A stretch of 40,892 nt of DNA, taken from the NCBI GenBank assembly GCA_900317515.1, contig ONHA01000025.1, positions 1 to 40,892 on the forward strand, written 5' to 3'. Both the position numbers and the translations under genes were made by a program. Positions 1 through 40,892 of the stretch are shown piece by piece (positions within the stretch are counted from its first letter, which is position 1; every line of letters starts with the position of its first letter). Below the pieces are notes generated by a model, which saw only the letters and a program-made list of their open reading frames with translations, did no database searches and had not been told where the DNA came from. Source of the DNA: an uncultured Eubacteriales bacterium (lineage in GTDB: Bacteria; Bacillota; Clostridia; Lachnospirales; Lachnospiraceae).

Positions 1-2
1 AG

Positions 3-143
3 GCCGTTATCTTGGCCGGCCTGTCATCGCCACTTCCCGCATCGATAAATATGAGCGAGGATGAACTCCTTGATATGGATTATTTCCTGAATGATGACGA
101 CCTTGACGATGACTTTGGAGAAGAAGGTTTCTATATTTTTTAA
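3..143 (+). CDS. C-terminal end of an unknown acidic protein (partial)
   Basis: An open frame enters from the left edge and ends at TAA 141-143, giving about 46 residues. The end is strongly acidic, with runs such as NDDDLDDDFGEEG, and finishes in the aromatic tail FYIF. I do not recognise the family. The frame is preferred because the other two forward frames stop earlier, at about 46 and 61, and because a compact acidic tail followed by AT-rich spacer is a typical gene end. The real start lies outside the window. No strong forward terminator follows directly; the first hairpins are at 263-340. Confidence 0.5.
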   Translation, partial: AVILAGLSSPLPASINMSEDELLDMDYFLNDDDLDDDFGEEGFYIF

Positions 144-254
144 CCTTTACCGCATTCATGGTCTGAGTATTATACCCATCTTTTTTCGATCTAACGTATG
201 TTCGTTGAACGTGCGTTTGTTTTTGTGTCTCTCAGAATCGAAATTTCCTATAAA

Positions 255-282
255 GCGAAAAAAAGGCGATATATACCGCCTT
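255..282 (-). terminator. Leftward Rho-independent terminator
   Basis: AAGGCG (263-268) pairs with CGCCTT (277-282) across an 8-base AT loop. Read leftwards, the stem is followed at once by a run of at least seven T, a canonical intrinsic terminator. It lies about 430 bases beyond the mecA stop and closes either mecA read-through or the candidate small RNA. Confidence 0.6.
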
Positions 283-287
283 ATTTC

Positions 288-349
288 ATAAAAAATGAAA
301 ACCCCCGCGCCGTACACCGCCGTGTCCTGAGCCTCGGGGGCTGCTTTTT
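288..349. terminator. Possible bidirectional terminator
   Basis: CCCCCG (302-307) pairs with CGGGGG (335-340), and a smaller ACAC/GTGT hairpin (314-325) sits in the loop. T-rich tracts follow on both sides: CTTTTTC at 344-349 in the forward direction and TTTTCATTTTTT in the leftward direction. The long loop makes it weaker than the hairpin at 263-282. Confidence 0.45.
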
Positions 350-582
350 CCCTTGTTGCATGCAGTGCAATAGCACTTCTTTATATTACACGTCCCTCTC
401 ACCGTATGGATTATAAGTTTTGGGGACAAATGGAAATCCAGACTTACATTCTTCTCTGATACCTCTTACGCATCACCCTTTCTTAGCACTTTCAAGGAGT
501 TGTCGCAGCCGTGTGAGAGTTTCACGGAAGGACCTTTGACATATGCGGCGGGCATAAGCGATGCCCGCAAGAAGCTTCTTCA
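297..582 (-). ncRNA. Candidate small RNA or decayed gene, unknown family
   Basis: A leftward promoter-like pair at 589-617 would start a transcript near 582 that ends about 285 bases later at the double hairpin region. The 5' part contains GCGGGCAT/ATGCCCGC, an 8-bp hairpin around 548-568. I compared it by eye with conserved cores of tmRNA, RNase P, 6S and SRP RNA and saw no match. A short open stretch without a start codon (473-592) overlaps it, so a gene remnant is an equal alternative. Confidence 0.25.
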
Positions 583-588
583 AAGAGT

Positions 589-617
589 ATTATGGAATTT
601 TTCCGGAAATCCGTCAA
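589..617 (-). promoter_or_regulatory. Sigma-A-like promoter, leftward, no gene directly behind it
   Basis: TTGACG (complement of 612-617) and CATAAT (complement of 589-594) are separated by 17 bases, close to the consensus. It points away from mecA into a region without a confident protein gene. It lies about 95 bases beyond the mecA stop, so it is not the mecA promoter. Confidence 0.4.
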
Positions 618-709
618 CCGCCCGGCCGAAACAAGCGTATGGAGTGTCATTAAAATCCTGAATCCGCCTTATTTGTTGCATTGTAAGCTAAGATTCAGTC
701 AGACGATCT

Positions 710-1477
710 TTACTCGTCCTCCCGCACAAGCGTCCCCAGGGCCGAGAGCGCGTCGCTCCCCGGGATGCGCTGCTCGTGCTCGGCCATATGGGCCTCCAGC
801 GCCCGGGACCACTGAACGGTCTTCCCGTACTCGGAGAGGATGTTGCAGACCTTGTTGAAATCCTCCGGCGTGTGTCCGCTCTGGTGGATCACAAGCCGGT
901 ATTCGCCGTTCCTCCGCATCCGGTAGAGGACGTTGTCGCCGGCGTAGAACCCGCTGAGGCCGGCCGCGGCGCGGATCACGTCGTCCAGGGTGGAAAATGA
1001 AAACACCTTCACCAGATCGACATCCTGCTCTTCCTTCTTTTTCTTCTCCGGCTCCCTGATCTCCTTCGGCTCTTCCTGGCCTCTCCGCTTCGCGTTCGCC
1101 TTCTTCTTCGACTCGTAGATCCGGTGAATCGCATCGATGATGTCGTCCGCCCCGGAGACATCCGCGATCTTCTCATCCTCGTGTGTCAGCGGCTCGGTGA
1201 AGCGGGAGAAGCGGGTGTCGAGCTCTTCCGGGTCCTCCGTCTTGGAGATGATCAGCACGATCCCGTCATCCGCAAACGGAACCGCCTCGATCATGATCGG
1301 GACATTTTCCGCCGAGAAGCCAAACTTTCTGTAAGCCTCCTCCATCATATCCCGAAACAGTTTTCTCGCTTTTTCCGTCCCGTAGGCGAGCTCATGGAGG
1401 CGGATCTTGCGCTCCGCAAGGTCTGCCATCGTGAGCGTGCAGCGGATCTGGTCGTCGTTCAGTTTCTCTATCTTCAT
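710..1477 (-). CDS. mecA: MecA-family adaptor protein
   Basis: About 255 residues. The N-terminal block MKIEKLNDDQIRC, followed by LHELAYGTEKARKLFRDMMEEA, matches the MecA substrate-binding domain. A charged Lys/Glu linker near residues 135-155 leads to a C-terminal domain containing RNGEYRLVIH, the ClpC-binding part of this family. MecA proteins hand substrates to the ClpCP protease in the cytoplasm and in Bacillus control competence and other unstable proteins. I chose ATG 1475-1477 because GGGGGCT lies five bases upstream; an in-frame ATG at 1489 overlaps that ribosome site. A good promoter lies at 1506-1534. There is no neighbouring clpC or competence gene, so the substrates cannot be guessed. 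Confidence 0.85.
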   Translation of the reverse strand: MKIEKLNDDQIRCTLTMADLAERKIRLHELAYGTEKARKLFRDMMEEAYRKFGFSAENVPIMIEAVPFADDGIVLIISKTEDPEELDTRFSRFTEPLTHEDEKIADVSGADDIIDAIHRIYESKKKANAKRRGQEEPKEIREPEKKKKEEQDVDLVKVFSFSTLDDVIRAAAGLSGFYAGDNVLYRMRRNGEYRLVIHQSGHTPEDFNKVCNILSEYGKTVQWSRALEAHMAEHEQRIPGSDALSALGTLVREDE

Positions 1478-1505
1478 AAAAGCCCCCATACCCTGTTTTA
1501 TCGTG

Positions 1506-1534
1506 ATTATATCGTAATCCTTTCACCATGTAAA
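1506..1534 (-). promoter_or_regulatory. mecA promoter
   Basis: TTTACA (complement of 1529-1534) and TATAAT (complement of 1506-1511) have 17-base spacing and lie just upstream of the mecA ribosome binding site. Confidence 0.7.
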
Positions 1535-1607
1535 CAGGCAAGAAATACAATTTATTAGTCAAATCTAACTAAATGTACCGCATTTGGCACACATTTTTTT
1601 AAGATTT

Positions 1608-1640
1608 GTGTTGGCTAACACCTAATATGCGGGATAGAAT
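1608..1640 (+). promoter_or_regulatory. Ferredoxin promoter with overlapping inverted repeat
   Basis: TTGGCT (1611-1616) and TAGAAT (1635-1640) are spaced by 18 bases. A perfect inverted repeat GTGTT-GGCT-AACAC (1608-1621) covers the -35 box and could be an operator. The repeat is not a full match to any regulator site I know. Confidence 0.45.
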
Positions 1641-1699
1641 AAGTTTGTAAAAGAAATGTATATTCTTGTTTCTTCACAATATAAAGGAGGTAATTTACT

Positions 1700-1873
1700 A
1701 TGGCATATGTTATTTCTGATGAGTGCGTAAGCTGCGGAACTTGCGAGGCTGAGTGCCCGGTTGGTGCTATCGCTCAGGGCGAGGAGCATTACGAGATCGA
1801 TGCTGATGCATGCCTTGACTGCGGAACCTGCGCAGGTGTCTGCCCGACTGGTGCTATCAGCCCGGCTGAATGA
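1700..1873 (+). CDS. 2[4Fe-4S] ferredoxin, clostridial type
   Basis: A complete 57-residue protein, the usual size for clostridial ferredoxins. Two CxxCxxCxxxC cluster motifs, each followed by Pro, are at Cys9, 12, 15, 19 and Cys38, 41, 44, 48, so two [4Fe-4S] clusters are expected. It would carry low-potential electrons in the cytoplasm between fermentative oxidoreductases such as pyruvate:ferredoxin oxidoreductase, hydrogenase or Rnf (family knowledge). AAAGGAGGT lies nine bases before the ATG. Codon choice differs from its neighbours (GCT, GGT and ATC rather than extreme GC3), which fits a highly expressed gene. It is monocistronic, with its own promoter and a strong terminator. Confidence 0.95.
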   Translation: MAYVISDECVSCGTCEAECPVGAIAQGEEHYEIDADACLDCGTCAGVCPTGAISPAE

Positions 1874-1888
1874 TCATTCGATCGTCTT

Positions 1889-1921
1889 AGAGACGGACCG
1901 CGGTGCGGTTCGTCTTTTTTT
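1889..1921 (+). terminator. Ferredoxin terminator
   Basis: AGACGGACCGC pairs with GCGGTTCGTCT over 11 positions (one G-T wobble) across a 3-base loop and is followed by seven T. Confidence 0.9.
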
Positions 1922-2064
1922 GTGATAATACTTTTCAATGTCCGCAGCATCGGCATGCTCGCATGCCGAGATGCAAGGACATTAGAAAAGTTAACAGAAA
2001 TGAGCCTGAAGCGCTGCGAAGCAGCGCGGGAAGGCGAATTTCTGTAGCGGCGCGTATTATCACA
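1921..2064. repeat. Nested palindromic (cloverleaf-like) repeat, copy 1
   Basis: Outer arms TGTGATAATA (1921-1930) and TATTATCACA (2055-2064) are perfect inverted repeats enclosing two hairpin branches. Branch 1 pairs CTTTTC/GAAAAG and ATGTCC/GGACAT (1931-1990), with a GGCATG/CATGCC tip. Branch 2 pairs ACAGAAAT (1994-2001) with ATTTCTGT (2038-2045), then a symmetric GA/GA internal loop, then GCCT/AGGC, then GCGCTGC-GAA-GCAGCGC. No protein frame explains it. The same architecture recurs at 2579-2642 and 2733-2838. Confidence 0.7.
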
Positions 2065-2208
2065 AAAATATATTGAATCTGCAAAGAACTTGCAAAGGTC
2101 ACCCTGCTAAGATATGGACAGAACAAAAGAAAAAATCATATAAAGGATAATATAGGGGAGGTCTACGGAGCAAAATTTTTCCGGACAGCAGCGTTCTTAC
2201 GATTGTCT

Positions 2209-2296
2209 AATGCCCTCGCGGCCCGGCATGCAAGCATGCGGCCGTGAGGGCATTGCAGTCTCTTTACCTGCCTTGTGATAACACGCGCCGCTTCGC
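2209..2296. repeat. Related palindromic element, degenerate copy
   Basis: AATGCCCTC...GGCATGC-AA-GCATGC...GAGGGCATT (about 2210-2256) has the same layout as branch 1 of copy 1, but its basal stem is changed on both sides (ATGCCC/GGGCAT instead of ATGTCC/GGACAT). It is followed by GTGATAACACGCGCCGCTTCGC, the inverse of the outer-arm region of copy 1. It therefore looks like a rearranged member of the same family. Confidence 0.5.
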
Positions 2297-2323
2297 GCTC
2301 CCGCGTCGCTGTACAAAGAATAA

Positions 2324-2346
2324 AGACCGCATGGCAGGTGCGGTCT
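2324..2346. repeat. Perfect 8-bp hairpin
   Basis: AGACCGCA pairs with TGCGGTCT around a 7-base loop. T-rich tracts flank it loosely on both sides, so it could act as a weak terminator, but no gene end is near. Confidence 0.4.
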
Positions 2347-2497
2347 CTACTCTTTCAAAAAGGGAAGGAGTTCCGTCTCGCGACGGATAATGAAAAAGAA
2401 AAAGGTAATTGGCAATTTGTCTTTTCTTATGTTAGTAAGATAACCTAATTTTATGAACACAATATGTACAACTTTAAAGCGTTTTGTAAATTTTTAT

Positions 2498-2694
2498 GAT
2501 ATCGCCCTGTCACCATGTCCGTGCACGCCGCCAGCCGCGCTCGCGGGGCTGGGGCTGCACGGGCATGTGTGACGCTAACAAAAAACGAACGCTTGCACTG
2601 CGAAAGTGCGAAGCACGAAGCAATGCAAGTGCGAGTTTTTTGGGAGCGCGTCGCAAGGCGCGCGGAGGGCGATATCTTCCTCCAGAGAATGCGT
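2498..2694. repeat. Element with GATATCGCCCT terminal inverted repeats, copy A
   Basis: The left end GATATCGCCCTGTCACCAT (2498-2516) is repeated at 2840-2858, and the right end AGGGCGATATC (2666-2676) is its inverted match, repeated at 2902-2912. Both copies continue with a shared CCTCC.GAGAATGCG tail. Inside copy A is a hairpin CAAAAAAC-GA-...-GA-GTTTTTTG (2579-2642) of the same design as branch 2 of the cloverleaf repeat, then GCGCGTC-GCAA-GGCGCGC. It has no coding capacity, so it resembles a MITE or another non-autonomous repeat. Confidence 0.6.
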
Positions 2695-2720
2695 GCTTGC
2701 ACGCCAATGGGTGAAAGCTT

Positions 2721-2838
2721 CTGACAACCTAACAAAAATGAGCAACAAAGGCCCGGAAGCCCAAAGGGCAACGGGCCGGGTTGCGAATTTTTGCAGCGCC
2801 GCGAGAGTGCGAAGCACGAAGCGACGCGTATTATCATA
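2721..2838. repeat. Nested palindromic repeat, copy with branch 2 conserved
   Basis: CAAAAAT (2733-2739) pairs with ATTTTTG (2787-2793), then GA/GA, then GCAAC (2742-2746) with GTTGC (2780-2784), then GGCCCG with CGGGCC. It ends in GTGCGAAGCACGAAGC (2807-2822) and GCGTATTATCA, shared respectively with 2606-2621 and with the end of copy 1. Stem sequences differ from copy 1 but pairing is kept. Confidence 0.6.
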
Positions 2839-2839
2839 G

Positions 2840-2930
2840 GATATCGCCCTGTCACCATACGCAAGTGCTCGTTTTTTGTGGGCGCGCCGCAAGGCGCGCG
2901 GAGGGCGATATCTGCCTCCGGAGAATGCGG
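2840..2930. repeat. Element with GATATCGCCCT terminal inverted repeats, copy B
   Basis: A short 91-base copy with the same 19-base left end and 11-base right end as copy A. Its core keeps GCAAGTGC and the T-run plus GCGCGCC-GCAA-GGCGCGC, a 7-bp hairpin with a GCAA loop. It lacks the roughly 105-base internal hairpin block of copy A. Its tail runs into the lysC terminator. Confidence 0.6.
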
Positions 2931-2962
2931 CAAAAAAAGAGGAGCTCTCTCGCCCCTCTTTC
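2930..2962 (-). terminator. lysC terminator
   Basis: Read leftwards, AAGAGGGGC pairs with GCTCCTCTT (one wobble) around a 6-base loop and is followed by seven T. It closes the prfB-hom-lysC unit. Confidence 0.8.
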
Positions 2963-2972
2963 CTTTTTATCT

Positions 2973-4181
2973 TCAATCTCCCAGACCGAATGCCTCATGC
3001 ACCGCATTCGCCGCGCGGTCCGCATCCTTGAGGTCCACCAGAACCGTGACGCGGATCTCGGATGTCGAGATCATGTTGATGTTGATATCCTCGTTGTAGA
3101 GGGCCTCGAACATCTTGGCCGCAACGCCCGGGTTCGTCATCATGCCCGCGCCGACGATCGAAACCTTCGCGACGTCCGGACGGGACTCGATGGCCGAGTA
3201 CTGAAGGCGCTCTTTATTTGTCTCGATTGCCTTGATGGCATCGTCCATGTCGCCGTCAGAGCAGGTGAAGGAGATATCCTTCGTTCCCTCGCGGCCGATT
3301 GACTGCAGAATCATATCGATATTGATGCCCGCCTTGGCGAGAACATCAAACAGACGGAACGCAACTCCCGGACGATCCTTGAGACCGATGACGGAGACGC
3401 GGTCAGCGTCCTTATCCAAAGCTACACCGCTTATCAGCATTCTTTCCACTTTTGCATCCTCCTTGACTACGGTACCTTCGCTGTAATTTAAGCTGGAACG
3501 TACGACCAGCGGGACTCCATACTTCTTTGCCATCTCAACCGACCTGTTGTGCAGGACACCTGCGCCGAGGGAGGCGAGCTCCAGCATCTCATCGTAGGTG
3601 ATCTCCGGCAGCTTCTTTGCGGTTTTGACAACGCGCGGATCCATCGTATAGACGCCGTCGACGTCCGTGTAGATCTCACAGCTGTCCGCATGGAGCGCCG
3701 CAGCCAGCGCAACGGCCGTCGTGTCCGAGCCGCCCCGGCCGAGGGTTGTATAGTCGTCATACTTGTTGACGCCCTGGAAACCGGTCACGATAACGATCTT
3801 CCGATCCTCCAGCTCGTGGCGGATGCGCTCGGAGTCAATTCTCTTAAGGCGGGCCGAACCGTACTGGCTGGTGGTGTGCATGGCAACCTGGAAAGCGTTC
3901 AGCGAGACAGCCCGGACACCGAGCGAATCCATCGCCATCGCCATCATCGCGACAGAGACCTGCTCACCGGTCGTCATCAGCATATCGAGCTCGCGCTTCG
4001 GAGGTTTGGGGTTCACTTTGTGGGCAAGGTCGATCAGCTCGTCCGTCGATTTGCCCATGGCGGAAAGAACAACGACAACGTCATTTCCTTTCTTGTAGTC
4101 TTCAACGCAGCGGATTGCCACGTTCATGATGCGTTCCGGCGATCCGACTGACGTGCCGCCGAATTTCTTAACAATCAGCAT
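2973..4181 (-). CDS. lysC: Aspartate kinase, monofunctional
   Basis: A 402-residue cytoplasmic enzyme that phosphorylates aspartate, the first step towards lysine, threonine and methionine. The kinase signature KFGGTS is at residues 6-11, and GRGGSDTTAVALAAAL and EIYTDVDGVYTMDPR follow in the amino-acid-kinase fold. Two C-terminal ACT domains, beginning near VIGLKDRPGVAF and KVSIVGAGM, would bind the feedback inhibitor. I chose ATG 4179-4181 because AAGGAG lies eight bases upstream; the frame opens a little earlier without a better site. It starts 32 bases after hom, so it is read with hom. No lysine riboswitch is visible. Feedback control through the ACT domains is inferred. Confidence 0.95.
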   Translation of the reverse strand: MLIVKKFGGTSVGSPERIMNVAIRCVEDYKKGNDVVVVLSAMGKSTDELIDLAHKVNPKPPKRELDMLMTTGEQVSVAMMAMAMDSLGVRAVSLNAFQVAMHTTSQYGSARLKRIDSERIRHELEDRKIVIVTGFQGVNKYDDYTTLGRGGSDTTAVALAAALHADSCEIYTDVDGVYTMDPRVVKTAKKLPEITYDEMLELASLGAGVLHNRSVEMAKKYGVPLVVRSSLNYSEGTVVKEDAKVERMLISGVALDKDADRVSVIGLKDRPGVAFRLFDVLAKAGINIDMILQSIGREGTKDISFTCSDGDMDDAIKAIETNKERLQYSAIESRPDVAKVSIVGAGMMTNPGVAAKMFEALYNEDININMISTSEIRVTVLVDLKDADRAANAVHEAFGLGD

Positions 4182-4213
4182 ATTTCTTCTCCTTATGGTA
4201 CCCGGCAAGCCTC

Positions 4214-5410
4214 TCAGGCGATGCGGATCCTCTTGATAACTTTTTCGGAGGCCGCTTCCTCAAACGCCTTTTCCGTCATAACTCCGGTCACAAATCCGAA
4301 CTCACCCGAAAGAGACGGGAGACACACCGGCGTGATCTCGCCGAAGGCCGCTTTCGCCTCTTCCTCAGTTCCGGCAAAACGCACGAAAAATGCATGTCTC
4401 ACATCGTCAAGAGGCATGAGCTCCATCTCCTCGGCCTTCCAGTCGGACGCAAGTGTGCGGGAAAGATGGCGGGCCGCCGAGATGACGTCCCCCGCGACCG
4501 CGCTGGCGGTCGGCAGAGAGCCTGCCCCGCTTCCGTAGAAGAGCGTATCGCCGACCGCATTGCCGTGCACGGAAACCGCGTTCAGGACGCCGTTCACGTG
4601 GTAGAGCATGTTGTCGCGGTCAACCAGCATGGGAGCGACCATCGCCCACACGCCTTCCTCGGTGCGCCCGGAGGCGGCGAGCAGACGGATTTTCATTTTC
4701 AGAGCTTTTGCGTAGGACATATCGACCGCGTCGATGTTCGTGATGCCTTCGGTGTAGACATTCTTATAGGAAATATGCTTTCCGTAAGCCAACGACGAGA
4801 GGATCGCGATCTTGCGGCAGGCGTCCCAGCCCTCGATATCCGCTTCCGGATGTCTCTCGGCGTAGCCCAGGTCCTGCGCATCTTTCAGCGCATCCGCAAA
4901 TTCCTGTCCCTCATCCATCATCTGGGTGAGGATGTAGTTCGTCGTCCCGTTTAAAATGCCGGCAACGCCGTCGATCTCGTCGGCTGTCAGCGCCGAATCC
5001 AGCACGTGGATGATCGGGATTCCGCCGCCGCAGGAAGCCTCGAAGAGGTAGTTGACGTTCTTTTCCTTCGCGATCTCACGAAGCTCCACACCGTGCTCGG
5101 CCACAAGCTCCTTGTTGGAGGTGCAGACCGATTTCCCTGCGAGGAGAGCCTTCCTGGTAAACTCATAGGAAGGACGAAGTCCGCCCATTGTCTCGACGAC
5201 GATCTTAACTTCCGGATCGTTTAAAATGTCATTGAAATCATGGGTGAGGACCTCCATGACCGGATCCCCCGGGAACTCGCGGAGATCGAGCACGTATTTC
5301 ACCCGGATCTCCTCGCCGACGCGGCCTGTAATCACCTCACGGTTCATCGTGAGAACCTTGAAGACACCTGCGCCGACCGTACCGTAACCCATTATCGCTG
5401 CACTTACCAT
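4214..5410 (-). CDS. hom: Homoserine dehydrogenase
   Basis: A 398-residue enzyme that reduces aspartate semialdehyde to homoserine with NAD(P)H. The N-terminal GYGTVGAGV (residues 8-16) is the Rossmann nucleotide loop. SNKELVAEHG and ASCGGGIPII, then GILNGTTNYIL and GYAERHPEADIEGWDACRK, are hallmark family segments that include the catalytic Asp/Lys region. The start ATG 5408-5410 is preceded only by a weak GAGAGGG; the frame also opens upstream, inside prfB. It begins 22 bases after the prfB stop and is followed by lysC, so the three are probably co-transcribed and the pair feeds threonine/methionine synthesis. A short C-terminal segment resembles the reduced regulatory end of clostridial homologues. 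Confidence 0.95.
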   Translation of the reverse strand: MVSAAIMGYGTVGAGVFKVLTMNREVITGRVGEEIRVKYVLDLREFPGDPVMEVLTHDFNDILNDPEVKIVVETMGGLRPSYEFTRKALLAGKSVCTSNKELVAEHGVELREIAKEKNVNYLFEASCGGGIPIIHVLDSALTADEIDGVAGILNGTTNYILTQMMDEGQEFADALKDAQDLGYAERHPEADIEGWDACRKIAILSSLAYGKHISYKNVYTEGITNIDAVDMSYAKALKMKIRLLAASGRTEEGVWAMVAPMLVDRDNMLYHVNGVLNAVSVHGNAVGDTLFYGSGAGSLPTASAVAGDVISAARHLSRTLASDWKAEEMELMPLDDVRHAFFVRFAGTEEEAKAAFGEITPVCLPSLSGEFGFVTGVMTEKAFEEAASEKVIKRIRIA

Positions 5411-5432
5411 TTTCTTACCCTCTCGTTTCTTA

Positions 5433-6582
5433 TCAGCGGATCGCCGTGGCGTCCGCCGCTGCTTCCTTCGCCTTTCCGCCCAGTGCCTCCCACTTGAGGA
5501 ACGCGTTGATGAACGGATCGATACCGCCGTCCAGCACCTTCTGAGCGTTGGTCTGCTCTTCATTAGTCCGAAGATCCTTGATAAGCTGATACGGCTGCAG
5601 GAAATAGGATCTTATCTGGTTGCCCCACGCGATCTCCGTGACCTTGCCTCTGATGTCATCCAGCTTGTCTGCGTTCTGCTGCTGCTTCAGCATGAAAAGC
5701 TTGATTTTCAGTTCCTGGAAGGCCTTGTCCTTGTTCTGGAACTGGGATCTCTCATTCTGGCAGGTGACCACGATTCCCGTCGGGAAATGCGTGATACGGA
5801 TCGCCGAGGACGTCTTGTTGATGTGCTGGCCGCCCGCACCGGATGACCGGTACGTATCGATGCGGATATCCTTCGGGTCGATCTCGATGTCAAGATCCTC
5901 CTCGATGTCCGGCATGACTTCGCAGGCCGAGAAGGATGTCTGCCGCTTGCCGTTCGCGTTGAACGGGGAAATGCGGACCAGTCTGTGCACGCCGTGCTCC
6001 GACTTTAAAAGTCCGTAGGCGTTCTCGCCGTTCACCTGGAACGTGACCGACTTGAGGCCGGCCTCATCGCCCTCCAGAATATCGAGTACCTCGACGGCAA
6101 GACCGTGCGCCTCCGCCCACCGCGTATACATGCGGTAGAGCATCTGGGTCCAGTCCATGGCCTCCGTTCCGCCGGTTCCGGCATGGAGCGTCACGATCGC
6201 GTTGCAGGCGTCGTACTCGCCGGAAAGGAGGGTCTTCATGCGGATACCCTCGAATTTTGTCTTGAAATTGTCAAACATCTCCTGGACTTCCGGCACAAGC
6301 TCCGGATCCGGCTCCTCGTCGGCCATCTCGATCATATCGCGGATATCGTCCCTCGCCGAAATGAGTGCGTCGTAGCCGGACACGTCAGCCTTGAGGTCGG
6401 CGAGCAGCTTGGTCTTCTTCTGCGCCGCCTCCGGGTTGTCCCAGAGATGGGGATCTTCCATTTCCCTCGTTAATTCCTGAATTCGCTTCTCTTTGACAGC
6501 GAGGTTAAAGTGAATCCCTCATTTCAACTAAAGGTTCATCGTAAGTATTCAATTCATATCTGATCGGATCTAACTCTACCAA
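5433..6582 (-). CDS. prfB: Peptide chain release factor 2, with programmed +1 frameshift
   Basis: RF2 ends translation at UGA and UAA. The main frame (5433-6506) carries SPF, the RF2 stop-codon reading tripeptide, and GAGGQHINK, with the GGQ that triggers peptide release. The N-terminus is in another frame: TTG 6580-6582, preceded by GAGGG, opens VELDPIRYELNTYDEP and stops after 25 codons at TAA (6505-6507). Skipping one T at 6507 after CTT gives NLAVKEKRIQELTREMEDP and restores a full 382-residue RF2. The coding join is complement 5433-6506 plus 6508-6582. GAGGGA lies just upstream of the slip codon and acts as the internal Shine-Dalgarno stimulator. The in-frame stop is UAA rather than the usual UGA. 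It has its own promoter at 6677-6705. Confidence 0.93.
6503..6521 (-). promoter_or_regulatory. prfB recoding site CTT TAA C
   Basis: Read leftwards, the sequence is AGGGATTCACTTTAACC: a Shine-Dalgarno-like AGGG, the slip codon CTT (6508-6510), then stop TAA. Family knowledge: slow RF2 recognition of the stop lets the ribosome slip +1, so RF2 limits its own synthesis. Confidence 0.85.
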
Positions 6583-6676
6583 TAGTCTCACCCTCTTTCG
6601 TAAATCCGCTCCCGTATGGGAGGTTCGTCCCGGGCCGCTTACGTTCGGCGCGGGCTCTCGCTATATACAAATCAGT
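6583..6676 (-). other. Structured prfB leader
   Basis: About 85 bases of untranslated leader contain CTCCC-ATAC-GGGAG and a longer imperfect GC-rich stem CCCG..CCG/CGG..CGGG. No riboswitch core was recognised. The hairpins may only protect or tune the mRNA. Confidence 0.35.
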
Positions 6677-6705
6677 ATCATACTAAAAATAATTTCAAGA
6701 TGCAA
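6677..6705 (-). promoter_or_regulatory. prfB promoter
   Basis: TTGCAT (complement of 6700-6705) and TATGAT (complement of 6677-6682) with 17-base spacing lie in the only AT-rich stretch between addA and prfB. Confidence 0.7.
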
Positions 6706-6716
6706 GAGAAAATAAC

Positions 6717-6732
6717 AATCCTTCGAAGGATT
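6717..6732 (-). terminator. Weak terminator after addA
   Basis: AATCCT-TCGA-AGGATT is a perfect short hairpin followed leftwards by GTTATTTTCTC. The T-run is broken, so termination is probably partial. Confidence 0.35.
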
Positions 6733-6742
6733 TCCCGAAAAA

Positions 6743-9700
6743 TCAGGGACACGCAATCGCCTCGCCGAGCGCAAACGACCAGATGAGTTTCTCCCTCACT
6801 CTCTTCCCGGTGACCCTCGTAAGAGCCTCCTCGTAGGAGTCAAGCTGCACCTTGTAGCGCGCGATCAGCTCCTCCGCGGTCTCCACCCGGTCGGTCTTGT
6901 AATCCACCAGCACGATCTCATCGCCCTCATAAAAGAACGCGTCGATGATCCCCTGCACAAGGATCTCCTCATCCGCCGGATAGTCCTCCCGGATCTCCGA
7001 AGCCGGCACGAAGAGCACAAACGGCTGCTCCCTCATAAGCTTCTTCTCCTTCGCCGCGCGGGCAAAGCGCTTCCCGAGCGGACTTACAATGAAATCCGCC
7101 ACCGTGCCATGCCGCACCAGCGCAGCCTCCGAAGCTTCCATTTTTCCCTCCCCGACAAACCGGTCGATCTCCGCTCCGACGAGCGCGGTGACGCGCTTCC
7201 CTGCGTTTTCGCCCGACGGGAGCGGTTCGAACCGCGTGTAGTCAAGAAGCTCCATGACCCGGTGGAAGGCCGTGCCACGCTCCGCGCCGCCCGCCGTTTT
7301 TTCTTCCTCCCCGGCCGCGCCGCTAAGCCTCCTCATAAACGCCGGGACAACCGACACGGGCTCCGCCTCCGGGAACGCAAATTCCGCCTCTTCCTCCTCC
7401 ATATGAGCCTTTTTGAGCTCGGAGACCGATACTTTGGCCGGCACGTTGTCGCGGCCGCCGTATGGATAGACAAAGGAGAAGCGCTCATCGAGGATCGCAC
7501 GCATTTTTTCGTCGTAGGAATGTTCGGGGTCTGCATTTTTAAGCGCCGCAAGAGCATTTCTGCCGGCGTCGCGTCCCGAGACCGCGGAGAGCGCAAGCTC
7601 CGAGGGCAGCGTCTCCCGGATCACGAAGGGCTCCCGCTCTCCCGCCGCCGCTGCCCGCCGGATCGCCCGGTCGGCCGCCGGCAGAAGCAGCGCAAACGGG
7701 GTCTGGGCGTGCAGGACAAAGTTGTCCGGGAAATGAAGTTCCCGAAGCGGCATGTCCGTATGGATGAGTGCCTTAAGCTTCTCCGCATCCTTCACGGTCC
7801 CGGTCAAGATCAGCTTCTCCTTCGCACGCGTGAGCGCGACGTAGAGGACGCGAAGCTCCTCCCCCAGGGACTCCTTCTGCATTTTCTTCTTGATTGCTTC
7901 CTTTTTAATGGTCGGCGTTCTGGTCCTGTGTACATAATCGACGTAATCCGAGGCAAGCCCCATCTTCTCGTCGACCAGAAGAGAGGCATTGATATCCTGC
8001 CGGTTGAAGCTCTTTCCGAGTCCGGCCACGAACACGATCGGGTACTCAAGTCCCTTCGACTTGTGAATGCTGATGATGCGGACCGCATCGGCGTTCTCGG
8101 ACGCCACGGAGGCCGTCCCGAAATCCACCTCGTATTTGCCCAGGCTCTCGATGTAGCGGACAAAGCTCGAAAGACCCGCGTAGGAAGTGCTCTCGTAGGC
8201 GATGGCCTTCTCCTCCAGCATCTTGAGGTTGGCCGCGCGCTGCGCGCCTCCCGGCAGACTCCCCGCATAGGCAAGATACCCGGTGCCCTCCAGCACCATA
8301 TAGACGAGCTCATGGACCGGCGTGTAGGGCACGGCCGCCCTCACACTGTCGTAAAATGCAAAAAACTCCGTGAGCTTTCCCCGCGTCTCCTCCCTGACTA
8401 GGCCTCCCGCCTCTCCGGCTTCCGCAGCCCGCGCGCACTCATACATCGTCTTCCAGCCGGCCTCCTTACTTAAGGAGGGAGAGCCGAACACGAGCCTTAC
8501 ATTGGCGAGCTCCTCGGCCGTAAGGCCCGCGATCGGTGACTTCAGCACCGCCGCAAACGGCAGATCCTGCTCGGGATTGTCCAGGATGCGCAGGTAATTG
8601 AGCACCGTGATCACCTCGAGCGCCGTAAAATACCCTGTGCCCGAGGATGAAAATGCAGGAATCCCGCAGCTCTCCAGCACCTCCGTAAATATGTCCGACC
8701 ATCCGGTCATTGTCCGAAGCAGGATGACGACATCCCTGTAGGAAGCCGGCCGGGATTCCCCGGTTTTCGGATCATACACAGGCTCTTTTCCGACAATGGA
8801 TCTGATCCGGTCCGCGATGGCCCGCACCTCGATCTCCCGGGACGCACGGCTCCCCGTATCGTCGAGCACCGCATTGCCCTCGGAATCCTCCTCCCCGCTC
8901 AAAACAGGAAGAATCTCCGTGACACACCGCCCGCCGGCATCCGGATAATCCGCACCGGTGATCAGTTTTGCGTCCTCATCGTAGTCGACGCCGCCGACGC
9001 CGCTCACCATGAACTGCTCAAAGAGCAGGTTGGCGGAGCGCAGCACCTCATCCCGGCTGCGGAAGTTCCGCGCCAGGTCGATCCTGATGCCGTTAAGACC
9101 GTCCGCCTTTCGCGGCGTTTCCCCGTACTTCGTGTAGTCACGGTATTTTTTCATGAAGAGGTCCGGGCGGGCATGGCGGAAGGCATAGATGCTCTGCTTC
9201 ACGTCGCCGACGCAGAAATAGTTGTCCTCCCCGTCCTCGATCCGGCTGACCGCCGTCAGGATCTCCTCCTGGAGATCGTTGCTGTCCTGGTACTCGTCGC
9301 ACATGACTTCCCGGAAATGAGCCGCCAGCTCCCTGGCCGCCGCCGTCCGTCCGACCGCATCATCCTTCCCTCTGAGGATCTCCAGCGCAAAGTGCTCGAG
9401 ATCCGCGAAATCGACGACCTTCTTGTCTCTTTTCTTCTTCGCGAACCGCCTCATGAACTCCTCAGCCATGTCGATGAGGGTGCCGAGGATCGGTTCGTTC
9501 TTCTGCATGAAAATGAAAAACTTTTCCGCCGGCGCCGCATAGACACCCTCTTTAAGCTCCTCGAGCAGTTCTTTCATTTCCGCCCTGCGGTTCTTAAAGA
9601 CCTCCCGAAGGTCCGGATTCTCGCCCAGCGAGGGCTTTTTGCCCGTAAGTCTCACAAACTTCCGGTCGCGCAGCATCGCGTAGCGGCGGTCCGGATCGGT

Positions 9701-10498
9701 TTCCCGGAGAATATCCTCAAAGAGCCCGATGTCGTCCGCCGCACAGGAAAGATAGGCCGAGGGGCCGTCCGCCTGCATGGCCTGTTCTTCATTGGTCTTC
9801 GCCTTCACAATGCCTTCTCTGAGGATCCCGTCGGCATCGGAGAGAAGCTGCCGGTACCAGGCAGAAGCCTGCATCTCCGCAAGGGTTCCTGCACGGTTCT
9901 CCCTTCTGCATTTTTCAAGCCATACAAACGGCCGGGGCTGGCTCTCCGCCGCGTCAAATACCTTCAGGATGTACTCCTCCAGGAGTTTTTCGGATTTCCC
10001 GGTCGCGACGGACTCCACCAGCGCGTAAAATCCTGCTCTCTTCTCCTCATCCGCCTCCGCGTAGGCGTCTTCCAGCAGCTCCTGCATCACGTCGGCTTTC
10101 ATGAGCGCGAGCTCTCCCTGCTCCGCGACCCGAAAGCCCGGCTCCAGTTCCGTAAGATAACCGTAGGCGTGCACGAGGTAGGAGCAGAAGCCGTCGATCG
10201 TCGTGATCTTCGCGTTATGGATGAGCTGGGTCTGCCTGTGCAGATGCTCGTTGTCCGGGTCTTCCTCCAGCGCGTCGGCAATCGCCCGCGCGATCCGCTC
10301 CTTCATCTCGCCGGCCGCCGCCTTCGTGAATGTCACGATCAGCAGCTCATCGATGTTCATCGGATGTTCCGGGTCCAGAAGAAGGGCCAGGATGCGGGCG
10401 ACAAGAACCGCCGTCTTGCCGCTGCCGGCCGAGGCCGCAACGAGGATATTGGCAGCGCGCGTGTCGATGACGCGCTTTTGTTCATCTGTCCACTTCAT
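6743..10498 (-). CDS. addA: AddA subunit of the AddAB helicase-nuclease
   Basis: A 1251-residue UvrD-like helicase/nuclease that, with AddB, resects double-strand breaks and starts RecA-dependent repair. Walker A AGSGKT is at residues 24-29. Helicase motifs include DEYQDSN (motif II), GDVKQSIYAFRHARPDLF (motif III), NFRS (motif IV), IHKSKGLEYPIVFV (motif V) and VALTRAKEKL (motif VI). The C-terminal RecB-type nuclease carries GIIDAFF and VLVDYKTDR, the Asp and Lys of the active site. The length is normal for the family. Its ATG overlaps the addB stop as ATGA, so the subunits are translationally coupled. It is the last gene of rmuC-addB-addA, and a weak hairpin separates it from prfB. Confidence 0.97.
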   Translation of the reverse strand: MKWTDEQKRVIDTRAANILVAASAGSGKTAVLVARILALLLDPEHPMNIDELLIVTFTKAAAGEMKERIARAIADALEEDPDNEHLHRQTQLIHNAKITTIDGFCSYLVHAYGYLTELEPGFRVAEQGELALMKADVMQELLEDAYAEADEEKRAGFYALVESVATGKSEKLLEEYILKVFDAAESQPRPFVWLEKCRRENRAGTLAEMQASAWYRQLLSDADGILREGIVKAKTNEEQAMQADGPSAYLSCAADDIGLFEDILRETDPDRRYAMLRDRKFVRLTGKKPSLGENPDLREVFKNRRAEMKELLEELKEGVYAAPAEKFFIFMQKNEPILGTLIDMAEEFMRRFAKKKRDKKVVDFADLEHFALEILRGKDDAVGRTAAARELAAHFREVMCDEYQDSNDLQEEILTAVSRIEDGEDNYFCVGDVKQSIYAFRHARPDLFMKKYRDYTKYGETPRKADGLNGIRIDLARNFRSRDEVLRSANLLFEQFMVSGVGGVDYDEDAKLITGADYPDAGGRCVTEILPVLSGEEDSEGNAVLDDTGSRASREIEVRAIADRIRSIVGKEPVYDPKTGESRPASYRDVVILLRTMTGWSDIFTEVLESCGIPAFSSSGTGYFTALEVITVLNYLRILDNPEQDLPFAAVLKSPIAGLTAEELANVRLVFGSPSLSKEAGWKTMYECARAAEAGEAGGLVREETRGKLTEFFAFYDSVRAAVPYTPVHELVYMVLEGTGYLAYAGSLPGGAQRAANLKMLEEKAIAYESTSYAGLSSFVRYIESLGKYEVDFGTASVASENADAVRIISIHKSKGLEYPIVFVAGLGKSFNRQDINASLLVDEKMGLASDYVDYVHRTRTPTIKKEAIKKKMQKESLGEELRVLYVALTRAKEKLILTGTVKDAEKLKALIHTDMPLRELHFPDNFVLHAQTPFALLLPAADRAIRRAAAAGEREPFVIRETLPSELALSAVSGRDAGRNALAALKNADPEHSYDEKMRAILDERFSFVYPYGGRDNVPAKVSVSELKKAHMEEEEAEFAFPEAEPVSVVPAFMRRLSGAAGEEEKTAGGAERGTAFHRVMELLDYTRFEPLPSGENAGKRVTALVGAEIDRFVGEGKMEASEAALVRHGTVADFIVSPLGKRFARAAKEKKLMREQPFVLFVPASEIREDYPADEEILVQGIIDAFFYEGDEIVLVDYKTDRVETAEELIARYKVQLDSYEEALTRVTGKRVREKLIWSFALGEAIACP

Positions 10499-13400
10499 TT
10501 CTCTTCCTCCATCGCCGAAAGGACCTCCTCATCTTCCATGGTTTTAAGCCGCCGGAAGTCATTTCCCGGCAGGCGGCGGTCAAATCCGCAGATTCCCCTG
10601 GCCGCGCAGTAGTCGCAGGCCCACCTGCTCTTATAGGTATAGGGATTCACCTGGGCGTCGCCGCTCATGATCCGCTCCGCGATCCGGCGGACCTTTCGGG
10701 ACACGAAGGAGAGCAGCACGTCAAACTGATCGCTGTCCAGCACATTGGACTTAGCGGAGAACTCCCCGCCCTTTTTCAGCTCGACCGGCATGACGTCGGA
10801 TTTCTGATTGCCCGGGCCCAGCGTCCTGTCAAGATGGGAGAGAACCGCCGGTTCCGACGAGACATAGCCGGACGCCTTCATGTCCGTGAGCAGGTTTTTC
10901 AGGAGCTCCTCGCCTCCAAGGCTCCCGTCCGACTTCTCGATCGGGTCTTTAATTTCATAATAAAATACGCCCGCCGGCTCCGTGCGGTACCCCTGCTTCC
11001 GGAACACTTCCATCGCTGCCTTAAGGTACAGGACCAGCTGCAGCTGCAGCCCGTGGTAGACCGCCGTCATGTCGAACTTCTTTGCGCCGGTCTTGTAGTC
11101 GATGATCTTCACAAAGAGCGTATTGTCCTCCCTGAACGTGTCGACGCGGTCGATGCGGCCCGTCAGGGTCATCTGGGCGCCGTCCCCAAGGTCAAATGTG
11201 AGGGAGTCAAGCCCGTCCTGCCCGCTGAAGGCCATCTCAAACCCGGTCGGCTCAAAATCGCCGCGGGCGAGCTGCTCCGCCAGCGCCCAGACCGAGGTCT
11301 TCATGAGCCTCTCCATCCGCCGCACCTGGTATTCGCTCCGGCTGGTATCCGTCAGGATGTCGGCTCCGTATGTGAGGGCGGCGCTTCTGACGGCCGCCTC
11401 CGCCCGCGCATTCCGCTCTGCGCTCGAAAGGTCCGCCCATGAGCGGCCCTCCTTCGCGAGCTCCCCGGCAAATGTCTCGAGGGCACTGTGGAGGACATTT
11501 CCCATGTCCATTCCGGAAAATGAATACTCTTCCCGCTCCTTGAGCCTCAGCCCGTAACTTACGAAATGCGCGAAGGCGCACTCCGAGAAGCGCTCGAGCC
11601 GGGTCGCCGAATTCACGAGACGGTCCCCGTAGAGCATACGGGCCGTCCGCCGGCTGATCACATCCTTCGGTCTCCGGTAATTTAGCGCATCAAGAAGCGC
11701 TTCCGTCCGGTAGAACCAGGCGGGATCGTTCCTGTACCATTTAAAGAGCTCGAAAAATGCCGGCACCGGCGGCTTGTCCGCAATCGTCCCGATCGTCCCC
11801 GCGAGCAGGGAAAATCCGTCCGCCGGGCTCTCGGGAAGCTCGTAGAGTCCCTCCGCCGTCATCGGATCCGCGCCTGTCCGGACCGGAAGGTCCGTGTACA
11901 GCCTGCGCACCGAGGAGATGAGGTAGGACGGACGCCTGACAGCGCCGTCGATATCCGCCTCCGAGTACATGAGGTACAGCCTGTCCGATGGCTTTGAGAG
12001 GGTGAGATACATGTAGTAGCGGCTGATCACGAGGTTCTCCCGGGCCGTAGGCTTGAGCTTCACATGCCTCGCCGCCAGGTGATCCCGATCGGATTCGGTG
12101 AGCAGACCGCCGCCGTTCTCCGTCTTCGGCACGATGCCCTCATTGACGCCGATGAAGAAGAGCACCTTCACGTTGGCCGGCCGGCTGCGCTCCATATCGC
12201 CCGCCATGACCTGGTCCGCCCCCGGCGGGATGATGCCGAGCTTCTGCTCGGCGAAGCCCGCCTCGAGAAGGGCCCGGTAGCCCCGCATCGAGATCTTCTC
12301 GTCCCCGAGGACCGCCGCAAGCTTGTCGAGGAGCCCCATGACGATGCCGTAGACGCTCTTCGTCTCCCGCATGAGGTCCTGTCTTCCGGCTTCCCCGAAG
12401 GCTTCCGCCTGTCCTGCAAGCTTCTGCTCGCAGCCGCTGCGGAGGCAGAACTCATAGAGGGCCCCGGTTTTGGTCAGAACCGTACCCTTCCTGTCCGCGA
12501 GGGCCTCCGCAAGAGGATCTATATAATAAAGGAAGCGCTCGCGGAGTTTATTTAAGGCGGGCACGGTCTCCGGGTCTTCATTTTTTCCGTGATAGATCCA
12601 CTTCTCCCGCCACTTTCTCTTGCTTCTTATGCCGAGCGCCGTCACATGGTTTTCAAGGCGGTCGATCTCGGCATCGGTGAAATCCGTCATGCCGGTCCTG
12701 AGCATCCGGAACACGGCATCCGGGGCATAGTCCGCCGCGCAGCACTCGAGCGCCGCCCGCAGGTACTCCACGAACGCGGTACGGGTCAGAAGCCGCTTTT
12801 CGTCCACGAAGCAGGGGATCCCGTACCGAGGGAATATCTCCCGTATGTAATTCCCGTAGGTCGGCAGATCACCGGTGATGACCGCAAAATCACGATACCG
12901 GTAGTTCTCCTCCCTGATAAGCCGTTTGATCCGCCTTGCGGTCTCCTGGACTTCCGCCATCGGGCCGCCGGCCGCGAAGATATCGATGCGGGAGGGCTTT
13001 TCCGCATACACCCTGCGCTCCCTCCGGAAAAGGTTCTGCTCAAGGTGCCGAAGGTCCGCTGCCTCTGTGAAGCGGTCCTGTCCGTCCGCCGCATACACGG
13101 TCGGAAGGATCCTGACGCCTCTTTCCTGCGCCATTTCGGCGAGAGCCTCCGCCGTCTCATAGCTCATCGCAAAGAGATCTGTCTTTTTGTACCGTCCGAG
13201 CGGATCCCGCCCTTTTTCCAGCGTCAGGGCGACCGTCACGTCCCTGGCGGCCGAGAGGATCTCCCCGACAAGCCGCATCTGAACCGGCGTAAAGCCGGTA
13301 AAGCCGTCCAGAATGACCGTCGCGTCCCGAAGAAGCTCCGAGCGCGGCAGCAACCGGGCAAGATAGTCCGGCAGTTCCTCCGCGGTCATGGCCTTATGGT

Positions 13401-13902
13401 CTCTGAGCCAGCCAAGAAACGCTTCATAGAAGGTTCCGATATCCTTCATCTTGGCCGAGAGCATGCTGCCCTCTGCCCCGCGTGTCAGGTCCTCCGGCTT
13501 TACATCATAGAGCATGCACTCGGAAATGAGAGACTTCATTTCCGCCGCATTCCCCGGTCTTGCCAGGCCTTCGCCGAAAAACGGCAGCTTTTTCCCCAGA
13601 TCAAGAGCGATCTTCTCGACGATGAAGCTCTTGCCGATCTCCTCCAGCATCTCCTCGCCGGTTCCCCCGAGCTCGCTCTGCACCCGGTAGGCCAGGCGGC
13701 TTACCGAGAGCACATCGATGTTCATGAGCCCGCGGCGCGGATGGAGCCTTAAGCACAGCCGCTGGGTGTCGTTCGTGAACTGTTCCGGGACGATCACAAA
13801 GAATTTCCGCTCCGGCTCCTTAAGAGACCGGTCGATCATCTCCTTTAAAAGGGCTGTCGTCTTGCCGGATCCGGCCGGTCCGGCATAAAATTTAAGACTC
13901 AT
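10495..13902 (-). CDS. addB: AddB subunit of the AddAB helicase-nuclease
   Basis: A 1135-residue partner of AddA. The N-terminal KFYAGPAGSGKTTALL holds a Walker A loop. The middle contains VMAGDMERSRPANVKVLFFIGVNEG, a conserved AddB segment. The C-terminal RecB-type nuclease has VKIIDYKTGAKKFD. Four cysteines expected to hold the family's [4Fe-4S] cluster are visible: one in SECAFAHF and three in CDYCAARGIC at about residues 1096, 1099 and 1105. In the family AddB recognises the Chi sequence. The start ATG 13900-13902 follows CGGAGGATT; a longer reading is possible but lacks a site. It overlaps the end of rmuC by 11 bases and the start of addA by 4, so all three are tightly coupled. Confidence 0.97.
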   Translation of the reverse strand: MSLKFYAGPAGSGKTTALLKEMIDRSLKEPERKFFVIVPEQFTNDTQRLCLRLHPRRGLMNIDVLSVSRLAYRVQSELGGTGEEMLEEIGKSFIVEKIALDLGKKLPFFGEGLARPGNAAEMKSLISECMLYDVKPEDLTRGAEGSMLSAKMKDIGTFYEAFLGWLRDHKAMTAEELPDYLARLLPRSELLRDATVILDGFTGFTPVQMRLVGEILSAARDVTVALTLEKGRDPLGRYKKTDLFAMSYETAEALAEMAQERGVRILPTVYAADGQDRFTEAADLRHLEQNLFRRERRVYAEKPSRIDIFAAGGPMAEVQETARRIKRLIREENYRYRDFAVITGDLPTYGNYIREIFPRYGIPCFVDEKRLLTRTAFVEYLRAALECCAADYAPDAVFRMLRTGMTDFTDAEIDRLENHVTALGIRSKRKWREKWIYHGKNEDPETVPALNKLRERFLYYIDPLAEALADRKGTVLTKTGALYEFCLRSGCEQKLAGQAEAFGEAGRQDLMRETKSVYGIVMGLLDKLAAVLGDEKISMRGYRALLEAGFAEQKLGIIPPGADQVMAGDMERSRPANVKVLFFIGVNEGIVPKTENGGGLLTESDRDHLAARHVKLKPTARENLVISRYYMYLTLSKPSDRLYLMYSEADIDGAVRRPSYLISSVRRLYTDLPVRTGADPMTAEGLYELPESPADGFSLLAGTIGTIADKPPVPAFFELFKWYRNDPAWFYRTEALLDALNYRRPKDVISRRTARMLYGDRLVNSATRLERFSECAFAHFVSYGLRLKEREEYSFSGMDMGNVLHSALETFAGELAKEGRSWADLSSAERNARAEAAVRSAALTYGADILTDTSRSEYQVRRMERLMKTSVWALAEQLARGDFEPTGFEMAFSGQDGLDSLTFDLGDGAQMTLTGRIDRVDTFREDNTLFVKIIDYKTGAKKFDMTAVYHGLQLQLVLYLKAAMEVFRKQGYRTEPAGVFYYEIKDPIEKSDGSLGGEELLKNLLTDMKASGYVSSEPAVLSHLDRTLGPGNQKSDVMPVELKKGGEFSAKSNVLDSDQFDVLLSFVSRKVRRIAERIMSGDAQVNPYTYKSRWACDYCAARGICGFDRRLPGNDFRRLKTMEDEEVLSAMEEEK

Positions 13903-15103
13903 GGTAATCCTCCGTATCGGCTGCAAGAAGCCTCTCCGCCTCGCCGTCCCCGATCTCTCCGATCGTTCTCATGCGGCGCTCCATGGTCTCCGTCCGCCGC
14001 CTTAAACGGGCGGCCGAGGCCTGGGCGTCCGCAAGCTTCTTCTCCGTCTTGTCGAGCTCCTCCCCGAACTTCGAGAACTGATTTTTCACCGCCTCGAGGA
14101 GGTGCATGATCTCCACCGACTTTTTCGAGAGCTGGGCATTCTTAAAGCCCACCGCAAGACTGTTCAAAAGTGCGGTGATCGTGGTCGGTCCCGCGACGAT
14201 GACCCCCAGCTCCTGGCACTTCTCCGTGAGGCCGTCGACGCGGAGCACCTCCGCGTAGAGCCCCTCGGTCGGGAGGAACATGACCGCGTAGTTGGTCGTC
14301 GCGGGCGGATCGATGTATTTGTCCCTGATCTTTCTGGCCTCGAGGAGGATCCGGTTCTTAAGCTCCTTCACGGCCTCCGCGAGCGCGCCCGCGTCCCCCG
14401 CATCCTGGGCCGAGATGATCTTGTTGTAGATATCGGAAGGAAATTTCGCATCCACCGGCAGCAGGACCGGCTCGCCGCCCTCAAAGGCCGGCGGGAACTT
14501 CACGGCGAACTCGACCCGCTCGTCCGAGTTCTTCTTCATCACGGCATTCGTCACGTACTGGGACGCCGGCATCGTCTGCTCGAGGATCCGCCCCAGCTGT
14601 ACCTCTCCGAAGACGCCGCGCGTCTTGACGTTCGAGAGCGTCCTGTTGAGGTCGGCAACACCGCCGGAGAGCTCCCTGAGCTCGCCCAGCGTCCTGTAAA
14701 GATTTCCCATCTGCTCCGCGACGTTCCGCATGCCTGCATCCAGCCGCTCGTTTAAGGACTTGTCCAGCTTGTCGCTGACCACGCCCTCGATCCGGTCGAG
14801 CCTCTGCTCGTTCGACACCTGCATCCGGAACATCGACTCGTTGATCGTGCGGTTCATCGACTCGCTCATGGACCGGAGGTTCGTTCCCACCTCGCCCCGG
14901 AGGAGCGCTCCGTTATCCGCGCTGGACCGCGCGGCCTGGTCCATCTTTTCACCGAGACGGATCATTTCATTTTCAAGATCGTTGAGATCGATTCCCCGGC
15001 CCATCTCCCGCTCAAACGCGCTCTGCCTGACCAGCAGAACAATAAGTAAAATAAGCGCCGCAAGCAGCAGCCCGGCGATAAGAATAAACTGCCAGTTTTC
15101 CAT
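13892..15103 (-). CDS. rmuC: DNA recombination protein RmuC
   Basis: A 403-residue membrane-anchored protein of the RmuC family, which limits aberrant recombination such as inversions at inverted repeats. Residues about 6-26 (FILIAGLLLAALILLIVLLV) form one transmembrane helix. A predicted coiled-coil stretch follows, then the conserved nuclease-like core with GVFGEVQLGRILEQTMPASQY and LPVDAKFPSDIYNKI, and finally MFLPTEGLYAEVL and VGFKN. A second coiled coil ends the protein. The ribosome site CGGAGGG sits eight bases before the ATG. It is the first gene of the operon, behind a promoter with an embedded LexA-like box. That context supports an SOS repair role together with AddAB. Confidence 0.93.
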   Translation of the reverse strand: MENWQFILIAGLLLAALILLIVLLVRQSAFEREMGRGIDLNDLENEMIRLGEKMDQAARSSADNGALLRGEVGTNLRSMSESMNRTINESMFRMQVSNEQRLDRIEGVVSDKLDKSLNERLDAGMRNVAEQMGNLYRTLGELRELSGGVADLNRTLSNVKTRGVFGEVQLGRILEQTMPASQYVTNAVMKKNSDERVEFAVKFPPAFEGGEPVLLPVDAKFPSDIYNKIISAQDAGDAGALAEAVKELKNRILLEARKIRDKYIDPPATTNYAVMFLPTEGLYAEVLRVDGLTEKCQELGVIVAGPTTITALLNSLAVGFKNAQLSKKSVEIMHLLEAVKNQFSKFGEELDKTEKKLADAQASAARLRRRTETMERRMRTIGEIGDGEAERLLAADTEDYHES

Positions 15104-15123
15104 ATTTATACCCTCCGGGTTTT

Positions 15124-15152
15124 ATTTTAGAACATCTGTTCGCATATGTCAA
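15124..15152 (-). promoter_or_regulatory. rmuC-addB-addA promoter
   Basis: TTGACA (complement of 15147-15152, a perfect -35) and TAAAAT (complement of 15124-15129) have 17-base spacing. Transcription would start about 15 bases before the rmuC ATG. Confidence 0.85.
15129..15142 (-). promoter_or_regulatory. LexA/DinR-type SOS box
   Basis: Read leftwards the site is CGAACAGATGTTCT. It matches the Gram-positive LexA consensus CGAACRNRYGTTYC except at the last base. It fills the spacer between -35 and -10, the position expected for repression. Confidence 0.75.
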
Positions 15153-15195
15153 GTCTGAATTGCCCGGCATGGGTGCCCGGAACATCAAGAAACCA

Positions 15196-15225
15196 TTGAT
15201 AAACGCTCCGCAAATGTACTATACT
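15196..15225 (+). promoter_or_regulatory. Promoter of the clostripain-like gene
   Basis: TTGATA (15196-15201) and TATACT (15220-15225) have 18-base spacing, divergent from the rmuC promoter about 45 bases away. Confidence 0.65.
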
Positions 15226-15268
15226 ATTATCATATATTGCGGCTTTTTACGCATGGAAGGAGGCTCTT

Positions 15269-17737
15269 ATGGCAGACAGACCACAAGGCAGGAAAACCAA
15301 TGTTACAGGTGTCGGCAAAGGCGCCCACCGCCGGGGAGACGGCCTCGGCACGGGTCCGGTCGGCTCCGGACAGATGGGCGGCGGCTCCGGCAGCTCCGGC
15401 GGGTCGGGCGGCCCCAGAAGAAGCGGAGGCGGCAGATCGCCCCTCATGATGATCATCATTATCCTCGTCGTGCTCTTCGGCGGGGGCGGCGGCGCTTTAA
15501 GCGGCCTCCTGGGCGGCGGCAGCACGGGCAGTTCCTACACGACATCCCCGGCCTCCCAGGGCACCGGATTCTCAACTTCCCAGGGCACGGGCTACTCCCA
15601 GAGCACCGGAGGCGCATCCTCTGCAAGCTCCGTATTTTCAAGCTCTCTCCCCTCCTACTACAGCCAGTTCCTCGGCGGCAGCACGTCCGAGACCGGCACG
15701 GGCTGGAGTGAGACGGCAAACACCGGGACGCTCGACAGCGAGGTGGCCGGCGAGGCCCGCTCCAAGTTCACGACGATCAAAGGCGACGGCTCCGATGTCG
15801 TGACCATCATGGTCTACATGTGCGGCACCGACCTTGAGTCCGGCAGCCAGATGGCCACCCGGGACCTCTCCGAGATGACCAAGGCGTCCCTTAATGACAA
15901 CGTCCGGATCATCGTCTACACGGGCGGCTGCAGAAAATGGCAGAACAGCGTCGTCTCCTCAAGCGTCAACCAGATCTGGAAGATCGAGAACGGCGGCCTC
16001 AGAAACCTTGTCGCCGACGACGGCCAGAAGGCCATGACGGATCCCGCGACGCTCACGAACTTCATCAATTACTGCACGAAGAACTATCCGGCGAACCGGC
16101 AGATGCTCATCTTCTGGGATCACGGCGGCGGCTCGATCTCCGGCTACGGCTACGACGAGAAGTTCCCGCGCTCCGGCTCCATGTCGCTCTCCGGCATCAA
16201 CGGCGCTCTTAAAAATGCAAACACCACCTTCGACGTGATCGGCTTCGACGCCTGCCTCATGGCGACCGCCGAGACCGCCCTCATGCTCTCGAACTACGGC
16301 GACTACCTGGTTGCCTCCGAGGAGACCGAACCCGGCATCGGCTGGTACTACACCGACTGGCTGACAAAGCTCTCATCCGACACCGGCATGCCCACGCTCT
16401 CGCTCGGCAAGCTGATCGCCGATGACTTTGTCAAGACCTGCGCATCCCAGTGCCGCGGCCAGAAGACCACGCTCTCCCTCATCGACCTGGCGGAGTTCGG
16501 CGAGACCTTCACCGACAAGTTCGCCGATTTCGCGAAGTCCACGACCGCGCTCATCAAGGGAAATAACTACCAGGCCGTCTCCACGGCCCGCAACGGCTCC
16601 CGCGAGTTTGCGGCATCCACCAGGATCGACCAGATCGACCTCGTCGACTTTGCGAACCGCATCGGCACACCGGAGGCTAAGGCGCTCTCCGAGATGCTCC
16701 TCGATGCCGTCAAATACAACCGCACCTCGACCAACATGACCGACGCCTACGGGGTTTCCATCTATTTCCCGTACCGCTCGGCCTCCAAGGTCGACCAGGC
16801 GGTCACGACCTACAATGCGATCGGCCTCGGCTCCGACTACTCGGACTGCATCCGCGAGTTTGCCGGCCTTGAGGTCTCCGGCCAGGTTGCCTCCGGCGGC
16901 ACGGCCTCCCCGCTCTCCTCTCTCTTCGGCGAGACGGGCGGCTCCTCCGCGGAGATTTCCGCCGAGGATATCTCGAACCTCTTAGGCCTCTTCCTGGGCG
17001 GCGGCTCCGGCAGAAGCATCAGGGACCTTGACGACAGCAACACCGCGTTCTACGGCGAGCGCTCGCTCTCCGACGCGGACACGGCGGCCTACATCGCGGC
17101 GAACAGCTTCGATCCGGCAAATCTCAAATGGCAGGAATCAGGCGACAAATACCTGATTTCTCTTCCGGAGGACCAGTGGAAGCTCGTTGAGGGTCTCGAC
17201 CTTGCGGTCTACATCGACGACGGCGAGGGCTACATCGACCTCGGGCTCGACAATGTGTTTTCATTTGACGAGAGCGGAAACCTCATCGGAACCTGGGACG
17301 GCTCCTGGCTCTCCGTGAACGACCAGCCGGTCGCCTACTACCACACGACGACGATCGAAACCGAGGAGGGTGCGACCTACACGGGCTACATTCCGGCATT
17401 CCTGAACGGCCAGCGCGTGAAGCTCATGGTCATCTTCGATCCGGAACATGAAGACGGCTTCATCGCCGGCGCCGAACCCGACTACGACGAGCTCACCGAG
17501 ACCTCGACGGTCGCGAGGGGCCTCATCGAGATCAAGGACGGCGACAAGATCGACTTTATCTGCGACTACTTCACCTACGACGGTGTCTACGACGACAGCT
17601 ACTATCTCGGCGACCAGCTGACGGTCTCGGGCGACCTTGTGATCTCCAACACGATCCTCGGCCAGGACGGCGTCGCGCTCTACCGCTTCACCGACATCTA
17701 CCAGCAGAATTACTGGACGGAGGCGGTTCCGGAATAA
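15269..17737 (+). CDS. Clostripain-family (C11) cysteine peptidase, membrane-anchored
   Basis: An 822-residue protein. The peptidase domain begins near residue 175 with VVTIMVYMCGTDLESGSQMAT. His285 in WDHGGGS and Cys329 in FDACLMAT form the expected clan CD catalytic dyad, and family members usually cut after Arg. A hydrophobic segment at about 58-70, preceded by basic residues, should anchor it with the bulk outside the cell. A Gly/Ser/Thr-rich linker covers about residues 70-150. Before the membrane segment is a short motif, GVGKGAHRRGDGLGTGPVG, which I recall from other clostridial proteins of this type without a known role. The beta-rich C-terminal 200 residues are unassigned. GGAGG precedes the ATG. 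It is monocistronic, followed by a perfect palindrome. Confidence 0.88.
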   Translation: MADRPQGRKTNVTGVGKGAHRRGDGLGTGPVGSGQMGGGSGSSGGSGGPRRSGGGRSPLMMIIIILVVLFGGGGGALSGLLGGGSTGSSYTTSPASQGTGFSTSQGTGYSQSTGGASSASSVFSSSLPSYYSQFLGGSTSETGTGWSETANTGTLDSEVAGEARSKFTTIKGDGSDVVTIMVYMCGTDLESGSQMATRDLSEMTKASLNDNVRIIVYTGGCRKWQNSVVSSSVNQIWKIENGGLRNLVADDGQKAMTDPATLTNFINYCTKNYPANRQMLIFWDHGGGSISGYGYDEKFPRSGSMSLSGINGALKNANTTFDVIGFDACLMATAETALMLSNYGDYLVASEETEPGIGWYYTDWLTKLSSDTGMPTLSLGKLIADDFVKTCASQCRGQKTTLSLIDLAEFGETFTDKFADFAKSTTALIKGNNYQAVSTARNGSREFAASTRIDQIDLVDFANRIGTPEAKALSEMLLDAVKYNRTSTNMTDAYGVSIYFPYRSASKVDQAVTTYNAIGLGSDYSDCIREFAGLEVSGQVASGGTASPLSSLFGETGGSSAEISAEDISNLLGLFLGGGSGRSIRDLDDSNTAFYGERSLSDADTAAYIAANSFDPANLKWQESGDKYLISLPEDQWKLVEGLDLAVYIDDGEGYIDLGLDNVFSFDESGNLIGTWDGSWLSVNDQPVAYYHTTTIETEEGATYTGYIPAFLNGQRVKLMVIFDPEHEDGFIAGAEPDYDELTETSTVARGLIEIKDGDKIDFICDYFTYDGVYDDSYYLGDQLTVSGDLVISNTILGQDGVALYRFTDIYQQNYWTEAVPE

Positions 17738-17750
17738 TTTCTTCGCAGAA

Positions 17751-17821
17751 GGGGACGGTTCTCCGCAGAGGGGGACGCATCTGATGATCAGATGCGTCCC
17801 CCTCTGCGGAGAACCGTCCCC
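17751..17821. repeat. 71-bp perfect palindrome, shared terminator between convergent genes
   Basis: Two 35-base arms beginning GGGGACGGTTCTCCGCAGAG are exact inverted copies around a single central G (17786). It lies between the clostripain gene (forward) and the P1 peptidase gene (leftward). It could stop transcription from both sides, although no T-run follows. The same core recurs at 23110, 30921 and 38852. Confidence 0.85.
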
Positions 17822-17836
17822 ATTTACGTTGAAACC

Positions 17837-18799
17837 TCACATATCCTTTGCACTTGTAAGCCCGTACGCGGCCTCGGCCGCATAAACCGCCCGCAGGATC
17901 GCCTCCCCGATGACCTCCGCGCCGAGCGCGCCGACAAGATCCCGGTCGGCGCTCACATCCCCCACCGAGACCGCATAGATGCTGTCCCCGTCCGCGGACG
18001 TGTGCACCGGGTTTATCGCTCTCGCGTACCCGTCGTGAGCCATCCCGGCGATCTTGCAGAGCGCGGATTTATCAAAATGCGCGTTCGTGATCACGATTCC
18101 CAGCGTCGTGTTGCCGGTGAATTTATTTTCCACGGCCCGGATCGACTCACACATGGCCTCCATGGTGCCCGCAAAATGCCTCCCGTCCGCAGCAAGGAGC
18201 CCCGCAGCCTGCGCCCCCTTCTTCCAGTCAAAGACATCGCCCAGGGCATTCAGCACCACGACCGCGCCGACCTTGAGCTCCCCGATCTCCACCGCATAGC
18301 TTCCGATCCCGGTCTTCATCGCGGTTGCCATCCCCCGGATCTTGCCGACCGAGGCTCCGCAACCGGCACCGAAATTCCCGTCCTTATAGTTCGGGCTCTC
18401 CAGGGCCGCCTTCGCCGCCTCATAGCCCATGGCCGCATCCGGCCGCACATCCGCACGCCCGACCGAGAGATCATAGATGTCCGACTGCACCACCAGCGGC
18501 ACTTTCGCAAAGCCCGTGTCAAAGCCGATCCCGTGCTCCTCGAGATACCGCATGACGCCGTCCGCCGCGCCGAGCCCGAAGGCGCTCCCGCCCGCGAGGA
18601 CCACCGCGTGGATCTGCTGCATCGCCATGAGGGGTTGAAGCATCTGGCTCTCCCTCGATGCCGGCCCGCCGCCGCGCACGTCAAGCCCGGCTCTCATCCC
18701 CTTTTCGGAAATGAACACCGTAACGCCCGTCCCGGCATCCGCATTTTCCACCTGACCTATATTCAGCGGCTGTATCTCCGTGATGCTGATTTCCTTCAT
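17837..18799 (-). CDS. P1 (S58/DmpA-type) peptidase
   Basis: A 320-residue protein of the self-cleaving P1 family, which contains L-aminopeptidase/D-amidase DmpA. The order GQVENADAGTGVTVFI, then VRGGGPASRESQML, HAVVLAGGSAFGLGAADGVMRYLEE and VVLNALGDVF is characteristic. The C-terminal FTGNTTLGIVITNA is the autoprocessing region; the nucleophile would be a Thr of the NTT triplet, in place of the Ser of DmpA. Substrates of clostridial members are unknown. ATG 18797-18799 is chosen because GGAGG lies about ten bases upstream. It stands alone, divergent from ald. It has no signal peptide, so it is cytoplasmic. Confidence 0.88.
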   Translation of the reverse strand: MKEISITEIQPLNIGQVENADAGTGVTVFISEKGMRAGLDVRGGGPASRESQMLQPLMAMQQIHAVVLAGGSAFGLGAADGVMRYLEEHGIGFDTGFAKVPLVVQSDIYDLSVGRADVRPDAAMGYEAAKAALESPNYKDGNFGAGCGASVGKIRGMATAMKTGIGSYAVEIGELKVGAVVVLNALGDVFDWKKGAQAAGLLAADGRHFAGTMEAMCESIRAVENKFTGNTTLGIVITNAHFDKSALCKIAGMAHDGYARAINPVHTSADGDSIYAVSVGDVSADRDLVGALGAEVIGEAILRAVYAAEAAYGLTSAKDM

Positions 18800-18924
18800 T
18801 TTCCTGACCTCCTCCTGTGATTCATCCATTATACCCTGTTTTCCGCCTCCTGTCGACGATTCCGGTGAGTCCGGGTCATTAGCTCAAAATTTTTATTCAA
18901 ATTCCCTGATTTTCCTGAATTTTC

Positions 18925-18953
18925 TTTATTTATCTTCCACCATTTGTTATAAT
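18925..18953 (+). promoter_or_regulatory. ald promoter
   Basis: A perfect -10 TATAAT (18948-18953) lies 17 bases from a weak -35 TTTATT (18925-18930), in an AT-rich spacer upstream of ald. Confidence 0.65.
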
Positions 18954-18985
18954 ATAGACAGCACGCATGAAAAGGAGGATTCATT

Positions 18986-20104
18986 ATGAAAATCGGATGC
19001 GTCAAAGAAATCAAAAACAATGAATTCAGAGTCGGTCTCACCCCTGACAACGTAAAAGCTTACATCGCCCACGGCCACGAAGTTCTCATCGAGAAAGGCG
19101 CGGGCTTAGGCTCCGGCTTCACGGACGCCGAGTACGAGGCGGCCGGCGCAAAGATGGTCGAGGCGGCCCCCGCCGTCTGGGACCAGTGCGACATGATGGT
19201 CAAGGTCAAGGAGCCCCTCCCCGAGGAGTACAGCCAGTTCCACGAGGGCCTCATCCTCTTCACCTACCTGCACCTCGCAGCCGACCGTGAGCAAGCCGAG
19301 GCTCTGCTCCGCGGCAAGGTCAAGGGCGTCGCCTACGAGACCCTCATCGAGAAGGACGGCTCTCTCCCCCTTCTGGCCCCGATGAGCCAAATCGCCGGCC
19401 GCCTCTCGATCCAGCAGGGCGCAAAATTCCTCGAGAAGACCAACGGCGGCGAAGGCATCCTTTTAGCCGGCGTCCCCGGCACCCACAAGGCCAACGTCGT
19501 GATCTTAGGCGGCGGCACCGTCGGCGCAAATGCCTGCAAGATAGCCGTCGGCCTCGGCGCCAACGTCACGATCATCGACATCAACTTAAAGAGACTTGAG
19601 TACCTCGACGACATTTTCGGAGCGCGGATCCAGACCCTGGTCTCCACCGACGCAAATATCGAGCGCGCGGTCAGGGATGCGGATCTCGTCATCGGCTCGG
19701 TCCTGATCCCGGGCGCCGCCACCCCGAAGCTCTTTAAAAAGAAGTATCTCAAGGAAATGAAAACCGGTGCCGTCTTCGTCGACGTCGCCATCGACCAGGG
19801 CGGCTGCGGCGAGACCTCCCACGTGACGACCCACGACGATCCGGTCTTCACGCTCGACGGGGTCATCCACTACTGCGTCGGAAATATGCCCGGCGCGGTC
19901 CCCCGCACCTCCACGATCGCTCTGACCAATGCGACCCTCCGCTACGGCCTCATGATCGCCGACAGGGGCCTCGAGAAGGCCGCCGTGGCCTACCCGGTCC
20001 TCTACTCTGCGATCAACACCTACGCGGGGCAGCTGGTCTGTAAGAACGCCGCGGACGCGCTGCCGGGTCTGCCCTACACCGATATCAGGGAGCTGATCGA
20101 CTGA
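18986..20104 (+). CDS. ald: Alanine dehydrogenase
   Basis: A 372-residue NAD-dependent enzyme converting L-alanine to pyruvate and ammonia, or the reverse. The N-terminal KIGCVKEIKNNEFRVGLTP is diagnostic of the alanine dehydrogenase/transhydrogenase family. MVKVKEPLPEEY and TYLHLAADREQAEALL carry the substrate-binding Lys and catalytic His region. VVILGGGTVGANA is the Rossmann NAD loop, and FVDVAIDQGGCGETS lies near the active site. The length is the family norm. AAAGGAGG lies seven bases before the ATG, and a TATAAT box lies 30 bases further up. The gene is monocistronic with a strong terminator. In a fermenter it may make alanine as a nitrogen and redox sink (inference). Confidence 0.96.
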   Translation: MKIGCVKEIKNNEFRVGLTPDNVKAYIAHGHEVLIEKGAGLGSGFTDAEYEAAGAKMVEAAPAVWDQCDMMVKVKEPLPEEYSQFHEGLILFTYLHLAADREQAEALLRGKVKGVAYETLIEKDGSLPLLAPMSQIAGRLSIQQGAKFLEKTNGGEGILLAGVPGTHKANVVILGGGTVGANACKIAVGLGANVTIIDINLKRLEYLDDIFGARIQTLVSTDANIERAVRDADLVIGSVLIPGAATPKLFKKKYLKEMKTGAVFVDVAIDQGGCGETSHVTTHDDPVFTLDGVIHYCVGNMPGAVPRTSTIALTNATLRYGLMIADRGLEKAAVAYPVLYSAINTYAGQLVCKNAADALPGLPYTDIRELID

Positions 20105-20127
20105 CTGTTCCTGCTTCTTTGCAGACG

Positions 20128-20158
20128 GGGCCGGTTCTCCGCCATGGAGAACCGGCCC
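20128..20158. terminator. ald terminator, palindrome variant
   Basis: GGGCCGGTTCTCC and GGAGAACCGGCCC form a 13-bp perfect stem with a 5-base loop, followed by TTCTTC. It lies between convergent ald and the radical-SAM gene and resembles the GGGGACGGTTCT palindromes. Confidence 0.8.
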
Positions 20159-20162
20159 TTCT

Positions 20163-21737
20163 TCACACTCTCTCCGCCTTATACCCCTTTTTCCCGTACT
20201 CGACCGTCACCCGGACCCTCCCCTGTCCGAAGTCAAAGACATCGCTCACGCTCCCCCGCCGATTCCTGCGGATATGGAGCATCTGGTCAAGCCGCAGGTA
20301 CTCCTTCACAATGCTCAAATCCCCCAGCTTCTTCTCCCCGGCGAACTCCTCGAGCACCTCATACCGCGCCGCCGCGGACGGCCTCGCCCTGTCATACCCG
20401 CGCTCCCGGAAGAACTCCGCCAGCTCCTCAAAGAATTTGAACGCGCTCCCCCAGGAGTTCTCAAGATACCCCAGCGTGTGGATAAACTGCCCCGAATTAT
20501 AATAGTACTCGAGGACATCCGTGATCCGTCGGAGCTTACCCAGCTCCGCCCAGGTAAGCCACTTCGTCGAGAGCACCTCGTAGGGCGGCCGCACGGAATA
20601 GCGGATGTCCCACTCTTTTGCCCTCCTGTGCATTTCCGTCCCCGCGAGGACCTTCAAAAACCCAAGCTGCAGCTGGTCCGCGTGCAGCGCATATACGTCG
20701 TCAAACGACTGCCCGAACCGCTCATAGCCCTCGAAGGGGAGCCCCGCGATGAGGTCCACGTGGAGGTTGATATTTTCCGCGCGGCGCAGCCGCTCAATAT
20801 TTCCGAACAAGCGCGGCAGGTCCGTCACCCGCCGTATCGCCGCGAGCGTATCCTCATTCGTCGACTGGATCCCGATCTCCAGCTGCACGAGCCCCGGCCG
20901 AAGCCCCTCGAGAAGCACAAGCTCCTCCTCCGTGAGAAGATCCGCCCCTATCTCAAAATGAAAATTCGTCACCCCGTTATCGTGATCCCTGAGGTATGTC
21001 CAGATCGCCATCGTCCGCTCATGACTCGCATTGAAGGTCCGGTCGATGAATTTCACCTGCGGCACCCTCCGGTCGATGAAGAACTGCAGCTCCGGGAGCA
21101 CCTTGTCAAGGCTCCGGAACCGCACTTTCCGGTCGATCGAGCTTAAGCAGTAGCTGCAGGAAAACGGGCAGCCCCGGCTCGACTCGTAGTAGATGATCCT
21201 GTTGTCAAACGGCGCAAGGTCATCGTACATAAAACGCACCCGGTCGATATCATCGCCCGTCCCGAACGGCGCGGGATTGATCGTAAGCTTCCCGTCCGCA
21301 AGATACGCCCCCCCGGGGACTTCATTTTTCACCCTGGCAAGGAGTGCCTCGCCGCTTACCTCAAGCGCCAGCGCCGTGACTGCCGCAAACGGCCGCTCGC
21401 CCTCCCAGCAGATCACAAAGTCGCCGTTTGCGAGAAACCTTTCGGGCGCGTTCGAGGCCTCCGGTCCTCCGGAAAATAAAACCACGCCGCCTCCCCTCAC
21501 ACGCCGAACATCCGCCATGAGGTCCTCTATGATGTCCGTGTTCCAGATGTAGGCCGAAAAGCCGATGACGTCCGCCTCTTTTTCGAGGATTCCGGCAAGG
21601 ATGTCCTCGTAGCGGTCGTTGATCGTGAATTCCGCGATCTCCACGATCTCCGGGTGCATGGAAGAAGCCCGCAGCGAGTACACTGCGGGGTTTGAGTGGA
21701 TGTATTTTGCGTTGACGGCGACAAGGAGTATTTTCAT
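20163..21737 (-). CDS. B12-binding radical SAM protein (DUF4080-like C-terminus)
   Basis: A 524-residue protein. Residues 1-120 form a cobalamin-binding-like Rossmann domain (MKILLVAVNAKYIHSNPAVYS, IGFSAYIWNT, VLFSGGPEAS); the usual DxHxxG cobalamin loop is not seen. The radical SAM cluster motif SSRGCPFSCSYC places Cys190, Cys194 and Cys197, which bind a [4Fe-4S] cluster and SAM. VQLEIGIQSTNEDTLAAIRR is the typical barrel segment. The last 120 residues, with DVLEYYYNSGQF, resemble DUF4080. The substrate is unknown; relatives are usually annotated only as methyltransferase-like. A 44-residue membrane protein gene lies directly upstream with its own promoter, and 12 bases separate stop and start. 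The ribosome site AAGGGGCGG is moderate. Confidence 0.88.
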   Translation of the reverse strand: MKILLVAVNAKYIHSNPAVYSLRASSMHPEIVEIAEFTINDRYEDILAGILEKEADVIGFSAYIWNTDIIEDLMADVRRVRGGGVVLFSGGPEASNAPERFLANGDFVICWEGERPFAAVTALALEVSGEALLARVKNEVPGGAYLADGKLTINPAPFGTGDDIDRVRFMYDDLAPFDNRIIYYESSRGCPFSCSYCLSSIDRKVRFRSLDKVLPELQFFIDRRVPQVKFIDRTFNASHERTMAIWTYLRDHDNGVTNFHFEIGADLLTEEELVLLEGLRPGLVQLEIGIQSTNEDTLAAIRRVTDLPRLFGNIERLRRAENINLHVDLIAGLPFEGYERFGQSFDDVYALHADQLQLGFLKVLAGTEMHRRAKEWDIRYSVRPPYEVLSTKWLTWAELGKLRRITDVLEYYYNSGQFIHTLGYLENSWGSAFKFFEELAEFFRERGYDRARPSAAARYEVLEEFAGEKKLGDLSIVKEYLRLDQMLHIRRNRRGSVSDVFDFGQGRVRVTVEYGKKGYKAERV

Positions 21738-21749
21738 TTTCCGCCCCTT

Positions 21750-21884
21750 TTACAGTATAATAAGCGCGCACACAAGCATCACCGCCGCGAACATGAAAAA
21801 CAGCATAAGAAGGCTCCGCCTGATCTCCCCGTGGGATTTTTCGACGAAGAGCCTGCCGTACCAGCGATGATGTACCAGAGCCAT
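21750..21884 (-). CDS. Small single-span membrane protein, unknown
   Basis: A 44-residue frame starting at ATG 21882-21884: MALVHHRWYGRLFVEKSHGE, then the hydrophobic segment LLMLFFMFAAVMLVCALIIL at the C-terminus. Charged N-terminal residues and one C-terminal helix suggest a tail-anchored peptide. AAAGGTGG lies 13 bases upstream, farther than ideal, and another ATG in a different frame lies five bases earlier and gives a non-hydrophobic product. The stop is 12 bases from the radical-SAM start, and a TATAAT promoter lies at 21945-21974, so the two are probably co-transcribed. I do not recognise the family. Confidence 0.5.
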   Translation of the reverse strand: MALVHHRWYGRLFVEKSHGEIRRSLLMLFFMFAAVMLVCALIIL

Positions 21885-21944
21885 TCCATGTTGAAGTCCA
21901 CCTTTGGATCAGTAAAAATGTCTTTTTGAGTGTCCGTCCGCTTC

Positions 21945-21978
21945 ATTATACCATGCCGTGCCGCCGGTTTTAAACCGG
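21945..21978 (-). promoter_or_regulatory. Promoter with palindromic operator candidate
   Basis: A perfect -10 TATAAT (complement of 21945-21950) and TTTAAA (21969-21974) are spaced by 18 bases. The -35 box sits inside a perfect palindrome CCGGTTT-T-AAACCGG (21964-21978), which could be a repressor site. Confidence 0.55.
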
Positions 21979-22050
21979 ATTCCGCGATTTGACACACATT
22001 TATCCTGCAGTTCTGATCCACTGATTCCGCTGGTCTTCCCGCCGATCCCG

Positions 22051-22059
22051 TGCTATACT
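22051..22059 (+). promoter_or_regulatory. azlCD extended -10 promoter
   Basis: TGCTATACT contains TATACT with a TG extension. No good -35 is visible. It lies about 30 bases before the azlC start. Confidence 0.5.
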
Positions 22060-22089
22060 GTTCTCACTTTGCGATTTTGAGGTATCTCT

Positions 22090-22782
22090 ATGAAAATGAA
22101 AACCCTCCGCCGCGCCTTCCTCGCCTCCGTGCCCGTGATGGCCGGCTACATAGTCCTCGGGACCGCCTACGGGATCCTCCTTGCGGACAAGGGCTACTCC
22201 CTCGCCTGGGGGCTCGCCCAGAGCCTCCTCGTCTTCGCGGGCTCCATGCAGTTCGTCGGGATCAACCTGCTCGCCGGCGGCGCGAGCCTCGTCTCGGCCG
22301 CGGTCATGACCCTGCTCGTGAACGCCCGCCACCTCTTCTACGGGTTCACGATGCTGGAAAAGTACAAAAATGCCGGGAAAATGAAACCCTACCTCATCTT
22401 CGGCCTGACCGACGAGACCTTCGCGCTCGTCGTAAATGACGCGCCTGCAGGGGTCGACCGGAACCTCTACTTCTTCCTGGTCACCCTCTTCGACCAGTGC
22501 TGGTGGGTCACCGGCACCCTCATCGGGTGCCTGGCCGGGTCCGCCATGACCTTCAACACCGAGGGGATCGATTTTGCGATGACGGCGCTTTTTGTTGTCA
22601 TTTTCACGGAGCAGCTTCTGCAGGCGGACGACTATGTTCCCGCAATCACCGGGGTGGCCGCCTCCCTCCTCTCGCTTCTCCTCTTCGGGCCGGACCGGTT
22701 CCTCATCCCGGCGATGCTCGCGATCACCGCGGTCCTGTCCGCCTACAGCTTAAAAAGCACAAAAAAAGGAGGTGCCGCATGA
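22090..22782 (+). CDS. azlC: AzlC-family branched-chain amino acid permease, large subunit
   Basis: A 230-residue polytopic membrane protein. FLASVPVMAGYIVLGTAYGIL, QSLLVFAGSMQFVGINLL and VNARHLFYGFTML are signature AzlC segments, and FGLTDETFALV follows. AzlC with AzlD exports branched-chain amino acids and analogues (family knowledge). The ATG follows GAGGT, and ATGAAAATGAAAACC at the start is also an instance of the recurrent AAAATGAA word. Its stop overlaps the azlD ATG as ATGA, so the two are coupled. Confidence 0.93.
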   Translation: MKMKTLRRAFLASVPVMAGYIVLGTAYGILLADKGYSLAWGLAQSLLVFAGSMQFVGINLLAGGASLVSAAVMTLLVNARHLFYGFTMLEKYKNAGKMKPYLIFGLTDETFALVVNDAPAGVDRNLYFFLVTLFDQCWWVTGTLIGCLAGSAMTFNTEGIDFAMTALFVVIFTEQLLQADDYVPAITGVAASLLSLLLFGPDRFLIPAMLAITAVLSAYSLKSTKKGGAA

Positions 22783-23099
22783 CGCATGACATCCTCCTCA
22801 TCGCAGTGATGGCGCTTGTAACGGCCGCCATCCGCTTTCTTCCTTTTGTTCTCTTTTCCTCATCCCGGAAGCCGCCCGAGATGGTCGAGCGCTTAACGCG
22901 CCTCCTCCCGGCTGCGGTCATGGGGATGCTGATCGTCTATTGCCTCAGGAACACGAGCCTCCTTACCGGGTCCCACGGGGTTCCCGAGGCGGCCGCCTGC
23001 GCGGCGGTCGTCGCCTCCTACATATGGAAGCGGAATACGCTCCTCTCGATCCTTACGGGGACGGTTCTTTATATGGCGCTGCTGCAGCTGGTGTTCTGA
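22779..23099 (+). CDS. azlD: AzlD-family transporter, small subunit
   Basis: A 106-residue membrane protein with four hydrophobic stretches. The N-terminal AVMALVTAAIRFLPFVLFSS and later RLLPAAVMGMLIVYCLRN match AzlD, which pairs with AzlC to form the exporter. AAAGGAGG lies inside the end of azlC, and the ATG overlaps its stop. It ends 11 bases before the long palindrome. Confidence 0.92.
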   Translation: MTHDILLIAVMALVTAAIRFLPFVLFSSSRKPPEMVERLTRLLPAAVMGMLIVYCLRNTSLLTGSHGVPEAAACAAVVASYIWKRNTLLSILTGTVLYMALLQLVF

Positions 23100-23109
23100 G
23101 TCAACGCCC

Positions 23110-23202
23110 GGGGACGGTTCTTCGCGGAGGGGGACGGTTCTTCGCGGAGGGGGACGGTTCTTCTCCGCGAAGAACCGTCCCCCTCCGCGAAGAACCGTCC
23201 CC
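23110..23202. repeat. Tandem and inverted GGGGACGGTTCTTC repeat, shared terminator
   Basis: Two full 20-base units GGGGACGGTTCTTCGCGGAG (23110-23149) and a partial third run into a TCCGC loop. The inverse of the last one and a half units follows to 23202, giving 34-base perfect arms. It separates convergent azlCD and the MATE gene. It is not a CRISPR array: the units abut with no spacers. Confidence 0.85.
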
Positions 23203-23214
23203 ATCTGCGAACCC

Positions 23215-24597
23215 TCACCGCGGCATCGCCACACCGATCTTCCGGTAATACTTCGCCCGTCTCTCATTGGACCGCTCGACTGCCGCGTCGATATCTCTCT
23301 TTGCGACAATCACAACGAACGTCGCCGCCATGATCCAGGCAATCGGATCCGCGATGCAGATCACATCGAACCCGTACTGCGGCACAAACACGGTGCAGAC
23401 CAAGGTCCGCGCAATCATCTCGAGGACACCAGCAAACATCGCCCGGCTGGTGTGGCCAAGGCTCTGCACGGTCGGCCTGCAGACGTTAAGGATTGCCAGC
23501 GTCCAGTAGAAGAAGCCGTTGCCGCAAAGATACCTTGCGGATGCATCCAGAATCGCGGTCTCCTCCTCGTTCACAAAGAGCAGCGTGAGGTCACGGCCAA
23601 AGAAGATCATGACAAGTCCGATCACAAAGCCGTAGGCGATGGAAATCCGCGCGCCGAAAATCAGGCCGTCGCGGGTCCTGCGGCCTTTGTCCGCCCCGTC
23701 ATTCTGAGAGACGAACGTAGACACCGCGCTGCCCATCGCATCGAACGGGCACATCGCGAACTGCTTGATCCTGGCCGCCGCGGTCATCGCGGAGACATAG
23801 ACGCTGCCGAGCGCGTTGTTGGCCGCCTGCATGACCATGCTGCCGATCGCGGTAATCGAGAACTGAAGACCCATCGGGTAAGCCATGAGCGCAAGCTCCC
23901 GCATGATGAGCGGGGCGACGCGCTTTTCATTTTTCGCAAAATGAAGAACCGGATACTGCTTCACGATGTACATCATGCTCACCGCTCCCGAAACTGCCTG
24001 GGAGACAACCGTCGCAGCTGCCGTTCCCGCACAGCCGGTCCCAAGGACTGCTATGCAGACAATGTCGAGCACGATATTGAGGATCGCGGAGATCGCCAGA
24101 AAGATAAACGGCGCCTTGCTGTCCCCAATTGACCTGAGAACGGTCGCGGCAAAGTTGTAGAGCAGTGTCGCCGGGATCCCCAGAAAGATGATCAGGATAT
24201 AGGCTTTTGTGTCCGCATAGATCTCCGCCGGAATGTTGAGGATCCGGAGGATCTCATCGGTGAGTAAGACCGAACCGGCGGTGAGCACGAGCGCCGTCGC
24301 CGCCATGAGGATCACCGCGTTGTAGATAACGCGGCGCATCCGGGGCAGGTCTCCCGCCCCGAAATCGCGGGCCATCGGGATTCCCAGACCTGCGCACGTA
24401 CCGTTCGCGAACCCGAGGACCAGGAACTGGACCGAGGCGGTTGCGCCGACGGCTGCGAGGGGTCCCGCGCCGAGAAATCTGCCGACGATCGCCGTGTCGG
24501 CCAGCGAGTAAGTCTGCTGCAGAAGGTTGCCCAGCAGCAGCGGAAACGCAAATGTAAGAATCAGGCTGAGCGGCCTGCCTTTTGTCATATTTTGCAA
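23215..24597 (-). CDS. MATE-family efflux transporter
   Basis: A 460-residue inner-membrane exporter with about 12 hydrophobic helices. PLLLGNLLQQTYSLADTAIVG and GAGPLAAVGATASVQFLVLGF are typical of the NorM/DinF-like branch, and AANNALGSVYVSAMTAAARI repeats the pattern in the second half. It should use an ion gradient to export cationic or toxic compounds; the substrate is unknown. The start is TTG 24595-24597, favoured by AAAGGA seven bases upstream; an ATG three codons later has no good site. It stands alone. Confidence 0.92.
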   Translation of the reverse strand: MQNMTKGRPLSLILTFAFPLLLGNLLQQTYSLADTAIVGRFLGAGPLAAVGATASVQFLVLGFANGTCAGLGIPMARDFGAGDLPRMRRVIYNAVILMAATALVLTAGSVLLTDEILRILNIPAEIYADTKAYILIIFLGIPATLLYNFAATVLRSIGDSKAPFIFLAISAILNIVLDIVCIAVLGTGCAGTAAATVVSQAVSGAVSMMYIVKQYPVLHFAKNEKRVAPLIMRELALMAYPMGLQFSITAIGSMVMQAANNALGSVYVSAMTAAARIKQFAMCPFDAMGSAVSTFVSQNDGADKGRRTRDGLIFGARISIAYGFVIGLVMIFFGRDLTLLFVNEEETAILDASARYLCGNGFFYWTLAILNVCRPTVQSLGHTSRAMFAGVLEMIARTLVCTVFVPQYGFDVICIADPIAWIMAATFVVIVAKRDIDAAVERSNERRAKYYRKIGVAMPR

Positions 24598-24725
24598 AAA
24601 GAATTCCTTTCCGGCCGTAAAACAGGTGATCCGTGCGGCCGCGTGTATACATTTCGAGAAACAGCCCCATTATAGTAATTTCATTTTAAAAAACACGCCG
24701 GAATCTGCAAAAGAATGGACAAAAA

Positions 24726-24755
24726 TTGCAAATTTCGGCGGAATAATGGTATACT
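24726..24755 (+). promoter_or_regulatory. Promoter of the sugar-binding lipoprotein
   Basis: TTGCAA (24726-24731) and TATACT (24750-24755) have 18-base spacing, about 36 bases before the ATG. Confidence 0.65.
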
Positions 24756-24790
24756 GAAAACACACGATGAAACTACAGGGAGGAGCTGTC

Positions 24791-25933
24791 ATGTTATCTC
24801 GAAAAATGAAAACTGTTCCCGCGCTGGCAGCTCTCCTCGCGCTGACAGCCTGCGGCGTTTCCGGGACCATCCCCGGGACAGACTCCGAAAGCAGCGCAGC
24901 TTCTCAGCGATCTGTCTTTGAGACAGCCGTCTTCTACTACGACTACAGCGACGCCTATGTCTCCTCCATCCGCACCGAGCTCGCCCGGATGCTGAACGAG
25001 GAGGAGATCTCCTTCCGGGAGTACGACGGAAACTCCAGCCAGACGACCCAGACCTCCCAGATCGAGGAGGCCATCCTCCTCGGCGCGGATCTCCTCATCG
25101 TGAATGTCGTGAATTCGGGTTCCACCTACACCGCCGACGAGCTCTGCCTGCTCGCCGACCATGCGGATGTCCCCATTCTCTTCTTCAACCGCTGCCCCGA
25201 GGCGGACGGCGACGAGGGCGTCGTCCTTGGCTATTATAAAAATGCAGCCTACGTCGGAACCGACCCCGAGGAAGCCGGCCACATGCAGGGGAAAATGATC
25301 GGACAGTTCCTGCTCGAGAACTATGAGGCCGTTGATTTAAATGAAGACGGTGTGATCTCCTACGCGCACTTCAAAGGGGAGGGCGCCAACACTGAGGCCA
25401 TTTACCGGACCCGGTACGCGGTGGAGGACGCCGACGCGATCCTTGAGGAGTCCGGCTACCGGCCACTTCAGTATTTTGATTCCTCCAGTGTGGACAAGTA
25501 CCAGCTCGACATGACCGGCCGCTGGTCCGCGGCCGCGGCCCAGAGCTACATGACCTCCAACCTGCTCTCCTGCAATCCGAATGAGGGCAACATGATCGAG
25601 CTCATCATCTCAAACAACGACGACATGGCGGACGGGGCGATCCGGGCTCTGAACGCCTGGGGAATGAACCTCGGGACGGAGGACTGCATCACGATCCCGG
25701 TCTTCGGGGTGGACGCGACCGTGACCGCCCGGCAGCTGATCCGCGAGCGCAAAATGACCGGGACCATCGAGCAGGACCCGGAGGCGCTGGCTTCCTGCAT
25801 TTTAAAGATCGTCGAAAATGTCCGGGACGACCGGGATCTCCTCGCCGGACTGGACGAATACCCGCGCGATAAGAAGCACAACATACAAAATAAGATCTAT
25901 CTTCCCTACTCCGTATACTGGCCGGAGCCTTAG
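24791..25933 (+). CDS. Galactose/glucose-binding-like (MglB-type) lipoprotein, orphan
   Basis: A 380-residue extracytoplasmic binding protein. The signal peptide ends with LLALTACG, a lipobox, so it would be lipid-anchored at the cell surface. After a Ser-rich linker the fold follows periplasmic binding protein 1: AVFYYDYSDAYVSSI, GADLLIVNVVNS and IISNNDDMADGAIRALN. The insert VDLNEDGVISYAHF resembles the calcium-binding loop of the glucose/galactose-binding protein. In the family such proteins feed MglAC transporters or chemoreceptors, but neither is nearby, so it may work with a distant system or as a sensor. ATG 24791 has GGAGGAG six bases upstream. Confidence 0.85.
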   Translation: MLSRKMKTVPALAALLALTACGVSGTIPGTDSESSAASQRSVFETAVFYYDYSDAYVSSIRTELARMLNEEEISFREYDGNSSQTTQTSQIEEAILLGADLLIVNVVNSGSTYTADELCLLADHADVPILFFNRCPEADGDEGVVLGYYKNAAYVGTDPEEAGHMQGKMIGQFLLENYEAVDLNEDGVISYAHFKGEGANTEAIYRTRYAVEDADAILEESGYRPLQYFDSSSVDKYQLDMTGRWSAAAAQSYMTSNLLSCNPNEGNMIELIISNNDDMADGAIRALNAWGMNLGTEDCITIPVFGVDATVTARQLIRERKMTGTIEQDPEALASCILKIVENVRDDRDLLAGLDEYPRDKKHNIQNKIYLPYSVYWPEP

Positions 25934-25943
25934 ATGATTCCAT

Positions 25944-25976
25944 AAAAAACCCGCCTCACTCCGAGGCGGGTTTTTC
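25944..25976. terminator. Bidirectional terminator overlapping the yihY end
   Basis: AAACCCGCCTC pairs with GAGGCGGGTTT, with A-runs before and T-runs after, so it works in both directions. The stem is also the last codons of the leftward yihY gene. Confidence 0.85.
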
Positions 25977-26822
25977 AACCTGTTTTTTCTTTTTCTTCGC
26001 CAGCAGTCCGTCGCGGCGGAGCATTTCATTGATCTCCGCTCCCAGCATGACAAAATAACAGCAGAAGTAGAGCCAGAACATGACCAGCATGAGGGTCGTG
26101 AGGCTCCCGTAGGTGGAGAAACCCTTCAGCTTGGTCACATAGAGCTGGACGATCATGGAAAATATATACCATGCCGCCGCCGAGAAAAATGCACCCGGAA
26201 GCTGCCTTAAAAATCTGAGCTTCCTGTGCGGGAAGACCTTGTACATGACGGCGATGCCCAGCGTCAGGAGAACGATCGAGTAGACCGCCCGTATCGCGGT
26301 CGCAAACACGTACAGGGAAATGCCCTTCGGCCGCAGCTGCAGCAGTTCTCTTCTTAAAGGATGCCAGGCCGCCATAAAGATCAGGGCCAGCACCAGAAGG
26401 ATCGCAAAGACGACCGTGTAGAGGAGCGCCCAGCCCCGGATGACAAACCAGTTCCGGATCTTCTCCGCGCGGCAGATGCGGTCCAGCCCTTCCTGGAGGG
26501 CGTGCATGGCCTTGGAGGCCGCCCACAGAGTCGCCAGCACCGTCAGCGGCACAAACGAAGAGGAGGTCGAGTAGATATCCTGCAGGATCTGGTGGACGAC
26601 CGGGAGCAGATATTCCGGCAGCAGGTTGTCCACCGTGTAGAGCAGGGTCTCCTGGCTCACCGGGGCGAATTTCATCAGCCCCAGGAGCAGCATCAGAAAC
26701 GGAAATACGGACATCAGAATAAAGAAGGCCGACTGCGCCGCGGACGCACCGATCTGATCATCCATCCCTTTTAAGAATATCTTCCACCCGTAGCGGGCAG
26801 GACGCTTAAGCCAATCCGGCAT
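25956..26822 (-). CDS. YihY/BrkB-family membrane protein
   Basis: A 288-residue protein with about six transmembrane helices. GASAAQSAFFILMSVFPFLMLLL near the N-terminus and TLWAASKAMHALQEGLDRI, then GSLTTLMLVMFWLYFCCYFVMLGAEINEM, are the family hallmarks. The family was once called ribonuclease BN, but that activity belongs to another protein; the true role is unknown, and transport or envelope roles are suggested. It ends in a Lys-rich cytoplasmic tail. It follows ahcY by 41 bases without a visible promoter, so it is probably the last gene of mtaD-ahcY-yihY. Confidence 0.9.
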   Translation of the reverse strand: MPDWLKRPARYGWKIFLKGMDDQIGASAAQSAFFILMSVFPFLMLLLGLMKFAPVSQETLLYTVDNLLPEYLLPVVHQILQDIYSTSSSFVPLTVLATLWAASKAMHALQEGLDRICRAEKIRNWFVIRGWALLYTVVFAILLVLALIFMAAWHPLRRELLQLRPKGISLYVFATAIRAVYSIVLLTLGIAVMYKVFPHRKLRFLRQLPGAFFSAAAWYIFSMIVQLYVTKLKGFSTYGSLTTLMLVMFWLYFCCYFVMLGAEINEMLRRDGLLAKKKKKQVEKPASE

Positions 26823-26863
26823 ACCCTGTATTTCCTCTTCATCATGTGCGAAAAATTATGTCC

Positions 26864-28108
26864 TTATGCTTCCCAGCCCGAAAGATATGCTTTCTGTTCC
26901 TCGGTCAGCACGTCGATCTTAAGACCCATGGCCGCAAGCTTGCACCAGCCGATCTCGTCGTCAATCTCATCCGGGACATTGTAGACTTTCATTTCCAACG
27001 AATCCTTATGGGCCGCGAGCCACCGGAGGGACAGAGCCTGCACCGCGAAGGACATGTCCATGATCTCCGCCGGATGGCCCATGCCGCAGGCCAGGTTCAC
27101 GAGCCTGCCCTCGCCGAGGACATTGAGTGTCCGCCCGTCCGGAAGCGTGTAGCCGATGATGTTCTTCCTGCGCTCCTCGGCCTTCACCGCATGGTCGCGG
27201 AGCCATGCGACGTCGACCTCGCAGTCGAAGTGGCCGGCGTTCGTGAGGATCGCCTGGTCCTTCATGACCTTGAAATGCTTCCCGGTGATGACGTCCTTGC
27301 AGCCGGTCACGGTGACGAAAATGTCTCCAAGCTTCGCCGCCTCGTCCATCGGCATGATGGAGAAGCCGTCCATGGTCGCGTCGAGGGCCTTGAACGGGTC
27401 GATCTCGGTGACGATGACGTTCGCGCCCATGCCCTTGGCCCGCATCGCGGCGCCCTTGCCGCACCAGCCGTAGCCGGCGATGACCACGGTCTTGCCCGCG
27501 ACGATGAGGTTGGTCGTATCCATGATCGCGGTCCAGACCGACTGGCCCGTGCCGTACTTGTTGTCGTAGTAGTGCTTGGCCTTCGCGTCGTTGACCGCCA
27601 TCATCGGGCAGGGAAGGATGCCTTCGCGCTCGCGGGCTTTCAGGCGGTGGATGCCGGTCGTCGTCTCCTCGCATCCGCCAATCAGGCAGTCCGCGTACTC
27701 TTTGCATCTTCCGCCGAGGAGATTGATGAGGTCGCCGCCGTCATCGACGATGAGGTGCGGGTGGCAGGCCAGGGTCTCCACGAGAAGCTCTTCGTACTCC
27801 TCCGGGGAGACGCCGTATTTTCCGAAGGTCTGAACGCCCATCTCCGCAACCGCCGCCGCGACGTCATCCTGGGTCGAGAGCGGGTTGCAGCCGGTAAGAT
27901 ACACTTCCGCGCCGCCCTTGGCGAGGACCAGGCCTAAGTTGGCGGTCTTTGCCTCGAGGTGGACGGAGACCGCGATCCGCATGCCCTTGAAGGGCTGCTC
28001 CTTCTCAAATCTCTTCTCGATCTCGGTCAGGGCCGGCATGAAGGACCGCACCCACTCGATTTTCTTTCTCCCGGACGGGGCCAGGGAGGCATCTTTGATA
28101 TTGCTCAT
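26864..28108 (-). CDS. ahcY: Adenosylhomocysteinase, archaeal/short type
   Basis: A 414-residue NAD-dependent enzyme that reversibly cleaves S-adenosylhomocysteine to homocysteine and adenosine. HLEAKTANL, TGCNPLSTQDDVAAA and VVIAGYGWCGKGAAMRAKGMGA (the NAD loop) are clear. The NPLSTQDDV wording and the end at LSGWEA are those of the archaeal/Thermotoga branch: the usual bacterial C-terminal tail with its conserved Lys and Tyr (PFKPxHYRY) is absent. It follows mtaD by about 105 bases, which hold a TGTCAACGGC/GCCGTTGACA hairpin. The neighbour suggests the real substrate could be S-inosylhomocysteine, as for the methanogen enzyme. The ribosome site is AGGAAAGGA. Confidence 0.93.
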   Translation of the reverse strand: MSNIKDASLAPSGRKKIEWVRSFMPALTEIEKRFEKEQPFKGMRIAVSVHLEAKTANLGLVLAKGGAEVYLTGCNPLSTQDDVAAAVAEMGVQTFGKYGVSPEEYEELLVETLACHPHLIVDDGGDLINLLGGRCKEYADCLIGGCEETTTGIHRLKAREREGILPCPMMAVNDAKAKHYYDNKYGTGQSVWTAIMDTTNLIVAGKTVVIAGYGWCGKGAAMRAKGMGANVIVTEIDPFKALDATMDGFSIMPMDEAAKLGDIFVTVTGCKDVITGKHFKVMKDQAILTNAGHFDCEVDVAWLRDHAVKAEERRKNIIGYTLPDGRTLNVLGEGRLVNLACGMGHPAEIMDMSFAVQALSLRWLAAHKDSLEMKVYNVPDEIDDEIGWCKLAAMGLKIDVLTEEQKAYLSGWEA

Positions 28109-28171
28109 GTTATTTTCCTTTCCTCGTATAATAGTTTTTCAGGTTTCTTCAAGTGTCGGATCGCATTCGTA

Positions 28172-28200
28172 TGTCAACGGCTGCCGAGCCGCCGTTGACA
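28172..28200. repeat. 10-bp hairpin between mtaD and ahcY
   Basis: TGTCAACGGC and GCCGTTGACA pair perfectly around a 9-base loop. No T-run follows, so it is more likely an mRNA-stabilising or processing hairpin than a terminator. It contains a TTGACA but no matching -10 follows. Confidence 0.5.
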
Positions 28201-28213
28201 TTCTCATGTGCCT

Positions 28214-29485
28214 TTATAAATACTTGTCGACGATCTTCTGCACTTCGAACCGGACGCGCTCGCTGTCGATCGTGAGGAGCTCATATTTCCTCATGACGAA
28301 CTTCCCGTCGATCATGACGGACTCGACCTCCGACCCGTTCGCCGAGTAGCAAAGGGACGAGAGCACGTTGTTATTCGGGAACATGGAGGGGGCGGTGAGA
28401 TCAATGAAAATAAGATCCGCCCTCGCGCCCTCGCGTATGACGCCGATGTCCTGCCCGAGGAAGCGGCCGGCGTTCACGGTGGCCATTTTCAGCGCTTCCT
28501 GCGCCGGGACAGCCACGGAGCTTCGGCTCACCCCCTTGTGGATGAGGGTTAAGAGCCCCATCTCGCGGAACATGTTGAGCGTGTTGTTGGACGCGGTCCC
28601 GTCGGTGCCGAGGCAGAGGGGGACGCCCGCCTCAAGGAACTCCCTGATTGGGGCGAAGCCGTTCCCGAGCTTTGCGTTCGAGGCGGGGTTTGTCACGACC
28701 GTGGCTCCCGATTTTCTGATGAGCTCGATGTCATTTCCCCGCATCTGCACGCAGTGGGCCAGGATCGTCTTCTCATCGAGGAAACCGATGTCATAGAGAA
28801 GTTCCACCGGGGTCTTCCCGTGCTCCTTCAGGCAGTTTTCCACCTCGTTCACACTCTCCGAGACATGGATATGCTTCAGCATCCCGCGCTTTTTCGCCTC
28901 CTCATTGAGCTGCACAAGGAGCTTTTCCGAGCAGCTGTAGATCGCGTGGGGGGCGATCACGAAGGTTAAGAGATCGCTGTCATTTTCAGCCTGCTCGTCC
29001 AGCATCTGCTGAAAGCGGACCATCCCGTCGGTCATGAGGTCGCCTCCGACAAGGCCCCGGCCGATGATGCCGCGCATGCCGGCGTCGCGGGCGGCCCTTG
29101 CGGACTGGCCCTTGAACATGTGCATGTCGTTGAAGCAGGTGGTGCCGGTCCGGATCATCTCCTCGATGGCGAGGAGGGAGGACCAGTAGGCGCCCTCCTG
29201 GGGCAGCCTGTCCTCGACCGGCATGCAGCGCTTAAAGAGCCACTCATCGAAGTCCACGTCGTCGGCGTAGTTGCGCATGACGGTCATGTAGGCGTGGGTG
29301 TGCATGTTGACAAGGCCCGGCATAATGAGCTTGTTCTTCGCGTCGATGACCTCATAGGCAGCCAGTTCTTCTGCCGCAGGTGCCGGGACGATCCTTCCGT
29401 CCGCGACAAAGAGGTCCTTTTCGGCGGCTTTCAGGGTTTCATTTTCCAGGATGAGCACCCTACCGTTTTTAATATGATACTTCAT
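28214..29485 (-). CDS. mtaD: MTA/SAH (or 5'-deoxyadenosine) deaminase, amidohydrolase family
   Basis: A 423-residue metal-dependent amidohydrolase. MPGLVNMHTHAYM holds the metal pair His62/His64. Further ligands are seen in IHVSES and LAHCVQM, and LGTDGTASNN has the catalytic Asp. The family deaminates methylthioadenosine, S-adenosylhomocysteine or 5'-deoxyadenosine to inosine derivatives. The length fits. It starts 25 bases after the CBM6-like gene and is followed by ahcY, consistent with a SAM by-product recycling unit. Guanine or chlorohydrolase activities are less likely given that neighbour, but sequence alone cannot separate substrates. Confidence 0.88.
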   Translation of the reverse strand: MKYHIKNGRVLILENETLKAAEKDLFVADGRIVPAPAAEELAAYEVIDAKNKLIMPGLVNMHTHAYMTVMRNYADDVDFDEWLFKRCMPVEDRLPQEGAYWSSLLAIEEMIRTGTTCFNDMHMFKGQSARAARDAGMRGIIGRGLVGGDLMTDGMVRFQQMLDEQAENDSDLLTFVIAPHAIYSCSEKLLVQLNEEAKKRGMLKHIHVSESVNEVENCLKEHGKTPVELLYDIGFLDEKTILAHCVQMRGNDIELIRKSGATVVTNPASNAKLGNGFAPIREFLEAGVPLCLGTDGTASNNTLNMFREMGLLTLIHKGVSRSSVAVPAQEALKMATVNAGRFLGQDIGVIREGARADLIFIDLTAPSMFPNNNVLSSLCYSANGSEVESVMIDGKFVMRKYELLTIDSERVRFEVQKIVDKYL

Positions 29486-29510
29486 GTATATCCTCTCTTC
29501 TTCGCTTAAA

Positions 29511-29945
29511 TCAAACCCTGATGAACCCGAACTGCTTGAGATCCAGATGTCCGGTTCCGCTGAAAATGAAATAAAGCGGGCGCACGCCGCTCATGCCCTC
29601 GACCGGGATGAGCTCGCAGGTCCAGCTGTCCTTCCGGAGCTGGAAGATCGCCTCGCCGGCCGCACGGCGGCCGCGCGGCGTGTGGGAGACACGGACCGAG
29701 CCGTCGAACTCGCCGCGGATCTCAAGAAGGATCATGGAGACATTTTCATAGACAAATTTATCGAATCCGAGGACCGTGCCGTTCGTGATGTCCGTCACGA
29801 AGGAGACGTTTCCCTCCTCCGCCGCGCGGGTCTTTCGGTCGGCGTCCGTGTCCTCCGGGCAGGTGATGTAGGTGGCGGTCACCGCCGGGTGGCAGCCCTC
29901 CGCCGTGAGCGGGGTTTCATTCTGGATATTTACTTCCTTTTCCAT
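29511..29945 (-). CDS. Stand-alone CBM6-like carbohydrate-binding domain
   Basis: A 144-residue protein without signal peptide or membrane helix. The pattern VSFVTDITNGTVLGFDKFVYE, then ILLEIRGEFDGSVRV, then the ending GVRPLYFIFSGTGHLDLKQFGF, matches the jelly-roll domain found at the C-terminus of GH43-type xylosidases (CBM6). Such domains bind polysaccharide ends, normally as part of an enzyme. Here nothing else is attached, and the frame is closed on both sides by stops. AAAGGAG lies five bases before the ATG, so it is a real small gene rather than a fragment. It leads the mtaD-ahcY-yihY group, perhaps by chance. Confidence 0.65.
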   Translation of the reverse strand: MEKEVNIQNETPLTAEGCHPAVTATYITCPEDTDADRKTRAAEEGNVSFVTDITNGTVLGFDKFVYENVSMILLEIRGEFDGSVRVSHTPRGRRAAGEAIFQLRKDSWTCELIPVEGMSGVRPLYFIFSGTGHLDLKQFGFIRV

Positions 29946-29970
29946 AAGGATCTCCTTTCGATTTTGCTAT

Positions 29971-29979
29971 AGTATACCA
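29971..29979 (-). promoter_or_regulatory. Extended -10 promoter before the CBM6-like gene
   Basis: Read leftwards, TGGTATACT is a TG-extended -10 box about 26 bases before the ATG. No clear -35 is seen. It may serve the whole CBM6-mtaD-ahcY-yihY group. Confidence 0.5.
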
Positions 29980-30008
29980 TAGATGCAGCGGGTTGGCGAC
30001 AGGTGTTT

Positions 30009-30896
30009 TCACTGTCCGAGAGCCCCGCTCTCCGTCAGAAACGCCTCCACATACTCCCGGTAGAGCCCCGGATCCTTGAGCACCGACTCCGCGTGCCCCG
30101 CACCTGGGATCATCCGCACCTCCGAATACCCCTTCGTCGCCGTGCTCATCCGCTCGGAATTCGAGGGCAGAATGAACGTATCCTCCGCCCCGTGGATGAA
30201 GAGGATCGGCACCTCATTTTCAGCGAGCGCGTCGATCGGCCGCATGTCCCCGAGGAAAATCCCGCACCGCATCTTCGCGCCGAGCGAGGCGAGCTTTAAG
30301 ACCGGGCCCGGCAGCCCGGCCGCAAGCACCCCTGAAATGTCCGCAAACCCGCAGTCCGCCACCGCAAAAGCGACGTCCTGCGTACTTCCAAGGGCGCTCA
30401 CCGTGGTCGCGCTCCCGAGCGACTCCCCGTGGAGCCCGAGACGGATGTCCTTTCCGTACCGCTCCCGCGTATCCTTGATGAGGCAGACGAGATCCTGGCC
30501 TTCCTTCACCCCGTAGGTGCAGGGGGTCCTTTCATTTTCCCCGTGCCCGCGGAGGTCATAGACGACGCAGTTGAAGCCGAGATCCAGATACATCTTCATG
30601 TACTTGAGGTCCCCGTAGCGGTTATCCGTGTGCCCGTGGGAGATGATGATGTACTTGTCGGACACCACCGGGTTCCGGCAGAGCATCACGTGGAGCACAT
30701 AGCCCTCGTACCCCGTGACCGTGTACTCATCGGTATCGATCCCGTCAAACCAGGAGATGTCGTAGTGGTCCTTCTGCCAGGCGATGGCCTCCTCGAGGGT
30801 CTGCCGGTTTGCCTGTAAAATGACCCCCGACAAAACGTACGCGCCTGCTGCCGATACAACGAGCAGTACAGCTATAATAACACAGATGATTTTCAT
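30009..30896 (-). CDS. Alpha/beta hydrolase with N-terminal membrane anchor
   Basis: A 295-residue protein. Residues about 4-22 (ICVIIAVLLVVSAAGAYVL) form a signal anchor, so the hydrolase domain is outside the membrane. ISHGHTDNRYGD gives the oxyanion loop, HGESLG the nucleophile Ser, HGAEDTFI the Asp and PGAGHAES the His. It resembles the DUF-type alpha/beta hydrolases often annotated as Bem46/YqkD-like; substrate unknown. The start ATG 30894-30896 has AGGAGG seven bases upstream; a forward extension of the frame runs into the palindrome and is not used. It is monocistronic. Confidence 0.87.
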   Translation of the reverse strand: MKIICVIIAVLLVVSAAGAYVLSGVILQANRQTLEEAIAWQKDHYDISWFDGIDTDEYTVTGYEGYVLHVMLCRNPVVSDKYIIISHGHTDNRYGDLKYMKMYLDLGFNCVVYDLRGHGENERTPCTYGVKEGQDLVCLIKDTRERYGKDIRLGLHGESLGSATTVSALGSTQDVAFAVADCGFADISGVLAAGLPGPVLKLASLGAKMRCGIFLGDMRPIDALAENEVPILFIHGAEDTFILPSNSERMSTATKGYSEVRMIPGAGHAESVLKDPGLYREYVEAFLTESGALGQ

Positions 30897-30920
30897 GCAT
30901 ATGCCTCCTATATCCTGGTT

Positions 30921-31000
30921 CTCCGGGACGGTTCTCAGGATTCTTGCAGGGACGGTTCTTAAGAACCGCCCCTGCAAGAGCCCAAGAACCGTCCCCGGAG
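30921..31000. repeat. GGGACGGTTCT palindrome between tandem genes
   Basis: CTCCGGGACGGTTCT pairs with AGAACCGTCCCCGGAG at the outside, and CTTGCAGGGACGGTTCTT pairs with AAGAACCGCCCCTGCAAG inside. It lies after the phosphatase gene and before the hydrolase gene, the only case in the window not between convergent genes. Confidence 0.8.
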
Positions 31001-31015
31001 CTCACGCTCCAAAAC

Positions 31016-31594
31016 TCACAGCCTTATCCTCTCCACCGTCCTATGCCGCCCATCCTTCGCTTCATACACCCTCACCTCGCAGTTGTGAGGCTTCGGCCGC
31101 CAGGCGAGCCCGTTCTTTTTGTCCTCCAGGTACCCCGAGAGCGCCCGCATGATCCCGCCGTGGCAGGCGATGAGGACGGTCCCGTAGTTCTTCTCCTCGA
31201 GCTCCCTCAAAAATGAAGAGCTCCTCTCCCGAAGCGACGCCGTCGTCTCGACGCTCTTCGGCGCCGGAAAGATCTCCGGCAGCGTCCAGTAGAGCGTCAT
31301 CGCCGGCCCCATGAGATAATACTTTTTCTTCTCGTAGACCCCGAAATCCGCCTCGATGATCCGCGGATCCGTGATCACCTCCGACGGGTCCACCCCGCCG
31401 ATGATCGCCCCGGTCATGACCGCCCGGTTCAGCGGGCTCGCGTACACTGCATCGAAATGTACATCCCCGATTTTCTCCCGCATCGCCCGGGCCTGCGCAA
31501 GCCCGGTCTCATTTAAGGGCTCGTCCGTGAGTCCCTGCATCAGCCGCGCCTTATTTAAATTTGTCTGCCCGTGCCGGGTAAGATAGATAATCAT
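31016..31594 (-). CDS. Histidine phosphatase family protein (phosphoglycerate mutase-like)
   Basis: A 192-residue cytoplasmic phosphatase. MIIYLTRHGQTNLNKARLMQ carries the RHG motif whose His is phosphorylated during catalysis; YASPLNRAVMTG and IACHGGIMRAL supply the second Arg and His. The size fits broad phosphatases of the CobC/GpmB type; the substrate is unknown. ATG 31592-31594 follows CGGAGG by six bases. It begins 14 bases after the second ABC gene, so it is the last member of trmH-ABC-ABC-phosphatase. Confidence 0.88.
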   Translation of the reverse strand: MIIYLTRHGQTNLNKARLMQGLTDEPLNETGLAQARAMREKIGDVHFDAVYASPLNRAVMTGAIIGGVDPSEVITDPRIIEADFGVYEKKKYYLMGPAMTLYWTLPEIFPAPKSVETTASLRERSSSFLRELEEKNYGTVLIACHGGIMRALSGYLEDKKNGLAWRPKPHNCEVRVYEAKDGRHRTVERIRL

Positions 31595-31608
31595 GCAAAA
31601 CCTCCGAA

Positions 31609-33378
31609 TCATTCAAACTGGGCATTGTAGAGCCTGTAGTAATACCCCTTATTCGCCATCAGCGACCTGTGGGTCCCCTGCTCCACGACGTCTCCCTTGT
31701 CGAGCACCAGGATCCAGTCCGCATACTCGATCGTCGAGAGCCTGTGGGCAATCACGAAGCAGGTCCGTCCCGCCATCAGCTTCCGCATGGCCTTCTGGAT
31801 CTCCCGCTCGGTCGCCGTGTCGACGTTCGAGGTCGCCTCGTCGAGGATCAGGATCCGCGCGTCATAGAGCATCGCCCGCGCAATCGTGAGGAGCTGCTTC
31901 TGCCCCTTCGAGATGTTGCCGCCGTCCTCCGAGATTACCGTCTGATACCCGTCCGGCAGCCGCATGATAAATGAGTGAATGTGCGCCGCCTTCGCGGCCG
32001 CCACGACCTCCTCCATCGTTGCGTTTTCCTTCCCGTAGGCGATATTGTCGAAGATTGTCCCGTTGAACACCCAGGTGTCCTGCAGCACCATCGCGTAGGC
32101 TCCCCGGACGCTCTTCCTCGTGCAGTCCCGGATCTCTTCATTTTCAATGAAAATGAACCCCTCGTCCGCGTCGTAGAACCGCATCAGAAGATTGATGATC
32201 GTGGTCTTGCCGGCCCCCGTGTGGCCGACGATCGCGACCATTTTTCCGGCCTCCGCCCTGAAGGAGAGGTCACGGATGACCGTCCGTTCCTTCTCGTAGC
32301 CGAATTTCACGTGCTCCATGCGGACATTTCCGTCGATATCCCGAAACGTCTTCGCGCCGGTCTTATCAGGCGTCTCCTCCGCCTCGTCGAGGAGGTTGAA
32401 GACGCGCTCCGCGGCCGCGAGCGCCGAGAAGAGCTCGTTGATGATGTTCGCGATCTCGTTGATCGGCCCCGAAAATTTCCTCGAGTAGAGCACAAACGAC
32501 GAGATATCCCCCAGCGTGATCAGCTCGTACATGTAAAGAAGGGAGCCCAGAATCGCGATGATGGAGAGAGAGACGTTGTTGATCGAGCCCATCGTCGGGC
32601 CGATCGTCACCGCATGGTACTGGGCATCGTAGTAGCCGTCGGCGGCATTTTTGTTGATCTCCCGGAACTGCTCCTCGACATTGTCCTCGTAGGCGTAAGC
32701 CTGGATCGTCGTCTGCCCGGACATCATCTCCTCGACGAAGCCGTTCATGATCCCGTAGTTCTTCGACCGCATGACAAACCTAGGCTGCGTGATCCGCCTC
32801 ATCTGCGTCGTGTAGAGCACCGCGACCGGGATCGTGAAGAGCACAACCGCCGCGAGCGGCACCGAGATGTAGACCATCATAAAAAATGCACCCGCAACCG
32901 TCACCGTGCTGGTCAGGATCTGCGTGACGTCCGCCGCCATGCAGGTCCCGATCACGTCGATGTCGTAGGAGACGCGGCTTATGATGTCGCCGGCCTGATT
33001 TTTGTCGAAGAAGCTGACGGGCAGGCGGGTGAGCTTATGAAAGACATCGTTTCTCATTTTCCGCATGAGGTGCCGCGAGACCGCCGTCATGGTCACGCTG
33101 ATGAGCACCGCGAGGATCGACGAGGCCCCGTAGCAGAGGAGCATCCGGACCGCGTAATATTTTACCGTTTCAAGGTCCACTTTGCCGGGGCCGGCCGCCG
33201 CGGCGTTGATTGCCCGCCCCGCAAGCGAGGGCCCGAGCAGCGAGAGCACGTTCGAGATAATACATAAAATGAAAACCGCCGCCATGATTCCGACAAAGCT
33301 CTTAAAATAGGCGAGAACCCGCACGAGCGTCCCCCGGGTATCCTTCGGTTTGGTCATAATGGAGTCGCGTCTTGCCAT
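31609..33378 (-). CDS. ABC exporter half-transporter, consensus-ATPase subunit
   Basis: A 589-residue protein: six-helix ABC exporter domain followed by an ATPase domain. Walker A is GHTGAGKTT and Walker B is ILILDEATSNVD with the catalytic Glu, but the signature is altered to SKGQKQ in place of SGGQ. Its start overlaps the stop of the upstream ABC gene as TGATG. Together they match heterodimeric exporters of the BmrCD/TM287-288 type, where this subunit supplies the good Walker B and the poor signature. The role is export of drugs, lipids or peptides, unspecified by sequence. Confidence 0.92.
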   Translation of the reverse strand: MARRDSIMTKPKDTRGTLVRVLAYFKSFVGIMAAVFILCIISNVLSLLGPSLAGRAINAAAAGPGKVDLETVKYYAVRMLLCYGASSILAVLISVTMTAVSRHLMRKMRNDVFHKLTRLPVSFFDKNQAGDIISRVSYDIDVIGTCMAADVTQILTSTVTVAGAFFMMVYISVPLAAVVLFTIPVAVLYTTQMRRITQPRFVMRSKNYGIMNGFVEEMMSGQTTIQAYAYEDNVEEQFREINKNAADGYYDAQYHAVTIGPTMGSINNVSLSIIAILGSLLYMYELITLGDISSFVLYSRKFSGPINEIANIINELFSALAAAERVFNLLDEAEETPDKTGAKTFRDIDGNVRMEHVKFGYEKERTVIRDLSFRAEAGKMVAIVGHTGAGKTTIINLLMRFYDADEGFIFIENEEIRDCTRKSVRGAYAMVLQDTWVFNGTIFDNIAYGKENATMEEVVAAAKAAHIHSFIMRLPDGYQTVISEDGGNISKGQKQLLTIARAMLYDARILILDEATSNVDTATEREIQKAMRKLMAGRTCFVIAHRLSTIEYADWILVLDKGDVVEQGTHRSLMANKGYYYRLYNAQFE

Positions 33379-35141
33379 CAGCCCACCTCCCCCATCTGGG
33401 ACCTTGCGATGTCCCGGTATTCCGGACAGGTGCGAAGGAGCTCCCCGTGGGTGCCCTTCCCGATGATCTTCCCGTCGGCGAGCACAAGAATCTCATCGAG
33501 CCCCATGAGGGAGCTCACCCGCTGGGCGATCACGATCTCCGTCGTCCCCGCATACTCCTCCCGCACTGCCTTCCGGACTTCCGCGTCCGTGCGGTAGTCG
33601 AGGGCGCTCGAGGCGTCGTCAAAGATGAGGATCGGCGGCCGCGCAGCCAGCGCGCGGGTGATCAGGATCCGCTGCTTCTGCCCGCCGGAGAAATTCGCCC
33701 CGTGGATCTCGCTTTTGTGCTCGAACCCCTCCCTGTAGTTGGCGATGAATTCGGCTGCCTGCGCGCTTTTTGCGGCGGTTTTCATTTCCTCATCGGAGAT
33801 ATCCCGCCCGAGGGCGATGTTCGTCCGAATCGTGTCCGCGAAGATCGCATCGTTCTGCAAAGTCACCCCGAAAAGCCGGTGCAGCTCGTCCTTCTCATAG
33901 GTCCGGACATCCCGCCCGCCGATGAAGATTTTCCCCTCCGCGGGGTCGTAAAACCGCATGAGGAGCCTCACAATCGTCGACTTGCCGGACCCGGTTGCCC
34001 CGATGATACCGAGCGAACCTCCCTTCTTCACGGAAAATGAGATGTCCGAAAGCGCATCCTCCCGCTCCTCGCCGGCAAACTTCTCCCGGCTCTTTATGCT
34101 CCCCTCCTCGGGGTCATAGCGGAAGGTCACATGGTCGAAAATGATATATCCGTCCTCACCCGTCCGCGGCGCCTCTGCCTCCGGGAGCACGCTGAGCGTC
34201 TCCTCCTCGTCCACCACATCCGCGATGCGGTTCGCGGAGGCATTGGCCTTGGACATCAGCATGAAGATGCGGTTTAATCCCATGACGCCCATGAGGATCA
34301 TGTTGAAATAGGTGAGAAATGCCAGAATAACGCCCGGCTCCGTGACGCCCGCGTTCACCCGCTGCGCACCGAACCAGACGATCGCCGTGAGGCCGATATT
34401 TAAGGAAAATGAAACAAACGGCCCCGGCAGCGACATCGTAATGCCGGCCCGTATATCGCTTTTCACAGCCTCGTCGTTGGCCTGGCTGAACCTCGCCTTC
34501 TCGTGCTCCTCCCGGGAGAGGGCCTTCACGACGCGGACGCCGGTGATATTTTCCCGCATGATGCGGACGATCACGTCCATCTTCTTCTGAACCGTGTCGT
34601 AGAGCGGGATCCCGTAGCGGGAGACCAGGACGACAAAGGCGATCATGATCGGCGCGGTCACGCAGAGGATCATCGCAAGCCCCCGGTCCATCCGGAGAGT
34701 CACGAAAATGCCCCCGACCAGCATGATCGGCGCCCGGATCCCGATGGTCTGGACGGACTGAATGAAGTTCTGGACGTTGTAGGTGTCGGAGGTCATCCGG
34801 GAGATGATCGAAGGAAGCGTAAATTTGTCCACCTGGCTGCTCGAGAGGTTGAGGGACCTGTGGAAGAGGTCCCGGCGGATGTCCTCGGCCGCGTCCCGGG
34901 CGACCTTCACGGAGAGCCGGTTCGCGCCCACATTGAGGAACCGCACGATGGCTGCAAGCATGAGCATGATGGCGCCCCAGACAAGGACATTCCGGACCTC
35001 CTTCGTCGGGACGACATGGTCGATCATGTGCTCGAGGACATAGGGAATCAGGAGCTCCATCCCGGTCCCGACGAGCTTCACCGCCATCGTGCCCGTGATG
35101 GCCCTTATGTATTTCTTCAGATACGAGAAAATGAAACCCAT
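33378..35141 (-). CDS. ABC exporter half-transporter, degenerate-Walker-B subunit
   Basis: A 587-residue partner of the downstream ABC gene. The N-terminal six-helix domain begins FSYLKKYIRAITGTMAVKLVG. Walker A is GATGSGKST, the signature is the consensus FSGGQKQR, and Walker B is ILIFDDASSALD, with Asp where the catalytic Glu should be. Thus one ATP site of the dimer (this Walker B with the partner's SKGQ) is degenerate and the other is complete. GAAAGG lies seven bases before the ATG. It starts 23 bases after trmH. Confidence 0.93.
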   Translation of the reverse strand: MGFIFSYLKKYIRAITGTMAVKLVGTGMELLIPYVLEHMIDHVVPTKEVRNVLVWGAIMLMLAAIVRFLNVGANRLSVKVARDAAEDIRRDLFHRSLNLSSSQVDKFTLPSIISRMTSDTYNVQNFIQSVQTIGIRAPIMLVGGIFVTLRMDRGLAMILCVTAPIMIAFVVLVSRYGIPLYDTVQKKMDVIVRIMRENITGVRVVKALSREEHEKARFSQANDEAVKSDIRAGITMSLPGPFVSFSLNIGLTAIVWFGAQRVNAGVTEPGVILAFLTYFNMILMGVMGLNRIFMLMSKANASANRIADVVDEEETLSVLPEAEAPRTGEDGYIIFDHVTFRYDPEEGSIKSREKFAGEEREDALSDISFSVKKGGSLGIIGATGSGKSTIVRLLMRFYDPAEGKIFIGGRDVRTYEKDELHRLFGVTLQNDAIFADTIRTNIALGRDISDEEMKTAAKSAQAAEFIANYREGFEHKSEIHGANFSGGQKQRILITRALAARPPILIFDDASSALDYRTDAEVRKAVREEYAGTTEIVIAQRVSSLMGLDEILVLADGKIIGKGTHGELLRTCPEYRDIARSQMGEVG

Positions 35142-35164
35142 TCAAAAACCTTTCTTCAGGAGAA

Positions 35165-35980
35165 TTACCGCATCTCCCAGAACGCCACCGCCGCAGCCGC
35201 CGCGACATTGAGCGAGTCCACGCCTCCCCTCATCGGGATCTTCACCGTGTAATCGCACCCCTCGATCGTTACGGCATTAAGCCCGTCTCCCTCCGTCCCC
35301 AGGATGAGCGCGAGCTTCTCCTCCTTTTTGAGTGCCGGATCGTCGATCGACACCGAGTCATCCTTAAGCGCAAGCGCCGCCGAGGCAAAGCCCAGCGCTC
35401 TGAGCTTCATAAGGGCTTTTTCCGGCCATTCATTTTCCGGGAGATAGGTCCAGGGCACCTGAAAGACCGTCCCCATGGAGACCCGGGCTGCCCGCCGGTA
35501 GTAAGGATCCGCCGAGTCCGTCGTGATGAGCACCGCGTCCACATTAAGAGCTGCCGCCGCCCGGAAGATCGCCCCGACATTGGTCGGGTTCACGACGTGC
35601 TCGAGGATCGCGATGCGCCGCTTATCCGCCGCGAGCGCCTCCCAGGAGGGCCGTTCGGGCCTTCTCATGGCCGCCAGCATCCCGCGCGTTAAGACGAAGC
35701 CGGTCAGCTGCCGGAAGACCTCCTCCGAGGCGGTGTAGACCGGGACATCCGGGCATTCTGCGAGCACTTCCTCCGCCTCCGCGGTGAGCTGCCGCTCTTC
35801 TATCAAAAATGAAACCGCCCCGCACCCGGCCGCAAGCGCCCGCCCGATCACCTTCGGGCTCTCCGCGATGAAGAGGCCCGGTCCGGGCTCATTGATGTGG
35901 AAGAGCTGGTTTTCGGAGAGCCTCGCGTAGATGTCGAGCTCCGGACTTGCGATGTCGGTTACGGGGATAAAGCTGTTCAT
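35165..35980 (-). CDS. TrmH-family (SpoU) RNA 2'-O-methyltransferase
   Basis: A 271-residue SPOUT methyltransferase that methylates ribose in tRNA or rRNA with SAM. The C-terminal domain shows the three family motifs: NPTNVGAIFRAAAAL (motif 1), LILGTEGDGL (motif 2) and IPMRGGVDSLNVAAAAAVAFWE (motif 3), which form the knot and the SAM site. The N-terminal 100 residues form a substrate-binding part. ATG 35978-35980 follows AGGTGAGG closely. The target nucleotide cannot be told. It is the first gene of the trmH-ABC-ABC-phosphatase group; 40 bases separate it from the ATPase gene upstream. Confidence 0.9.
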   Translation of the reverse strand: MNSFIPVTDIASPELDIYARLSENQLFHINEPGPGLFIAESPKVIGRALAAGCGAVSFLIEERQLTAEAEEVLAECPDVPVYTASEEVFRQLTGFVLTRGMLAAMRRPERPSWEALAADKRRIAILEHVVNPTNVGAIFRAAAALNVDAVLITTDSADPYYRRAARVSMGTVFQVPWTYLPENEWPEKALMKLRALGFASAALALKDDSVSIDDPALKKEEKLALILGTEGDGLNAVTIEGCDYTVKIPMRGGVDSLNVAAAAAVAFWEMR

Positions 35981-36020
35981 TTTCCTCACCTGTTTCTTAA
36001 AATGCTTTTCCTGCATGAAC

Positions 36021-37481
36021 TTATTCTTTAAAGAGATCATCCAGTGTAATGGTCTGCACAAAATCGCTGTAATACTCATTTTGTTTCAGTCCATACGTTG
36101 TAATAAGCGTATTATGGATTGCTGCCCGTTTGGGAACCTTCTCCAAAAGGAGATTCTTTCTTCTCACAAGCGTGAAATGATAGTCCCTGTTGACGGCGAA
36201 TTCATCATTGCAGAACTTGACCTCACACATGTTCACAATATTATCTTTTCGTTCAATTATCAGATCGATCTGAGTTCCGGAAACCTCTTCACTTCCCTTT
36301 TTAGACCATAGGGTCTCATTTGTTGACACACCGCTGATACCGAGCGCTGCCTTTATTTGTCTGATATGATTAAAGCAGACATTTTCAAATGCATATCCTC
36401 TCCATGCTGCAGCGCTTCCCGTATCAGAAATATTCGTCCAATCGGTTGTCCTCCTTTTCGCCTTCTCTCCGACAAAGCGAAGGAAGAAGAGGCAAAAAGG
36501 ATCGGTCAGTTTGTAATATTCCTCTCTTTTGCTGCTCCCGAAAGAACAGTATTTCATTATGAAAGACCCTGAAATCAATGCCTTTAACTGATTGGAAAAC
36601 TCTCCGCTGTTTGCAATTCCTGTTTTTTGAAGCAGCTCCTGTCTTGTGAGACCCATATTTTTCAGACTGAGCGCTTCGATAATTGCTTTCATAACCTCGG
36701 GGTTGACAAAAAGTGAGGAAAAGAGCCGATCATATTCATCATTCAGGGGCGCCTGTTCCGCAAAAAACATCTTATCTATGTTCTGGGACAGACTCAGCCT
36801 CCGGTCAAAATATCTCAGGTAATACGGAATTCCTCCTACCATCATATATGATTGTACAATATCATAACGTGACATTATGACATCATTTGCGGCGAAAAAT
36901 TTCTCACATTCGCTTAAGGTAAAAGGACTCAGTTTGATCTGACACGTCACCCGATCATAGAGACCGCCATGATTATTGATAACCTTATCCAGAATCCATG
37001 AACTTGAGCTGCCGCAGACAATGACCATAATGTTGTGCCGGTGACACGCCCATCCGTTCCAAAACGCTTCAAAGCCGGTCATAAATCCGGACCTTGGTGT
37101 GTCCAGCCATTGTATTTCATCGAGGAACACTACCTGTCTGGTATGACCATCATCCAGTTCCTGCAGCATGTCCTCCAGCATATAAAATGCATCCAGCCAT
37201 GACTCCGGCGTTTTTATTTTTCCTGCCCCCTGCTGTATAAGTGATCTCGCAAAGTGTTTCAGCTGATCCTTCATTCTGCTTTTTCTGGCTGCCTCTGCAG
37301 AATACCTGTCATCAATCGGGGATAATCCCGCATGCCTGAAAGTGATTTTTCCCGCAAAAACCTCATCAATGAGAAATGTTTTCCCAACGCGCCTTCTGCC
37401 ATACAGTGCGACCAGTTCAGGTGCATCGCCTGCGTATAATTCCGTAAGCTTTCTGATCTCTTTTTCTCGTCCTATGAGCAT
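36021..37481 (-). CDS. ATPase with C-terminal nuclease-like domain (AAA/DUF234 type)
   Basis: A 486-residue protein. The N-terminal MLIGREKEIRKL, Walker A YGRRRVGKT and Walker B VVFLDEIQWLD, followed by the sensor segment IMVIVCGSSSSWI, match the archaeal-type STAND ATPases. A winged-helix region (GLTRQELLQKTGIANSGEFSN) leads to a C-terminal PD-(D/E)xK-like domain with GTQIDLIIERKDNIVNMCEVKF. Role unknown; relatives are scattered accessory genes, often in mobile regions. Base composition is visibly much lower in GC than both neighbours and codon use differs (ATA, AAA and TTT are common), a sign of horizontal transfer. ATG 37479-37481 has AAAGGGG upstream, and the promoter at 37541-37569 rules out the longer GTG start. 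Confidence 0.85.
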   Translation of the reverse strand: MLIGREKEIRKLTELYAGDAPELVALYGRRRVGKTFLIDEVFAGKITFRHAGLSPIDDRYSAEAARKSRMKDQLKHFARSLIQQGAGKIKTPESWLDAFYMLEDMLQELDDGHTRQVVFLDEIQWLDTPRSGFMTGFEAFWNGWACHRHNIMVIVCGSSSSWILDKVINNHGGLYDRVTCQIKLSPFTLSECEKFFAANDVIMSRYDIVQSYMMVGGIPYYLRYFDRRLSLSQNIDKMFFAEQAPLNDEYDRLFSSLFVNPEVMKAIIEALSLKNMGLTRQELLQKTGIANSGEFSNQLKALISGSFIMKYCSFGSSKREEYYKLTDPFCLFFLRFVGEKAKRRTTDWTNISDTGSAAAWRGYAFENVCFNHIRQIKAALGISGVSTNETLWSKKGSEEVSGTQIDLIIERKDNIVNMCEVKFCNDEFAVNRDYHFTLVRRKNLLLEKVPKRAAIHNTLITTYGLKQNEYYSDFVQTITLDDLFKE

Positions 37482-37540
37482 ATATTCCCCTTTAATTGCT
37501 GTATTTTTCTTCAGCGCCGTTTTTTTCTCTCTCCAAGAAA

Positions 37541-37569
37541 AATATAACACCGGCCAGACTGCCTGTCAA
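37541..37569 (-). promoter_or_regulatory. Promoter of the low-GC ATPase gene
   Basis: TTGACA (complement of 37564-37569) and TATATT (complement of 37541-37546) have exact 17-base spacing, about 60 bases before the ATG. The rest of the 37482-37792 spacer holds only the divergent promoter at 37739-37747. Confidence 0.75.
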
Positions 37570-37738
37570 CGCAATCATCGTTATATTTTTCTCCCCGGCC
37601 ACACATACTCCCATTTCAAGAAATTTAAAACATTCTATGCCATGTATTCAGTCTCCGCAGCCTGCCGGATACCACGGCTCTCAGCTTGCCGGCATATATG
37701 GGTTCCCGCGTTTTTCTCTTCGCACCCACCTTGCGATA

Positions 37739-37747
37739 TGCTATACT
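37739..37747 (+). promoter_or_regulatory. Extended -10 promoter of the oxidoreductase gene
   Basis: TGCTATACT is a TG-extended -10, and TTCGCA 17 bases upstream is a weak -35. It lies about 45 bases before the start codon. Confidence 0.5.
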
Positions 37748-37792
37748 TAAAAAAATTGCTTTCCCCCAGTCCATCTTCAAAAGGAGGTCCCC

Positions 37793-38848
37793 ATGTCCCC
37801 CCTCACCTACCTCATCGTCGGCTCCGGCTGGAGAGCCGAGTTCTACGGCCGCATCGCCGCCGCTTACCCCGGCATTTTCAGGGCCGTCTACTACTGCCGC
37901 TCCGAGGAGAAGGCCGCTCTCATGCGCGCCAGAACCGGCGCCTACGCCTTCACCTCAAAGGAAGCCTGCCTGACCATGAACCCGGACTTCGTCGTGACCG
38001 CCGTCGACAAGGCCCACAGCGCGGATGTCGCGATCGAGTGGGCCCGCCGGGGCTTTCCGGTCGCCTGCGAGACCCCCGCAGCTCCCACCTTCGAAGGCCT
38101 CCAGACTCTCCGATCCTGCAAGTTATCGGACGGCAGCCCCGCCAGAATCACCTGCATGGAGCAGTACCACCGCTACCCGATCCTCATGGCCGGCCTCGCC
38201 GCAATCGACTCCGGCGCCATCGGCGAGCCTTACTCCGCCTACCTCTCGGCCGCCCACGACTACCATGGCTTCAGCCTCATCAAAAAAATGCTGAAAACCG
38301 AAGGCGAGGGCTATGTCCTCCGCGGGCAGAAAATTAAGAGCCCCGTCACCGTGACCGACTCACGGAACAGCGCTCTCTATGACGGTGCTTTAAAGACGGC
38401 CGACCGCGACATCCTCCACATTACCTTCGACTCCGGCAAGACCGCGGTCTACGATTTTTCGGGCACACAGTACCACTCCTTCATCCGGTCGCGCAGCCTG
38501 ATTGTCCGCGGCTCCCGCGGCGAGTGGAACGGCCGGACGATCCTGTGCCTTAATTCTGAAAATGAACCCACCCGCATCTCTCTCATGCCGGACATCCCGG
38601 CACGCTACCGCTGCCTCGACAACACTTCTCTCCGCGACCTCCGGAAGGTCTGGCAAAATGAGCTCACGCTCGAGACCGCCCAGGACGAGTTTGCGATCGC
38701 CTCGATGCTGCTCGACATGGAGGATTTCATCGCAGGAGGTCCGGCTCCCTACACGCTTACAAGCGCGCTCGAGGATTCCCTCTTCTGGCTGAAGTCCCGG
38801 GAGGCCCTTGCCGCTCCCTGGAGCGAGGTCAGGGTCGAGTCTGTATAA
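37793..38848 (+). CDS. Gfo/Idh/MocA-family oxidoreductase
   Basis: A 351-residue NAD(P)-dependent sugar-type dehydrogenase. LIVGSGWRAEFYGRIAAA is the Rossmann loop, DFVVTAVDKAHSADVAIEWA follows, and FPVACETPAAP holds the place of the usual EKP motif, with Thr in place of the catalytic Lys. MEQYHRYPILMAGLAAIDSGAIGEPY is the start of the second domain. Substrates of this family are sugars, inositols and their derivatives; none can be assigned, and loss of the Lys leaves activity uncertain. AAAAGGAGG precedes the ATG. It is monocistronic, ending at a GGGGACGGTTCT palindrome. Confidence 0.85.
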   Translation: MSPLTYLIVGSGWRAEFYGRIAAAYPGIFRAVYYCRSEEKAALMRARTGAYAFTSKEACLTMNPDFVVTAVDKAHSADVAIEWARRGFPVACETPAAPTFEGLQTLRSCKLSDGSPARITCMEQYHRYPILMAGLAAIDSGAIGEPYSAYLSAAHDYHGFSLIKKMLKTEGEGYVLRGQKIKSPVTVTDSRNSALYDGALKTADRDILHITFDSGKTAVYDFSGTQYHSFIRSRSLIVRGSRGEWNGRTILCLNSENEPTRISLMPDIPARYRCLDNTSLRDLRKVWQNELTLETAQDEFAIASMLLDMEDFIAGGPAPYTLTSALEDSLFWLKSREALAAPWSEVRVESV

Positions 38849-38851
38849 GAC

Positions 38852-38894
38852 GCAGATGGGGACGGTTCTTCGCGGAGAACCGTCCCTCCCCTGC
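38852..38894. repeat. GGGGACGGTTCT palindrome between convergent genes
   Basis: GGGGACGGTTCT and AGAACCGTCCC form a near-perfect 11-bp stem with a short CGCGG loop, flanked by GCAG/CTGC. It probably terminates both the oxidoreductase and the esterase transcripts. Confidence 0.8.
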
Positions 38895-38900
38895 GAAACC

Positions 38901-40391
38901 TCACCTCATCACAAACGCCGCTGCCTTCCGGATCCAGCCCTCCGCAGGCGTGTCGGTCGCCGGCCCGCCCCCGTGGTCGACGCCCCGGAAAACCGTGCAC
39001 TCGTATGGCACTCCTGCCTTCTTCAGCGCCCGGACCATCCGGCGGGTATTCTCCGTCGGCACCGTCATATCCATATCCCCTGCCCAGATAAAGGTCGGGG
39101 GATATTCTTCTGTCACCTGAAGATCCACGCTCGCCGCCCGCTCATCCTCCGGAGAAGGAGCGCTTCCCAGCAGGTTGTCGTGCGTACCCATATGGGTAAT
39201 CGCCGGATCCATGCTGATGACCGGGTAAATGAGCACCAGCGACCCCGGCCTCGGCAGGCCGTACTTCTTCCAGCCCATCGACTCGATCTCCCTGACCGCC
39301 CGCGCCGCGTCGTCCTGCGGCCCCGGGAAACGCGCCTTATCCTTCACACGATAATACAAAATGAAAACCGAGATTCCCATCTTGTTGAGTTCCCTCGCGT
39401 AGGGAACGCCCTCGATGAAGCTGCACACGACCGTATAACCGCCCCCGGGGATCACCAGCGCAAACGGGTGCTTCTTTCCGTCCCTGATCACGAAGCGGGT
39501 GTCGAGGCGGTATTCATTTTTCGCGGCGGTCAGATCGGCAAATATCTGTCTCTTCACCATGTCCGGCGTTGACCCGCCCTTCTTCACAAAGCGCTTCCCC
39601 GAGAACGGAACGCTTCTTACGAGGAACTCCCGGAGCGCCGTCGCCGCCTTCTCATCATACGCGCGGGAGAATCCGTGGCCCGCACCCTCGATGATCACCA
39701 GCTCCGCATTCCGGCTGCCCGCCTTCTGCGACAGCCGGTACAACTCAAATGCCCGCCGCGCGTAATTAAGACGCACAATTTTATCCTCCGTCCCGTGAAC
39801 GATGAGCACCGGACCCGTGTAGCCCTTGAGAAGCTCATAGGGATCCTTGTCGACGACCGAAGCCGCGTAATCCCGCCCGAGCGTCATCGGCCCGCACTTA
39901 ATCTCCGCAGGAATATCGGCCGGGTCAAAGTGCGCGAACATCATCCGTCCTTTCCGCGCATCATCCGGGATGCAGAGCGCCGGGAAGAACAGGACCAGCT
40001 TCTCCACTTTCTCCGGGTTTCCCGCCGCGGTCATGCCGCTCACGAATCCTCCCTGCGAGCAGCCCATAAGGATGACTTTGCCGCACCCGCAGTCCCGAAG
40101 AGCGTGCGCCGTCACCGCCTCAAGGTCCCGGACCTCCGTGAAGACCGTCATTTTCCTCGTGTCGCCGTCGCTTCGGCCGCCCAGGCCGCCTCCGCAGAAG
40201 TCGAACGTGTAAACCGTATACCCCGCTTTCGCGAGCAGCTCCGCGTAAGGCGCGACTCCCTGCTCATTTCCCATGAAGCCGTGGCTTACGATGACCGGGC
40301 TGTTCCCATTCGCCCGCTCCGGGACAAATTTGGTCCCCCGAATCGTCAGTTCCTCTCTCTTCGTCTCAAACGATTCTCTTGTAAACTTCAT
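38901..40391 (-). CDS. Two-domain alpha/beta hydrolase (esterase), second domain defective
   Basis: A 496-residue cytoplasmic protein. Domain 1 (about 1-275) is a complete feruloyl/cinnamoyl-esterase-like hydrolase: VSHGFMGNEQG, nucleophile GCSQGG, acid HGTEDKIV, base GAGHGFS. Domain 2 (about 290-496) follows the xylan-esterase/BD-FAE pattern: LVIPGGGYTVVCSFIEG, WAGDMDMTVPTENTRR and GVDHGG. However, the stretch that should carry GxSxGG is missing, as the sequence goes from AARAVREIES straight to MGWKKYGLPRPGSLVLIYPV, in frame. The second domain therefore probably lacks activity. ATG 40389-40391 follows GAGAGGAG. It starts 11 bases after a GH127-like gene, so a role in removing acyl groups from plant polysaccharide is inferred. 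Confidence 0.82.
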   Translation of the reverse strand: MKFTRESFETKREELTIRGTKFVPERANGNSPVIVSHGFMGNEQGVAPYAELLAKAGYTVYTFDFCGGGLGGRSDGDTRKMTVFTEVRDLEAVTAHALRDCGCGKVILMGCSQGGFVSGMTAAGNPEKVEKLVLFFPALCIPDDARKGRMMFAHFDPADIPAEIKCGPMTLGRDYAASVVDKDPYELLKGYTGPVLIVHGTEDKIVRLNYARRAFELYRLSQKAGSRNAELVIIEGAGHGFSRAYDEKAATALREFLVRSVPFSGKRFVKKGGSTPDMVKRQIFADLTAAKNEYRLDTRFVIRDGKKHPFALVIPGGGYTVVCSFIEGVPYARELNKMGISVFILYYRVKDKARFPGPQDDAARAVREIESMGWKKYGLPRPGSLVLIYPVISMDPAITHMGTHDNLLGSAPSPEDERAASVDLQVTEEYPPTFIWAGDMDMTVPTENTRRMVRALKKAGVPYECTVFRGVDHGGGPATDTPAEGWIRKAAAFVMR

Positions 40392-40402
40392 GCGCACTCC
40401 TC

Positions 40403-40891
40403 TCACCGCCAGTACCAGTATATGCCGTAACGGCTCTCCACGATCTCATTATAGGGCCGGAATCTGTGCCCGTCCAGCACAAAAGCGAGCCCATCCCCTG
40501 TATCCCGTTTCATATATTTTCCCGGATTTTCCGCCAATTCGGAAAATGAAACCCCCTCCGGCAGCCCGAGATACTCCTCCTTCAAAACGCCCGTAAAGCT
40601 CCTCCCGTACTCAAGAGAAAGCCTCACCGCCCCGGGATGCACGATTTTCCATGCCGGTGCGACCACCTCGATGCCGGCTTCCTCGAGCTCTTTCTCATCC
40701 TCCGTCAAAAGCTCTGCCGCGAGCACCAGCGGCCCGTACATGAACCCGAGCACGTTCTCCGCATCCGGAAGCCCCACGGCCCGAAGCTTCGCCGGACAGT
40801 TGATCACAAAAGAAGCCTCCTCACCTGCTTTCACTTCACAGCAGGCCGCAAGATACGTGTCCCCGGCCGCAGCACAAAACGTCTTCCCGTC
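40403..40891 (-). CDS. GH127-like (DUF1680) beta-L-arabinofuranosidase, C-terminal part (partial)
   Basis: The frame runs off the right edge; about 162 C-terminal residues are seen. CPAKLRAVGLPDAENVLGFMYGPLVLAAEL matches the C-terminal beta-sandwich of GH127/DUF1680 enzymes, and the ending DGHRFRPYNEIVESRYGIYWYW is typical. Members remove L-arabinofuranose from plant glycans. The catalytic Glu and Cys cluster would lie outside the window. It is followed after 11 bases by the two-domain esterase, suggesting one plant-polysaccharide operon. Confidence 0.8.
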   Translation of the reverse strand, partial: DGKTFCAAAGDTYLAACCEVKAGEEASFVINCPAKLRAVGLPDAENVLGFMYGPLVLAAELLTEDEKELEEAGIEVVAPAWKIVHPGAVRLSLEYGRSFTGVLKEEYLGLPEGVSFSELAENPGKYMKRDTGDGLAFVLDGHRFRPYNEIVESRYGIYWYWR

Positions 40892-40892
40892 C

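Follow-up and report, generated by a model that had tools for sequence, protein, structure and literature searches.

A genome-wide AAATG-core word with species dialects in a Lachnospiraceae genus as a candidate DNA uptake sequence

Introduction

Why does one AT-rich octamer, AAAATGAA, recur so often on both strands of a stretch of DNA from an uncultured gut bacterium? The stretch analysed here (the window) is 40,892 nucleotides of contig ONHA01000025.1, and the source genome that carries the word is labelled G000. A genome-wide word that changes its form among the species of one genus needs explaining even if no uptake receptor is involved. In this study, the abundance, conservation, orientation and flanks of the word were analysed in the window, in G000 and in other genomes of the genus, and the explanations for its excess were weighed.

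Results

The window contains 33 copies of AAAATGAA, 19 forward and 14 reverse, against a mean of 1.06 in dinucleotide shuffles of the window (100 runs, maximum 4 copies). Genome-wide, 1,393 copies were counted in 2.72 Mb; the word is thus not confined to the window, and the over-representation on both strands reported in an earlier note on this DNA was confirmed. The reversed word AAGTAAAA has 57 copies genome-wide, but this control is not neutral because it contains TAA, and the shuffles and between-genome contrasts were therefore given more weight than the raw ratio. A sister form, AAAATGCA, which the earlier note had missed, occurs 12 times in the window against 0.91 expected, and the two forms jointly, as AAAATG[AC]A, occur once per 1,211 bp. 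A REP-like family, GGGGACGGTTCT, is a word distinct from AAAATGAA.

All 25 positions listed in the earlier note exist, with offsets of 0–3 bases, and eight further copies had been overlooked. On the forward strand, AAAATGAA is found at 292..299, 994..1001 (as ggAAAATGAAaac), 9510..9517, 11517..11524, 20955..20962, 22378..22385, 29563..29570, 31210..31217, 33266..33273, 34406..34413, 35128..35135, 35806..35813, 38559..38566, 39358..39365 and 40543..40550, as well as at 22093..22100, immediately 3' of the ORF start at 22090, and at 24803..24810, where the ATG of the word is a called gene start. On the reverse strand, it is found at 4692..4699, 12577..12584, 14966..14973, 21321..21328, 24680..24687, 29438..29445, 30531..30538, 35429..35436, 35976..35983 and 39513..39520, at 21733..21740, where the ATG of the word is an ORF start, and at 18795..18802, where it may be a gene start. 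The remaining copies form two inverted pairs, one at 23926..23933 (reverse, left arm) and 23938..23945 (forward, right arm), and the other within an ABC transporter gene at 32137..32144 (reverse, left arm) and 32150..32157 (forward, right arm). The sister form AAAATGCA lies at 4387..4394, 8353..8360, 8650..8657, 16212..16219, 25239..25246, 26186..26193, 32883..32890 and 37184..37191 on the forward strand and at 7532..7539, 7878..7885, 9907..9914 and 25796..25803 on the reverse strand. Sites of AAAATGAA occur both within and between genes. The word had also been described as denser after 20 kb, and the two halves of the window do hold 8 and 25 copies (p = 0.005, uncorrected); however, spacing in a larger sample is near-random (CV of 1.09 for AAAATGAA and 0.97 for AAAATGAA with AAAATGCA), and the step is therefore read as local scatter.

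Codon usage does not account for these counts. In the genes of the window, 29 copies of AAAATGAA were observed against a mean of 4.08 in a synonymous-codon shuffle (500 runs, maximum 9), and a 631-kb sample holds 263 within its genes, against 40.1 (sd 4.2) in a context-preserving synonymous shuffle (20 runs, maximum 49). The two forms occupy either strand and every one of the five frames open to the word. The proposal that the signal acts at the level of DNA and is not a peptide repeat is thus upheld, and the shuffles by which it could have been explained away do not reproduce the counts.

The frequent extension of the octamer that had been noticed by eye is likewise a real tendency, represented by the longer form GAAAATGAAAACC, with preferences, in positions relative to the first octamer base, for G at −2/−1, for A at +8/+9 and for C at +11. 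The whole is a discontinuous motif of about 18 positions which, counted from AAATG, favours T at −7/−6, G at −3/−2 and C at +9/+10. These flanking preferences suggest protein–DNA contact across nearly two helical turns.

In the closest relative, G032, 12 of the 18 ungapped aligned sites are intact, against an expectation of about 0.26 (0.245–0.267; p < 0.001). Such over-conservation was absent from ten other relatives pooled (2 of 28 sites), and in the more distant G061, which has the same dialect, one of ten sites is conserved. As a gauge of scarcity in foreign DNA, site density within G000 was compared between gene classes. AT-rich genes carry fewer sites (20 per 43.2 kb in total, versus 366 in 494.8 kb for the others, p = 0.02), but of ten such genes examined one is a transposase gene. 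Core and accessory genes, defined by presence or absence in relatives for which part of the DNA was compared, showed no clear difference in the word.

Other species of the genus carry differing words with a shared AAATG core. Relative to controls, TGCAAATG is abundant in G025 (906 versus 35), G017 (955 versus 33) and G003 (639 versus 25), the corresponding counts in G000 being 78 and 33; GAAAATGG is abundant in G014 (1,171 versus 71), with 129 versus 38 in G000; and the word of G023 is CG[AC]AAATG. Flanking preferences are common to the dialect words, and T(T/C) at −7/−6 was found again in G016, G014, G015 and G023. When sampled genomes were split into halves, an AAATG word replicated in six of 12 and failed to replicate in the other six. 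The consensus was weak in G012, G021 and G035 (samples of 89–120 kb), for which no dialect is claimed, and no AAATG dialect was found in the single-contig genome G027. The dialects are not sharply exclusive, since G019 and G028 each carry two words together. The AddB phylogeny places six of the seven TGCAAATG-richest genomes in one group (SH-aLRT 83) and G000, G032 and G061, all with AAAATGAA, in another (SH-aLRT 100). On this tree the label changes at least seven times among the 27 labelled genomes, and congruence between dialect and phylogeny is therefore partial.

The genome of G000 encodes a ComEC with all three domains, a ComEA-sized HHH protein on the same strand about 3 kb upstream of it, and DprA. 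Among the 36 of 40 candidates that were scored, one secretion (pilus-type) ATPase, a 411-aa frame, exceeded the cut-off and no PilB- or ComGA-like ATPase was seen; uptake would therefore need a Tad-type pilus. Competence genes and dialects do not always coincide: G023 (94% complete) has a clear dialect, yet neither ComEC nor an HHH match was found, and G027 has ComEC, DprA and a ComEA-sized HHH match despite having no AAATG dialect.

Leading-strand bias of the word was absent from G000 (219:233, with 452 of 496 sites kept after stretches of <10 kb or with a GC skew of <0.02 were left out). Under the same strand rule, Escherichia coli Chi gave 26:5 (31 of 46 Chi sites kept by the same skew cut), and a purine word, used as a control in this G000 DNA, gave 185:97. 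Among seven other genomes scored, G026 (105:71) and G014 (37:18) show a mild leading-strand excess. A bias towards gene termini, as in Pasteurellaceae, was not found in G000, where successive quintiles hold 80, 80, 80, 63 and 49 sites; such a bias is not a defining feature of DNA uptake sequences in general. Among close pairs (<200 bp), the −+ arrangement accounts for 22 of 60 (p = 0.03 against one quarter), and its ratio to +− is 22:14 (p = 0.24), so that the excess of inverted close pairs is weak. A terminator role appears less likely, as the two closest inverted pairs of the window sit within called genes.

Discussion

Of the roles suggested in the earlier note, a DNA uptake sequence fits best, on account of the density of the word, its strand neutrality, its constant-core dialects, its scarcity in AT-rich genes and the com genes. 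Several of the features by which uptake sequences are recognized were found here, namely a short motif hugely over-represented genome-wide beyond codon usage, two orientations free of replication-strand bias in G000, constant-core dialects that track phylogeny in part, and competence machinery comprising ComEC, a ComEA-sized HHH protein and DprA. We give about an even chance to the reading in which AAAATGAA forms the centre of a species-specific mark, spread over the whole genome, that works as a DNA uptake sequence with dialects, as in Neisseriaceae. A putative surface DNA receptor of the competence system would prefer DNA with a motif near TTnnGGAAAATG(A/C)AAACC, and word-bearing DNA would enter through ComEC and then recombine into the chromosome. 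Such biased uptake could spread and maintain the word by molecular drive and limit exchange to kin; a shift of receptor specificity in a lineage would change the outer letters and keep the AAATG core, giving rise to dialects. We infer that a receptor may read the word, that the bacteria, which are uncultured, may take up DNA at all and that the word may be maintained by drive and not by ordinary selection.

Other explanations must be set against this. An artefact of composition or codon usage, a start-codon context or the remnant of a dispersed repeat could be imagined, and at 40 of 496 sites an in-frame ATG does lie no more than 60 bp from a called start. However, dinucleotide and synonymous shuffles rule out a codon or composition artefact (40 copies against 263 observed in the larger sample). 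The dispersed-repeat reading is rejected because base preferences fade over about 20 bases from the core and aligned sites lack indels, with a gap at one of 19 in G032; the REP-like family, moreover, is a separate word. Artefact is already refuted as the main cause of the excess, and the chance that it explains the word is negligible. The word might instead be the target of a modification enzyme, or its presence might be enforced by a restriction/modification system. Modification targets can be species-specific, but restriction targets are usually avoided and not enriched, and a motif as degenerate and as wide as this one (about 18 positions) would be atypical; this explanation is very improbable.

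Another explanation is a Chi-like role, in which the word would switch AddAB (encoded at 6743–13926) from degradation to recombination. Chi words are short and over-represented, the window carries AddA- and AddB-type genes, AddB is present in 40 of 41 genomes of the genus, and the mild excess on the leading strand that G026 and G014 show would agree with such a role. However, the orientation bias that characterizes Chi is missing from G000, so that a leading-strand reading (Chi or KOPS) is ruled out for this genome and a Chi-like role is disfavoured. Furthermore, the dialects vary inside one genus, G027 has AddB without an AAATG word, and the known Chi words are, to our knowledge, all narrower than the AAAATGAA motif. 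The putative AddAB Chi of Caulobacter is likewise unevenly distributed across strands (PMC5443536), which also counts against a Chi-like role; we regard it as quite unlikely. The word could also be the site of an abundant chromosomal protein of nucleoid-associated or condensin type, bound once per 1–2 kb, with a specificity that drifts between species. Strand neutrality, near-random spacing, sites within and between genes and the extended contact suggested by the flanks would all suit such a protein, whereas the lower density in AT-rich genes is the opposite of H-NS/Rok-type binding, and we know of no nucleoid protein with such dialects. This explanation is unlikely.

This ruminant-gut Lachnospiraceae genus may hold a third, independently evolved uptake-sequence system, the first in Gram-positives, with at least four AAATG-core dialects and possibly operating through a Tad-type pilus and ComEC, a proposal to which we tentatively give slightly less than an even chance. 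If so, its several dialects, in a phylum apart from those of the known systems, would offer a third case for testing the origin of uptake words, the co-evolution of receptor and word and the possible role of the words as species barriers.

Among known systems, the Chi sites of RecBCD and AddAB resemble the word in being short, over-represented, non-palindromic octamers, and AddAB is present here; the word differs in its lack of leading-strand bias in G000, its wide flanks and its variation among species of one genus. The uptake signal sequences of Pasteurellaceae (PMC12616744, PMC1852404) share with it a discontinuous motif, in which a core is accompanied by other preferred positions, as well as dialects and the presence of com genes. 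Their sequence is unrelated, they show a gene-termini bias (PMC2346458) that is not seen here, and the inverted pairs here are weakly enriched, with the two closest of the window inside called genes. In the DNA uptake sequences of Neisseriaceae (PMC3630211), the ComP pilin is the known receptor, whereas any receptor or uptake here is putative; the word here is another sequence with a wider and more degenerate motif, in a different phylum (Clostridia). In both, more than 1,000 copies per genome are spread over the two strands, and the dialects retain a short core, which is CTG in Neisseriaceae and AAATG in this genus, and track phylogeny, here at least partly.

Abundance and structure of the word

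The 40,892-base window (58% GC) contains 33 copies of the octamer AAAATGAA, against an expectation of 1.06, and the 25 positions listed for it in the earlier note were all correct to within 3 bases. The most enriched 8-mers of the window are AAAATGAA and its overlapping extensions, which are also among the top 9- and 10-mers; the remaining leading 9- and 10-mers come mostly from an unrelated repeat, GGGGACGGTTCT. In the genome of the window's bacterium (G000; 2.72 Mb, 79 contigs, 94% complete), 717 + 676 copies of AAAATGAA were counted and 57 of the reversed word. Since the reversed word contains TAA and is not a neutral control, codon shuffles were added. A sample of 631 kb (23% of the genome), consisting of stretches picked by contig number rather than content and annotated with our own ORF-based gene calls, contained 335 copies, with 153 in sense and 110 in antisense orientation and the other 72 between or across genes. 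The 263 in-gene copies compare with 31.6 when synonymous codons were shuffled within genes, and with 40.1 (s.d. 4.2, maximum 49 in 20) when the shuffle also held neighbouring bases. Copies were seen in every frame but one, in which the word would include a TGA codon.

Under a second-order model (372 kb), AAAATGAA was enriched 14-fold and single-base variants at its positions 1–6 stood at 0.5- to 6.2-fold. The second-best base at position 7 is C, giving the sister form AAAATGCA with 8.8-fold enrichment. Both forms are covered by AAAATG[AC]A, which has on average one copy per 1,211 bp, spaced almost at random (CV 0.97). When 496 sites were numbered from the first A of AAATG, preferences were found for T at −7/−6, G at −3/−2, A at +7/+8 and C at +9/+10; together they describe an interrupted motif about 18 positions wide.

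The REP-like elements of the window (17751–17821, 23057–23202, 30924–30996 and 38858–38887; several in inverted pairs) have GGGGACGGTTCT as their building block and form a repeat family separate from AAAATGAA. The window holds 15 copies of GGGGACGGTTCT at one mismatch or fewer (0.26 expected), one element includes a hairpin at 23110–23202 with 40 nt perfectly complementary, and the related genome G032 holds many short matches to the REP-like stretch.

Strand orientation and AddAB

The adjoining AddA- and AddB-type genes of the window (6743–13926) were the basis of the earlier suggestion of a Chi-like site; the window also encodes a radical SAM/B12-binding protein with DUF4080 (20163–21737). 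Scored by local GC skew, the G000 sites divide into 219 leading and 233 lagging (452 of 496 scored). A purine-rich word counted as a control in that DNA gave 185 and 97, and Escherichia coli Chi, scored in the same way over 200 kb of the K-12 genome, gave 26 and 5 (31 of 46 scored). Among seven other genomes scored, significant strand bias was absent in five (G016, G025, G020, G023 and G015) and a mild leading-strand bias was present in two (G026, 105:71; G014, 37:18). AddB is encoded in 40 of 41 genomes of the genus and is highly diverged, with mostly 40–63% identity outside G032.

Dialects among relatives

The closest named genomes are bins filed under Lachnospiraceae (UBA3785 and RUI141), and goat and sheep gut are mentioned in the record titles of other relatives, which suggests a ruminant-gut habitat. 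Whole-genome counts are given here against the reversed word. Across 36 genomes of the same genus, AAAATGAA ranged from near background in G006 (158 versus 89) up to G018 (1,382 versus 228), with 19- to 28-fold excesses in G032, G016, G036 and G034; G061 gave 1,130 versus 56. GAAAATGAA stood at 788 versus 10 in G000 and at no more than about 10-fold in any of 145 other genomes of the order that were compared, none of them listed in the window's genus.

Species poor in AAAATGAA often hold a different word with the same AAATG. TGCAAATG is abundant in G001 (892 versus 63), G003 (639 versus 25), G017 (955 versus 33), G025 (906 versus 35), G020 (637 versus 60), G022 (440 versus 43) and G028 (562 versus 26), and more weakly in G006 (249 versus 19) and G029 (139 versus 7); G000 has 78 versus 33. 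GAAAATGG gave 1,171 versus 71 in G014 and 686 versus 53 in G019, but 129 versus 38 in G000, and CG[AC]AAATG was the form found in the 100-kb sample of G023. The dialects are not sharply exclusive, since G019 also carries TGCAAATG (231 versus 17) and G028 also GAAAATGG (330 versus 40).

When words were chosen in half of the genes and counted in the other half against a synonymous shuffle, an AAATG word was confirmed in G000, G016, G026, G015, G023 and G025, and none in G012, G014, G020, G021, G027 and G035, the samples outside G000 comprising 74–183 kb of genes each. A dialect in G014 and G020 is nevertheless favoured by their whole-genome counts; in the single-contig genome G027 no AAATG dialect was seen. 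A T(T/C) preference at −7/−6 is seen again in G016, G014, G015 and G023, and the downstream C preferences recur in the TGCAAATG group, as if one protein family might read every dialect.

In an AddB tree of 30 genomes, G001, G003, G017, G020, G022 and G025 form one group (SH-aLRT 83), which holds six of the seven genomes richest in TGCAAATG, G028 falling outside. G000, G032 and G061 form a separate group (SH-aLRT 100), and AAAATGAA is also found on the separate branches of G016/G009 and, more weakly, of G036, G018 and G005/G035. With labels assigned at 10-fold over control, at least seven changes of dialect are required among 27 labelled genomes.

Other words were seen in held-out gene halves: ACGGACGG in G027 (21 versus 6.2), possibly an unrelated word where the AAATG dialect is missing, and the palindromic or related GGATATCC, TTCCGGAA and TTCGGAAA in G026 (2.3- to 2.5-fold over the synonymous shuffle). 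In the G023 sample the repeat words are different ones, ACACGGGGT and GGGGTCTGAC.

Site turnover and foreign DNA

In ungapped alignments, 12 of 18 G000 sites were intact in G032 (80% identity; background 0.245–0.267; p < 0.001) and three of seven in G016 (background 0.105; p = 0.03). Survival was not significant in UBA3785 (5/12; background 0.28), a bin possibly not independent of G032, in G061 (1/10; background 0.11–0.16) or in ten pooled relatives (2/28; background 0.10–0.11), most of which have another or a weak word. Conservation of the flanks was about average. Judged by survival in each relative, the sites appear to be kept in close relatives and lost at greater distance, apparently through substitution rather than insertion.

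Genes below 50% GC have three sites in 9.3 kb, those below 54% have 20 in 43.2 kb and those above 54% have 366 in 494.8 kb; this scarcity in AT-rich genes (p = 0.02) is the reverse of what base composition predicts. Of ten such genes inspected, one was a transposase and the rest were mostly ordinary genes, so that the deficit is weak evidence that foreign DNA is poor in sites. Within the sample compared, no clear difference in sites separated genes that have relatives from those that lack them.

Competence genes and comparison with known uptake sequences

G000 encodes DprA, a ComEC with all three domains and, about 3 kb upstream on the same strand, a ComEA-sized HHH protein (206-aa frame). Across the 41 genomes of the genus, ComEC was found in 37 and DprA in 39; HHH matches in 38 are not a ComEA count, because many lie in long frames of another protein. 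The sole secretion ATPase of G000 above the Pfam cut-off (36 of 40 candidates scored) is a 411-aa frame with a partial profile match, probably of Tad/CpaF type; in Liberibacter crescens, DNA uptake is reportedly mediated by Tad pili and transformation by ComEC (PMC8513845). G023 has a dialect, yet no ComEC or HHH match. As the two genes lie near each other in G000, one assembly gap could account for both absences; otherwise the mark may outlast the machinery, or the uptake hypothesis may be wrong.

The AAATG word is a real, genome-wide, dialect-forming DNA word. The DNA uptake sequences of Neisseriaceae (DUS; PMC3630211) and the uptake signal sequences of Pasteurellaceae (USS; PMC12616744) are described as having dialects with a constant core that track phylogeny, which the AAATG words match in part. 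Inverted pairs serving as terminators, reported for both (PMC1852404), are matched weakly, and the bias of USS to gene termini (PMC2346458) is not shared. Searches of an open-access library turned up no uptake sequence described for Clostridia or Lachnospiraceae. Most likely the AAATG word acts like a DNA uptake sequence, which makes it a candidate member of that class.
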